Source: Tetradesmus obliquus (lineage: Eukaryota; Chlorophyta; Chlorophyceae; Sphaeropleales; Scenedesmaceae). Taken from it: 64,000 nucleotides of DNA. The position numbers and the translations under genes are program-made. Positions 1 to 64,000 of this stretch are shown here, in pieces (within the stretch, counting starts at the first letter, position 1; each line of letters starts with the position of its first letter). The stretch is taken from assembly GCA_030272155.1 (NCBI GenBank), contig CP126200.1, positions 5,406,001-5,470,000 of the forward strand. Direction: 5' to 3'. A model generated the notes under the pieces. The model did not search any database and had not been told where the DNA came from. It saw nothing but the letters and a program-made list of their open reading frames with translations.

Positions 1-1863
1 CGGTGCAGCAGCAGATGGAGAGACAGTGAGCTGACGGAGCTGCGGCTGCTGCCACCATGTGCAGGAACATTCAAAACATACAAACTGCCTGCCTGCTGCT
101 GCTGCTGCTGGAGACCTCCAGCTGCTAGCTGCCGCGTCCTTGCACCACCTGCACCGCTGCCCCTCCCACAAGCAATGCCCTCTCGCCTCGCACACTTACA
201 TCCTTTGTATGCATGCATGCATGCACGTCTCCTGCTGCACCTGCGTCCATCATGGCCTGGCTCTTTAAGCAGTGCTGCCACGCCTCCACTGTCCTCTCCA
301 CTCATGCATGCAAGTGCTCAGCAACTCATTTCCTAGGCACGCATGCACACGTCAGCAGCAGCCCTGTTGCCCGCACCTGCGTCCTTGGTTGCCTGGCGCT
401 GGGAGTCGTTGAAGTACGCGGGCACTGTGATGACGGCCTTGTCCACGCTGTCGTTCAGGAACTTGGCGGCATCGCCGGTCAGCTTGCGCAGCACCTGCGC
501 GCTGATCTCCTCGGGCGCAAAGTCCTTGCCAGCGTTGGGGCACTTGATTTTCACATTGCCGTTGCCATCCTCAGTGACCTGGCGGTTGGGGTTTGATTGT
601 GTGTTGATTGGCGGTTGGGGAGGCAGGGGCAGGGTGAGTGATGTGATGCAGATGCCGATTGCAACGAGAAGTGACACAGAGTGTGTAGCTTGGTGGAGCG
701 CTGCTGGTTGGGATACGGCTGCTGAATGTACGTGCAGAGCGCAACTGCAGATGCTGCTGGTGCTGTGTGCGCCTCGCCAGGAGGCCGGCTGCAGGCGGTG
801 TGCAGCTGCTGTGACGTTTCAATTGACTGCAGCAGGGGCGGCTTAGTGCCGCGATGCACTTGCAAGCAAGCTGATCGGGCAGGATACAGCTGCCAGCTGG
901 TCAAGCTGCTTGCATGCATGCAGCCTGGCTCATCAGGAGTGCCTCTGTGTGGTTGAGCGATGAACCGTAACCAGTAGCAACCAAATACAGAGGAACCTGT
1001 TATCATAGTCGCATAGTTAGAATAGTCGCATAGTTGAAATGATTGTTGCTGGCTGTCAATGGGAGCTGAAAATGGACCATCACTGCATGCATGCATGGCA
1101 GGACAGCAGAAGCAGCAGCGGAACACCTCAGCCTCCCCAGGCCTCTAGTCAGGCCATCAGGCCAGTATACTCACCACATATGGGACCTGCTTGCACTCCT
1201 CGGTCACCTCGCTCATGCGCCTGCCCACAAAACGCTTCACTGAGAAGAAAGTGTTCTCTGGGTTGACAACAGCCTGGCGTTTGGCAATCTGCACGCAGCA
1301 ACAGCAGCGTTGTCAGCGCTGAGCTTGCCAGCATGGTTTGACTGTACGTTTGGGTACGCAACAGAATACAACGCTGCTGAATGCCTGCTGCAGCCAGCAG
1401 GGCATGCCACTCTGACGTCCTGCTTCAGCGAAACGAACGCCAACGCGTGCGAAAGGCCTCACCTGGCCAACCAGGCGGTCGCCGGTCTTTGTGAATGCAA
1501 CCACGGAAGGCGTGGTGCGGCCACCCTCAGCGTTTGTAATGATGGTTGGCTTGCCACCCTCCATTGCTGCCACTGCTGAGTTGGTGGTGCCCAGGTCGAT
1601 GCCCACCACCTGCAACAGCGCAATCGATCACATTTATTGAATTATCTGTCTTGCATGTGCCGCTGCTGGCTGTCTATGCCTGGCAAGGAAGTATCCATGC
1701 GCTAGCAGGGAGGAACCGTGCGTGGGTAATGCTGTGGTGGGCGCACCTTCTCGCAGCGCACGCTCATTGCTCCACGAGAGAACGCATTGACCTTGCGGCT
1801 GCGTGAAATGACGGGGTTGCCGCGAACGGCCTGCCGGCTGCCTGCGAGTGTCCTGGACTGCAT
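1..1863 (-). CDS. HSP70B: Plastid HSP70 (DnaK-type chaperone), 5' part, runs off left edge
   Basis: Four exons are visible: 1747..1863, 1463..1609, 1175..1288 and 377..578. All junctions keep frame, and the next exon must lie left of base 1. Exon 1 encodes a 39-residue basic, Ser/Arg-rich leader (starts [11 protein letters not shown], ends RCEK), typical of an algal plastid transit peptide. Exon 2 opens with the ATP-phosphate loop [19 protein letters not shown] and continues to [10 protein letters not shown]. Exon 3 carries [15 protein letters not shown], and exon 4 carries [21 protein letters not shown]. These are the standard order and spacing of the DnaK/HSP70 nucleotide-binding domain. 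The eukaryotic gene structure and the leader point to the stromal chaperone that folds imported proteins and works with J-proteins and GrpE. Roughly the last two thirds of the protein is absent. I could not identify a clear heat-shock element upstream. Family assignment is firm; plastid location is inferred from the leader and sequence type. Confidence 0.93.
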
Positions 1864-3890
1864 GTCTGCTGTTTGCTGTGTGACTAAGTGTGGCTACTTA
1901 TCGACTTGTAAACTTGAGTCGTCGCTTTGTGAGTACAGATCAAAGCACACTGCGCACAGCAGGCCCCAATAAAAGGCAGACACTCCTGGCGAGCAGAACA
2001 CTCCAGAGATGACAGGCACAATTTGTGGTGCCAGAGAGCCCTAGATGACACTCGAAGCAGTGGTTAGCAATAATATCCATGCACCTGTTGCCAGCATGTA
2101 CTTTGCTTTCTTGGTGCATGCCCTGCCTGATGAAAGGACGCTGGTGGAGAGTATGCTGTCGCATGCATGCCACAAGGTCTGCTGACCGGTGTCTTGACAT
2201 CATTCGATATAATCATTATCAATTATTAGTATATCAGGTCTTATACTTCCGAACTATGCACCAGGTGCATGCAACGGTTGCACTGTACAGCAACAGCTGC
2301 TGCATGTGGCCTTGTTGAAACATCTACCATCGCTTAGCATTAGGCTATGCATGCTTAGGAAGCCGTGCAGTTAGATGCACTTGGGTTGGATGCTTCAGAG
2401 CTGCGAAATGCTGCCAGGTGGCAGCCCAGCTGTGAGGCACAGGTGAGCACACCACTGCCATGCAGCAGGAGCGGCTTGCTTGCTTTGCTTTGTCTGCCCC
2501 TGCCTCATTGAGCCTGCCTGTTAGACCTGTTTTAGGGACCTCTTTCAGATGCACAGATGAGACAGTGCATCTGCAGACGTGGACATGAATAGAAGTAGCA
2601 AATGTCACAGTTCAACACGCTGCAGAACAACCATCATATGTTGAAGTATGACCAGCAGCCATGCACATCCCTCATTTGGCAAGGAAGCCGCAGCATAGCA
2701 CACAACACATTGCATTGCGTCAGGCTCCTGGCTAACATGCAGCCGGTGGTGAGAATACAAGCATGATTTACACGTGCACATGTGTGCAAAATTCAGGCAG
2801 TGGCAGCGGCAGCCACAGCTGTTCATATATGTTTCAAACCCTGACAAGTTGTCCAGGTGTCAGCCGCAACAATCAATTGTCTGCAGACCCATAATCGATG
2901 CCAAGAATGTCCATAGTAGTGCAGTGCTGCAGCACGGGATGGCTGCAGTCACCTCAGGATGCGTAGGGTGCAACCGTTGCTCCATCAACCCATGTACATG
3001 TTGCCGTGCCACAGCTGCGTGGCAGCCACAGCAACCATGGGCACAACACACACGGTTTACAAGTACAGCAACACACTGAACACAGTGGCCTCAGATGCTT
3101 GCTGCATATGTGGCTTTCTGCAGTGCACATCCAGCATGAGCATGATGCACCAGGCTGGCGTCCAGGACATGCCACAGACTGGGCGGCAGCCACCCTGCAC
3201 AACACACACGGCGTGCAAGCTGCAGCAGCGCAGCACACTGACCTCAGCTGTATGCATGCGTGGCTGCCTCAGGGGTGCCTGCAGCACGGAAACTCTGCAC
3301 CAGGCTGGCGCCCAGAAGTGGCTTGCAGATGCTGTGCGGTGCAAAGCTGCCACTGCGCCAAGTGCACCGCAGCAATGGCACGACCTGTGGTGGAGCACCA
3401 GCAGCAACTGTTTATAACCTGGGCCCGCTGGCGAGCGCGTTGCTTCCATAGCTGATGACATGCAGCCCGGCAGCTGAAGGACAGCAAGTGGAAGCCGGCT
3501 GCGCCGACAAGGAAGGACAACAGCTGGGCTAGCTGCTCGCAACTACCTCACCAGAAACAAACATCACACTGCATTGCCTATGGCAGCACTATTCTAGACG
3601 CACTTGCCACTGTGGACTGACGCCGTCATACTGGTCATCATCAGCGCGGGTGGTCCACGAGGATGCAGCACTCAATCCCGCAGTGCAGCAACAGCGGCAT
3701 CATGTTGCTGCTGCTGCGCTGACAGTTGGTCCAGCTGCTTGCGACTGCCTCCACACCGTGCATCCACAACAGTCATCGATGCTGCGCTGCCCACGCAACC
3801 AACAAAAAACACATCACGCTTCTGCCCACGCCATCATACGTGAACTAAGCGACCTGTTCAATAGAAACTCAACCCCACATTGCCGCCGCG
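1864..3890. other. Gene-poor stretch with diverged tandem duplications
   Basis: I see no convincing gene. About 3041-3190 and 3198-3330 are diverged tandem copies of a roughly 157-bp unit; both contain CACAACACACACGG and CACCAGGCTGGCG. At 3642-3666 there is a diverged copy of the end of the SpoVS-like gene's last exon (the real one is at 3891-3915). Confidence 0.5.
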
Positions 3891-5323
3891 TCAGCGCAGG
3901 CGGTCCACGTGTATGTGGAACTTGATTGCGTTGAGCTCGCCGCCCGCCTTCTGCACCTTTACAAACTCTGGCCAGGCGCGGATGTCCTTTCCATCCCCCT
4001 CCAGGTACAGCCGCGTCTGCCCGATGGCCATCACCTGAGAGTGTTGTTTGTGATTTGGCAGGGGCACATGACACAGCACATGACATAAGGCAGGTGAGAA
4101 AGCGGGTGGGATGATGTCAAGAGGCAGAGGTGTGCAGGAATAGGCGCGACGGAACACAGCTGCAGCTGGCCGATGGCCATCACCTGGCGACACAGCAGCA
4201 CACGGCACACGCGAAGCACAGGTGGCGATAGTGAGAAGCTGTCAGCTGCGTCTGCCCGATGGCCACCACCTGTATGGCGCGGGGTGGGTGCCACGGCATA
4301 GCACACGGCACATGAAGGTGCGCAGCTATGCTTTTACCATGCTTAGAATCGACTAATTTATATGACCGGTGATGGCAGGCGGGAGGATGTCAGGGGAGAT
4401 ACTTGAGAATGAAAAGCGATGCACGATCGACGCACGTGACGCTGGCAGCTGCTGCATGTTGCTGACGTGCAACCACCGCACATGCAAACAGAGCAAGCAC
4501 CACAGCCACTGTCCCCCTCACCGCGTTAAATACCCCGTCCATGCCGATGCCCACCATGCGCATCACTGAAACAAACAAACAAATAAGCGCAGCACCAGCA
4601 GCACCAGCAGCAGCAGCAGCAGCAGCGCGCTCACCGCGTTGGAGACTGCGTCCATGCCAATGCCCACCAGGCACACCGCGGCGTCCTCCCTGCAGCGGCC
4701 CGCCAGCGCCCCGGCCACCACTGTGGGCTGGCTGGTGCCAGACACCTGGCCAGCACAGCACGGCAGGCAGATTGCAGGCACAAGTCAAAGCGCCGGCAGT
4801 GCAGGCAGTTTATTGCGCCTCTTGAGCGCGACGGCCACCACGGTGGGCTGGCTGGTGCCCAACACCTGGCCAGCGCAAGGAAGGAAAAAGAAGGACAAGA
4901 CAGCACGGCAGGCCAGGGCAGAGCATGTGGGCAGGTCAGCGCAGAGCACGGCGGGCAGCAGGCGAGCATCTGAACATGCCGGGCGTAGCTGCAGCTTGCG
5001 CAGGCTTGCTGCGGCCGTGGCTGCAGGGCTGCTGCCATGTGACACTCAGCTGCTGCGCAATGCACGTCCCGCTGCTCTGTGTCAGCTCTCATGCAGCGGC
5101 ACCTGAATGACGATGCAATGCATGTTGATGCGCAGCGCTCGTCACACCTCAGCCAGCCCTGGCACGCCGCTGTGGATGCTGCAGGCAGGCGCTTGCCTCT
5201 AAGCAACTGGCAGGTCACCCCACAGCAGCTGCTGCTGCATGCAAAGTGCTCTTGCTGCTTCTGCTGCTGCTGCATGTAAGCGCTCGTGGCTGCTGCTGCT
5301 GCTGCTGCATGCAAGCTCTCATA

Positions 5324-5376
<53 letters not shown>

Positions 5377-6707
5377 GCCTCACCGACAGCTCCACCGCGC
5401 CCTGCAGCGGCACCCATCTGCTGTTGGGGTGCTTGCTGAGGTACAGTGCCACACTGGGCCGGTCAGGGGTGCCGCCCTCGCGGAAGGCCGTCTGGAAGGT
5501 CAGCTCGATCTGCTGCTCCGCCAGGTAGCCTGAGGGTGACCCGTGTGTTATGATGGTATTTTTGCAGCACAAGACAGCCGGCGGTGTCGTGCGGTGCGAG
5601 GTCCAGTGTTGTTCGTAGTGGTGGTGTGTTGAGGTGCGGGGAGTTGTACCAGGGAGGTGGTGAGGTGGCGAGCAAGAGTGCAGCGGAAGCAAGGGCAAGC
5701 GGGGCGGGGTGCCAAGGGGGTGAGGGGGGCAACAGCAGCGGTGGGAGGTGCTAGGAGGCTGGAGATGTTGCAGCCAGCAGGCGATGGGAGTGTTGCACAC
5801 AGTGATGTCAGCAGCTGGATGAGATGTGGAGAGGCTGCACGTGTCTGGCATGACTGGCATGCTGGCATGTGTGTTGATGGGCGGGTGTGCAGGCGACATG
5901 CGCTGCTGCTGCTGTTGAGAGTGAAACACAATGGACCGCTGAAGATGTGAAACAGGCTACTGCCTACAAGCTTATGCTTGCTGCAGCGTGCTGGTCAGTG
6001 TATGCTGTTAGACTGCTGTGCTGTAGCGCCTTGTGATCTGCAGTCTGCCTGCAGGCACTGTGCTACTGCAGCATACACACATGTGCGGATCGCACCTTTC
6101 AAGCATGAGCACAAACCAACACATCCGACAGCAAAACGCAAGCATTCACAAGATCACAACAATCATGTGCGCTGCTGCAATGCCAGGTGCAGCAGCTACC
6201 TTGTACAGCCTGATCTGCAGCCTGCTGCCTGCAGGAACCACTTAGCACTGCCCTGACAGCGCCACCAAACTTCTCATATGCTATGCAGCTGCGTTGCTCA
6301 CCCCTTGCGATGCAAATGGCCTTGACTGCCTGGTTGATGCATTTCGTGCCGATAGTGAGCATGGCTGGTGCTGGGTTGTCCCTGCATGTGTGCGCCAGCT
6401 TGCCAGCAACCTTACGAGGATCACTTTCTCCCGATACCTTTACGAAGTTAGACATGCCTTGCGGCAGGCCTGCGATACCTGCTGCTGCTGCCAGGCCACC
6501 AGCCTGCGGGCCTGCCATGGCCGCTGCTGCTGCTCGTTGCTGTTGTGCTGCTATAGCTGCTCGTGCTGCGGCCTCGGCAGCTGCTTGGATGGCTGCTTGC
6601 GTGGCTGCATCCAAGACTGACGACGCTGGTGCTGGATGCGCAGCTGTGGGCCGTGAGTACGGATTCCTCTTGTCTATCTCATTTGATCGTCGTTCCGGGC
6701 CTGGCAT
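3891..6707 (-). CDS. Protein with two SpoVS-like domains
   Basis: Four exons give a 268-residue protein: 6302..6707, 5384..5529, 4635..4745 and 3891..4034. Phases match at every junction. Residues 1-90 are Ala/Gln-rich and low in complexity. The first SpoVS-like domain starts near residue 97 with FVKVSGESDPRKVAGKLA, includes GTKCINQAVKAICIARGYLA, and spans the exon 1/2 junction. The second starts VSGTSQPTVVAGALAGR, includes GIGMDAVSNAVMAIGQTRLY, and ends with the hydrophobic strand NAIKFHIHVDRLR just before the stop. Bacterial SpoVS is a single domain of about 86 residues, with V-x-S-N/S-P-x-x-V-A-G-A-L-A near the start and a central N-Q-A-V-K-A-V-A-I-A-R-G; both halves match that plan. SpoVS affects spore coat and engulfment in Bacillus and has an Alba-like nucleic-acid-binding fold, so binding is possible but unproven here. 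An in-frame ATG at 6782 could give a longer start. Introns contain partial copies of exon ends (see findings). Confidence 0.75.
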
Positions 6708-8952
6708 GCTTGCTGCTGCTGATCCGAGGGCTGGCCAAGGGAGGGTGACAGCAAGGATACTGAGCTCGTACGTGTGGAACACTGTGTCTGCTTGCTCGAC
6801 CCTCTTGATCAGCTAAATAGTCATCAACACTTTGTGGCTCTGGCGTGTGTTGGAGTACAGCATGATGCTAGCACTGCTTGGACCCTAAGCACTAGGCCCT
6901 GCTGTCATGACATTAACCGCGCTTCCAAAGTTTGCTCAGCAGCCCCTAGAAAGGACATGCGCATCACACTGAGCTGCGAGCCATCTGACCAATTACCTCC
7001 CGAGTGCAAGCATTACTCGCGAGCAGATGTTGATGAAATGTGTGTTACACATTCACAGCACCATCCAACTGGTGCATGCGCTCCCAGCCATGACACGGCA
7101 GCCTTGCATCAAACCCACACCAGCAGCAACATGAATTGCATGTATGACTGATGCTGGCGTGCAAGCACACGTACGCCGACAGACTCTGTGTTCCAGCTGC
7201 ATGACAGCTGCCCTGGCATATGTACCACATGTAGTGCTAGTAGCAGTGCACAGCGCTGTGCAGGCTAGCCTGCAGCATGACATGCACTGCAGCAGGCATG
7301 TGTCCATGCCGTCATGGTGCTTCATTGCACAACAGGCGCAGCTGCTGCGGCAGTCCACACCGTGCAGCAAATAAGCAGCGCCTGTCACCCCTGTCAATCC
7401 CTTCGCAACAGCACCTGTAGTCAGCACATCACCCAGCACAGCCAGTGCTGAAATCCGCCTATGACAGCCATGTTCAAATGGCCCCCTCAAGCCAGCTCGT
7501 ACAAGTACCCCAACCATCTGCGCCACGATACTATACAACAGCAACACACACAAACCGTGCAGCAGCAAGTACAAACAAGGCGGCTGCGGCCCTGGTGCAG
7601 CACACAACAAAACGCACCCTTTACAACAAACAGCAGACATTGCCGCTTGCTCTTTGCTGAAGTTCATGCAACTGTTTGGCTGACTCACAGTTGAATCCTG
7701 CTAGCAATTGAGATCCTGCCTGCTGAACCAGCATGGCCTCAGCGCACAGGAGACAGCCAAGGTCAACCGCCAGGCCACGCAGGCTGCTGCCTGCTGCACG
7801 CTGAAGCCACTGCACATGGTAATCGCCAGCAGCTGCAACGGCGATGTATTGATCCTGTTCAGATCCAAAAGTCGCACTCGCTCGCCGCCCGCAAGGTGGA
7901 GCTGGTCCTGCTGATCACATGCAGATGCACGCCATGCGCCCAAGGTCATGCCTGACCACAGGCATATATGTGCATGTGGCTGCGCCCACACCGTGCCCGC
8001 AGGGGCAGCGGCAGCAAGCAAGCAGTTGCCAATGGTCCCAGCAAGTGGCCCAGGCACACAGGCTTGGTGCGCATCAGCGGCATCAGTCACCACTGATGTT
8101 GGCAAGGCGGTACACAAGCAGAAACTCTGAAAAATCCATGTTAACAAGCTTGGGTGTGCATCATCTCTGCAAGGTGCCTGCCACAGGACAGTACGTCGCC
8201 AGCCATAACCACCTAGCAGGCAATGCTGCATGTCAACAAGTCGTTCATTATGTTTGTGAGCCTTGACAGCCTTTCCCAAAGCCGCAAGCACTGCCAGTAC
8301 ACTATGTCACAGCCTGTGGGAAGCACACACCAGCCAATGCATTGCCACACCTGTAAACACACATGCAGTGCATCATGCAGGCACACCTGTTGTGCAGGTT
8401 GGCAGGCCTGTTCCAGCAACGGCTACTTCAAGGTTTCCAAGGCTACCACAGTAAATAACGGCGCATAAAGGTAGGAAGATTAACTGCAAACCAGGCACAG
8501 ATGCAACCCCAAAACAGACCCTCAACAAGCACATGGCCTGATGGTAGCTCTGTGTCTTTATGATCACCAGGCGGCCTGCCAAGCGTAACTGCAACAGAGT
8601 CACTGCCTCTGCTGCTGCTGCCGCATGCCCTGCTGCACTGCAGCAACAGCAGCTGCTGCTAAGGTCGACAACAATGCCTGCCACACGACCACCAGGAGGC
8701 GCTGCAAAAGGCTGCTAGCTAATGCACAGAAACAAGCAAAAACATCCGCGCACAGCGGCAGCTGCAGCCGCTGCAAACCAAAGCCCTGCCTATAGGAAAC
8801 AAGTTGACCGATGCTGCCGTCCCGGGTCCTGCGCTGGCACACAGCCAAGCGGATGATCGCCGCTAAATAGATCTGCGGCTGCAGAGCCTTTGCCAGGCAC
8901 GCGCGACTGAACCCTGCTGCTGCTGCTGCTGCTGCAGCTGCTGCTGCGGGTG
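6708..8952. other. Intergenic stretch, no gene recognised
   Basis: Open frames here are short and Cys/His/Gln-rich, as expected from CTG/CAG-rich DNA. I found no exon with a recognisable domain and no tRNA-like cloverleaf. Confidence 0.5.
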
Positions 8953-9761
8953 TCACCGCACGACGCCGTTGTGTGAGCCCATGCCGTGCAGCGTCTGCAT
9001 GTTGAACTCGGGGTAAGCCGGGCCCCCGTGATCAATGTTGTCAATGCCTGCCAGCTCCGTCAGCTGGTCCACGCGCAGCAGGTTCAGCCGCCGCAGCACA
9101 AAGAACAGCGCCGCAGCCGCCACGCCGCCCACGGCCAGCGTGAGCGTGATGGCTGCGGCAGCAGCAGCAGAAGCAGAGCGCAAGGTAGGCTGAGCAGCTG
9201 TGATGCCGGTACAGCATGTAGGCACTAGTGGCAGCCGGGCTGCGCTGCCTGCTGCTATGCCAGCACTAACACCAGGTATGTGCATGAGTATGTGTGCACT
9301 CTGACGTACAGACACCACCTCACACTGTCGCAGCGCTCCACAAACAGGGCGCGCTGCGCCCTTCATACATAAACCACGCGCCGCTGTCCCCCACTCGTCT
9401 AGCAGCTCTACGCTCCACGCAACAGGCCCCATCAGCAGCCGCCCCCCCCCACTCACCCAGCACCTGCATGCCCAGCTGTGCCCAACGCTTGACTTGAAGT
9501 GCCTTCGCCACTAACTATGCACAAACATTTCACCAAAACAACCACCGCGGCCACTCACCCAGCACTTGTATGCCCAGCTGTGCCCAACCCGCGGTGCTGT
9601 AGAAGAGCCCGCCGCAGCTGCCCCCTGTGAGCAGCGCCACGTGGTGCGGCTTGGCCATGAAGCTCAGCAGCAGCAGCCCAGCCACGCCGTTGACCAGGTG
9701 CACCGCGCTGCTATCAAGCGGGTCATCAATGCCTAGCCGCAGCTGCAAGGAATGAGAGAGG

Positions 9762-9807
<46 letters not shown>

Positions 9808-11318
9808 CAAGGTGAGGGTCCAGCCACGCCGTTGACCAGGTGCACTGCTGAGGAGTCCAGTGAGTCATCAATGCCCAGCCGCAGCTGCAAGGAATGAGAG
9901 AGAGAGGGGCAGAGCAGCAGCACCACACGGTGAGGGCCCGCTACGCCGTTGACCAGGTGCAATGCCAAAAAGTCCAGCGGGGTGTGAATGCCCAGCAGCA
10001 GCGCTGTAATAGAAGTATTGTGATTGGGCATATCAAGGCTATAGAGGGCAGAGCACCTTCTCACATGCCGCTGGTCAGCTCACCAGCGCGTGTGATGACA
10101 GCGGGTACACCACGCCCGCAATGAGCCCGCACACCGCTGCCGCCCAGGGGTCCACGAAGCCGCAGATGCCCGTCACGATGACCAGCCCTGACAGCACGCC
10201 GTTGCAGCACACGCGCAGGTCGTACGTGCCTGCAGGCAGGGTGTTGACACACAGCGCGTGACTTATTGCAATGATCAGGCAGGTTTGCAAACAAGCCCCC
10301 AAGGGTGAGGGTCAGCTGCATGTGTGTGGGGTGCATCGTCATCCTGAAGATGCGTGCGCTGCATGCAGCAGCACGTTCACTGCTGGCTGCCGGCTGTCGT
10401 CCGCCTGCTAGCACAACCTCAACGCAGGAGGCAAGGCAGCATATTTAAGCAAGCCAACAACAACATATGTACATTGCTCAGAAGCGGTACATCAGTATCA
10501 GGGTACAGTTACATCCAAGCCCCAATATCAGTATTGTGAAAATGTGCTGTGCTGGCCTGTCACCCGGCTCACCTGACCACCAGCAAGCCACTGCCAGGGA
10601 AGCCAGCCCCGCTGAGCTGGCACTGAGTGTGTCCAGCAGCAACAACTCAGTCAAGTGGATCGGTGCATTCAAAACTCAACACATCTCGTTCAAGTCAAAC
10701 GGGGCTCACCTGACCACCAGCAGGCCACCGCCAAGCTGGCCAGCCCCGCGCTGCTCGCGCTGAGTGTGGTGTTCATGGCCACCAGCTGCACCGCATTGCT
10801 GGGGGCAGTCGGCTGGTACACGTACACGCTGCCGCTGTTGAAGCCGAACCAGCCAAACCATAGCATGAACGTGCCCAGCGTGACGAACGCCATGTCGTGC
10901 CCGGGCAGGTCTTTCACTGCGCCGTCGTCAAAGCGGCCTAGGCGGGGGCCTACTGCGATGGCCCCGATGAGGCCAAACAGGCCACCTGCAGCACGCACGG
11001 CAGCAGCAGCAGCAGTAGTAATTGGGGTGCACATCGAAGGCGCTTGCGGCTTCTGAAGCAGCGCCTGCCAGCAGTGCAGGCACTATTCAAGGGCCAGCAA
11101 CTGCAACAGCTGGACGGACCATCAAGTCTGCTATCTTTGAAGATGGTGGTGCACCACACACATGCACTTACACCACTCTCTGTGCTAGCCTGCACAGTCG
11201 GTGCTGCTGCCGCTGCTGCCATGCCCAGCCCGCTGCCGTCCCCACGCACCCAGCGCGTGCAGCGCCAGCCCTCCCCGCAGCCCTGCTATCCCTGATATGC
11301 TGAGGAGCACGGCTCGCG

Positions 11319-11363
<45 letters not shown>

Positions 11364-11568
11364 CAGCCCTGCAGAGGCAGCTGAGGCCCCCTGATACCAT
11401 TTACGCACCCAGCGCATGCACTGCCAGCCCTCCTGCAAAGTCCAGCACCCTGCATGGCCCCAGGCTGTTGCTGCTGCTGCTGCCATACCCCGCCCCCTGC
11501 CGTCCATACCCACCTAGCGCGTGCACTGCTAGCCCTCCGCAAAGTCCAGCACCCTGCAGGGCCCCAGG

Positions 11569-11609
<41 letters not shown>

Positions 11610-12370
11610 CGGCCCCCTGCCGTCAACACCCACCTAGCGCGTGCACTGCCAGCCCTCCCGCAAAGTCCAGCACCCTGCATGGCCCCAGGCTGTTGAGCCA
11701 GGAGTAGTCCACCCAGATCCAATGCACCAGCAGCGGGTGCACCAGCGCAGTGATGAGCACCGTGTACAGCGGGTACACCTGTGGAAGCAGGCACAATGCA
11801 CAGTGTTGTAGAGCAGTTGTAAAGCAGACAAGGGTGCACAGGAGCAGCAACTGAAGCAGCGCGTTGACTGGCTTGATGATGTTTGTTGTGAACAGAGTGG
11901 TAAGCTGACATGTGCAATTTAGGCGGCAGCCTCTGCAGTTGAGTTTAACCAGGCACAGCGCAGCCAGCCGCCTCACTGGCACATGTTTGTGCTGTGCTGG
12001 CAGTGATGGTCCAGCATGGACCACAGTGCTAGTTCTTGAATCAACTGACTCACCACCAGGCGCGTGCGCTCCGCTAGGCAGCCGCTGACGATGACGCAGC
12101 AGGCCACTGCAAAGGTGAAGGACAGGAACCAGGGCCGCTGGTGGCCCATGGCCAGGTCGCCCTCGTAGAAGAAGCCCGAGTAGCTGCAGGGGCGGCAGCA
12201 GCAGCAGCAGCACGTTGGGTGCTAGCTATGGCAGCCCTGGCGCAACACGCCTCACACATGCGGGTGTATTAGCGGTATGCCTGCCTTGAACCACTCCTTG
12301 TGGAGGTGTGCTGCTGCAATGTGGGTGCTCACTATGTCAGCAGCCCGCCCTGTCATTGCACCACTAGCAT

Positions 12371-12411
<41 letters not shown>

Positions 12412-13198
12412 GTGCCTTGGCTCAGCACGTGCCTCCCCTCCCAGACTTGCTAGCTCACCCTATGATGCCGTTGGCTGTCTGCCCGTACGCAAAGGCGTAG
12501 CCCACAGCCCACCAGCATATGGCTGTGAGCATTGCATCCAGCAAGTTTTTGAGCAGGATGTTGCGCACATTCTTCGCCCGCCCGCTGCCTGTTTCAAGGG
12601 CAATGAAGCCCACTTGCATGAAGAACACAAGGAACCTGCAGGAAGGAAGGCCATGGCAGCAGAGACAGCAGTTGAACAAACAGAAAGCATGCAGCAAGGC
12701 CTGAATTGAATGCTGTGGGATTGCAAGTGCAGCAGTAGTTGCTGCTCCAGGCGTTGTAGTGTTGCCACACTGCTACAGACATGGCATGCATGCCCTGCTG
12801 CTGCTGGTGCAACTGCTTGGACCTTGGTTTGCCGTGACACTACTGGATTGCCAATTCCCTGTGGCCTAAACACAAGCTGTGCAAGGTTTCTGCTGGGACC
12901 CCTACCACAGCCCTGCCTGGGCTGTTGCTGCACCCCCCTGCCAGCCTGCCCATGCTATCAGGCGCTTGCCATGTCAGTGACCACGCTGCCGCGCACACGG
13001 TGCAGCCACCACGCCGCCCGAGCCCTTTGGCCAGCCCCGGCTGCACCGGAGGCAGCCACTTGACGACCCACACATTATTTGCTGCTGCTTGCTGCGCTGA
13101 CATGCTGCATAGCTTCTGCTGCCTGGCCCGGCCACGCACCCATTGAGGATAATCAGCGAACTCGCGATTGAAGAAGTAGCGTCATCAACTGGAGCCAT
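8953..13198 (-). CDS. AMT: Ammonium transporter (AMT/MEP/Rh family, AMT1-like)
   Basis: Eight exons encode 438 residues, the usual AMT size: 13140..13198, 12459..12635, 12054..12183, 11634..11778, 10710..10985, 10084..10229, 9559..9742 and 8953..9152. Every splice phase is consistent. Family landmarks appear in order: FLVFFMQVGFIALETGSGRA (helix M1), NILLKNLLDA, GYAFAYG, LDFAGGLAVHALGG (the conserved Asp and the first pore His), FGWFGFNSGS, the LSASSAGLASLAVACWW helix, GLVIVTGICGFVDPWAA, and IDDPLDSSAVHLVNG with the second pore His. About 11 hydrophobic helices are expected. It should conduct ammonium across the plasma membrane or an organelle envelope; no transit peptide is obvious. The short C-terminal tail contains QLTELAGIDNIDHGGPAY, resembling the regulatory tail of AMT1 proteins. 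Introns hold many copies of exon ends; the donor I chose for exon 4 (rev GCGCTAG|GTGGGT) is the only one giving an in-frame GG-LFGL junction. Confidence 0.93.
9752..9807. repeat. (CAG)n microsatellite in AMT intron
   Basis: An uninterrupted CAG run. On the AMT coding strand it is CTG and forms part of the pyrimidine-rich stretch before the exon 7 acceptor. Confidence 0.9.
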
Positions 13199-13808
13199 GT
13201 CTGGTCTCACGTGCAGCCAGCCACGAGGCACAGGCACAGGGACCCCCGTGGCACAACTGTAGCTTACTGGCGGTGCACCACACCACCTCAGCAGGTATCT
13301 AGCTTGATAAGCATGACTAAAATATGTTTTAATGTTCAGCAGTGCGTCGGATCAGAGTTTCCATGACAGGTCAAGCGGCGACAGCAGCCCTGAATCCTTG
13401 TCCGTACGCAGACCAGCATCAAACAAGACCCGCAACAGGAGCTTGCGTTTGGGTGAAGCGATCGCGAGCCGGTATCCTTGTGTAACACCCTCTCACTGGC
13501 ATTTATCAACCAGAGCACGTGCAACAAGTATCGCTGCGCACCTTGATTCTAAAAGCTGGCACATGTTTTAGGTAGCTTGTTTGGTGTTTTCCTGCATAAT
13601 CTGGTCCCGTGGGGACCCACCAGACTGGGCCCTAGTGGGGCTCATGTTGGCGGGCTGGGCTTGCATGCAGTTGACAGAGGACCGTCCATGGCGTGCTAGA
13701 TTCCAGTTGGTTTGTATTAAAGGCCTGCTGTGACTGGGTGCTTATAGTGGTCCAGACCATGGCAGCTTAAGCCTAAGCTTTCGTCAGGCTGGCCCAGTGT
13801 AGACCCAG
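13199..13808. other. Left flank of the retrotransposon
   Basis: No gene is recognised. The AMT promoter should lie in the right-to-left reading of this stretch. The last five bases, CCCAG at 13804-13808, match the right flank of the element and are its target-site duplication. Confidence 0.5.
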
Positions 13809-14013
13809 TCTTGCGCTGGGTAAGCTGGGCTGGTGTAAGAATACTGGACTTGGGGACGAAGGCCCGTTAACATGGCCTGCCCTGCCTACGTACCAACGAA
13901 CATGTACCCTAAGACTCAGAGTAACATGCCCGAAGGATCAAAGTCCATCTACGTAGTTCTACTTAGACAGCACACTAGTTCATGGGGCTTCTAGAGTAGT
14001 GTTGCACGCAACA
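13809..14013 (-). repeat. 3' LTR of the Gypsy element
   Basis: 205 bp, identical to the 19518..19722 copy except for one transition. Directly preceded, in element orientation, by the polypurine tract. Confidence 0.95.
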
Positions 14014-14026
14014 CTCCTCCCCACCT
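14014..14026 (-). promoter_or_regulatory. Polypurine tract
   Basis: In element orientation AGGTGGGGAGGAG sits directly against the LTR start TGTTGCG. This is the expected site for second-strand priming. Confidence 0.85.
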
Positions 14027-14055
14027 AGTGGCTGACTCCTGGCAGCTAGATGCTA

Positions 14056-14772
14056 CTAGCTACACAATCTCCGTGAACGTGGCCCACGAACACGTCGGCG
14101 AGGGGCAGCACCAGCAGACGCTGCTGCTGTGCGACCGCCAAGCCCAGCCCAGTAGGCGTCAGTAGCTGTGGCAGTGACACCAACTGCATCACGCCACTCA
14201 TCGTTTTCAGGACCATAGCCCTTCCAACGAACAAGATACTGCGTAACTGAACGCCTACCAACTTTGACCTGCCGGTGCTTGAGCACCTGGTCAATCTCAA
14301 ACCACTCTCCACTTTCGCCATCATCAAACTCTAGTGGAGGTGGGGGCGGCTGCTCTCTGCCGTCCGATTTATACTCAAGCAGTAACCCAACATGAAACAC
14401 ATTGTGGCACCGCATGCTGGCAGGAAGGTCCAGGCGATATGTAACCGGACTGAGAACTTCTGCCACTCTGAAGGGACCAATGTACTTAGGCAAGAGTTTG
14501 TTAACGCCAGGCGTTTTAAGAACAATATTTCTTGCACTAAGCAACACTTGATCGCCTACTGAGAAGATAGCCTCACGGCGAGAGGGGTTGTAAATCCGCT
14601 CAGCACGCTTGCGTGCTGCCTCAAGCCGCGCCTTTGCCTTAGCGACAATTTCTTGCATTCTCGACGCAAACTCACTCGCGGGAGTGACCGTCCGTGCTTG
14701 CGTGCGGACTGCTCCTGGCAGGCGTGGGTGCAGACCGTAGTTCAGTAAGAACTGGGGAAAACGGGGTCTCAC
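14056..14772 (-). CDS. Gypsy Pol C-terminal part (integrase tail and chromodomain), out of frame with upstream Pol
   Basis: An open frame of about 238 residues overlaps the end of the main Pol frame and lies in a different frame. It continues the integrase C-terminal region (FLLNYGLHPRLPG, SVGDQVLLSARNI, LPKYIGPFRV, VTYRLDLP) and then a chromodomain: FEIDQVLKHRQVKV followed by QYLVRWKGYGPENDEW. Chromodomains at this position mark the chromovirus branch and are known to steer integration toward chromatin marks. The shift from the upstream frame occurs near 14750-14765, at a TTTTCCCC run. The methionine near 14770 is not a likely natural start; I read this as one original Pol broken by an indel. 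Confidence 0.85.
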   Translation of the reverse strand: MRPRFPQFLLNYGLHPRLPGAVRTQARTVTPASEFASRMQEIVAKAKARLEAARKRAERIYNPSRREAIFSVGDQVLLSARNIVLKTPGVNKLLPKYIGPFRVAEVLSPVTYRLDLPASMRCHNVFHVGLLLEYKSDGREQPPPPPLEFDDGESGEWFEIDQVLKHRQVKVGRRSVTQYLVRWKGYGPENDEWRDAVGVTATATDAYWAGLGGRTAAASAGAAPRRRVRGPRSRRLCS

Positions 14773-17700
14773 CTACCGCCTCGTGAACTGAGTTGTTGTA
14801 AGCAAACTCAGCCAGAGGGAGCCAATCATCCCAATCATCTTGAACTGGATTGACGTAGTGCCGTAGGTACTCCTCAAGCACTCGATTAACTCTCTCTGTT
14901 TGACCATCTGTCTGCGGGTGGAAGGCAGTGCTCATCTTGTGCCTGACACCTGTCAGCTGCATGAGAGACGACCAGAACTCACTACGGAAGCGAGTATCGC
15001 GATCGCTCACAATGCTAGCTGGCCAACCATGATACCGGAAGACATGGTCTCTGAACAGTTTTGCTGCTCCGACAGCATCAACTGTTTTTGTGCACGCCGC
15101 GAAGTGCACCATCTTTGTGAGTCTGTCACACATCACCATTATCGAATCATTACCGGCTGGAGTAGTCGGCAGACCCGTAATGAAATCCATGGACACCTCA
15201 CTCCATGGGGCTGCAGGCACCGCTAATGGCTGCAACTTCCCAATGGGTTTCTTGCCTTGAACTTTATTGCGTTGGCAGGAAGCACACGTGGTGACATATG
15301 ATGTCACTGAGCCACGCATACCTGGCCACCAATACAATCTTTGCACAGCCGCCAGCGTTTTTGTCACTCCTTTGTGACCGCTGTAGGGTGTGTCATGTAA
15401 CTCTGAGATGCAGCGCCGCTGCAGCTCTGCAGTAGGCACATACACCTGTTGCTGACGGCACCACAGACCATCTTCTGTATGCCGCAAACCAAAACGAACA
15501 ACCGCTTGTTCAAGCCCTTGCTGTTCACTACTGTAAACTGCTTGCAAAGCCTCGCGTATGTCCGTTGCGATCTGCTCGACGGCGGGACGAGTTGCGCGCG
15601 TGTCTACTGCGTCAGCCTTACTTGCAGGTACAGTGCTCTGAGCTGTCTTAGCAGGGGCAGTCCGTGACTGACCTTGTTTCTTCTTCCTGCTAAGCCTAGG
15701 GGATTCAGGAGGGGAAAAGGACCTGGCCAAGGACCTCTTTCTCTTACTGCGCCTAGGGGCACCCTCCTCAGCAATAGCTGCTAGGTACTCGAGTACAGTT
15801 TCTGAGGCCGGGACGCTACCCGCCCAACTGCCAGTTCCGGAACCTCCCACCTCAGCGTGCGCTACACGGCTTAAGGGGTCGGCGGCATTCAGCCGTCCTG
15901 CTCTGTACTCCCAAGAGTAGTCAAAGCGCTCCAAGAACTGTGACCATCGCACTTGCCGTGGAAGCAACTGTGCTTTGGATCTTAGATACTTCAATGGCTC
16001 ATGATCACTGAGGATCTTTACATGCGAGCCATCTACATAACAGCGCCAAACAGTGAGTGCATGCATCACTGCTAGCAGCTCTTTTTCTGGTGTGTGGTAA
16101 CTGACCTCGGCTGGGGTCAACTTCCGACTTTCGAAGGCGATAGGCCTTCCTTCTTGCATCAGAATTGCACCCAAGGTGTAATCTGAGGCATCGGCTATCA
16201 ACTCAAATGGCTGTGTGAAATCTGGCATTTTCAGAACTGGCGCTGATGAAAGCTTGTCTTTCAACAGCTGAAAAGCCTTATCACACGTAGCTGTCCACTG
16301 CCACGGAACATCCTTCCGTGTGAGAGCATGCAGTGGTCTTGCTATTGTGCCGTATGCATGCACAAAGCGTCTGAAATAATTTGACAGGCCTAAGAAAGAT
16401 CTTAAGTCTGACAAGTTGGCAGGTTTGGGCCACTCCTGCACAATCTTGACTTTTCTTGGATCCACACGGATGCCTTCCTTGCTTACCATGTGTCCCAAGA
16501 ACTCTACCTCTGGAAGTGCAAAGTGACACTTCTTCAGCTGAGCATAGAACTTGTGTTGCTCTAGCCGCTGTAACACCATTCCTAGGTGTGTCTCGTGCTC
16601 TTCTGGAGTTTTACTGAAAATCAGTATGTCGTCCAGATAAACAAGCACAAACTTGCCAATCATATCTTGGAAAACTGTCTGCATTGTCCTGGCAAACACT
16701 GCTGGTGCGTTTGTCAGACCAAAGGGCATGACATTCCACTCATACAGGCCCATTGGGGTCCTGAATGCTGTCTTGTGCCTATCCTCCTCTTTGATGGGGA
16801 TTTGCCAATAACCTGCTGCTAGGTCAAGGCCTGAAAAGACACAAGCTCTATTTAGGGAATCTAGCAAATCGTCTATCCTTGGTAGGGGATAGCGATTCTT
16901 GATGGAGATGGTATTGAGGGCTCTGTAATCAATGCACCATCGCAAACCACCGCCTTTCTTTCTTGCAAACAAAACAGGTGCTCCAAAAGGGGAGGAAGAG
17001 GGCACTACCCATCCTTTCTCCAGGGCAAGGGTCAACTGCTTAACCAGCTCTTCCTTTTCAGGCTGTGATAGCCTGTATTGGTAACCAACTGGTGGCTGTT
17101 TACCTTGCTCAAACTCTATGGTCATGACAGGCAAACCTGGGCGATTAATTACACCATTAGGCAGCTCATCAAACACCCGTTTGTATTTGAAGAGGATCTG
17201 TTCAAGTCGCTTCTTTGGAATCAAGCAGTCATCACCAGCTGCTGATGACAAAGTGACTGCAGCAACTTGAACATCTGGCTCATCGACTTGCTTCACGAAC
17301 ACCATGAACATCTCTGTGCCCTTCTTGCGAGCAAGTCTTTTGAGCTGTAGAGCGGAAATACGTCCACTGACGACCTCCTCCCCACCTGGAGTGAACCCGA
17401 CGCGCGCATTGGATTGCAGCACCTCTACTGGAGCACTTTTGATCGTGATAGTCATCGACTTACGGCCAAAATCCAGGACAGCTGACCTACGCTGAAGCCA
17501 GTCCTGCCCCAACAGCACATCATATGTGCTATCGAGATTAAGCACCAGAAAAGTGCATACATCCTTAGCACCCTGTAGCTCAAGGCGTGCTTGACACGTT
17601 CCGAGCACTCGAACTGCTTGGCCATCGGCAAGCGCAACTGTGCGGGCTGCAGGAGTCACAGCAAGCCCCGCTCTTTGCGCAAAGTGCGCAGCAACGCAGC

Positions 17701-18451
17701 TGTGCGTAGCTCCTGAATCCACAGTAAACCGCGCTTGCTCACCAGCTAGCTCACCCGTGAAGCGCAGTGATGACACTCCTTCACTGTCTATCGTAACCGA
17801 TGGCTCTTTGTCTGAATCGTTTTTAACTAAACGACCAGCTGCTAGCGTAGCAGGTGGATCATACCACACTTGCACTGCAGTGGGAATTCCTGGCTGTGGC
17901 TTGCAGCCAGTCACTGCTGTGTACAGGCGTGTACCCATCCTGTACGATTTGAGTAACTTCATACCTTGCAGCGCTGGTTTTATCTGTTCCATTAGCTGCC
18001 GGTATTTTGGTACAACCAGAACTGCACTAGTAGTTGCTGGCTGACTGCTCTTACACTGCAGGTAATGCTGCAAGTAAGTAGTGAACTGTTCCTGTGGGGG
18101 GTCCAACCACACATGATGGCCAGCACAATTGTACTGCAGGAATGCCTTAGTGCTTGCTGAGCACCACTCTGCTGCTAGAGCATGCTGGACGCTGCCGGCA
18201 CATGCATCTAACGTAACTGTTTTGCCGGTCAAACCTGATAGCTTGGCAAACGCTGTTGCATCAAACCTACAGGCTGACCTGTCAAATGCAGCAACAGGCA
18301 CTGTCCAACGTGCACTGCTCACAGTATCTTGCTGCGAACCAGTCGGTAACACCTCCTGAACAGTGGGACCCTTCTGCTCAGTCAAAATGACATTATCTGT
18401 TACACCACTGCTGCTCCCATGCTGAAGAACAACAGCAGGCCCAGTTGGCAT
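14672..18451 (-). CDS. Gypsy Pol: protease, reverse transcriptase, RNase H, integrase
   Basis: An open frame of 1259 residues that extends upstream without a stop to the Gag amber codon at 18545-18547, in Gag's frame. Domains in order: an unusual N-terminal module with LDACAGSVQHALAAEW and WLDPPQEQF (roughly residues 80-190); aspartic protease DSGATHS near 245; reverse transcriptase with RWCIDYRALN and the catalytic YLDDILIFS near 610; RNase H with FELIADASDYTLGAIL; integrase HHCC zinc region (HDTPYSGHKG, then CASCQRNK); and the integrase core with VSMDFITGLP, IVSDRDTRF and a Glu in QTERVNRVLEEYL. It copies and integrates the element. The frame leaves the integrase near 14765 and ends in unrelated residues, so the chromodomain is detached in this copy. 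Confidence 0.95.
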   Translation of the reverse strand: MPTGPAVVLQHGSSSGVTDNVILTEQKGPTVQEVLPTGSQQDTVSSARWTVPVAAFDRSACRFDATAFAKLSGLTGKTVTLDACAGSVQHALAAEWCSASTKAFLQYNCAGHHVWLDPPQEQFTTYLQHYLQCKSSQPATTSAVLVVPKYRQLMEQIKPALQGMKLLKSYRMGTRLYTAVTGCKPQPGIPTAVQVWYDPPATLAAGRLVKNDSDKEPSVTIDSEGVSSLRFTGELAGEQARFTVDSGATHSCVAAHFAQRAGLAVTPAARTVALADGQAVRVLGTCQARLELQGAKDVCTFLVLNLDSTYDVLLGQDWLQRRSAVLDFGRKSMTITIKSAPVEVLQSNARVGFTPGGEEVVSGRISALQLKRLARKKGTEMFMVFVKQVDEPDVQVAAVTLSSAAGDDCLIPKKRLEQILFKYKRVFDELPNGVINRPGLPVMTIEFEQGKQPPVGYQYRLSQPEKEELVKQLTLALEKGWVVPSSSPFGAPVLFARKKGGGLRWCIDYRALNTISIKNRYPLPRIDDLLDSLNRACVFSGLDLAAGYWQIPIKEEDRHKTAFRTPMGLYEWNVMPFGLTNAPAVFARTMQTVFQDMIGKFVLVYLDDILIFSKTPEEHETHLGMVLQRLEQHKFYAQLKKCHFALPEVEFLGHMVSKEGIRVDPRKVKIVQEWPKPANLSDLRSFLGLSNYFRRFVHAYGTIARPLHALTRKDVPWQWTATCDKAFQLLKDKLSSAPVLKMPDFTQPFELIADASDYTLGAILMQEGRPIAFESRKLTPAEVSYHTPEKELLAVMHALTVWRCYVDGSHVKILSDHEPLKYLRSKAQLLPRQVRWSQFLERFDYSWEYRAGRLNAADPLSRVAHAEVGGSGTGSWAGSVPASETVLEYLAAIAEEGAPRRSKRKRSLARSFSPPESPRLSRKKKQGQSRTAPAKTAQSTVPASKADAVDTRATRPAVEQIATDIREALQAVYSSEQQGLEQAVVRFGLRHTEDGLWCRQQQVYVPTAELQRRCISELHDTPYSGHKGVTKTLAAVQRLYWWPGMRGSVTSYVTTCASCQRNKVQGKKPIGKLQPLAVPAAPWSEVSMDFITGLPTTPAGNDSIMVMCDRLTKMVHFAACTKTVDAVGAAKLFRDHVFRYHGWPASIVSDRDTRFRSEFWSSLMQLTGVRHKMSTAFHPQTDGQTERVNRVLEEYLRHYVNPVQDDWDDWLPLAEFAYNNSVHEAVGETPFSPVLTELRSAPTPARSSPHASTDGHSRE

Positions 18452-18544
18452 AGCAATCGCTGCACCAACTGCTACACACGCAACTGGTAAACAGAAATCG
18501 CCACTTGCAGCGTCACCGCTGCTGCTGACTGGCCCCTGGCCACC

Positions 18545-18547
18545 CTA
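18545..18547 (-). promoter_or_regulatory. In-frame amber codon between Gag and Pol (candidate read-through site)
   Basis: Gag and Pol are in the same frame, and the only stop between them is this TAG. The element-strand context is GACTAGGGTGGCCAGGGG. The 31 codons from here to the first Pol methionine at 18451 are open. The context resembles the known gammaretroviral gag-pol amber read-through site (Asp, stop, Gly-Gly-Gln-Gly). Confidence 0.6.
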
Positions 18548-19366
18548 GTCACTTTCACCGAAGCCTGGGGGCACTGCATTTGCAGGCTGAACTGGGGCCT
18601 TGCAGGCCTTGTAGTCGTGCTTGTTGCTGCTGAAGCAGCGAGCACACATCTTATTGGTCTGCAGGTAGGCAAAGTGCTCCTTTGAGCGGCGTGGCGCCCA
18701 GCCTGGCTGGCTGGCGTTGCCGCGCTGCCCTGCAGCACCTGAGCCACCTAAGCTGCTGCCGCCTGCGCCGTTACTGGCGGCGCCGCTGCTGCCAGCGCCA
18801 CTGCTACCAGCACCGCCACTGCCCTGCTGGGGCTGGCGGTTGCCAGTCTTCTGCCTCTTGAATTTGTCCATGCGGCTGCCTGTCTCGCCGGCTGCCTGGC
18901 TGACAATGTTGAGGAAGCCTGACAGCATCTTCACCTGCTCCTGCAGTTGCTGCAGCTCTTCGACTGAGACAGCTAACTCGCCACGCAGGGTGTCGACCCG
19001 CGTGCCAGCAGCTGCTGTCTCATCCTTCTGCTGCTGCAGCTGCTCCTTGGCCTGCTCTAGCTCCTCTGCGCGCTCCACCAGCCGAGCTTGAGCCTCGCTG
19101 AGCTCTTGCCGCAGCTGCTGGAAGCTCTCCCAGAGCTCATTGTGGTCGCGCGTGACAATGCCCGCAGTCTGCTCTGCGAGCTTCAGCTCAGCTTTAGCTG
19201 CTTTTACTTCGCTTTGCAGCGCTGAGAAAGCAGTGCGGATCTCTTTGGTCCTGCCCTGCCCGAGGAGCTTGGCAATGCGAACTGTTGAGGGCACAGCCTC
19301 CTCATCATCTCCTTCCTCGGAGGACAGGAGCCGTTCCTCCCGTTCCTCAACCTCGTGCTCAGCCAT
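18545..19366 (-). CDS. Gypsy Gag-like protein with coiled coil and zinc knuckle
   Basis: 273 residues starting MAEHEVEEREERLL. Residues about 30-160 are rich in Glu, Gln, Leu and Lys in heptad-like order and are probably coiled coil. A Gly/Ser/Ala-rich linker follows at about 175-215. Near the C terminus is CARCFSSNKHDYKAC, a C-x2-C-x5-H-x4-C knuckle, one residue longer in the middle than the usual CCHC. I cannot see the usual retrotransposon capsid domain, which would normally precede the knuckle. It ends in GESD before the amber codon. Position right after the 5' LTR supports a Gag role, presumably packaging RNA. Confidence 0.8.
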   Translation of the reverse strand: MAEHEVEEREERLLSSEEGDDEEAVPSTVRIAKLLGQGRTKEIRTAFSALQSEVKAAKAELKLAEQTAGIVTRDHNELWESFQQLRQELSEAQARLVERAEELEQAKEQLQQQKDETAAAGTRVDTLRGELAVSVEELQQLQEQVKMLSGFLNIVSQAAGETGSRMDKFKRQKTGNRQPQQGSGGAGSSGAGSSGAASNGAGGSSLGGSGAAGQRGNASQPGWAPRRSKEHFAYLQTNKMCARCFSSNKHDYKACKAPVQPANAVPPGFGESD

Positions 19367-19500
19367 GGCGCGCTGGCCTGACTGAAAACTTTAAAAACTC
19401 AACACACGTTCCCTTAGGGGCTTTGTGTGTACTGTATGCACTTCGCTGAGTGCGGTTGTTGAGTACGTAGTAGTACGTGCGGACTTTTTAGTCCAGGAAA

Positions 19501-19516
19501 GCTTTCTCAGCTACCA
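19501..19516 (-). promoter_or_regulatory. Primer-binding site
   Basis: One base after the LTR end, the element strand reads TGGTAGCTGAGAAAGC. A tRNA ending CUCAGCUACCA would pair with the first 11 bases. The implied A1-U72 pair is a hallmark of initiator tRNA-Met, a common primer for this group; the tRNA identity is inferred. Confidence 0.7.
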
Positions 19517-19517
19517 G

Positions 19518-19722
19518 TCTTGCGCTGGGTAAGCTGGGCTGGTGTAAGAATACTGGACTTGGGGACGAAGGCCCGTTAACATGGCCTGCCCTGCCTACGT
19601 ACCAACGAACATGTACCCTAAGACTCAGAGTAACATGCCCGAAGGACCAAAGTCCATCTACGTAGTTCTACTTAGACAGCACACTAGTTCATGGGGCTTC
19701 TAGAGTAGTGTTGCACGCAACA
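19518..19722 (-). repeat. 5' LTR of the Gypsy element
   Basis: 205 bp, one base different from the 3' LTR. It presumably contains the element promoter; I could not pick out a clear TATA box. Confidence 0.95.
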
Positions 19723-20086
19723 CCCAGCCTGGCAGCCTGCCAGACAGTCTGCGATTCAGAACCGTCCTCAAAAATTGCCACTCCAGCGCAGACAGGCGTC
19801 TGCAGGTCAGGCACGGACCATGCAGACACGCATACATCCAGTATATGTGAACGAGGGGTCTATTTTCTCAAGCAGTCCATGGCCAGCTGGCTCCTGCAGG
19901 AGCCTCCTGAGGTGTCATCTGGATGGCAGCAGGTGGCGGTGTCCAGGCTCACTGCAGTGCACCAAACGCAGCAAACCAACAAAAGTATCCTTTGCAGCAC
20001 GACCACTCGACTGGAAATAGGAAAGCAAGTGCTTGTCACTCAACAGGGCTTATGTCTTCCATGGGTTGCTCTCGTGTGTAGACCGA

Positions 20087-20280
20087 TCAGACCGAGACAC
20101 CCTGATCATTATCTCCCTTCAATGAGTTGCGTGGTGTTAAATCTACGTCTAAATTTGTCTTGACATAGTTGAATAGCTTGGGATGCACGCGTTCAAAGCG
20201 GGCCTGAGAGGGGTCACCCCGACACACTCGGCACGACCAGGCGTCAGCGCTTGGAAACCTGTACTTGCATCGAAAACATG
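20087..20280 (-). CDS. Possible C-terminal exon with a Cys-pair zinc motif, unknown
   Basis: A 64-codon open segment that follows an acceptor-like ACAAATAG and ends in TGA. It reads CFRCKYRFPSADAWSCRVCR then VHPKLFNYVKTNLDVDLT. The C-x2-C...W-x-C-x2-C arrangement looks like a small zinc ribbon. It is antisense to the putative first exon of the plus-strand gene at 20183, so at most one reading is likely to be right here. I found no upstream exons for it. Confidence 0.3.
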
Positions 20281-22234
20281 CTATTTGTGTAGGGCGAACA
20301 CCAGCGGCAATGGATCCAGCCCTTCCTGGGAGCAGCAGCAGCAGCAGCAGTGGCAGCAGCAGCAGCAGGCAGCTGAGGACAGTCCTACACCTGCCCAAAC
20401 AGATGTAGACGACCCTCTGGAAGCCATGCTCTATGTAGCCCAGCAGGAGATGGGCATGGGGGTCGTGTGGGCAGACCCAGACGAGGAGGAAGAGGAGCTT
20501 GAGGATGTGCTGGATGACTTGGAAGATGTGTGGATGAGGAACCCAGCACGTGAGCTGACTGAAACAACATTGATGTTGCACATTCGTGATGGTGACAACA
20601 GCAGGAGGTGTACGCAGGCTGTCACTGTGCAAGCAGCTGCAGCTGTACATACATGCAAGATAGATAGGGCAGTTGCCTCGCAGATAGAGCGGAGCTGGTC
20701 TGTGCTGAGCGGCAGCGCTTGCAGGGAAGTTGGGGCACTTGCTGCAGCCATGTGCAGCTCAGCCCATCGCTTGAAGCTGCTGCTCAGCTCTTCAAGGTGT
20801 CACCTCTTGCTAACAATTCAGCTGTTGCATCGGGTCAGTGTCTGCCACTGCGTGCTGTGCATGCTGACACTGTGGGGGGCTTTCTTTTGAGCAGCGCCCC
20901 GTGGCTTTGGCAAGGCACTGTGCTGCTTCCAAGCACCACCACGGGGCGTAATCCGTGCAGTGTTACTAACCAGCCTGGTGCAACCCTAGCTATAGCTATA
21001 GCAGAGATACAATGGCTACACTCTTGTTAACAGTGTTGTAGTGCTTGCTCAGCAAACCTTTGCGTGACTTTTGTGCTGGGCATTTTGTGGCTGCGTGCCT
21101 GCAGCGCCTGAGTGGGCAGAGGCCACAGGCCTCTTGCAGGATGCTGCTGCAAGCACCACAAACGGCGGCAGCAGCAGCAACAGCAGCAATAGCACGGTTC
21201 AGGACCCTGCCCGCAGCATACCGACCATGAGCTGGCAGCAGCTGCAGCAGCTGCTGCAGGAGCAGCAGCCGCAGCAGCTGGTGGTGCTGCAGGTGGAAAC
21301 GGGAGATGATGAAGCGCCAGCCAGGTGAGCTGCTGCTGCAGCAGCAAGCAGTGCATGGTTGCTGTGCGTGCTGGCTCTCTGTATGTTGGGGGCGTGCCTT
21401 GCCCTCAAACCCCTTGTATGCTGGGGGCGTGCCTTGCACTCAAACCCCTTGTATGTTGGGGGCGTGCCTTGCACTCACACCCCTTGTATGTTGGGGGCGT
21501 GCCTTGCACTCAAACCCCTTGTATGTTGGGGGCGTGCCTTGCACTCAAACCCCTTGTATGTTGGGGGCGTGCCTTGCACTCAAACCCCTTGTATGTTGGG
21601 GGCGTGCCTTGCACTCAAACCCCTTGTGACGGTGCCTTTCAGCCGTCTCTGACACTTGGGTCGGCATGATCATCGTCCCTGAAACCGCCAGCCGGCGCTC
21701 TTGTATGGGTTGCGAAAGGACACAACAGCGTGGGAATACGTTCTGGATTAAGGCACCGTATGGACAGCAGGATGGAGCCCATCTGAATACGGCCAAGCCT
21801 AAGCATTATGAGCGTCCAGTCCGCCTGCCAATACGTCTCTGTCTCAGGAAGTGCGCAACGGCGAGTACATGTTGTGCCGCCCTGCTGCAGGTTCTCGTGG
21901 CTTTACTAGGCATAGTACGCCCAAAACACCACCTGCATGCATTGCCTGCCTCAAGCTGTGACTGCTTTTCCTTGCTATTTGCTGTGCCTGCAGACCCCTG
22001 CCCGACTCATTGCCTTGGGCTGATGCTGCATCACAGCAGCAGCAAGGCGGCCTGTCGGTGCAGCACGCCAGCCTGCAGCTGCAGCAGCTGGACAGGCAGG
22101 CAGCAGCAGCATGGCAGCAGGGCAGCACTGTGGCAGTAGTTGACACTGGGCACCACAGCTGCCTGGCAGCAGCAATACGGCTGAGTGCTGTGTACAGGTT
22201 GCCGAGTGTGGTGCTGCTGCAGTTGGAGCAGTAG
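20183..22234 (+). CDS. Gln-rich protein of unknown function, multi-exon
   Basis: Three exons fit together in phase: 20183..20549 (start uncertain), 21105..21324 and 21994..22234, about 275 residues. The first carries WEQQQQQQWQQQQQ, an acidic stretch (DPDEEEEELEDVLDDLEDVW) and ends NPA at a GTGAGC donor. The second carries PPEWAEATGLLQDAA, a Gly/Ser/Asn stretch and SWQQLQQLLQEQQPQQLV. The last carries LQLQQLDRQAAAAW and VAVVDTGHHSCLAAAIRLS before the stop. I recognise no domain; the composition suggests a disordered regulatory or scaffold protein. Exon 1's 5' end may instead be an acceptor at 20293. Another exon may lie at 21642-21893 (contains VGMIIVPETA), but its phase does not fit, so I left it out. 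The second intron holds a 35-bp minisatellite. Confidence 0.5.
21380..21627 (+). repeat. Minisatellite, 7 x 35 bp
   Basis: Seven nearly identical units, each containing GTTGGGGGCGTGCCTTGC. It lies in an intron of the Gln-rich gene. Only a few scattered substitutions separate the units. Confidence 0.95.
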
Positions 22235-22408
22235 CGTGTGTAACAGCCCGTGTCACATGACATGTTATGGTCATTAACACATGACGCACCGTTGGTGTGG
22301 AACTTAGAGCCTATGTCAAGGGTGTACCTCTGTTGTTTCACACCTATTACGGACGTATGAAAGACCTGCTGGCCTCATCACAGAACAGTTTTAAATTCAC
22401 ATGCAGAC

Positions 22409-24049
22409 ATGAGGAGTCGCACTTGCTCCAGCAGAGTGCAAGAGCAGCAGTTTACCCGTGGTCATAGAACATCATTACACCGTTTAAGCACAACACCAGC
22501 ACGGTTAAGGCATCCAGCACGCACGTCTCGCGTGCTGGTAAGAGCAGGAGACATGAGCCTGCTAGATACGGTCGTTACGTTTGGAGCACTGTCGCTGAGC
22601 GTGGGTGCTACGATCTACACGATATTCAGCTATCAGCCGAGCAGGTCGGGGCCGAAGCCAGCGGCCTTGGCGCATCCGGACGACAACTTCACTTGGGGTG
22701 TCATGGGTGCTGTCAGCTGCATCCCACTGTTCAACTACACGGTAAGACAGCCCAGTCTGCATGCACGTAGTCGTGAGTACATATTCAATGACTGTTGAAA
22801 GTGCATGCTGAGGGTCCTGGCAATTGTACAATGCGGGAGTGCTGTGCAAGCAGCTGACGCAGCAGCAGCTGGCATGCATTGGCATCATCACAGCAGTGCA
22901 CGTCTTCAGCAGTGCCCAATAGCAGACGCGATGTCTTCAATGCTAGAACTGTCTTTTATGCTAACTGTTGCATAGTTTGCAATGTAGCGTGTCAAACGTG
23001 TCTGGCCCTTCTGGTCTGCTATGTTGCACAGGCCTGGGTGCTGGGAGCGCTGCAGAGCGAGGCGCCCCGCCCATACTACTGGGCAGCGGCACTGTATGCG
23101 CTGCCGCTGCTGCGCAACGGCCTGGACCAGGACTGGTTCTCGTGGACGCTGCTGCTGCTGGGTGTGGCGCACGTGCAGGTGCGTGTTTCCCTGCAACCTT
23201 GCACACTGTGCGTATGCATGCACGCCGGACAGCAAGCTGCTTGCTTGTGTCAGCAACAGGTTCTGCATGCAGCCAGCTGCAGTAGCTGCTGTCGTGTCTG
23301 CTGCTTTCTGCTGCAAAGCAAGCATACTGGCTGAGCAGGTGTGGCCCTCTTTGCTGCACCACAGCTGCCAGCCCATGTGCAGCAGCCTGCAGTCTGGCAA
23401 GCTGCCCATGGCCAGGGCCTGAGGCCCTGTTGGCTTGCTGCATGCATGCATGCATGTATGCAAGCATACACACGTTACGGCAATCACATACCATTTACCT
23501 CCCCGAATTGTGATGGCATGAGCTGTGTTTGCTCCCTTTTGCGTGCCCGCCTGCCCTCGGGCGCTGCGCATAGCATTCACAGAGCCCTGCTGCCATGCTG
23601 CATGCATGCATGCATGCATCCATGCATCAACACAGATACCTGTTCTCTGCAATGAGACGCCTTTTACCACGCTGCATTGTGACAACAAATTTGTCTTTGT
23701 TGTTTGTTCTCTGCTGCATGCCTTTGTTCTCTGCTGCATGCCCGACTGCCCTCAGGCGCTGCGCATCGCATCCACGGAGCCGGAGCTCCAGGCCAAGCTG
23801 CAGCAGCAGCTCAAGCCGCTGTCGCTGCTGGCCACAGTGGCTGGCGCAGCAGGCAAAGCCACAGCAGCAGCTGTCGGCAGCAGCTCCAGCAGCAAGCAGC
23901 AGCAGCAGTTAGGCCCTGGCGATGACAGCAGCTTGATTGATAAGGTGTTCAAGAGCAAGCAGCAGGCGGGTGAGGAGGCAGAGGAGCAGCTGCGGCGGCT
24001 AGAGCTCGAGGAGTTTGACAGGAAGCTGCAGGAGAGATTGAAGGAGTAG
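22409..24049 (+). CDS. Plastid-targeted membrane protein of unknown function
   Basis: Three exons, all in phase 0, encode 257 residues: 22409..22741, 23032..23178 and 23756..24049. The first 45 or so residues are Arg/Ser/Thr-rich without acids, like an algal plastid transit peptide. Hydrophobic segments follow: LLDTVVTFGALSLSVGATIY, WGVMGAVSCIPLFNY running into AWVLGAL, YYWAAALYALPLL, and WFSWTLLLLGVAHVQ, so three to four membrane helices. The C-terminal third is hydrophilic: ALRIASTEPELQAKL, an Ala/Ser/Gln linker, then LIDKVFKSKQQ and a charged coiled-coil-like end. A soluble tail on a thylakoid or envelope protein is a reasonable reading. I recognise no named family. A diverged copy of the exon 3 start, with its acceptor AG changed to GG, sits 212 bases upstream at 23543-23592. 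Confidence 0.75.
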
Positions 24050-24564
24050 CAGCAGCAGCGTCGGCGTTAGCGGGAGCGGAAGCAGCAGCTGCTACAGTAG
24101 CAGGATGACGTACGCGCAAGTGGCTACAGTTGTCACAACTGTGACAACTGCTAGTAGCCTATGAGCAGTGACTTGTCTGGCGTGCATGTAAACGCCGGAA
24201 ATGGCAGGCGGTCTTATGCGATACCTGCATCATCCCAGTGAAGAATGGAACCTAAGCATCCTAGTTGCTGAGTGGTAGTCACTACTAGCAGTTGGCATGC
24301 GTGCATTGTCTCCAACTGTTGGTCCCGTCTCGATTGTGCAGCACAGACATATGCTGCGCTGCCTCTGAGGGACAGAGGGGGGATTTTGTGTTTTTCTGCC
24401 TGGGCCGTTGGCTCAGCGCTGAGTTTGACAAGCGATGGTGGTGGAGTCGAGGCTCCAAAAGACAGCTGTTTAACAAGCAACTACTAGCTGGCACCTATAG
24501 CTGATAGCATCAGCTGATGCTGCAGTGGCTGGCGGCAGCAGCTGGACTTGGGTGCGGCACCCCT
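24050..24564. other. Gap before the inverted duplication
   Basis: No gene is recognised. The left arm's homology to the right arm begins at about 24565. Confidence 0.5.
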
Positions 24565-27500
24565 GGGTGTGTCCCTGACTGGGTGTTTGGCACAGGTGGT
24601 ACAGCCAAGTGACATGGTGAATCCAGGCATCGTGCTTGATGTCGTGCGGATCGCTGAGAGTGATACAAATGTCCAGAAAGCTACCTTCTCTCCTTGTTTT
24701 TACAGTACCTCATCCTGTTCACTTGACTCACCGACTTGCCCTGGTCCCGTGACGACCTTCCCCTTCAGTTCTGCCGTCAACAACCGCTGATGGTTTCGCC
24801 AATAGTGTCCGTGTTTGGTGCAGATGTGTTCCAGCAACTCGTTGCCGTGGGCGCTGCGTTTGGGCCTGCCGGGGCTTTCATCAGCCCGCTGAGCATCTAC
24901 ATCGCCCTGGCTCTCGCCCTGAATGGAGCAAGTAAGTAGCAATCTGTTTGTCAGTGTCGTAGATCCGGGCATGGAAGGTGTGCGTGTCGACACACTGTGT
25001 CACTCCAGGCACTTGCTGCTGCTGCCATCCTGGGACCTGTACAGCCGAATGGCTGCCACTGACTCCGACCTGCTGTGTCCGCCTTGAACCATGAGCAGCA
25101 CCCAACACCACCACCTACAGTCAGCTGTGGACACCGCTGGCAAAGAGCATCACCCCAGCGCCATTCGTTACACTGCCACAGCTGAACAGCTACACCAGGG
25201 TGCTGACGCGCACCCTGATACGTGAAGCTAGGGCTGCGGATGGCACTGAGATGATGATCAGTAATGTCATCTTCACAAACAGGACTCCGGTTGAAGCTGA
25301 GTACGCTGCTGTGGCCCTGGGCAGCTTCAACGCGCCAGTGCTGAACGCCACGTCAGCCACACCCATCAACAACTGGGTGAAGAAGAAGACAAACAACCTC
25401 ATTGCAGAGGTGCGAACTCAGCTGCCGTGCTGTGCACGCTCAAATTACGCTTGATTGTATCACACTGCTCTGCCCTCAACAAGCTTCAACCAGGTGCTAC
25501 CATCGCATGCAGCAAACGTTCACAGCAGCCACTGTCGCCTGCGGAGTAGCGTCTGATGTGAAACAGCATATGTAGGTGTTTATAATGCTCACACCACTTG
25601 CTGTGCAACTTCCAGAGTTTCCTGAACTACTGGCAGATTGCAACCCTGCTAGTGCGCCTTCAGCAGCACATGCATACTGTGCAAAGCTCACACCACAGCT
25701 GCGCCTGCGTTGCCATGCTGCAGGCTGTGCCCAGCACCCTCAAGTTCAAGCTGCTTGTGGTCAACTCCATCTACTTCTTCGGCTCCTGGGTCATCCCCTT
25801 CAACAAAACCTACACCAGGGCAGAGCCGTTCACCACACCAGATGGCAGCAAGATCCAGGTGTGCGCAACACGGCATTGCATCTCTTGTGGCATTTTCCGA
25901 GTGTGCCCATGTGTAAGCACCGCTCTGCAGCAGATTGCCAGCAGGACCAGCGCTGCAGAAACGCTGTCGCCGTCACCACGTCGCATGTGCGACATCAAGT
26001 CAGGCTTGAATACATTGAGGTGCATGGTAGCCCTTGCTTTGCATGGGTGAATGCACCTGAATCTCTCTGGCGTGCAAGCAGCCTGCACTCCCTGTGAATG
26101 CTAGTTTACAGCCCAGTGGTCAGCGTGAGCTACCCTGTGCTGCTGCTGCTGCTGCTGCTCAGGTGAACATGATGCAAAGCGCGTTCACCGGCATGGTCTT
26201 CGAAGGGCTGCGCCTGCCGCAGATCCGCATCGATGAGACCGACACAGCCAGCGGCGGCTACAGCGCCGTCAAGCTCACCTACCGTGACAGCAACTTCAGT
26301 GCCATTGCGCTGATGTGTGATGAGAAGAAGCACAAGCTGGATGCTTCGGCGTGCCTGAACAGCCTGGACATTGAGGATGTGCTGAGCGGTGCTGGCTGGC
26401 GGGACATCAGCCACTTTGACTCGATTAATCTTCCGCGCTTTGAAGTGGAGGTGAAGCAGCTCTCTGTCACAAAGGTGAGCCCAGGCGGCCACATCTGCAC
26501 CTGTGCTGCTGTGCTGCTGTGAGGTGCCCGAGCTGCCTTTCCACAAGTGCAGTGGCTGCGGCACTGCTCGCACTTGATCCTACTAGCAACAGGTACCAGT
26601 AGTTAACTACGTTGGTGTTGCCTAGGCCTGCTGTGCAGCACCATTTGGCAGCAGTGCTGCTGCTGCACATAAGGCAGCAAGCTGCTCACAGGGCTGTGTG
26701 TGGAAGCTCTCACTCGCCTCAGAATGGTCCCCTTGTTCCTGCCTCCCTTCCTGCCTGCAGGCGCTGCAGGCCATGGGTGTGACGGAGCCTTTTTCTGACG
26801 CTGCAAAGTTTCGCAAGCTGTCCTCCACGTCCCTCAAGATTGACGACATCTACCACTCCGTGAGTACAGGCACCCCGCCAGGACCGGCCTGCCTTGCAGG
26901 CAGACCATTGTGCTGCAGCTGAACAAAGGTGATGCAACGAACAGCGTGGCTGATCAGCACGACATGATCGCCTGCAGAAGGTGGTGGTGGTGGTGCATAG
27001 CAGCGCAACCGCATGACCTGCATGGTGTGCTGCATGGTGTCTCGGCATGTGGCATGGTTGAATTCAACGGTTGCTGCTGCTGCTGCTGCTGCAGTCTGTG
27101 GTGAAGGTGGATGAGGAGGGAACAGAGGCGGCTGCAGTCACCGTTGTCGTGTTTGGCCCCACAGCCGCACCCGGAGGTGCGCTGCTGCTGAGCATGGCAT
27201 CCTCAACCCCGCAGCGCCTGCTGTGCCTGATGATGTGTGGTCAGCCAGCGGCACTGCACGCCTCTGCATCATATCATGCAGGGCGCAAGCTTGTATGTTG
27301 TCATCAGCATGCACAGCAAGAGCTAGGCACCACTCATTTTTGTGCACTGGTCACAGCTGCTCAGGTTTCAACCACGCATGTCTCACTCTCTCGCCTGTTG
27401 TGGCTGGTGCTTAGGTTGGGGGACGGCGGCACCGCAATTGCTATTGGTGTTTCGGTTCTCCTCCTGTCACTCTGACTCCATACTTGCTTACGTTGTTGCT

Positions 27501-28620
27501 TTTTTGCATCTGCAGAGGCACTGGAGTTCAACCGGCCGTTTGTGTTCCTGGTGTATGACGAGGAGCAGGCGACAGTGATGTTCATGGGCGTCGTCAACCG
27601 CCCCACAGAGGCAAAGTGACAAAGTAACGAGTCAAAGTGACAGGTGGAGCATGGCGGCATCAGCAGCAGCATCTGGGCCGCTGTGCTCCAGCCTGCACGC
27701 CAGCCAGATTTGATGCTGCAAGTGAGTAAGCAAGGGGTGTGGGGTTCTGTAGCGTGAATGTTGCTCCTTTTTGCTGCAGTGATGTTGTTGTTTGCATAGT
27801 AGGTGAAGCACTGCCATGACGTGGTATTGCAGAATCTTGATTCTGCTGCCGCATCACGGGTAGTGGTGTTGGTAAGTCCAACAAGCCTTGTGGGATCTTC
27901 TTTTGTCACACAGTGTTTGCAGTGCACAATGCATAGCTGGCTGTGCACTAGAGAGACACCGTGTCGGCTGGTGCTATGTTTGCTGTATGGACCTTCTTAA
28001 GCGTTGTGTATGGGTGCATGCCCAAATCAGCACATCAATGCATCTGTCTTGGTACGCCAACAGAACACAGCTAAGGGTACCAATGCATTACGCAGCGCAT
28101 TTCTGTTACTGCAAGGATATTGGCGGCAGTGCCGCATTGGCTGCTGTCATGCAGGCTGCGCACACAGCAACATGCACGTCAAAGATGCTTGTCACGCGGT
28201 CATGCATGGTGGAACGCAGTAGCCACATCAGTGGTAGCCTGGGATTTGCTGCGAGGAATGCTGTTGCAGGTTGAGCTTTCTCTTTGCCCTCAGGACGCAT
28301 GTTTGCCACTCTGGCAGACAGGAGCTGTGCATGCAGTGTCTTTCTGCGCATCGCAGCTGTTTCCTACCTACAGTCTGAGGCCTGGACCGCTTGCACGCCT
28401 GACTGACAGGCTTTGTGCTGAAAATGATACATGCAGGCTGCATTGCATGCATTGCCTTGTCTTATATGTCCCCTTTGATCATGGGATCTCAGCCATATGT
28501 TATTGTTGATCACGGCAAAGCATGATGCATGTCGCAGCAGCAGGCTGTTGTGCTGTTTTACAATATTTGAGTTGAGACAACGTGAGCGTTGTCGTGTAAC
28601 ATTACAACTTCAAAGATCAG
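24565..28620 (+). repeat. Left arm of a large inverted duplication (serpin copy 1)
   Basis: The reverse complement of about 28999-33985 aligns here through coding and noncoding DNA, from GTGTCCCTGACTGGGTG at the outer end to ACATTACAACTTCAAAGATC at the inner end. Exon sequence is closely conserved and introns are more diverged. Confidence 0.92.
24790..27619 (+). CDS. Serpin copy 1 (serine-protease-inhibitor family)
   Basis: Exons: 24790..24931, about 25121..25409, 25724..25858, 26163..26474, 26761..26859, 27095..27176 and 27516..27619. Exons 3-7 join in perfect phase; the 5' edge of exon 2 does not match exon 1's phase, so a small exon is missing or damaged there. Serpin landmarks are FISPLSIYIALALALNG, ISNVIFTNRT, INNWVKKKTNNLIAE, LVVNSIYFFGSWVIPF, LPRFEVEVKQL, the hinge VVKVDEEGTEAAAVT, and the end EFNRPFVFLVYDEEQATVMF. 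The hinge with small residues at P12-P9 is the form found in inhibitory serpins. The predicted reactive loop is VVVFGPTAAPG, with a small residue (Thr/Ala) around P1. Compared with copy 2, this copy lacks most of the signal-peptide exon (beyond the breakpoint) and has lost the AG acceptor before 24790. It may start at that ATG as a cytosolic form, or be a decaying duplicate. Confidence 0.8.
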
Positions 28621-28998
28621 ATTCGCACGAATCCTTGTAACAAGGTACTGTGCTTTGCAATGGGGCAGCCACGGGTGCCGGGGTTGTTAGAAATTTCATG
28701 GCGCGGTCTAGAAGCAGTTTCTAGAGGTGCAGTGGCCATTACCCTGCCACTAGCCATAGACTGTCCAGCTGCTGCAGCACGCCACCCACTCGCAGCCCAC
28801 ACCGCTGCTGCCCTGTCCTGCAAAGCTCGCCCAACAGCTTGCTGCCTGCCTCCTCTGCTGCTGTGATGCCGCAGCAGTTCCTCACAGCCAGCTACAGCCC
28901 GGGCACCTCAGGCAGCCCTACAGGCAGCCGCTGCAGCCCGCTGCACCCCTAAAGCACCAGCCGCGACAGCTGCGCCATGCCTGCAAGCCCTTCAGCAA
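27620..28998. other. Centre of the inverted duplication
   Basis: Downstream flank of serpin copy 1 to 28620, a spacer 28621-28707, then the LRR-gene fragment. I see no intact gene. Confidence 0.6.
28708..28996 (-). pseudogene. Fragment of the LRR gene's 3' end
   Basis: About 290 bases match 34015-34326 in the same orientation: the last LRR codons, the C-terminal tail with its Gln stretch, the stop and the first bases beyond. The copy lacks a six-base Gly/Leu-repeat step and several codons, and stops abruptly at GCCTGCAAGCCCTTCAG. It abuts the right arm of the inverted duplication and looks like a remnant of the rearrangement. Confidence 0.85.
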
Positions 28999-29113
28999 GA
29001 TCTATGAAGTTGTAATATTACAGTACATTGCACACGTTGTCTCAACAAATTGCATGGAACAGCACGACCGCCTGCTTCTGCGCCGTGTGTCATGCTTTGG
29101 CATGATCCATAAT

Positions 29114-29417
29114 AGGAGGAAGAGGGGTTACACGGTGTGCACAGGCAACGTTGAAAGAACACCCAAAATCTGGAACGTCGCAGATGACTCAGCAAAACAG
29201 GCTGTCACTCGAAGGAAACTCACCCCAGAGAGTCTCTGTGTAACTTGGCACATGGCCTTGCAAGCAAAGCCTTCAGTCACAACCCACGCATTGTTGATGC
29301 TAAACAAAGAACACTAGTGTAAACAGTGTCAGTGACAGCAAGCTGTACTTCATGCAGTGCAGCGGGCGGGCTCAAACCACAGACCAATAGCCACCAGCAG
29401 AAACACATCTTTGCAGT
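29114..29417. mobile_element. Insertion of about 305 bp in one arm, possible small transposon
   Basis: The left arm has one TGATCAACAATA at the matching point. The right arm has TGATCCATAATA on one side and TGATCCACAATA on the other, with this segment between. That looks like an insertion with a roughly 12-bp target duplication. I see no terminal inverted repeats or coding sequence. A 17-bp stretch of it, AGGGGTTACACGGTGTG, recurs at 45301-45317. Confidence 0.5.
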
Positions 29418-30325
29418 GATCCACAATAACACGTGGCCAAGCTCCCATGATCAAAGGGGACATGTACAGACGTACACGACAAGGCAATGCATGCAACGCA
29501 GCCTACATGCTGCATTTTCAGCACTCAAAGCCTGTCAGTCAGGCGTGCAAGCGGTCCAGGCCTCAGACTGTAGGTGGAAAACAGCTGCGATGCGCAGCAA
29601 GACACTGCATGCACAGCTCCTGTCTGCCAGAGTGGCAAATATGCGTCCTGAGGGCAAAGAGAAATCTCAACCTGCAACAGCATTCCTCGCAGCAAATCCC
29701 AGGCAACCACTGATGTGGCTACTGCGTTCCACCATGCATGACCGCGTGACAAGCATCTTTGACGTGCATGTTGCTGTGTGCGCAGCCTGCATGACAGCAA
29801 CCACTGTGGCACTGCCGCCAACAGCCTTGGAGTCACAGAAATATGCATATGCTGCGTCATGCATTGACGCTTAGCCGTGCTCTGTTGGCGTAACGAGACC
29901 GATACATTGCGATGCTGACGTGTACATGCACACAGCTACAATGCTTGAAAAGGTCGCATACAGCAAATATAGCACCAGCCAACACAATGTCTTTCTTACG
30001 CACAGCCAGCCATGCATAATGAACTGCAACACTGTGTGACAAAAGAAGATCTTACAAGACTTGTTGGCCTTAGCAACACCAATACTCGTGCTACGGCAGC
30101 GTAGTCAAGATTCTGCAATACCACGTCATGCCAGTGCTTCACCTACTATGTGCACAACAACATCAATACCGCAAAAAGGAGCAGCAGTCACGCTACAGAA
30201 CCCCACACCCCTTGCTTACTCACTTGCAGCATCAAATCTGCCTGGCGTGCAGGCTGGAGCACAGCGGCCCAGATGCTGCTGTTGATGCCGCCATGCTACA
30301 CCTGTCACTTTGACTCGTTACTTTG

Positions 30326-33300
30326 TCACATTGCCTCTGTGGGGCGGTTGACGATGCCCATGAATATCACTGTCGCCTGCTCCTCGTCATACACCAGGAA
30401 CACAAAGGGCCGGTTGAACTCCAGCATCTCTGCAGATGCAACAAAGCAACAACGTAACCAAGTATGGAGTTGGAGTGACAGGAGGCGCACGGAAGCATCA
30501 GCAGCAACTGCTGGGCTGCCGACCTCCTGCCTGAGCACCACCCAAGCAACAGGAACGAGAGCGGGCGGCACGGCAGGACAGGAGAGGCTGGAGTCCAAGC
30601 AGCTATGAGAAGCTTGAAAATCCTGATGCTGCCTCGTGTTGTGCATGCTGATGACGGCAGACAAGCTGGTGCGCTGCATGATGGTATGCAAAGGCGTGCA
30701 GTGCCGTTGGCTGATCACACATCTTCCGACATAGCAGTTGTTGCAGTGCCGTGGCTGCCATGCTTGCTAGCAGCGCACCTCCTGGTGCCGCTGTTTGGCC
30801 CATATTGATAACGGTAACTGCAGCTGCCTCTGTTCCCTCCTCATCCACCTTCACCACAGACTGCACAGCAGCAACAGTGGCGGCAACAATTGCGGCGGCG
30901 TAAGCATGAGACAAACCATCATGCAAGCCAAAACACCATGCAGCACAGGCTGTTGCGCTACAACACAACACCACCTGTGCAGCCACCATCTGCAGCGGCT
31001 GATCCCCTGCAAGATACGTCGTTGTGATCTCCTGCAAGATACGACGTTGTGATCTCCTGCAAGACACGACGTTGTGATCTCCTGCAAGATACGACGCTGT
31101 GACCTCCTGCAAGATACGACGTTGTGATCTCCTGCAAGATACCACGTTGTGATCTCCTGCAAGATACGTCGTTGTGATCTCCTGCAAGATACGTTGTTGT
31201 GATCTCCTGCAAAATACGTCTTTGTGATCTCCTGCAATATATGCCGTTGTGATTCGTACTGATGCCTGTACTCACGGAGTGGTAGATGTCGTCAATCTTG
31301 AGGGGCATGGAGGACAGTTTGCGAAGCTTTGCATCGCCAGAGAAGGGCTCCGTCACACCTATGGCCTGCAGCGCCTGCGCACAGGAAGAGAGGTAGCAAA
31401 AGGGGACCATTTTGAGGGGAGTGACACCTTGCGCACGCAGTCTTGTGAGCAACTTGCTGCCTTATGTACAGCCTGATCACTGCTGGTTGGCTACCGTCCG
31501 TGTTGTCTAGGCCTGCTGCACAGAACCATTTGGCAGCAGTGCCACTGGCTTGGGCACGTAATGGATCGCCTGGGGCTGAGTGGTTCTGTGCAGCAGGCCT
31601 AGACAACGCGGCCCCTGCCAAAGCCACTGCACTTGTAGAACGGCAGCTAGTGCACCTCACAGCAGCACAGCAGCATAGATGCACATGTGCAGGGTAAATA
31701 CCCAGACGTCACAAAACACGTCTTTTCTTGAACAAAACCTAGTGGGATATAGCACTACCCTGCTTGATTGCAGATGGTTCTATCTCTGTCAACATGTGGC
31801 CACATGGGCCCACCTTGGTGACAGAGAGCTGCTTCACCTCCACCTCAAAGCGAGGAAGATTAATCGAGTCAAAGTGGCTGATGTCCCGCCAGCCAGCGCT
31901 ACTCAGCACATCCTCAATGTCCAGGCTGTTCAGGCACGCCGAAGCATCCAGCTTGTGCTTCTTCTCATCACACAACAGCGCAATGGCACTGAAGTTGCTG
32001 GCACGGTAGGTGAGCTTGATGGCGCGGTAGCCGCCGCTGGCTGTGTCGGTGTCGTTGTTGATGCAGATCTGCGGCAGGCACAGCCCTTTGAAGACCATGC
32101 CGGTGAACTTGCTGTGCATCATGTTGACCTGAGCAGCAGCAGCAGCAGCAGCAGCGGCAGAGGGTAGCTCACGCTGACCGCTGGGCTGTAAACTAGCATT
32201 CACAGGCAGTGCAGGCTGCTTGCACGTCAAAATCAGGTGCATTTACCCGTGCAGCAACATCAAGTGCGCCAGGCCTACCATGCATCTCCATGTAACCGAG
32301 CCTGGGTTGATGTCGCACATGCGGCGTGGTGACAACACCTACGTTTCTGCGGCGCTTGTCTTGCTGGCAACTTCAAATGTGCCGAAATTGATGCAATGGC
32401 GTGTTGCACGCACCTGGATGTTGCTGCCATCTGGTGTGGTGAATGGATCTGGCCTGGTGTAGGTTTTGTTGAAGGGGATGACCCAGGAGCCGAAGAAGTA
32501 GATGGAGCTGACCACCAGCAGCTTGAACTTCAGGGTGCTGGGCACAGCCTGCAGCGTGGCAATGCAAGCGCAGCTGTGGCGTGATTTTTGCACAGCACGT
32601 GTGTGCTGCTGAAGGCACACTAGCAGGGTTGTAGTCTGTCAGTAGTTCAGGAAGCTTTGGAAGCTGCACAGCAAGTGGTGTAAGGATTGCAAACACCTAC
32701 TAGGCATGTGACATGCTGTTTCACAGCAGATACTACTCTGCAGGCAAGACTCTTGAAGAGTGGCCGCAGTGAATGTTTGCTTCATGATGTGGTAGCAAGT
32801 GGTTGACCTTATTGTGGTCAGGGTGATAGCATCAAGCATGACTTGCGCTTGCACCGCGGCCCACCTCTGCAATGAGGTTGTTTGTCTTCTTCTTCACCCA
32901 GTTGTTGATGGGTGAATGTTCAGTGTGGCTGACGTGGCGTTCAGCACTGGCGCGTTGAAGCTGCCAAGAGCCACAGCAGCGTACTCAGCTTCAACCGGAG
33001 TCCTGTTTGTGAAGATGACATTGCTGATCATCATCTCAGTGCCATCCGCAGCCCTAGCTTCCCGTATCAGGGTGCGTGTCAGCACCCTGGTGTATACACG
33101 TAGCTGTTCAGCTGTGGTAGTGTAACGAATGGTGCTGGGGTGATGCTGTTTGCCAGCGGTGTCCACAGCTGACTGTAGGTGGTGGTGTTGGGTGCTGCTC
33201 ATGGTTCAAGGCGGACACAGCAGGGTGGAGTCAGTGGCAGCCATTCGGCTGTACAGGCCCCAGGGGGCATCCTGGCAGGATGGGAGCAGTACATGGGATT

Positions 33301-34052
33301 TCCTTCGAGAAGATTTCCTTCACCTAAGCAAGTGTATCGATATAGATGTAACGCAATCTATAATCACATATTCGTACAGAAAAACCGGCGCGCCTGTTCT
33401 GTTCGGACAATCAGACGGATTTGAACGTGTGACAGAGAACCCCAAACCGCTTTTCAATGGCGCTGCTGACCAATACAGGCGTCGCTGTCGGCAAAGTACA
33501 GATGCCTATTACATCTTTGGTTAAAGATAATTGCTTAGGTTACGGTATCAGGTTCTGGCGCACACCTTCCATGCCCGGACTTACGACACCGACAAACAGA
33601 TTGCTACGTACCTGCTCCATTCAGGGCGAGAGCCAGGGCGATGTAGATGCTCAGCGGGCTGATGAAAGCCCCGGCAGGCCCAAACGCAGCGCCCACGGCA
33701 AGGAGTTGCTGAAACACATCTGCACCAAACACGGACACTATTGGCGAAATCATCTGAGACTGTTGACGGCAAAATCAAAGAGATAGGTCGTCACGGGACC
33801 AGGACAAGTCGGCGAGTTAAGTGAACAGGATGAGGTACTGAAAACCCAAAGCGAACATGTAGCTTATCGAACACGTTTATCACTGTCAGCGATCCGCACG
33901 ACACCAAGCACGATGCCTGAATGCACCATGTCACTTGGCTGTACCACCTGTGCCAAACACCCAGTCAGGGACGCACCCGCAGCAAAGAGTACCAGGGTCG
34001 TTGAAAAAAAAAACCACGATCTACATGCAGTTTTTAAAGGTTCAACGGCCAT
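30326..34052 (-). CDS. Serpin copy 2 (probably damaged)
   Basis: Exons: signal exon from 34052 to about 33930, then 33612..33753, 32865..33172, 32414..32548, 31814..32128, 31276..31374, 30779..30860 and 30326..30429. The first exon gives a clear secretion signal: after MAVEPLKTACRSW comes FFFSTTLVLFAAGASLTGCLA. Most other exons match copy 1 in length exactly; exon 4 has one extra codon. Exon 2 carries an 8-bp and an 11-bp insertion relative to copy 1, which shift the frame before and after the LTRTLIREARAADG segment, so a normal serpin is unlikely without unusual splicing. The reactive loop reads VINMGQTAAPG, different from copy 1. The hinge VVKVDEEGTEAAAVT is kept. If functional, it would be a secreted inhibitor. 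Confidence 0.75.
31001..31250 (-). repeat. Minisatellite, 10 x 25 bp
   Basis: Ten head-to-tail 25-bp units such as GATCTCCTGCAAGATACGAC plus GTTGT, in the intron between serpin copy 2 exons 5 and 6. On the gene strand most units contain TATCTTGCAGG, which looks like a 3' splice site. It is absent from copy 1. Confidence 0.95.
31502..31607. repeat. Perfect 27-bp hairpin in serpin copy 2 intron
   Basis: 31502-31528 and 31581-31607 are exact inverted complements with a 52-base loop. The arm begins GTTGTCTAGGCCTGCTGCAC. Copy 1 has only a single related stretch at about 26625-26660. Confidence 0.85.
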
Positions 34053-35758
34053 TACCCTGCAACTAGCCTCAGACTGTCCAGCTGCTGCAGCACGCCAGCC
34101 ACTTGCAGCCCACACTGCTGCTGCTGCCCCTGCTGCTGCCCTGTCCTGCAAAGCTCGCCCAACCGTTCGCCGCTTCCCTCCTCTGCTGCTGTGATGCCGG
34201 GGCAGTTCCTCACAGCCAGCTGCAGCCCGAACACCTCAGTAAGCCCTACAGGCAGCCGCCGCAGCCCGCTGCACCCCTCAAGCACCAGCCTTGACAGCTG
34301 CGCCATGCCTGCAAGCCCTTCAGGCAGCTCAGCCAGGCCCTCACACTGCCGCAGCGCCAGATCCTGCAGCACTGTTAAATCTCCTGCAAACCCCTCCGGC
34401 AGCCGCACCAGGTTGGGGCAGTGCCAAAGCTGCAGCCTGCTCAGGCTGCTCAGGCCTGACAGGCTCGCCGGCAGGCCTGACAGCGCGTGGCAGTTGCCGA
34501 TGCTCAGGCTGCGCAGGCGCAGCAGCTGGCCAAGTGACACTGGCAGCTGCAGGTAGTGGCTGCCGCTAATGTGCAGGCTGGTCAGGCTGGCAGCCAGGCC
34601 TGACGGCCGCACCCTGCTGCTGCTGCTGCTGCTGGCCAGGTCACCGCCCAAGCCAGCTGGCAGCTCCAGCAGTTCGTAGTTGCTGGCGAGGTGTAAGCGC
34701 TGCAGCGCAGGCAGGCTGGCCAGGCTGGCTGGCAGCTGGCGCAGGCTGTAGCAGAGGCTGATGGGCAGGTGGGCCAGGCTGGCCAAGGCGCCCAGGTTTG
34801 CAGGAAGCTGCGCCAGGGCTGGGCACAGGCGCAGCGTGAGGCGCTTCAGGCCTGACAGCTGGCAGATGCTGCATGCAGGGGTGTTGGGAGGTGGAGAGGG
34901 TGAAGCAGAGATCAGGGCGGCAGCAGCAGCACGTGAGCAGCAGCATCACCTGCTAGTGAGCCAGTGAGGGGCGCTGATGGGGTGTGTGCATCACCTCTGC
35001 GGCGCGAATGGGTATGCAGCCGATGCACAAAGCAACAGCACGGCCCCAACAGTGGTGTGAACTTCATCACGCCTGACGTTTGCACGCATGTGCATGCGCT
35101 GCAACCAGCAGTGCTTCCATCAGCACTGCAAAGCAGCTGTCATCCACACCGCTCATGGTGATGGTGGCATCTCCTCAGACGCTGCGCACCTTGCTGGCAA
35201 GCACTCCAAGTAGTGGCAATCGTTGATGGTCAGCTGCTTCAGTTGCTGCAGCTGGCCGATGCTGTGAGGTAGCTCCTGCAAGTCGCAACCACTGAGCGCT
35301 AGCTGTTGCAATGCTGTCAGCGCCGCCACCTGCTCTGGCAGTAGCTTTGGGTGCCAAGAGTGGGACAGGCATAAGCTGTGTAAATTTGTCAGCTTCCAAA
35401 TGGCTTGTGGAAGTGCGTCAAAGCCTGAAGTCTTGATGGCTAGGTGGTGCAGCGCCGTTGCTGCCTGAGCTGCTTCAGTCAGCAACTGCTGTGCCGCTGC
35501 CTGCTGGTCCTGGCCATCTGCGAGCACGAGGGCGAGCTTCTGCACTCTTTGCCAGTTTGTGCTCATCCACGACAGTGCATGTTTGTCCTCGGGCGTGTCG
35601 TCGCTGCTCCAGTGCAGCTTTGCAGGCAGGGGTACTGCTGCTGCAGCATCTGCCCATGCTTTGCACACGGACGCGGCATGCAACGCATCACGGTTGCTGT
35701 TCAAGCAACATAGTACGTTAAAGACAACTGCTGGGTGTTGGTGCCAAGGAACTGCCAT
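34052..35758 (-). CDS. F-box/leucine-rich-repeat-like protein
   Basis: Two exons, 35190..35758 and 34052..34868, give 461 residues; an in-frame ATG at 35878 would give 501. The junction reads LECLPA|SICQLSGLKRLTL, in phase and inside a repeat. Near the N terminus, HPAVVFNVLCCLNSNRDALHAAS then VCKAWADAAAA resembles an F-box. The rest is made of about 10 plant-type repeats of the form LPxxLxxLxxLxxLxLxxC, for example SLSRLQLWHCPNLVRLPEGF. Such proteins usually present substrates to SCF ubiquitin ligases, but I base this on sequence pattern only. The stop TAA (34054-34052) shares a base with the ATG of serpin copy 2's signal exon. The 3' end is duplicated at 28708-28996. Confidence 0.75.
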
Positions 35759-35878
35759 TGCGAGATGCTGTCGAGAGTCGTTGGTGATAGCACTTGTCTG
35801 ACTGCTAGAGCTTGAAAGTAGGTGGAGGTTGATTGACGCTATAAACGGTAACAGCCTTGGTACGGCAGGACTTTGCAT

Positions 35879-36286
35879 GGGGTCCGCTGAGTTCCTCTAA
35901 TGACACTTACAGGCAGTACGTATGACCGTATGCCGACGTGGCGGAGCCTGACAATGCCAGGCACCGTGCTCACACGCACAGCAACGCATTCAACCATGCT
36001 GAACTGCTGCCTAACAAAGTGACAATTTATCTATTTACACCAGCGAGTGCTCAAGTATGCTGACAGACTTTGGAGATGCAGTCCTGCACTGTGCCACCAG
36101 GAGATACACAGAGCAAGCTTGCTTAAGCATCAGCAACCAGCACTTCATTACTTTGCAGGTTTGTACACTGCTCCACTGCCTGATCACTTCCGACTCTTGA
36201 CAGCTGCCGAGATTACAATCTTTCAGGGAACTTTACCCATATGCGCCTGAGGCACGGGGTCGTGCCCAGTGCTACATGCTGCTGCC
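35879..36286. other. Intergenic
   Basis: I see no coding feature. It lies between the 5' end of the LRR gene and the 3' end of the CD2BP2-like gene. Confidence 0.5.
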
Positions 36287-38460
36287 TCACTTCCACTCCA
36301 CAAACTGCCCTGCCGCCTCATCGTAGCTGTACCACTTGCCCTCACTGTAGAATCCCCCCGAGCTGGCGTCCCAGTACATGCCCGATTCGCTGCTGTGGTA
36401 GAAGCCGCTGCTGGGGTCGAACCGGTAGCCGGGCGGCGGCGCAACTGCAGCACTTGACTCTGCTGCCTTAGCCACCTGAACAGGGGGGGGGGGGGGGGGG
36501 CAGATGCGCAGATGCTTACAAATAAAGCACCACACGGACGTCAGCAGGCGATCAAGGCTGATGCACTTGAGCAGAAGTGTGGGTGCAGACATCAGGGTGG
36601 TAGAATAGGTTGCTGGATGCTGGCCTGTGCTGTCACCAGCAGGTAGTTCTGGCAGCTGAGGCACGCAGGCGCATTTGAACCATCACCTGCCCAGCCTGCT
36701 ACCCATCACAACCACATAACATACAGCTGCAGGTTCTTGACTGCAAGCCAAACCCGCACGACTAAACTTCATCCAATGCCCCCATCACAGCACAACACAA
36801 GTGCAGGTGTGCAGTGCAGCTCACCATTGCCACCAGCTCCTGTTTCTCCACGATGCTGCTGCTGTCCATGCCCCGCTCAGAGAGGAAGCGCCGAAGCTCC
36901 TTCACCGGCCAGGAGGAGTAGTCCACCGCCGCTGCTGCTGGCGCTGCTGCTGGGGCTGCTGTTGTTGATGCTGCTGATGCCGCAGCAGTGCTATCAGGTG
37001 CTGTTCGACTGGCTGCTGCCACTTGCTGCTGTGGTTGCTGCTGCTGACCAACCTGCTTTGATAGCTGCTGCTCTGAAGCTGTTGCTGCTGCTGCTGGTTG
37101 CTTCTTGGCATCCTGCTCTTCCTCTGATGCAAACATGTCATCATCGTCATCGCCACCTGCACACGGCATGCAGCAGCAGCGGCAGCAGCATTGCAACTGA
37201 CTGCAGCAGCCCGTGCTGCCTGCACCTCCTGCACAGCCTGACACGCGCACTACCAGCAGCATGCATGCATGCATGCCCCTCCTGCCTTGCATTGAGTATG
37301 TAGCCTGAAGTAGTATACAGAAAAACAACCCAACTAGAGCAGGTCTGAAGGAAGCACACCACCCACCTGCCAGCACGTTGGTCTGCGGCAGCACCGCATC
37401 AGCCCAGCGCTGCAGCTGCTCCTTGCGGTGGCTGTACACGTCCATCTCGCCCCCAGCATTCAGCAGCAGGTCGGCCAGCTCAGTCAGCTTGGCAAAGTCC
37501 CGCTCAGCCGCAGCCGCGTCTGCTGCTGCTGCTGCTGCTACTGCCGCCTCGCCGCCTGCTGCCTGCTGTGCTGCCAGCCGCTGCTTCTCACGCTTGCCCA
37601 TGGCTGTGCGTGCAGCGCGGCAGGGGCGAGGCAACAGCGGCACAGTGCAGAGCGGGGTTTTCAGGGTTGTCAGGCAGGGCACAGGCTAGGGTTTGCTGCA
37701 GTTGGCAGGCAGGGCTGGACATGCACCTGTTCACAGCTGCTGGTCAATGGCAGGGCTATCCATCCTTGTGTGTCTCCCACTTGCTGAGAACGATAAACTA
37801 CCCCAGGCTGCTTCTTGAACTGATCAGACGAATGCACTTCCCACGACTCATGTCAGGTGAGCTGCTGTTCCACACATGGTCATCACAAAGGAGCAGCATG
37901 CCGCAGCTGAGATAGTGTGACACTCCACAGTTCCTGCGCAGCTGCTGCGGCCAGCATCGCTGCCACGTGTGCCTCACCTTTGCCGGGTGCTGCGCCGCGC
38001 CGCGCCTGGCCCAGCCTCCGCAGCGCTGCAGTGACGCTCTCCCCAGGCTGCAGCAGCGCCGCAATGTCTCGCTGCGCAGTGGCCACTGCTGTCTCGCTGA
38101 GCGCTGGCGCCTCGTCTGCTGCTGCCATGGCTGCTGCGCGCGCTGCTGCGGCTGCTTTGACCTTTTCGCTGACGCCCTTGGCTGCAGCAACACCAGCAAC
38201 ACAAGCAGCAGCAGCAGCAGCGGGTTTGAAAGGAAGCCAGTGTGAGAGTGCGCGCCATTTCATCTGCAAGCGCAGCTAGCAGACACCGACACAGGGGTTC
38301 AACTGCTGAATCTCAATCATGCATCTGCAGCCTGGCCTGCAGCACTGCAGCAGCAGCTCACAACCCCTGCCGGAGCCGCACCTTCATCCGAGTTGAGCCA
38401 GGCGTCCTTTGCTGTCTCGTCATCATCCTTGGCAGGGATGAAGTTGCCCTGCCAGCAGGC

Positions 38461-38521
<61 letters not shown>

Positions 38522-40188
38522 CCAGCAGCAGCAGCAGCAGCAGCACCAGCAGCAGCAGATCTGAGGCGTGCTGTCTGGGTGGATCCTAACACAGCTGGGG
38601 GCACCCAGCTACCAGTGCTTCAAACTGAATGGCCTGGCAAGTCATGTCCGCTGCTGGTCTGTTATCGTGCTACCACAACTGCGCTGCGTGATGTGCTGCC
38701 TGCAACAGCCACTCTTGCGGAATAACACTCAGCAGCAGCTGCTTTCCTGCAGCCTTCTTCAAAGTTCAACCAGCAGCAGCGCAGCAAGCCCCCAGCAGCC
38801 ACGCACCTCCGCGTCGATGTTGCCCTCCTCCCGCTCTTGCCGCATGTTGAAGCCTGTCGTGGCAAAGCCTCCATCCCCCTCCATGATGGCAGCCACAGCA
38901 TCAGAGATGCCTGCAGGCATGCGGCCATACTTGCTGCTCTTGCGCGCTGCTGCCGCTGCCGCTGCTGCTGCTGCTGCGCCCTCCTGCTGCTCCTCTTCCT
39001 CGTCGCCCTCCTCCCATGCTTCAATGTCATCCGGCAGGCCAGTCTCGTCATCATCAGCTGCAGGACAGAGCAGCAGCAGCAGAACAAAGCTTCTTAGCGC
39101 CAAGTGGTGTGCAGCAGCTGCTGCAGAACGTGCTGCAAGGAGTGGAGCGTGCTGCGTAGGTGTAGCTGCGCTGCTACAGCATGGCATGCTGCGTTGCAGC
39201 TTGCTGGCAGCATGCCTCCTGCCTCTCGACCGTGTCCTGAAACTGCTGTTGCTCGTGCTGCTGTGGCTGCACATGCATCGGCATGCTTGACTGAGCCCCA
39301 AGAGTAGTACTGTTGCGGCAACGAGCTTGTGGCATCCTTGTCAGCGGTTTCCATGCCTGCCCAGCTGCAGGGCACGGGCAGCTTGCTTGGAGGACACACT
39401 ACAGACCACCTGCTCTGAATGGCGGCAGCATGTAAAATTGCGCTGGTCCATCGTTGCTGCAGTGAAGAGCGGGTGATGATGAGGAGGCTTGCAGGACAGC
39501 TCGTGCGGCTGCTGCTGCTGCTGCCTGTGTGTATTCCTGGCAAAGTAGGCTTCCTCTACAGGCCTGGTGGCTGAGCAGCACCTGCCGTGCGCTCTCACCT
39601 CGCTGCTGCTTGCGCCTCAGCGCGCGTTTGACTGCCGCCATGCCCACCAGGCTCTCCTTGACGGGGCCACCCTCCGCTGCCTCCCACTCCGCAAGCGTCT
39701 GGCCCTTCTGCCTGCGCGCCCCAGGCTTGGCGCCTGCAGGAACATGGCAGGTACAGCGGGTGCCACAGGCAGAGAACGAGGGGTGCAGATGGCAGAATTT
39801 GTCTTGCAGTGAATAAGAGTATGCGAATGCAGTCAGGCGGCCGGCAAGCTTGTGCTGCCAAGCAAGAGCTCTGCTACCACTGACGATGCATAAGTACAGC
39901 TGTTGCTGTAGCAGTACAGCAAACCAGTTTCACTGCATAGAGATGGTGCAGCAGCTGCAACCAACACAAACGGCAGGCTTCGGGCAGGGCAATGGTGCCT
40001 GCACAACTAACAACAGTCCCTGTCCTGCTGCTGTTGATGCCACTGTCAGCAGCAGCGCCAGTACCTGCTGCATGCTCCCCCTTCTTCTGCTTCTTCAGCA
40101 GCTCTTCCTCCTGCAACGCTTCACGAATCAAGGCCTCGGTCTCGTCATCTCTGGGCCGTTTGCCGATCTCGGGAATAGGCAAGCTCAT
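36287..40188 (-). CDS. CD2BP2: CD2BP2/LIN1-like U5 snRNP-associated protein with C-terminal OCRE-like module
   Basis: Eight exons encode 512 residues with consistent phases: 40065..40188, 39599..39733, 38807..39057, 38382..38448, 37978..38181, 37367..37603, 36825..37156 and 36287..36475. The start MSLPIPEIGKRPRDDE is basic/acidic, like a nuclear protein. FNMRQEREEGNIDAEGNFI followed by DETAKDAWLNSDEG is the region typical of CD2BP2/LIN1 proteins. VDYSSWPVKELRRFLSERG resembles a SAP-like helix pair. The C terminus, PPPGYRFDPSSGFYHSSES then GMYWDASSGGFYSEGKWYSY, has the aromatic repeats of an OCRE module, where human CD2BP2 has a GYF domain. CD2BP2 binds the U5 snRNP before tri-snRNP assembly; a splicing role is inferred. 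Long Ala/Gln stretches come from CAG-type codon runs. The last intron contains an 18-base homopolymer. Confidence 0.8.
36483..36500. repeat. 18-base poly(G)/poly(C) run
   Basis: Eighteen Gs on the plus strand, Cs on the gene strand, ending eight bases before the last exon of the CD2BP2-like gene. It therefore forms the pyrimidine tract of that acceptor (CCC...CTGTTCAG). Confidence 0.9.
38463..38555. repeat. (CAG)n run with CAC interruptions
   Basis: A long CAG run interrupted by three CAC units, in the intron before exon 4 of the CD2BP2-like gene. On the gene strand it is CTG. Confidence 0.9.
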
Positions 40189-41011
40189 GCTGTCGAAGCA
40201 GGTGAATCAGATGGTCCGTTGGTGTACTGGAAGAGTTTTCACGTCAAAATGCTACAGCAGCGGCTGTCGCATCACGGTCTCGGATAGGTAACTTCTGCTT
40301 CTCTCGGGCGTGGAACAGGGCACGCCAGCCTGACTTACAGTACAAGGGGTCTGCCTTGCCTAGAGCCTTGAGCCCTGAGCCCTGAGGATTACATGCTGCT
40401 TGAAACCATCCGAGCTCTGTCAGTGGGTCAAAAAATTACACGTTGCCGTAACAGTTTTCATAAGTTGCGCAACCACGAAGCAGGCCCACCCAGGCTTAGA
40501 TCTACATGAGTGAGCACCACAGCAGAGCTGCCTAGTGCTGCCGACACAGTGCCCAGCACAGTGTTGCATTCAAAAGACCTGGCAAACACATCAAGTGAAC
40601 AACCAGACAGTTTTCGACGATGTTTCCAGCAGTCTCCTGTTGTAGGCCTGGCTTCCTCCTGGATTTGAAACAAGCACCAGGTACAGCAAGCCTGCTGCTG
40701 TGAGCCAGACGCAACCGCAGGGTTCGAGCCAGCAGACCCCTGCAAACAGCTTTAGGGCTAACCCGATGTGATAGAACTCTTCTCCCATCCAAAGTGCCAA
40801 GTTGACACCAACAGCCCTGAATTTGCACCACCAGGGTGCAGTAACCAGCTGCGGTATGGGCAACCAGTGTGAGGATGCACAGAAATCCCGGTAGCTTGGT
40901 GTTCGTTTGGTGTAGCACTTCGTAAGGCTTAGGGAAGGTTTTCTGCATTGATCCGAGCGCTCTTACGGAAGGCCACCAAACGGACCACAGCGCGTCTCTT
41001 CTGCACTCATC
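40189..41011. other. Intergenic, probably a divergent promoter region
   Basis: The two flanking genes (minus to the left, plus to the right) start at its edges, so both promoters should lie here. I could not identify specific elements. Confidence 0.5.
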
Positions 41012-44000
41012 ATGGCTGATCGCAAGCGCGACAGGGAGGAAACTGAGGTGGAAACGGCAGTGCAGGAGATTGAGGCTAGCCTTGGGCGTGATGCTGACAT
41101 GAAGATCAAGGCCCTCGCTGGCCTCACTCACATCGTGGATACCTCTGATGAGGGCTACACTGTGCAGCGCGAGGCTGCCGAAACCGGAGCATTGACTGTG
41201 CTGATGCAGCTCCTGGAGGATGACAGCGATGTAGTGCGCATACAGGCAGCGAAAGCCCTGACTGTGCTGACGCAGCACTCGCGCACCGCAAGGGCCCGCA
41301 TGGCTGTGGGCAAGACGACCGGGTTCTCTCACACCCCAGAGAAGGTACGTAAGGGTGTGATCGCATTATAGGCGGCGTGATCCGTGGTCCGGGCAGCGAG
41401 ACTTGGGATCTGCAGGTGTCTGAGTGCATCTGCTGCTGCTGTTGCTGCTGCTGCAGGTTGCGTTGAACCCAGTGCAGGAGTCTGTGCAGGAGCTGGATGG
41501 CGTGTTCAAGTGAGTAGTGTGGCTAGTCACAAAGAGCTGTTTGTCACCAGGCAGCTGCGTCAGGTGGTACTGCATGCAGATGGCAGACAGAGAGGTACCA
41601 GCTGTGGCGCCTGCTGCAGCAAGACAGCTGCCTGTGCCAGCTGTTCGGTGCTGGGAGCAGTATCGCCATTCACGACTGCACACCACGAGCGATGTGCGCG
41701 ATCATCTTGTGCCGGCTTTGTCAACAGCATGCCCCAGCGCGCATCTGCCTGCCTGCCGGATCGTACATCCACCAGCCTGCACCAACATGCACTGCCCTGC
41801 CACTGCCCGCACCCCACCCACCCCCTGCCAGCCTGCTGACCAACATGAGCTTCAGCACGCTCCAGCACCTACTCTCTGACACATCACATTTGTCTGCTTC
41901 CATGCCTGCCGTGCCTGCGCTGTGGTTAACCCGCCCAGCCTGCTGACCAACATGCACTTCAGCTTGCTTCATCAGCTGCTCTCTTACGCAACACATTTGC
42001 CTGCCTGCCCTGTGTGTATACCCTGCTCAGCCTGCTGACCAACATGCGCTTCAACGTGCTCGTAACAGACTGTCTGACAGATTCCTCTGACACAACACAA
42101 TCGCTGCTTGCCTCTCTGCCTGCCCTGTTTACCCGCCCAGCCTGCTGACCAACATGCGCTTCAGCGACAACGCGGAGATGCAGGCGGCCGGCAGCGCGGC
42201 GCTGAGCGCGGTGTGCAGCTTGAACCGCGACAACACGGTGGCGGCGCTGCGGGAGCTGGTGCACCGCCTGCTGCAGCACGAGCCAAAGGTGGGGGGCTAG
42301 TGAGCAACAAATTACATGTGGGCAACCCGACATAATCTGCAGTGTGCGGGAGCTAGTGCACCGCCTGTTGCAGCACGAGCTAAAGGTTGGGGGCTGTAGG
42401 CAACAAATACAGGGGCTGCGGGCTGCGGGTTTAGTTGTGGCGGCTGGTGGCATTTGGTGACTTGAATGGGTGACAGGCGGTAAGCCCCTGTGCCCCGCAT
42501 GCAGGTTGCAGCTTGTCTGATGAACAGCATCTGCACAACCTGAAAACTGTGTGCACGGCACTGGGGCTGAAGTGCTGGGCCGTGCGTTGTTTGTCTGTGG
42601 ACTGAGTTTTTCGTGCGCAGCTGCTGAGTTGGTGCGTATGCTGGAAAGCGGTGGGCAGCTTGGTACTGCGTGAGGGGTGCGGGGGCTGGCGTGCTGTTTG
42701 GGGCAAAAACACTACTGCGTTTGGCATATGTATGTGCTATGCTCGCCTGGCGCCCTGTGTACATTGCATGCTTTTGAAATGCCAGATGGTATGTTTGCTG
42801 CAGCTGGGTTTGTGTAGCACAGATTGCTTGTTGTGACATGTCGCGTGTGCGACGGCACCTCCACATCAAGTGAAGTGGCATTTCCTTTCGCACTCACTGG
42901 CAGCTTGCAAAACCTCAACCTCCACTCAATGCCAATTTGCCTTGCAGGCGCTGCTGGCCTGCTGTGTACAGCGTAACACCTCACATCCTAACGAGTTCGC
43001 CCGTAAATGCATCCTTACATCGCGTGCCCCTCGCCCTCAATCGCACTCAACCCACCCTCTCAACTTGCCCTCCTCTCAACCTAACCTGGCAGGCGCTGCT
43101 TGCCCTGGAGGACATGCTGGCGGGCCTTGACGTGCCTGTGCTTCAGACCCTCTAACCGCACCCTGTAGCCACACGCTCTAACCAAACCATGTGCATGCCG
43201 CTGCAACCTGCAGGCGCTGCTGGCGCTCGAGGACATGCTGGCTGGCCTTGACGTGCGCGACGACATGGCGGTGCTGCTGGACCAGGCGCTGTCGCCCGCG
43301 CTGAGCTTCCTGCGCAGCGGCAGCGGCAGCGAGAAGCTGGACGCGGCCACGCTGCTGGGCAGCATCTGTGAGAAGCGCCCCGGGGCAGCCGGCTTCCTGG
43401 TGGCTGAGGGTGCGCTGCCTGCAGTGAGCCAGCTGCTGGTCTCAGGTGCGGCGGCGGCTGACGTTATGGTTGTGTTCAGCCTACTCTTAGTTTTGTTCGT
43501 TACGCCAGCTGCTGGCCTCATGTGCGGCGGGGCGCTTGTCGTTATTGTTGTGTTCTGTCTGACTGCGGTTGCTTGCTGAGTTCAGCCTGCTCATCAGCGA
43601 CGTCTGGTAGTGACTTGCCGCTGCTTGTGCCCGTACTTCAAAGCGCTCGCAATGCTTGCTGCATCCCAGCAGCTGCCGTGACGCACCCTGCCTTCCTTCC
43701 TTTCTGCCCCCTGCAGCCGACACTGCCTCCAGCGACGCTGCCGCGTGCACGCTGTGGCTGCTGGTCAAGGACAACCGGCCTTGACATACACACACCCCTG
43801 CTCGCTCCCTGCAAGCCCTCTGCAGCCGACACTGCGCTGCCGCAGCCTGCTCTAAACCTGAATCGCCTACCATAGCCATCTGCTTGTGCCAGCACCGCAA
43901 GCACACATCGCTGCAACACACATGCCTGCCTTGTCCCTGCTCCCTGTGTCCCCTCTTTCCCCCTGCAGCCGACACGGCTTCCAGCGACGCCGCCGCGCGC

Positions 44001-44360
44001 ACGCTGTGGCTGCTGGTGAAGGACAACCGGCGGCTGCTGAGCCCCGCCAAGGGCGCCCTGGGCACGCCCGGCACGCAGCTGGTGGATGCGCTGCTGGCAC
44101 TTGTCGAGGCCCGCGGCGATGCTGATGATGATGCGGCTAATGCAGATGGCGATGATGAGGGAGATGATGAGGGAGAGGAGGAGGAGGGCGGTAAGGCTGG
44201 TGGTGGCAAGGCTGGGGGTGAGAAGGAGGGCAAGCTTGCTGTGGAGTTTGGGGACGAGGCGCTGCTGCTGCTGCGCGCGCTGGCGGCGCAGGACGGCGAC
44301 GTGAAGGAGCAGCTGGCGGGGCAGAGCGAGATCCTGGGCAGCCGCTGCACGATCATGTGA
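41012..44360 (+). CDS. Armadillo-like repeat protein
   Basis: Five exons encode 385 residues with matching phases: 41012..41344, 41457..41509, 42141..42288, 43214..43445 and 43969..44360. Helical repeats include VQREAAETGALTVLMQLLED, VVRIQAAKALTVLTQHS, EMQAAGSAALSAVCSLN and KLDAATLLGSICEKRP followed by FLVAEGALPAVSQLLVS, the alternating pattern of armadillo repeats. An acidic linker rich in Asp/Gly/Glu (about residues 305-335) precedes a last helical part, EFGDEALLLLRALAAQDG. Such proteins are usually protein-binding scaffolds; no partner can be named. Introns 2-4 contain tandem copies of neighbouring exon ends; only the last acceptor copy in each intron leads into a complete exon. For example, the copy of the exon 5 start at 43717 runs into a stop after DNRP. 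Confidence 0.8.
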
Positions 44361-45839
44361 GGTGGCATGGTGTGCTATAATACGGGCCTGACAACAGCAG
44401 CGTGCTTTAACATTACAGTTTTAGGCATGGTGCTGTGCTTGTCGGTGACTGGACGGTGGTGCGGGTGTGATGTACCTCAAGGGGGCGGCATGAGCTGGTG
44501 TGATCGCTGCGTATGCTACGTCTGAGTGGGCTGATACGGGTATGGGTTGGGGCGTGCTTGGCGGGCTGTGTTGTGCAGCCAGCACAACGATGTTCTGCAT
44601 TGCATCTCCTGCACCTGTGCACTGCAATTTGCGGCAGCTGATAGGTGTGGCAGCAGCAGGGCCTTGCAGTGACAGCTGCTATACTTTGGGTGGTGGTTGT
44701 CACAGTGCTTTCATGCTATATGCAAACTCTCTGTGAACAGTTTCAACTGTTTTGGGCTGGCCACTGCTGTGTCGACTGTCTCCTGCAGCGCCTACATGGC
44801 ATGCGCGTTTCACTGCATGGTATGGACCCGAGCACGTCCATGCAGGCTTGACACTGGTGTTAGACATGCATTGACTGGTTTGACATTGGGACGACTTAGA
44901 GTCATTGGGTGGTATGAGTTGCTGGGAGTGCTGCATTATGCAGCAGCACTGTTGGGACTGTTGCAAGCACCAAGCAGCAGCGCTATATTTGGGTGGTGCG
45001 TCACAACTGGCAGTATGAGACTAGACTGCTGCCTGTGTTCATTTTGTCAGGAGAGTTTGGATTATGCACGCCTGCTGGCTGTCATTACGTTGCAAGAGTA
45101 GCTGGCGGCGCCTGCTGGTGGTGCTGGTGGCGTGTGAAACGCCAGGGGGCCCTCACGCTCCTTTGTAACGTTGCCAAGTCCTGCTGAGCGTCTTGATGGC
45201 CCATGCTGAGCCGTCACTTGCCTCCAGCGCAAAGAGGCACTTCTACACTACATGTGGCAACTGCTGAAAGTTTTTTTCACAGCTTTAGATAGATAGATAG
45301 AGGGGTTACACGGTGTGTTCATGCGGCATACGCCACCACAGACACCTGGTGAAATAGGAAGCTGCACACAGCTTTAGTGCAGCAGGGCGAGCAAGTTGGA
45401 TAATTGACAATGCCCTGAACAACCCCGCCAGGCTGGCATGTCCTGCGTTGTGCCGTATCTGTACATCATACCCCAAAGCGATGCACCGGACCTGATGTAT
45501 TTTAAAACATTTGTGTTTGCTGCCACACGCGATGCTTTTGTCGCTTGCTATTCCATGTCACCCGCTCGACAGGTGAATCACTAACGCATTCGGATTCCGT
45601 GTTCCTGTGGCCTAAACCGTCGCATCCCGTTCAGAAATTGAGCGTCGGTCGGATAAGTTCTTTAATAACATCGTTTGGAGCGGCCAACAGGCGGCACGTG
45701 CCTTCAGCATCGCCTGACGCACCAGGAGCAGTGCAAGCTTCTGCCTACTGCTCCACGTATCCTGCACACAGGCTGGCGACGCAGGGCAGCTCGTTCACGA
45801 CTGTTATTTAACTACACGGAGCAATACTGACGGCATCAA
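44361..45839. other. Intergenic
   Basis: No gene is recognised. A short (TAGA)n run lies at about 45285-45300, followed directly by AGGGGTTACACGGTGTG, shared with the 29114-29417 insertion. Confidence 0.5.
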
Positions 45840-46295
45840 ATGCTGCACAGACACACCAGCAGTTGCAGCCTTGCTGTGCTGCTGGCGCTCCTGCTGGCTG
45901 TGCTGCTACAGCAGCCCAGCAACGCCACGACAGCTGGACCTACAGCAGTGCAGCGTTTGCCAGCCAGAGACGTACCAGCGCTATTAAAGAAGGGCTACGT
46001 ATATGTGGATGTGCGGACCCCTGAGGAGTTTGCGCAGATGCGTGTGCCAGGCTCTGTCAACATCCCATTCATGTACAGCGGCGCAAGTGGCCGCACACCC
46101 AATGCAGTCTTTGTCAAGCAGGTGGAAGCAAAGTACCCCAGCAGCAAGCAGCTGCTGGTCATTGGCTGTGCCACTGGGAAGCGCTCCGCGGTTGCAGCAG
46201 CAGCACTTGCAGCGGCAGGCAAGTACGGCAACATGGTGGACAATGCTGATGGCATATATGGCTGGGTGGCTGCAGGGCTGCCAGTTTCGAACTAG
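45840..46295 (+). CDS. Secreted single-domain rhodanese (sulfurtransferase)
   Basis: Intronless, 151 residues. A strong signal peptide covers the first 30 or so (LAVLLALLLAVLLQQPSNA). The rhodanese fold follows: YVYVDVRTPEEFAQMRVPGS (the start of the fold and the CH2A-like region), VNIPFMY, LLVIGCATGKRSAVAAAAL with the catalytic Cys at the start of a CATGKRS loop (C-x-x-G-x-R-S, the sulfurtransferase form), and the closing NADGIYGWVAAGLPV. It should move sulfane sulfur to an acceptor, or act as a persulfide carrier. It is probably in the secretory pathway or thylakoid lumen, since the leader could also be read as a bipartite target. Its single-exon structure is unusual next to its neighbours. 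Confidence 0.9.
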   Translation: MLHRHTSSCSLAVLLALLLAVLLQQPSNATTAGPTAVQRLPARDVPALLKKGYVYVDVRTPEEFAQMRVPGSVNIPFMYSGASGRTPNAVFVKQVEAKYPSSKQLLVIGCATGKRSAVAAAALAAAGKYGNMVDNADGIYGWVAAGLPVSN

Positions 46296-49200
46296 GTGAG
46301 GCCACACCAGCAGCTGCTCACAGGGGACTTGGAGGGTCTTGTCTGTCTGCTGCTTTTCAAACGATGTGCAGAACATTTGCAGTTAAACTGCAGACAGCTG
46401 GATGGTGTTGATGGCGTGGATGTAGTGTGCTGCAGGAGCAATCCTGCCGCAAGCCTCTTTTGACACGCAAAACTTGAACAGCTGCGAGTTTTCTTCCCCA
46501 ACTTGACTTAGTATTGTATGTTGTGAGCCATGCCTCTGTACCCTCACCTGCCCTGTGTTGACTGCACTGCAGGCTGGTGCAGGGTGCGCACTAGTTGAGC
46601 AGCAGCTTGCAGCGCAGATATGATATGATGCTTCAATGTTTGGGTTTGGTTTGGTGGAGTCGTGCAGCTGTTCATCTGCAAGGCCCACCATCAGCAGCAG
46701 CAGCAGCAACAGCGGCGGCGGCAGCGACCGCCATATTGGCGGAGCAGGAGCAGTTGCTGACAGGTGGCACCGCAAAGTAGGCGGCTGCTCACCCCTGATA
46801 CATAGCCTCGCTTTATGTGAAAGACAGCGGATTGTACAGGATTTTGCACACCAACCCTGGCAAGCTGCGTGTCTTCAAAGTTCTGCTGGTGTGTGTTGTT
46901 TGTGTACTGTGAGCCGCAGTGGTTGGTGTATTGTACTTGTAGTCAATTGGGAGGAGATGCGACCTTGCATAGCGCGTGGCTTGCGCCCAACGTAAGCCGC
47001 ACCCATCCAGCACAGCATGTAAAAGGACGAATGCGCACGGCTCCAGGATCGAGGTGAATGCATAGCTACACACCTTCAAGCAAACCTGACGGCATGTGCT
47101 TTGCTGTCATCTGTGCATGCGCCAATGGCCAGGCTCTGTGGTCTTCACAACCTCTTGCCATCAACTGACGGTCAGCTCACTTGATTCAGAGGTTTGCCTG
47201 GTGTGCTGGGAGGCGTCACTGCAGTGTAAAGATGGACAGGGCAACCTGCAGTGTGCCATGGCAGGGCCCCAGGGCCCGGACCAAGGCAAGCACTCATCAA
47301 CTACTGCTGTTGTGCTCACCTGGCAAACCTCTTCCCCCCTCTCCCTCTACTCTTGAAAAGGGACAATCACGTTACCCATCAAGTCATAGCATGGAGGTGA
47401 GGGAGCAGCAGAATTAACGAACGCCACTCATTTAAAGTTTGACTTCCATTTGCTGTTCGAGTGCACAAACAAACAAATGCCCTTGTAGATAAAGTATGCA
47501 CCCAACCGCTGACACCTTGCCATCATGCAACATAGGTGCAATAATGCAAAACAGTACATTGCGCTGTGTAGGCGCGTGTGTGAGCTGTGCGCACATGTGT
47601 GGCACCTGTAAAGGGTGACGCGGCAAGCTGCGCCTGTCTGCTCAGTGGTGAGCCTCATCTGCCTGCGCTGCAGCTAAGCTGCAGCCGGCTGTGCAAGGCT
47701 GCTGTTCCGGCCCAGCCGGCTGTGCAAGGCGCCTGCCGGCTACACAGGGCCGCCCACCAGCTCGCTACAGCCTCAGCAGAGCTGCAGGAACCTGGCTTGG
47801 GCATCCTACAGCAGAGCCTCTGCTGAGGCTGTAGCTACTAGCTGGTGGGCGGCCCTGTTCAGCCGGCAGGCGCCTTGCACAGCCGGCTAGGCCACAGCCA
47901 GCTGCAGCTGCCCATTGTGATATGCAAAAAAGGCAGTTTTACGCATGGTCGCAAATGCACAACTGCGCACCTGCAATGTGCAGCTCACCCAAGCGGGTGA
48001 TGGAGAGAACCAACATGCCTGGTGGTCAAGGCACTTTGCGGCCAAGAGAAGGTCGCGCACATGACAACGTCACCAGCATCATGTGCACATGTGGGATACC
48101 ATCCGTCACAATGAACTCATTGAAGAAGGGCCACAGCTGATTGGGCTCCTGCACAGCAGTCACACAATGACACTACCATGGCACCAGCGGCATCATCAGC
48201 ATCAACCGGTTGCGCAGTACCGCTGCTGCATGCCGTGCGGGCATGCAGCACAATCATGACAATCTGACGGTCGTTCTGTTTCTGCTGCCTCTAACAATAA
48301 TTGAAACTGCTGGTCTGCTGACCTGACAATGCAGCCATCACATGATTTTCAAAGGTCCGCCATCATTCATAGATCACTGTGCCTGTGGAATCCTACCCAC
48401 ACATTCTGACAACGGTGTATGCCCAAATCAACAATGCATGGCACAAGCTGAGAAGCCTGTATTCAACAACACACGCGTGTACACGCGCATGATGGTGGTT
48501 GAAGCCTAGCGGTAGACGCCTACACAGCATGTGCAAGAACTCACGTCATTCTCTGCATTTCTGAACCGGCAGCGGCAGCCTCAAGCCAAAGCAGCACTGC
48601 AGAGCAATGCTGTGCCAGGCTCGGGGGCGTAAGAAGCTCCTCCAGTGCTGGAGGCACAGCAATGTTTGGGGACAGCTGGCAACACAGCTACTGCCCACAG
48701 CCTGACCAACTTGGCAGGCCAATGAGCATGTCATCAACAAACACAGCTGAACCATGCAAATGCTGAGAAGAAAGTTTGCTGCTGCTATGCAGCCGCAGCA
48801 GTAGCAGCGCATCACAGTCCTACGCAAGGCCCCCCAGCACACATGCACATGCACTTCTGGGATGATGCATCAATGCAATACGCAAGTAAGACAATGCGGT
48901 GTATGGCAGCTTCAAGGCCAGGAACTGTTGTCACTTCAGCCGATAACCAAACACCATCCAGGCGACTCAGCACGTCATGCAAGTTTGGCCATCTAGCCTG
49001 CACTTGCACAGACGTGCAAACAGTGCACTGCAATCTGCTGCTAGCAAGTGTGCCGCAGCACAGCTATCAATGATGTAGTATGCCCTGATACGGAGTGCAA
49101 GCATTTGGTAAAAGACAATTCAAAAATTTCATGACAAAAGGCAGTAGTCCCAACGTTGCTTCAAACACTGTTCAGGCTGCCAATGTATGGCACCATGCTG

Positions 49201-49521
49201 TGCAACACACACTTTGTGTGACTTTGCAAGTTAAGCACAGCTAACATGCTGCGTAATTCCATACACCCATGTCTCTGTAGGGCAGCTGCGTATGTCCACA
49301 GCTGAAATGTCTCTGCAACGCGCTGTGTTACGCATGTCATGACGCATAGTAGGAGCTGTAGCATGTTGAATCACTGAGACAGACCAAGTATGTGTGTGAT
49401 CAGTGCTGCGGCACCGGCAGTCACCGTGCTGCAAGCATGTCTGCGGCTAGCACTCGTAGTAGGAGCAACTGTGTCTTTGATCAGTGCTGCTGCACTGCCA
49501 GTCGCCGCTGGCGTGGCTGGT
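46296..49521. other. Long gene-poor stretch
   Basis: I recognise no gene in 3.2 kb. The only clear structure is the long hairpin at 47709-47893. Confidence 0.5.
47709..47893. repeat. Long imperfect hairpin (arms about 75 nt, loop about 33 nt)
   Basis: 47709-47782 and 47816-47893 are inverted complements with a few mismatches; the shared core is CAGCCGGCTGTGCAAGGCGC. It could be a foldback element, or fold as an RNA precursor. A partial extra copy of the arm start lies at 47684-47702. Confidence 0.85.
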
Positions 49522-52500
49522 CTAGTACTCGTAGTAGGAATTGAAGGCCAGGCCGTGGCAGCTGGAGGGGCCCTTGGAGGCCACGGCGCTGGTGAAGTCC
49601 ACGGCACCCAGCAGCTGCAGCTTGTCGCGCGCCAGGTCAACAAAGAACAGCGACACCTTCTGGTCCGCGTTGAAGCGCAGGATGGTGCCCGGCACGTCCA
49701 GGAAGTAGGTGCTGACAGCAGCGATGCCGGTTGCTTCATCATACTTGACCACATGGCCGCCGGCATTGGCCTCAAACTGGAAGCTGCGGGGCACAACGCA
49801 GCAGGACAGGCGGCAACACAGAGGGGCAGGCAGTTGCAGTCAGCAACATGGTCAGCTGAAACGAGATAACTAATGCTCGACAGAGATGCCGCCGTTAGAA
49901 ATCGACAACGCGTGCTCCAATTACTGCTGCTTTGGCAGCAGCACCCAAACGGAAGTGAGCAAGTCGAGGTGTACTGCTGGTTTGCTGGGAGTGGGCTGTT
50001 TTGGGGCAGCATGCCAGGGAAGGCAGGGCAGGCAGTGAAAGCCTGTAAACGTCAGGCACGCAGGCAGCAGCCGCGCCGCTCACATGTCAAGTGTCTTGAT
50101 CTCCAGTGGGTCACTGATGTCCAGCAGCCGCACCTGCAGCGCGCAGCATACACAGGCAGCAAGCGCCACGTGACAACAGTAACTATAACAGCATCGGTTG
50201 ATGCATGGCGCAAGCCCAGCAAGCAGCATGTGATGGCAGCACCACAAAATGTTGCAAATGCAGCAAGGCAGAGCAACAGCAGCACAGCAGGTGCCGTCCA
50301 TGCTGCGCGAGCTGCGGGTGTGACAGCTGCATGCGCTGCGCAGCAAGCATCTGCAGCAAGCATCTGGAGCAAGCATCTAGAGCCAGCATCTGGAGCAAGC
50401 ATCTGGAGTACATCTGTGCACTGTGCTGCAGGTGCCCTCTCTTCAGTGCACGCCTGTGTGACACATGAGCTGCACGGTGCATCCAATGTATGTGCCAAGG
50501 CAATCTTGTGCATGCTATGTGTCTGTCATAGGGCTGCGCTGATAACCACAGCAGCGCAGAGGCTTGTTTCACCTGGCTGAGGCTGTATGCTGCCAGCAGC
50601 ATGCGCATGCCGCCTTTGAAGGGGTTGCTCATGATGCATGTGCCTGGCCCTGCGTTGCAGTTGTCGTCCAGGCAATATGCGCGCCTGATCTGGCCGGTCA
50701 CGCCATCAACGTGGTACCTGCAGGGCAGCACAGCCATCCAGTGGAGCCACCCTGCTGTTGTGTTGCGGGGCACTGCTGAGCATGCTGTGGGCCTGCGCCA
50801 CCACAGCACGTATGACAATGCGCGCCATATGACATTGCTGCGGAGTGGTTCTGGTTGACAGCTGCTGCTGCCACAGCACTGCTTCAAGTCTGCTGCTGCT
50901 GTGCATCATGCAGCTGCACGCACCACTGGCTGTGCTATACGCCTGTATGGCTGCATGACAACGTCACATCATTCTGGCTTTTCATTTGTTAGTGGGTCGG
51001 CAGCACTCACAGCATGCCAAGGCCGTTGGTCACCCAGAACTGAGCGATCTGCGACAGCAAGGGCAGCGGCGGCAGCAGCGTGGCACGCAGCGACAGGCTC
51101 AATCAAACGCACCAGGCGAAGCGGTTGCATACGCTGGCTGACATGCAATGTGTATCCCCACATGCCACTGGTCACTGGCCATGTTGGCATGCCAGATCAT
51201 GATGGGTGAGTATCAGCAGCACTGCCAATATTCCCTGTGTGTACCACAGCAGCCGCGGCAGCAGCAGCAGCAACACTTGCAGCAGCGCGTGTGCGCCTGG
51301 GCCCTCACCCGCTTGATGGACGTGTCCTTGTGGCCGCGGCGCACCACCATGTTGGGCGCACGGCGCGCATCCATGTTGCCTGCGGCACACAAGCAGGCGG
51401 ACAGACAGCAGCAGCAGGTCCTTGATGTCCACAAGCTTCAACACATTCTGCTGAAGACAGCAGGATACACGTGTGGATTCACACGGTCTATTCGCTGGCA
51501 TGAAACTGCCGTACAGTGGCGCATGCCAAGGTGTGTGCCCCAGCGCGCTGCCGCACCTGCGGACATGTTCTTGGGCAGGCTGAGCGTCTTGAGGATGGTG
51601 CCGGTGGAGTGCTGCCACACGCGCACAGTGTTCTGCAGGCTGCATGAATCAGCGGCGGCAGCAGCAGCAGGGGTACATGGGAGTCAGACGAACAGCAGCG
51701 TCTATGACCTCCTGCCGTATCACCGGCCATCGTACAGCAGGCATTTTGGTTCACGACCACATGTCTGCGGCTTGCACGACGCTGCAGCCAAGTCTCCCTT
51801 GACATCGCGGCAATAGATGTGCAGCACATTGGCAGCAACGCCGGCCGCTGCTCACATGGGTGTCGGGGCCTGGTTCATCTCCGTGATGATGGTGGATGAG
51901 ACGTCGATGAAGTCGCTGGTGAGGGCGCGGTCATGGTCCTCATAAAGTCGATGCCGTGGGGGTTGAGGGTTTTCTTGTTGCGGGGCGACAGGCTGTCATA
52001 CGGCGCGTACTCCTTGAGGCTGCGTGCATCGGGAGACACCACAAAGTAGCCGCCACCCTGGCTGCCTGCGGCGTGGCCGGCAGAGAGTAAAGTCAGTGTG
52101 TGGGGTAGCTATAGCTGCATACAATCAGGTGTACGGCGCAGCCCAGCATGATGCTGTCAAAAGGCTTTTAGCAAAGATTATGTTGGCAGTGCACAAATGC
52201 GGGCTGGCCGTCGCTGCTCAGCATGCAATCATCAGCATATATTTTGAAATATGTTGCTCACCTGTGCGGCCGCACATGTTGGTGACAGCAAAGCCGCCAG
52301 CCCTCAGAGAGCGGAACCTGCAGCAGTGCGGGCAGCAGCAGCAGCGCAGCAGCGGCGGCAGCAACAGTCAGCGCATGCCCCGCAGCAAAAGGGTGGACAT
52401 CTTGCAGCAGCTTGCAGCAGGCGCTTGCGCCTGCTGGCCACAAGCTGACAGCTGGGCACATAGCAGTGCAAGCATCAGCGGCAACAGGCCAGGCAGTTGT

Positions 52501-52688
52501 GTCAGCAGCGCCGCTCACTCGTCAGTGCAGGCTCCTCCAGGGGTGTACAGGCCGTGGCTGCACTTGGGGTGCGCAGGGTCGCTCAGGTCCCAGAAGAGGG
52601 CATCAGGCAGTGGCCGGCCTGTGGCTGCGTCCTTCTGCAGGAAAGCAGTCAGCCCGCCTGCTGCCAACCACTGCAGGAAATAGAGGCG

Positions 52689-52721
<33 letters not shown>

Positions 52722-53292
52722 GTTGTTGATCGCCAAGGGCAAGGCATGGCAACATGCGGCCTGCCCTTGCATCAGCTAGATCATACCAGCGCAGCACCAC
52801 TAGACACAGTCCCTCTTGCGCGGCAAGGTGACTGCATCATGGTTGCAAATATGTGCTGCACTGGCTGCCTGCCGCCACACCTTGCGGCTCCTGTCCACGC
52901 CGCAGTGGTGCGCCTCGGTGCGGCTGTAGGGCGAGTTGGAGATGTGCGTGATGTGGCCAAACCTGGCACTGCCTGGCGTGGCGTCAATGGTGGCCATGTA
53001 GTCGTTGCTGTCTGATGAGTTGGACTCAGGGGCGAGGCCACACCTGCAGCAAGGGGCAGCAGCAAGGCAGAGCAGCAACACCTTCTTGATGAAAATGAAG
53101 ACATGGAAGATGAATCCAGCTGCATCTGTGGCACGTTCCTAGGATGGGAAGTGCACCGCATCACAGGCCCTATGCATCAGAGCAACACACTGTCCAGCGC
53201 TAGTGACATGTCGCTCAGGCCGAGCTGAGCTCAGGATACTTGGGGAGGGGTGCTGCATGGTGCAAGGTTTGCATGTTCCTAGCAGTACTGCT

Positions 53293-53326
<34 letters not shown>

Positions 53327-53856
53327 GCGCACCAGGCATACACGTAGAGGGGCTTGCAGTAGTACTGGGAGCCAGGCTTGTGCCACCAGTAGTGCTGGGG
53401 GGCAGCAGACGCCGCTGCAGACAACAGCAGTACTTCTCAGTGCGCAGCGTGAGCGCCATATTTTGTTGCAGGGGAGCCAACAGAGCCCCTGACAAGGACT
53501 CCCTGGCCACACACAGAACTGTACAGACATGTCGACTCAGGGGGGTCACATGCCCCATGTGCACTGGCAGTGCATGTGACCTGTCAGGTGCTGTACGCCT
53601 AACTGTGTCGGAGGTCCACATGCTCAACCCAAATGGTGAGCGGACAACGGCATTCGAAAACAACACAAACAACAAACTATCACAGTCAGTTGCCAAACAA
53701 GGCAGTGGGGTGCCTGCGAGCTCACCCGCGAGCGGGTAATCATCTGGCTCGACAGTCTTGAGCCCGGTGGCTGCAGCAGCTGCTGCAGCTGCATCAGGCT
53801 CTTGTGATGCAACGAAGGCATCCAGCAGAGCACCAATGACGCACACGGCCAGCATC
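49522..53856 (-). CDS. Selenium-binding-protein/methanethiol-oxidase-like secreted beta-propeller, frameshifted
   Basis: Eleven exons fit: 53726..53856, 52881..53043, 52519..52670, 52262..52317, 51856..52065, 51557..51639, 51309..51379, 51011..51039, 50573..50717, 50084..50133 and 49522..49783. They total 1352 bases, one short of 451 codons. Phases agree everywhere except through exon 51856..52065, where the reading NPHGIDF must shift by one base to continue as YEDHDRALTSDFIDVSS. The N terminus, MLAVCVIGALLDAFVASQ, is a signal peptide. DYMATIDATPGSARFGHITH, then TEAHHCGVDRSRK, GGFAVTNMC, TVRVWQHSTGTILKTL and VRLLDISDPLEI follow the order of SBP56/SELENBP1 proteins (D-Y-L-A-x-x-D, then the HH motif). 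SELENBP1 oxidises methanethiol in animals. Whether this copy works depends on whether the frameshift is real. A segment at about 53340-53410 (HYWWHKPGSQYYCKPLY) may be another exon but does not fit in phase. Confidence 0.65.
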
Positions 53857-56032
53857 GTGGGTTCCGGGGGGCGAGGTCTGCAAGGGGGACAGGGAGAGGG
53901 TGATCCAAATGCTGCGCGACAACAACAACATGATGTTTGTTCGTTAACATGTGTGGCGCGCACCTGCGACTGCCACGACGGGTAGCAGCGGGTACGCAGC
54001 AGGGACTCTCGCCGTGGCTGCAGATCAAAGCATCTACGGCGTGAGGCGTCTACGACTAAGATCGATGAAACAGTTGTTGCGTTGAAATGTGATTGAACAA
54101 CAGCTCTCGAGCTTGATAACGTGTTAGGCAGCTTGTCAGCTTGCAGTATTCTTGCTTATGTTGCTCGAAAGCAGGCTTGCTGGCATTCCGGTGCTGCTTT
54201 ACGCTGCTCACAATCAAACAGTATTGGGATTGGTGTGATTATCAGGGTACGAATGTGCAGATGGAGGGTGTCAGTCAGGCACTTAGCTAATCATTTTTCG
54301 GAAGCTTGATAGGTGACAGCAGCGTCACAGCCTTGCTGTGTTGCCATCCGCTGGCGAGCTGCTTGCTGCAAGAACAGAGTTACTTCTGTTTCCCTCATGA
54401 CATGTGGCACAGCAGCAACTCAGGACACACATGCAAATGTGATGATTGACTCCATCATGACGGTCAGCACCAGCAAATGTGTAACTTGTTCAGGAGCGAA
54501 AGTCCCCTGACAGGGGCGAAAGTTTCCTGGTGTGGAAAGGGGCGTCCTTAATACACCCAACTATCATGATACTGCACACCAACACGAGATGGTCTGCTTG
54601 ATGGGTAACATGATGATGATGACGAGATGGTCTGCTGTTCCACTGGCCAGTGCACTTCCATGTGAATGAGTGTTGCTGCGCGCACTTTTTTTTTGTTACC
54701 AGGGGGGACGAAATCCTACTGGCTAGTCACACGCAGCAGCCAGGCGAACCTGACTGCAGGGGGCACAAAGGCAATGCGCGCACTGACTGGGCTCACAGCA
54801 CACTACTTTGCGCATAGAATTGAGACTGGCCTGTGCAGTGCTGGTGCCACTAGCCTGGCTGCCCGGCCCCAGCCTGGCCCGGCCCCCCGGGCGCGATCCA
54901 CCGAGGGCAACCAATCACCGGACCTGCTGCGGTCCAACCAAGCCTAACCGGAACTGCCGCGGTCCACCAAGCCTCAACAAAGCCTGACCCACGATCAAGT
55001 CAACTTATCTGGCCATGTTCAAGTTTATGAGCTGTCCAATCACCGGTCTACCTGTGACAGCGCTACAGCAGGCTCTTGCAAGCGACTGCAGCAACGGCTC
55101 ATTGTTGGAGTGCAGCACGCGTCGTGGTGCAGCGGGCGCAAGCGCCACCGCCGTCATCCCCTTTCACCACCCAACACAACGACAGCAGCTGAAGCAGCTG
55201 GCACCATGCACGATATGATCACAACCCCTTGAGACTGTACAGTGCACACGTGCGACGAATAACGATGGTCCGTGCAATGTGCGTCAGCACTGCTTGACGG
55301 TGAGGCCATCTGCACTTCATGCAGGCCTGCAGCAAGCAGCAGCAAGCAGTCACTGCACGGTTCAGGCAGCCTGCTGCAACGCACACTTGTCAGGTAGCCA
55401 TGTTCCTGTACGCTTATATTGTTGTTGCTACAGTGCAAGCACCGGCCCGGTGTCGAGCATGAGCCTGTTGATCAGCAGCTGCCTTGCAGGAGAACCACCT
55501 CAGTGACTGTGCAGCTCGACTGTGCAGCTGCTTGCCATGTCCCCGTGACGTGGCCCGGTAGTGAGGCCACGCACAGCGACAAAGCAAGCACCTTTCAACC
55601 TCAAGACCCATCGGACACAGACGACGTGCTCCAAAACAAAAGTAGCCATTCACAGCAGCTGCAACAGGCATGACTCCTTCTACACAGACCGTGGCACAGC
55701 TCCAGTGCTGTATTGCTGCATGCTGCCACTGTCAGGCAAACAGTATGCCATACTGCTGCGGCAGCTGGCTTGCCGTGCAGCTGAAGGGTGCTGCTGCCAT
55801 GCCACGGCAGCGCGCCTTGGGGCAGCAGCACTGCTTGACCGCATCATCCCACCATGCCATCATGGCAGCACAGTGTGCTGAGCACCACGGGCACCTCCAG
55901 CTGCCAGCAGCACATCAAAGTGGCTGTTCAGCAACAGCAGCTGCTAGCCCGGTACACAAACCTGTATTGGCTTTCCCGTCAAATAGAGGAGCGCTGACGC
56001 CAGCGCTGCCAGAGACAACACCCCTGGCGGTG
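53857..56032. other. Intergenic
   Basis: No gene is recognised. Short AT-richer stretches lie around 54040-54130, and a small tandem of GGGCGAAAGT-type units at about 54495-54530. Confidence 0.5.
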
Positions 56033-57799
56033 TTACACTATTCCCTTGCCTGGCAGCGCACCAGCTGTGCTTCCGCCAACACTCCTAGCGCCAGCGATAA
56101 ACCGCCGTGTCACGTGCCGCACACACCTGAACCCTAGCCCACTCTCATCCCCAATTCCTGGTGACCCTGAATACGTGTACGGCCCGTCAAAACCGTGTTC
56201 CTCGTACCAGCGCTGGTAGTCCGAACATTCTGCGCGAATCTCATCCAGCAGCTGCTCGAACGCCTCCAGTGCAGCCGACACAATGTCTGCCCCGCAGGCG
56301 TCGATCAGCTCTGCCTTCTTTTCGTCCAGCCGCGTATTGGCCAGCGTCCAGAGCTGCATGTCGTGCTGGTTCACGGAGAGGATATAGTCGTTGAGGTGCT
56401 GCGGCATGTCCTTGGCTGTCTTGTACTTGCCAGTTCGTACTTTGGATGGCAGGTAGGCGATATCCTCGTACGTGAGCCCGTACTGCAGCATGAAGATGAC
56501 CAGCGCTGCAGCAGTTGCAGCAACAGCAGGGGCAGCAGATGAAGAGCAGCAGAAGGATCAGCAGAGGGTCAGCAGGAGCAGCACAGGGCATGGCATGACA
56601 AGCGCTGCCAATGCGTCAAGGTGCAGCTGGCAAGTCTACTGATGGGCCTGGGGATGTGAAGAGGTTAGACGCTGCAGCTCATGCATGAGTACCATATGAT
56701 ACACCTTGCCGACATTGCTGACAAAACTGCTCCGTCAATGACTGCAAGCAGTCGCGCTGCTGGATAATTGCTGCTGCTGGCTGTTGAGGTATAGTGCTGG
56801 GCCACAATACTGGAAAGCAACTGCCACAGCTGCCGGCCCCCGTCAGTGCTCACCCTCGTTCATGCGCTCCGACACAAATATGAAGTCGTACTGGTCTGCT
56901 GCCGCCTCCACGCCGCGCACGTCGCCCCGCATGTACCAGTACATCAAGTTTTGCTGGAAGTGCTTGCGCGCAAAGTCATACCGGTGCTCCACTGTGTCAT
57001 TTGCTGTGGCCAGCTGCATGTAGGTGGAATCGTCCCCGCTGTCACATGCACTGGGCCCTGCAGGGCCGCTGGTGTTGAGCGGCGCGAAAGGCTTCCAGCC
57101 TTGCCGCACTGCCGTCCAGAAGCACAGCGTCTGGATGAAATGAGAATGCACGCGTGCCACCGGGTGCCGCACCGAGGTGAAGCGCATCAGCGGCCGCGAG
57201 AAGAGCTCTGCTGCCTGCTCGCTGTACGGGATGTGGCTGGTGATAGCTGTGTACTTGAAGTCTGAGGAGTTAGCCACCTTGTCGATTGCTGCCTGCATGC
57301 CTTGCTGGAACTGCGTTGGCTTTGGGCCCTTGTCATTCAGCTGGAATACCAGCTTCATTTCGTCCCATTTGAGCCACACTACGCCGTAGTGCTGACAGAT
57401 GCTGTTGAACACGCTGGACAGTGTGGTAGAGCCTGTCTTGTATGTTTTGACGTACCAGAAGTTTGAGGGGAAGGGGTTGACAGCAGGGAAGGGGCTGCTG
57501 GGGTTGGGGCACCACCCATGCTGCGTCGGCAGCAAGTGCTGGCTTGCTCCTGGTCTGCTGCTGCTGCTGCTGCTGCTTAGGCTGGCTGCTTTGCTGCTGC
57601 TGCTGCTGCTCCGGTCGCCATGGTCTGGAGCATTTAGCGTGCGGTTAACTGATACTATAAGAAGGATCAACACAACGCCCAGCGCAATGTGTGCAGGCCG
57701 CATGCTGGCACGGACCCGCCCTTTTTGGCGCCGCTCGTGATTGCCGTTGGGGAGCAGAGGCCGTTCGTTGGTGTTTATATCTTGCATAGGTCTACTCAA
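56033..57799 (-). CDS. Golgi-type carbohydrate sulfotransferase (galactose-3-O-sulfotransferase-like)
   Basis: Two exons, 56854..57799 and 56033..56505, give 472 residues; the junction reads SERMNE|ALVIFM in phase. It is a type II membrane protein: a basic cytosolic tail, one helix (about residues 33-50, IALGVVLILLIVSVN), then a Ser-rich stem and a lumenal catalytic domain. The PAPS 5'-phosphosulfate site is WYVKTYKTGSTTLSSVF, and the 3'-phosphate site is RFTSVRHPVARVHSHF. YDFIFVSERMNE and then LQYGLTYEDIAYL match the C-terminal half of the GAL3ST family, which sulfates galactose on glycans. Sulfated extracellular polysaccharides are common in green algae, so cell wall or mucilage modification is a fair guess. 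N-glycosylation sites (NSS, NTS, NDT) agree with a lumenal location. Confidence 0.85.
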
Positions 57800-58757
57800 C
57801 AGCGAGCTTCATGACCTCCGTTCCTTGCAGTGCAGTGGTTTCGTTCTCGCGGCAGTACAAGCAGGGCTATTTGGCTTCTTTCAATGCGCAGTGAAGGAGA
57901 ATAACAGTGGGTTTTCTTGCTGCTGCTGTCCACACGCTTCAATAGTCGTGTTTGCCACTGCTGTTACGTTGTTGTTGGTTTGTGCTGCTGTCATCGTCCG
58001 TCCTGCAGCAATTCCAGGGAAGCAATGCACCCGATCGCTCCGACGACGGAAAAGTTGAGGTGACGCAATGGCCTGTAAAACGTCTAGGTTCCCTCAGACG
58101 CTCTCTCATACCTTCGCCACTGGGCTGCTGGCAGCACTGCTAGGACAGCTGCCAGCTGCCAGCAGCGGGCGATCATCATCAGCAGCAGCGGGCGATGTTG
58201 GCATAGTGTGCCAATGTTGGTGGTTAAAGGCTTGACGGCAGGGGGTGGTCTACGCTGTAGTGAACATGTATGTCACTATCATATCCTGTGAACATGGTGC
58301 AAGCTGGCCAGCAGAACCTGTGCCAGCCCTGTGGAGGGTGTACGGTGCCGCCACAGCAGCCATTCAGTGCTACTCATCTTCATCACACGTTCATCATATC
58401 CGTAATCGATCTCGTGCACTGACAAAGTGATTGTGACAGTGATAAGTACACTTCTTGACGCAGCAGGCTCAGCCGAGGCTCGTAGGGGAAATGTCAGGCG
58501 TTGGAGTTCCAAAGATTCAGCCATGCAGCGCAACCCAACCTGCCGCAAGCGATGGCACTGTAGCTGAGTGGCTGCTTTGATGATGCAATAACCAACCAAT
58601 TCTACACCACAACAATTGATGAAAAAAACATGCATCTGCACTGCTGGTCAACAGTGCTCTTACCTAGAGCATCTGGCAACCCCCTGTAGCAGCCTGGCAA
58701 ATAATGCTGTCACTGAAGCTCAAGACCATGGCTTAACGGCATCAGAACCACACATTA
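57800..58757. other. Intergenic
   Basis: No coding feature is recognised. The sulfotransferase promoter should lie near 57800-58050. Confidence 0.5.
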
Positions 58758-59151
58758 TCACTGCTGCACACAACTTCCGCCCACTTTCTGCCGTACAGCA
58801 GCCACTAGCTCCTCAGGCAGCGCCCCCGACTCATCAGCCGGCTCAAACCAGTGGCTGGGGCTGCACGCAATTTTGCACTTGCGGATACCCAGCGCAGGCG
58901 CATGAATGACAATGCCCTTGGTGTTGACCACAGCCGGCACAAAGCTGTAGCCTGATTTGCTCATGATGAATGCATCTGCGCTCCACATCTGCTGCCACGT
59001 CCACAGCAGGTCCGAGTCAAACAGCAGCGTCAAGTTTGGGATCTCCTGCCGCACGCGCTGCATGTCTTCGTGCTCTTTCTCGCTCGTGCTGGGCTCAGTG
59101 AACCACTCCACAGTGAAATCCACCTGCAGCTGCTGCAGCACCTGTTGAGGG

Positions 59152-59201
<50 letters not shown>

Positions 59202-59574
59202 CAGTTGGAGTGTGTTGGGTGATTTGGTCATCGCACCTGCCCTTGCTCCTCTGCATGACAGCAAACTGCACAGCACACTGCTGCGCGTAGGCCTCAACTA
59301 TGTCGTGAGCGGCCTTTGGGCACGGGGTTTCACGCCACATTCTTGCCACCACACAGGCATTACATAGTGGCAGCATCCCCAAACTACTACACCAGCTGGC
59401 TGACTCAGCGCACCTGGGCCAGGCCCTTCACCACGTTGATGTAGTAGCTGGCAGGCATCTCGCGCGCTGCTGAGGCCGTGCTCAGGTCCCCGCGCCGCAT
59501 GTGCACCACGATACGGAAGCTGCGTGCCCGCGCCAGCAGCCAGGACTGCTCGGGGCGGCTGCTGTTGTAAGTCG

Positions 59575-59633
<59 letters not shown>

Positions 59634-60960
59634 TGAGGTGACAGCAGTAAGGTGGCTGCAGTTGCTGTGCATCTTACAAGTGTTGCAGCCACGACTGTGG
59701 TCGCAGCAGCAGACCTGGCATTAGTGCAGGTGCTGATGTAAGGTATTATTCGTCACATGCAAGCAACTGTTGCACTGCTGCTGCTTGCTGCCACCTGTTA
59801 AGCTGAGCATGAAGCCATGCATCATCACGTCACAACCCCTGTGCCTGAGCTGTGACCGTACTAATGCACGTCGTAATGCACGTCGTAAATGCACGTGCAA
59901 CTGCTACTGGCTGCTGCACAAAGCACAAAGCATCTGCACTAGTGCTGCATGCCAGCCCACTCACCCACTGGCTCGCCAGGTACTTTTGAGGCCGCCATGC
60001 TGGCACGTGGTAGAAAATATCAGGGCAGGGGCTGATGAACTCATCCGTGAGCTCCAGCCCCACAAGTGTCGGCTGCTTTGCTTGCAGCGCTGCTGCTGCC
60101 ACGCTGGCTAGCTTGTCCCAGTCTGCCCTGAACAGGTACTGCTGCTCCCAGGCGCTGGCGTTGACTGCTGAGCTTGATGGCAGCCGGATGTGCTTGGCGA
60201 TGCGCCGCATCTTATGCAGATCGGATTCTGGCAGGTTGTCGCAGCGCGCATCGCGGTAGTGTGGGGCGCCCCCAATGTGTCCGATGCACTCAAAAGGTGA
60301 GTGGTGGTACTGCAGTCCGGATGCATGTGCAATGGCATACACACCCAGCATGCGTGCTGTCTGGCTGCCCAAGCCATCCCTGATCTTGAGGCCATATGTT
60401 AGCGCCACGTTCGCTTTGACCCATGGGTCTTCAAAGATGGCAAACTTGGGGCAGCCATACTCTGTTGTCTGCTGCTGCTGCGCTGCCAGCCGCCGCCAGC
60501 TGCCGCCCCTGCTGCTGCCACCCCTGCTGCTGCTACCCCTGCTGCTGCTGCTGCTCCTGATGGCTGTCAGCCAGTGACCGTGAACCTGCGGCAGATGAAC
60601 GCCAGGCGACAGAGCAAAGGGTGCCAGTGAGCGGCCTGCTTAGCACTTGAATTGACAAACTTGATGCCAGCGAGCAACGCTAGGTCTGCTCCGCACTGCG
60701 CTCAACTGTGGAGGTGGTGCAGGGGCTGGTGCTGCTTCTGTAGTGCTGCTGCTGGTGTTGCTGCTGTGCTTGCAGCTCTCCTGTATCATTGGTGCTAACC
60801 ATGCAACGTATTAAGATATGCTCGGATGCTTGGTCTGCAGAAGTGACGTCTTAGCAGCAGCAATTCCGCCATGCACTGCCCTCACCACTGATGCTGCAGA
60901 CACCAGCACGCAGCACACCAGCAGTGAACGAATCAGCTGCCCACCAACGCGTTCAGCCAT
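58758..60960 (-). CDS. Secretory glycosyltransferase with HxRRGD motif (fucosyltransferase-like)
   Basis: Four exons, all in phase 0, encode 413 residues: 60886..60960, 59965..60585, 59414..59575 and 58758..59141. Exon 1 is a signal anchor (MAERVGGQLIRSLLVCCVLVS). A Ser/Arg/Gly stem follows. The catalytic part begins WVKANVALTYGLKIRDGLGSQ, then TARMLGVYAIAHASGL, a glycine-rich start seen in GDP-sugar transferases. SFRIVVHMRRGDLS carries HxRRGD, the GDP-fucose-binding motif of several fucosyltransferase families (GT11, GT23, GT65-type). The C-terminal ADAFIMSKSGYSFVPAVV resembles the S-x-S-x-x-S/A motif III region of the same enzymes. The donor sugar is inferred. The intron before exon 3 has a (CTG)n tract right against the CCAG acceptor. 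Confidence 0.7.
59158..59196. repeat. (CAG)n microsatellite
   Basis: A CAG run (CTG on the gene strand) just upstream of the last exon's acceptor in the glycosyltransferase gene. Confidence 0.9.
59579..59630. repeat. (CAG)n microsatellite, about 17 units
   Basis: CTG on the gene strand, running directly into the acceptor CCAG of glycosyltransferase exon 3. It replaces an ordinary pyrimidine tract. Confidence 0.9.
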
Positions 60961-62289
60961 ATTGATAGTTGATTAAATACAACGTTTTCTGGAAATTGCA
61001 GTCATGCGTCCCTCATGTTTGCTGGGGCAGCAGCAGCAGTCTTGCTGTTCCCTGCCGTGCAAGGAAACGGGCCGCGGTTGGTTTGCGAGCTGCAGCGCAA
61101 ACAAGTTGACAAACTGAGCTTTGACAAGAAATATGCAATTGTTTGAGATGCAGGCTGCGCCACGGGCGAGCAAGACCTGCCGCGCAGTACAGGCGCGAAT
61201 TTGTCATGTGCCTCGCCGAGGGACGCGCTGGCTGCGGCGACTCGACAAGATATCCATTTCAAGTTGCTTTCATGCAGATGAGACATGTGGTTGCTGATAG
61301 TGGCGAAGCTGCTGCCCGCAAGTCATGCCCACTCATGTGCTGCTCAAGAGCACACACTGCTGCTGTCTCAAGGCTAACCTTTTCCAACTATGGTGGCAGA
61401 TTCCGTACAAATGAAAGAGAGTTATGTTGCCGGCATATAGAGTTACAGCGTGCATACAGGTGCCGGTGTGCACAATCGGCCAGAGCTTGATGCACATGGA
61501 TCAATGCAGCTGCACAGACGGCCTTGAGGCTCACAGTGAAGTCTCTAAGAATGCAGCAGCCTGCGGCTGAGCCAGATCATAAGGCAGCGGCCCCACTGCA
61601 TGCAGCAAGCCTTGCGCCGCGGATGCACAAGACACCAGCAAATGCGTTGAGCCATAATCGAACCGGCAACTGCCACCAATGCACCTAGGCTGTGACGATG
61701 CACAGGAACTGCAGCAATGAACACGGCAGACAGTGAAGCAGCAAATCAGCCAGCCACACATGCTGCAGCACAAAAACAGCCTCTGCACAGCTTCACATGG
61801 TCCTTGCAATGATACCACAAGCGTGCAGAGCAGCTGTCAAAGTAGCAGAATGCTGCCACATCGCTGCTGCAAGGGTGTGTCGGTCACTCAAACACGCGCC
61901 AAAAGCCAGCTAGTGTGCGCCAGCACTCTGTTAGTGGCGCACACGCGGCATACAAGCGGCACACATAACACCATAAGTTTCTGCTGCAAGCTGCAGCACC
62001 AAACAAAGAAAAACAACACAGCAAACACCGACTTGCACTTCAGCAAGCCGGCAGTGCGGCGGCCATGCTGCCTGCAAGTAAGCAATCCAGAAGTCTAGCC
62101 AACCAATCGCACAGCTACGCTGCAGCAGCAGGATGCTAGGCAGTATGGCTGCCATAAGCCTTGTTGCAGGCAAAGGCAGGGGGTGGATGGCTATACTACA
62201 ACGACCTACTTGAATCACACAGGCATCAGACCTGCCTCGGATTGGTCCGACCAATCAGAGTCTGATGGCTGATTGCAACTACTGTACAA
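60961..62289. other. Intergenic
   Basis: No gene is recognised. The glycosyltransferase promoter is expected at its left end and the 3' end of the Pcf11-like gene at its right end. Confidence 0.5.
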
Positions 62290-62544
62290 CTACGCTGCCT
62301 GCTCCAGCTTTGCGCGCTTTGCAGCAGACCCCAGCTCGCCTGGCTGGTCATCTGCTGCTGCCTCTGCACTAGCTTCACGCTTGGTGCCTGCCTGCTGCTG
62401 TGCTGCTGCTGCTACATCCTCCATCTTGCTGTCCTGCAACGCCTCAGACTTGTAGTCTGCTGCATCCTGCACTTCCTCTTTGACCACTGCACCAGCAGCT
62501 GCAGCAGGCTGCCCTTCCTGCTGCTGCAGCTGATCGCCATCAGC

Positions 62545-62577
<33 letters not shown>

Positions 62578-63551
62578 GCTAGCTGCCTGGCCTGCGGCTG
62601 GCGCTCCAGCAGCAGCAGCAGCCATCGCCGCCTCCGCATCTCCCTCCTGCTGCTGCTGCCCACCGCCGCCAGCAACCAGCATCGCCGCTTCACCGCTGCC
62701 CAGCCCAGCCTCAGCCAGGCACTTGGCCTTCACCAGTGAGCCGTCTGCCACGCCGTAGCGCTGCGCCTCATCGCCGTGGATGCGCTTTGCGCCCCTGTAG
62801 AACCACTCCTCCTTGTCTGGGTCGAAGAACTTGTCGAAGGGCTCGCCGCTGATGGCGCAGCAGGGCTGCTCAGGGTCCTCCGGCTCCAGCGCCTCCTCGC
62901 CCTGCTCCGAGTCAGAGGCCGCCTGCAAAGCAAGCAGTGGAGGTAGCACGTGGCCAGTGAAAAGCGACAGGTGCAGGTTGGTGAAGGCGGCTTGCGGAAG
63001 GTGTAGCTGCGGCTCCAGCGCCTCCTCGCCCTGCTCGGAGTCGGAGGTCGCCTGTGGGGCAGCAGGCAATGACGGTGGCTTGTAACACGGCAGTCATGAG
63101 GCAGCGAAGGTAGAAGGTAAGGCTGGAAAGTGCATGCACAGACGTGGAGGTGTCCAAGCACCTGTTATAACAGCCACACAATTGCGCACATGCTGGCTGG
63201 CAAGCTGTCCTGCAGAAAAACCTGCTGCATTTATGGTCTGCTTATCATGCGATAAAGCAGCCATTATTCTGCATGCTGCTGCCCATTGGTCAATCAGCGT
63301 TGCACTGCCATGCCTGCCACAACGCATGCCAGAGGACCCACCTCATCGCCAAATGGGTTGCTGGCGACTGCATCCTCGGTGGTCAGTGTGCCAGCGATCC
63401 AGGTGTCCACAGTCAGGTACCATGCTCGGCTTGCGCCAGCACCTGCTGCAGCGCTGCGCCGCTTGTTGCGCTGGAACTCCACATCCCTGAACTTGGCCCG
63501 GCTGGTGACTGACAGCTGCTCCAGAAGGTGCAGGACACCTGCATGTGTTTC
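62290..63551 (-). CDS. PCF11: Pcf11-like mRNA 3'-end processing factor, C-terminal part
   Basis: Two exons are certain: 63342..63551 and 62290..62922, both phase 0 (281 residues with the stop). The first gives LLEQLSVTSRAKFRDVEFQR then SRAWYLTVDTWIAGT and ends NPFGDE. The second starts AASDSEQGEEALEPEDPEQ and continues CCAISGEPFDKFFDPDKEEW then FYRGAKRI. This is the C-terminal zinc-finger region of Pcf11 (C-x-I-x-G-E-x-F plus a following W-x-Y), part of cleavage factor II. The tail is Ala/Gln-rich with acidic and Lys patches. Upstream exons with the CTD-interacting domain would lie beyond the right edge. A stretch ending at a donor near 63743 could be an upstream exon, but its phase does not match. 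A diverged copy of the last exon's start, with acceptor, is at 63005-63057. Confidence 0.75.
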
Positions 63552-64000
63552 CTGCAAGAAGCAGGCAGCAGGGTGAGCACATGGTTGGGTTAACTTTGTC
63601 CAAGCTTGGCTGTGCTAGGGTTGGGGTGCACGCATCGTTGGACGCCCTGACAACGACTTCCAACCTGCCTGCTGGTTCTGCTACGTTGACAATTTGCACG
63701 GTACAGAAGAGGCTACGTGTTGGGCTGATATATTAGACTCACGTTTGCTGCTGCGAGCGGAAGGCGCGGGCGACAGTGCGATCTCCGAAGCCAGCCAAAC
63801 TTTACCGGCACCAACGCCGATGTTTAACGTAAACATAGATTACTTCAAGTAAGTTAAGCAAGAAACTAGTGGTGCGCTGTTGGGAACAATAAACGACACA
63901 CGTCTAGGCCTGCACACAGCGATCATGGTAAACTGCTCTGCACACCTCTGACAGCGGTGGTTAGTCTTCGCATTTTTATAAGCAAACAAAAGAATCTGAC
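63552..64000. other. Right edge of window
   Basis: Contains a possible donor (GTGAGT on the minus strand at 63742) after an open segment. I cannot tell whether it is an upstream Pcf11 exon, a 5' leader or chance. Confidence 0.4.

Follow-up and report, generated by a model that had tools for sequence, protein, structure and literature searches.

Introner elements are dispersed families that have added intron sequence many times in algal genomes. In tandem exon duplication and in mutually exclusive exons, a whole exon is copied together with both of its splice sites. In the AGGT model of intron gain, splicing renders a tandem duplication harmless, and a new intron receives its two splice sites from the duplicated exonic AGGT. 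Single junction-crossing duplications are already published: in a potato RdRp gene, a tandemly duplicated stretch runs across the boundary between an intron and an exon (Ma, Lan and Niu 2016, PMC4974935). A 2009 study (PMC2671141) describes duplications that are short, local and confined to a single locus, with a mean of 162 bp and a median of 147 bp in the proximal group; exons and intron splice sites were also copied, and the authors attribute the events to synthesis-dependent strand annealing. That study looked for copies among insertions in transposable elements and set aside pairs within 50 bp as tandem; partial exon/intron pieces made up 4 of the 824 donors.

We analysed a window of 64,000 nt of Tetradesmus obliquus DNA, the whole stretch under study, and observed 20 copies of exon ends in the introns next to the exons they resemble. 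We call these copies echoes. Sixteen came from a cluster list of 17 rows, of which row 9686 was left out as the array of acceptor copies in the ammonium transporter (AMT) gene viewed from the other side; the other four were read by eye and are marked as such below. The initial annotation had stated that the arrangement recurs in at least five genes. We found it in five, four strong and one weak, with four echoes in a SpoVS-domain gene, seven in the AMT gene, one in an unnamed gene, seven in an ARM-repeat gene and one in a PCFS4-type zinc-finger gene.

The echoes of the AMT gene lie at 9.4-11.6 kb on the minus strand. The exon end with its donor at 11634..11698, where the echo-free protein P0001 joins, is followed by three donor echoes, all with GT kept: 11514..11578 (with a one-base deletion), 11409..11473 and the decayed 11250..11290. 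The exon end at 10710..10767 encodes TLSASSAGLASLAVACWWS, and so does its donor echo at 10573..10630 (read by eye), with 8 synonymous codon differences and 0 nonsynonymous. The exon start at 9678..9742 has two acceptor echoes, one at 9820..9884, where serine codons TCC TCA stand against AGC AGC in the exon, and a decayed one at 9937..10001. A last donor echo, 9457..9486, repeats the exon end and donor at 9559..9588. As annotated in the sister assembly, the AMT protein (P0001) is identical to the product expected from splicing without echoes, in a comparison of proteins. Further protein searches gave one protein at 98%, and the best relatives, P0127 and P0128 (77%), start too near the exon to show any preceding echo.

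In the ARM-repeat gene (plus strand, echoes at 41.8-43.8 kb), the exon start at 42141..42166 is preceded by three acceptor echoes with AG kept (42031..42056, 41939..41964 and 41832..41857). The end of an exon with its donor at 42248..42288 has a donor echo at 42345..42385. Further downstream, the exon start at 43214..43258 has an acceptor echo with AG kept at 43093..43137, and the exon end at 43427..43446, taken through the first base of the donor, has a donor echo at 43503..43522 (read by eye). The exon start at 43969..44031 has an acceptor echo two steps upstream, at 43717..43779, and a remnant of the middle copy is seen near 43820-43840.

The SpoVS-domain gene (minus strand, echoes at 4.1-4.9 kb) shows acceptor echoes with AG kept at 4825..4865, for the exon start 4705..4745, and at 4243..4269 and 4157..4183, for the exon start 4008..4034. 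The probable exon end at 4630..4675, with GTGAG, has a donor echo at 4517..4562 (read by eye); the gene finder extends this exon to 4596. In the PCFS4-type gene (minus strand), the exon start at 62875..62922 has an acceptor echo with AG kept at 63.0 kb (63004..63051, read by eye). The unnamed gene (plus strand) has an exon start at 23756..23784 and a weak acceptor echo at 23561..23589, in which AG has become GG. A sixth candidate, SBP56-like, at 49.4-49.6 kb was rejected: it copies the end of a last exon, stop codon included, and involves no splice junction.

The frequency of echoes was measured in the window and two 100-kb blocks fetched by position, together 264 kb or about 0.3% of the genome. 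The exon models, produced by a self-trained gene finder, include merged genes and occasional echoes labelled as exons. A junction was counted if the terminal 60 nt of its exon scored at least 40 anywhere within the adjoining 700 nt. As the initial annotation had proposed, acceptor copies lie before exons and donor copies after them: the flank on the correct side held a copy at 42 of 697 junctions, compared to 1 of 582 for flanks on the opposite side. Dinucleotide-shuffled flanks gave 0/697, the middles of exons 0/104 twice (0/208), and sequences from intron starts 9/697; the counts were compared with those of the controls by Fisher tests. The copied GT or AG was intact at 31 of the 42 junctions, while several of the remaining 11 were artefacts of the gene models. 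Some of the 42 were a single copy detected from both ends. Therefore, 6% is an upper figure, and 4.4% is the more cautious one. For about one in 20 of the sampled T. obliquus splice junctions, the adjacent intron thus contains a copy of the exon end together with its splice site. With a further 50 kb added, we counted 55 clusters with 69 echoes at 848 junctions (exons of at least 30 nt), some of them reciprocal.

After exclusion of 32 low-complexity pairs, there were 46 direct repeats 60-450 nt apart and 1 inverted one, pairs internal to arrays being counted repeatedly. Among the direct repeats, 37 were in echo clusters, 5 touched an exon, 3 were intron-only and 1 was intergenic.

Single steps between copies (n = 32) ranged from 82 to 157 nt, with a mean of 118.4 and an SD of 16.0, and larger steps fell near multiples of the single step. 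The exon part of the unit had a median of 41 nt. Of 45 pairs, 41 were more alike on the intron side than mismatched pairs, with z>3 in 16; in 15, similarity on that side was unrecognisable (z<=1). Arrays reached four copies, a secondary duplication of two units was also observed, and a full-length young unit at B2 47636-48073 was 99% identical. The weaker homology on the intron side, the narrow step, the arrays and this young unit all agree with the earlier proposal of tandem duplication across the junction. The farthest echo was the least similar in only two of eight arrays, and tied in a third, so a simple push-outward order was not seen.

The most probable account of these data, read from sequence, is that short tandem duplications of about 80-160 nt per step recur across exon-intron junctions. 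The duplicated unit would contain the first or last part of an exon, its splice site and some of the neighbouring intron. Splicing would retain the copy attached to the rest of the exon and leave the other in the intron as an echo, each event adding a surplus splice site and lengthening the intron by one unit. Repeated events would build arrays, whose echoes would then decay. We infer templated double-strand-break repair (aborted strand-annealing synthesis, then end joining) as the likely source of the units, since their size, closeness and direct orientation fit it better than transposition. A simple recent tandem duplication alone does not describe most pairs: in ungapped comparison of 42 matches, artefacts included, identity was 0.8-0.9 across the first 20 nt on the exon side, whereas on the intron side it had dropped to 0.39 at 10-15 nt and was about 0.32 past 20 nt.

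The duplicated stretch in potato likewise spans an intron-exon boundary and brings splicing signals. That case concerns one gene, in which a new intron was created, whereas in T. obliquus introns already present have grown longer, and at many junctions. The duplications in PMC2671141 are also short, proximal and single-locus, in line with the 82-157 nt steps here; its copies were sought as transposable-element insertions, while those in T. obliquus sit at the source junction and nearly all touch exons. The AGGT model shares a tandem duplication that splicing makes harmless. There the copy gives a new intron its two sites, while an echo repeats one end of an intron already present, and each copy we examined carried either a donor or an acceptor. 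Like mutually exclusive exons, echoes are local direct copies of exon sequence in a neighbouring intron, but they repeat one exon end and one site. By eye, none of the copies in the pairs listed had an acceptor on one side and a donor on the other, although the gene finder labels some echoes as exons. Introners and echoes both add intron sequence many times over; an echo, however, resembles its own exon. No dispersed family appeared for the two regions searched genome-wide, the ARM-repeat region matching itself only and the AMT region giving 16 matches: itself, three at C10:5342 kb, taken as a putative second AMT gene, and twelve short ones, taken as mostly putative triplet repeats.

The initial annotation had regarded the copies as simply hidden from protein-level selection, and this the data did not support as stated. 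A hidden copy should change evenly along its codons. Instead, the ratio of fourfold to nondegenerate differences between exons and echoes was 4.21 (95% 3.03-6.22), and the mismatches in 45 pairs fell 30/25/93 by codon position, so a plain hidden duplicate does not fit. The differences between exon and echo resemble those between sister alleles or coding sequences more than those of dead DNA. Hypermutability of third positions through CpG or base composition was rejected, as the neutral third-position share, with rates from the introns of an inverted paralog pair, was 0.324 compared to the observed 93/148. Gene conversion from exon to echo was rejected, by reasoning, as the only source of the conservation, because it affects every codon position equally and leaves no surplus of differences at the third. 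Codon preference in the synonymous-dominated echoes was symmetric (23/45), and several echoes encode exactly the real peptide. Heterogeneity between echoes was not significant (p = 0.12) and multi-hit codons (15 nonsynonymous, 2 synonymous) look neutral, so a mixture of two classes of echoes was not demonstrated.

The two copies may have diverged from each other as coding alleles; otherwise the echo must be under some other constraint. From the synonymous-site excess, it is conceivable, though short of probable, that exchange with a diverged allele altered exon ends at the time of copying or afterwards, each echo thereby keeping a different allelic form of its exon. More tentative still is the broader suggestion that introns archive coding alleles, a strongly diverged homologous chromosome or lineage having time and again replaced exon ends or served as the source from which they were copied. 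The symmetric codon preference and the assembly of strain DOE0152z, 208 Mb compared to about 109 Mb for UTEX 393 (PMC5552973), were also counted in favour of the allelic reading. A template allele that already differed at copying misfits a pair at B1 62.98 kb, outside the 45 pairs of the codon analysis: the real copy and its first echo differ at 1 of 60 bases on the intron side and by six synonymous differences on the exon side. A later replacement of the exon alone would fit this pair.

Purely neutral hidden duplicates, born uniformly along genes and recognisable for longer where the exon copy is constrained, are an unlikely alternative. Echoes do hold nonsynonymous changes, a stop and one-base indels, the multi-hit codons agree, and splice dinucleotides have changed about as fast as other sites, a change of about 4% per site predicting the 40 of 45 echoes in which they are preserved. 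With the exon alone constrained, however, the calculated ratio is about 1.5, at most 2, compared to the observed 4.21; echo-to-echo differences fell 9/5/27 by codon position; and the near absence of intron-only duplicates (3/46) makes plain random duplication insufficient, a point that also weighs against the account preferred here.

We consider it less likely again that echoes are used, as alternative exon ends or otherwise functionally in RNA, and are kept by selection. Coding-like divergence, the exact peptide kept in such cases as AMT 10573-10630 and the mostly intact splice sites would suit such use. Against it, 11 one-base indels were counted in the 45 echoes (12 in a separate listing, with none of other length), as well as a stop, and only 6 of the 32 single steps are divisible by three; the indels and step lengths disfavour translation of echoes. 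The sister-assembly AMT protein lacks them, splice dinucleotides were kept no better than other sites, and the far ends of the copies listed showed no second splice site by eye.

An artefact of assembly or polishing would have joined the two haplotypes of a heterozygous strain in tandem at exon ends, the only places where such diverged sequences align. It would account for allele-like differences and for single steps (82-157 nt) close to a common short-read length, but is very improbable: the echoes have lost splice sites and contain indels, a stop and 54 nonsynonymous codon changes, all unlike alleles, and there are arrays of up to four copies and graded intron-side homology. PMC12571836 gives two 17-contig assemblies, GCA_030272055.1 and GCA_030272155.1, made separately and measuring 100.3 and 104.7 Mb; their existence was counted on the side of the artefact.

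In the titles and abstract openings of the open-access literature, we found no report of junction echoes genome-wide, at such density or with such a divergence pattern, and the accessible part of the S. obliquus AS-6-11 genome paper (PMC7590803) does not mention introns. According to the accessible part of PMC5966456, the mean intron of T. obliquus is 462 nt, the longest of five green algae, the others having 230-302 nt. The intron-length histogram of our gene models had a short peak near 60-120 nt, possibly an artefact of the models.

Junction echoes are probably a common route of intron growth in T. obliquus, and a measurable one in a species with long introns. At roughly 4-6% of the sampled junctions, they add a spare splice site that looks intact and lies about 120 nt away from the real one, a natural test of splice-site choice. 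The codon-level divergence of copies that are apparently spliced out is unexpected. If introns do archive alleles, most of the differences between an archived allele and the exon as it now stands would be synonymous.

We found that echoes, i.e., diverged intronic copies of an exon end or exon start together with its donor or acceptor, occurred near splice junctions at a rate above background, as the initial annotation had proposed. When the exon-terminal 60 nt were compared with 700 nt of adjoining sequence, with a score of at least 40 counted as a match, 42 of the 697 junctions in the window and two 100-kb blocks (24 acceptors and 18 donors) had a match on the flank where the echo was expected, compared to 0/697 for dinucleotide-shuffled flanks, 1/582 for the opposite-side flanks and 0/208 for exon middles (0/104 downstream and 0/104 upstream). 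The intron-start sequence used as a query gave 9/697 matches. GT or AG was intact at the copied position in 31 of the 42 matches, and a part of the remaining 11 were reciprocal matches from mis-called exons. A peptide-level scan of 676 junctions produced 48 own-side, nine opposite-side and no shuffled matches. Direct repeats with copies 60-450 nt apart were also counted; after removal of 32 low-complexity pairs, 46 remained, of which 37 belonged to echo clusters and five touched exons, with three confined to introns and one intergenic. This compares to a single inverted repeat at the same spacing. Overall, 314 kb contained 55 clusters with 69 echoes, from 848 junctions.

Exons and introns sampled from this 104.66-Mb, 17-contig genome, in which the window occupies C10:5406001-5470000, were delineated by a small gene-finding HMM trained on the window and on C1:2.0-2.1 Mb and C2:2.0-2.1 Mb, two blocks of 100 kb each, with 50 kb of C3 added later; the intron set grew from 437 to 523, with donor consensus ~CAG|GTG(A/C)G and acceptor consensus ~TGCAG|(G/C). 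The sample was 62% intron and 25% exon. Since the HMM fuses adjacent genes and at times takes echoes for exons, the counts are approximate. SpoVS, Arm, PCFS4 zinc finger, rhodanese and LRR models scored above Pfam cut-offs; SBP56 (19.4 vs 34 needed) and Sulfotransfer_2 (18.2 vs 22 needed) fell below. The three SpoVS (stage V sporulation protein S) matches lie in a minus-strand gene at 3.9-6.8 kb of the window; the family is named after bacterial sporulation, and the host here is a green alga.

The exon-derived part of an echo had a median length of 41 nt and ranged from 25 to 120, the upper value being the limit of the stretch compared. Single steps from copy to copy (n=32) spanned 82-157 nt, with mean 118.4 and SD 16.0, and larger steps (202-342 nt) grouped near multiples; the step was divisible by three in 6/32 cases (p = 0.054). 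Eight clusters, e.g., in the ammonium transporter (AMT) and ARM genes, had 2-3 echoes apiece, and one array showed spacers in the order a-b-a'-b', as if a pair of units had been duplicated jointly. The farthest echo was the least similar in only two of eight arrays (tied in one more), so there was no simple drop of similarity with distance. On the exon side, identity was 0.8-0.9 in the first 20 nt of pairs; on the intron side, ungapped identity had dropped to 0.39 by 10-15 nt and to 0.32 more than 20 nt out. Gapped junction-anchored alignment placed the intron side above mismatched pairs in 41/45 cases (z>3 in 16, z<=1 in 15). Together with near-complete recent units (e.g., block B2, 47636-48073, 99% identity), this supports the claim that the duplication unit spans the junction; we read the echoes as old tandem units whose spacers probably decayed.

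Echoes of a last-exon end, including the stop codon, were located downstream of genes at 49424-49575 of the window (minus strand) and at 87351-87422 and 87577-87648 of block B1, where similarity stops exactly at the stop codon. The window also had minisatellites at 21380-21627 (35-base unit x 7.1, 97%) and 31000-31253 (25-base unit x 10.2, 91%), and its exons and introns alike carried numerous CAG/CTG triplet runs. At 13805-19723, 210-base terminal repeats (99.5% identical) flank long minus-strand open frames; we take this to be an LTR retroelement, with frames reading like gag and Ty3-type pol.

The window AMT gene contained seven echoes. Its protein matched OEZ85_004117 of Tetradesmus obliquus with a rounded identity of 100% across 96% of its length; a second match was OEZ86_005825, also from T. 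obliquus. The window belongs to the OEZ86 assembly, and OEZ85 is a sister assembly. The 438-aa protein of the sister assembly, as annotated rather than from RNA, is echo-free and continuous across all four junctions concerned. The donor echo at 10573-10630, which was not among the 45 echoes of the codon analysis, encodes exactly TLSASSAGLASLAVACWWS with eight synonymous codon differences from the exon, two of them serine AGC/TCN switches.

The codon analysis covered 43 clusters with exons of at least 100 nt (12 with shorter exons were dropped) and kept the 45 of 55 echoes scoring at least 40. Splice dinucleotides were intact in 40/45, as predicted from ~4% change per site, thus giving no sign of special retention. 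Mismatches at codon positions 1, 2 and 3 numbered 30, 25 and 93 of 669, 667 and 666 sites (9, 5 and 27 between echoes), with 75 synonymous, 54 nonsynonymous and one stop difference. All 11 indels were single-base (12 with echoes scoring at least 36 added). Multi-hit codons (15 nonsynonymous vs 2 synonymous) look neutral. Thirteen synonymous-dominated echoes, a class picked after the fact, had 45 synonymous and 6 nonsynonymous differences, with the commoner codon count at 23/45 and no preference in either copy; the other 41 had 41 and 63, and heterogeneity among echoes was not significant (p = 0.12).

A comparison was available in an inverted gene duplication of the window (24565-28520 and 29409-33978, 84-90% identical), presumably serpin-like, in which no echo clusters were called. 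The two paralogs differed by 10.3% at fourfold sites and by 3.4% at codon positions 1 and 2; their intron-side score averaged 30 over 13 sites, compared to a mean of 10.8 (median 7.5) for echo pairs. Therefore, introns here change more rapidly than fourfold sites do, and by our calculation the fourfold/nondegenerate ratio expected for a neutral echo next to an exon under constraint is ~1.5, at most 2. The observed ratio was 4.21 (66/381 fourfold vs 55/1336 nondegenerate first/second positions; bootstrap 3.03-6.22), which speaks against the earlier view of the copies as plain neutral passengers hidden from protein-level selection.

Junction-crossing duplication as a kind is already known: the nearest published items we met are a single potato gene in which a duplication spans an intron-exon boundary (PMC4974935), close duplications attributed to repair in human (PMC2671141) and the AGGT duplication model (PMC3443670). 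We found no earlier account, in the open-access literature searched, of the echo frequency, the regular step or the allele-like divergence.

Duplication across junctions, splicing out and later decay account for where the echoes lie, for their step and arrays, and for the indels and lost splice sites. An excess of synonymous differences calls for more. High heterozygosity is plausible, given the 208-Mb assembly of strain DOE0152z vs ~109 Mb for UTEX 393 (PMC5552973) and two 17-contig T. obliquus assemblies of 100.3 and 104.7 Mb (PMC12571836); our guess is that the latter are haplotypes of one strain. At 62.98 kb of B1, the intron side differs at 1/60 bases and the exon side carries six synonymous differences; exon-only replacement would account for this case. 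A candidate added step is that exon ends may have been swapped with a diverged allele, which would produce the synonymous excess.
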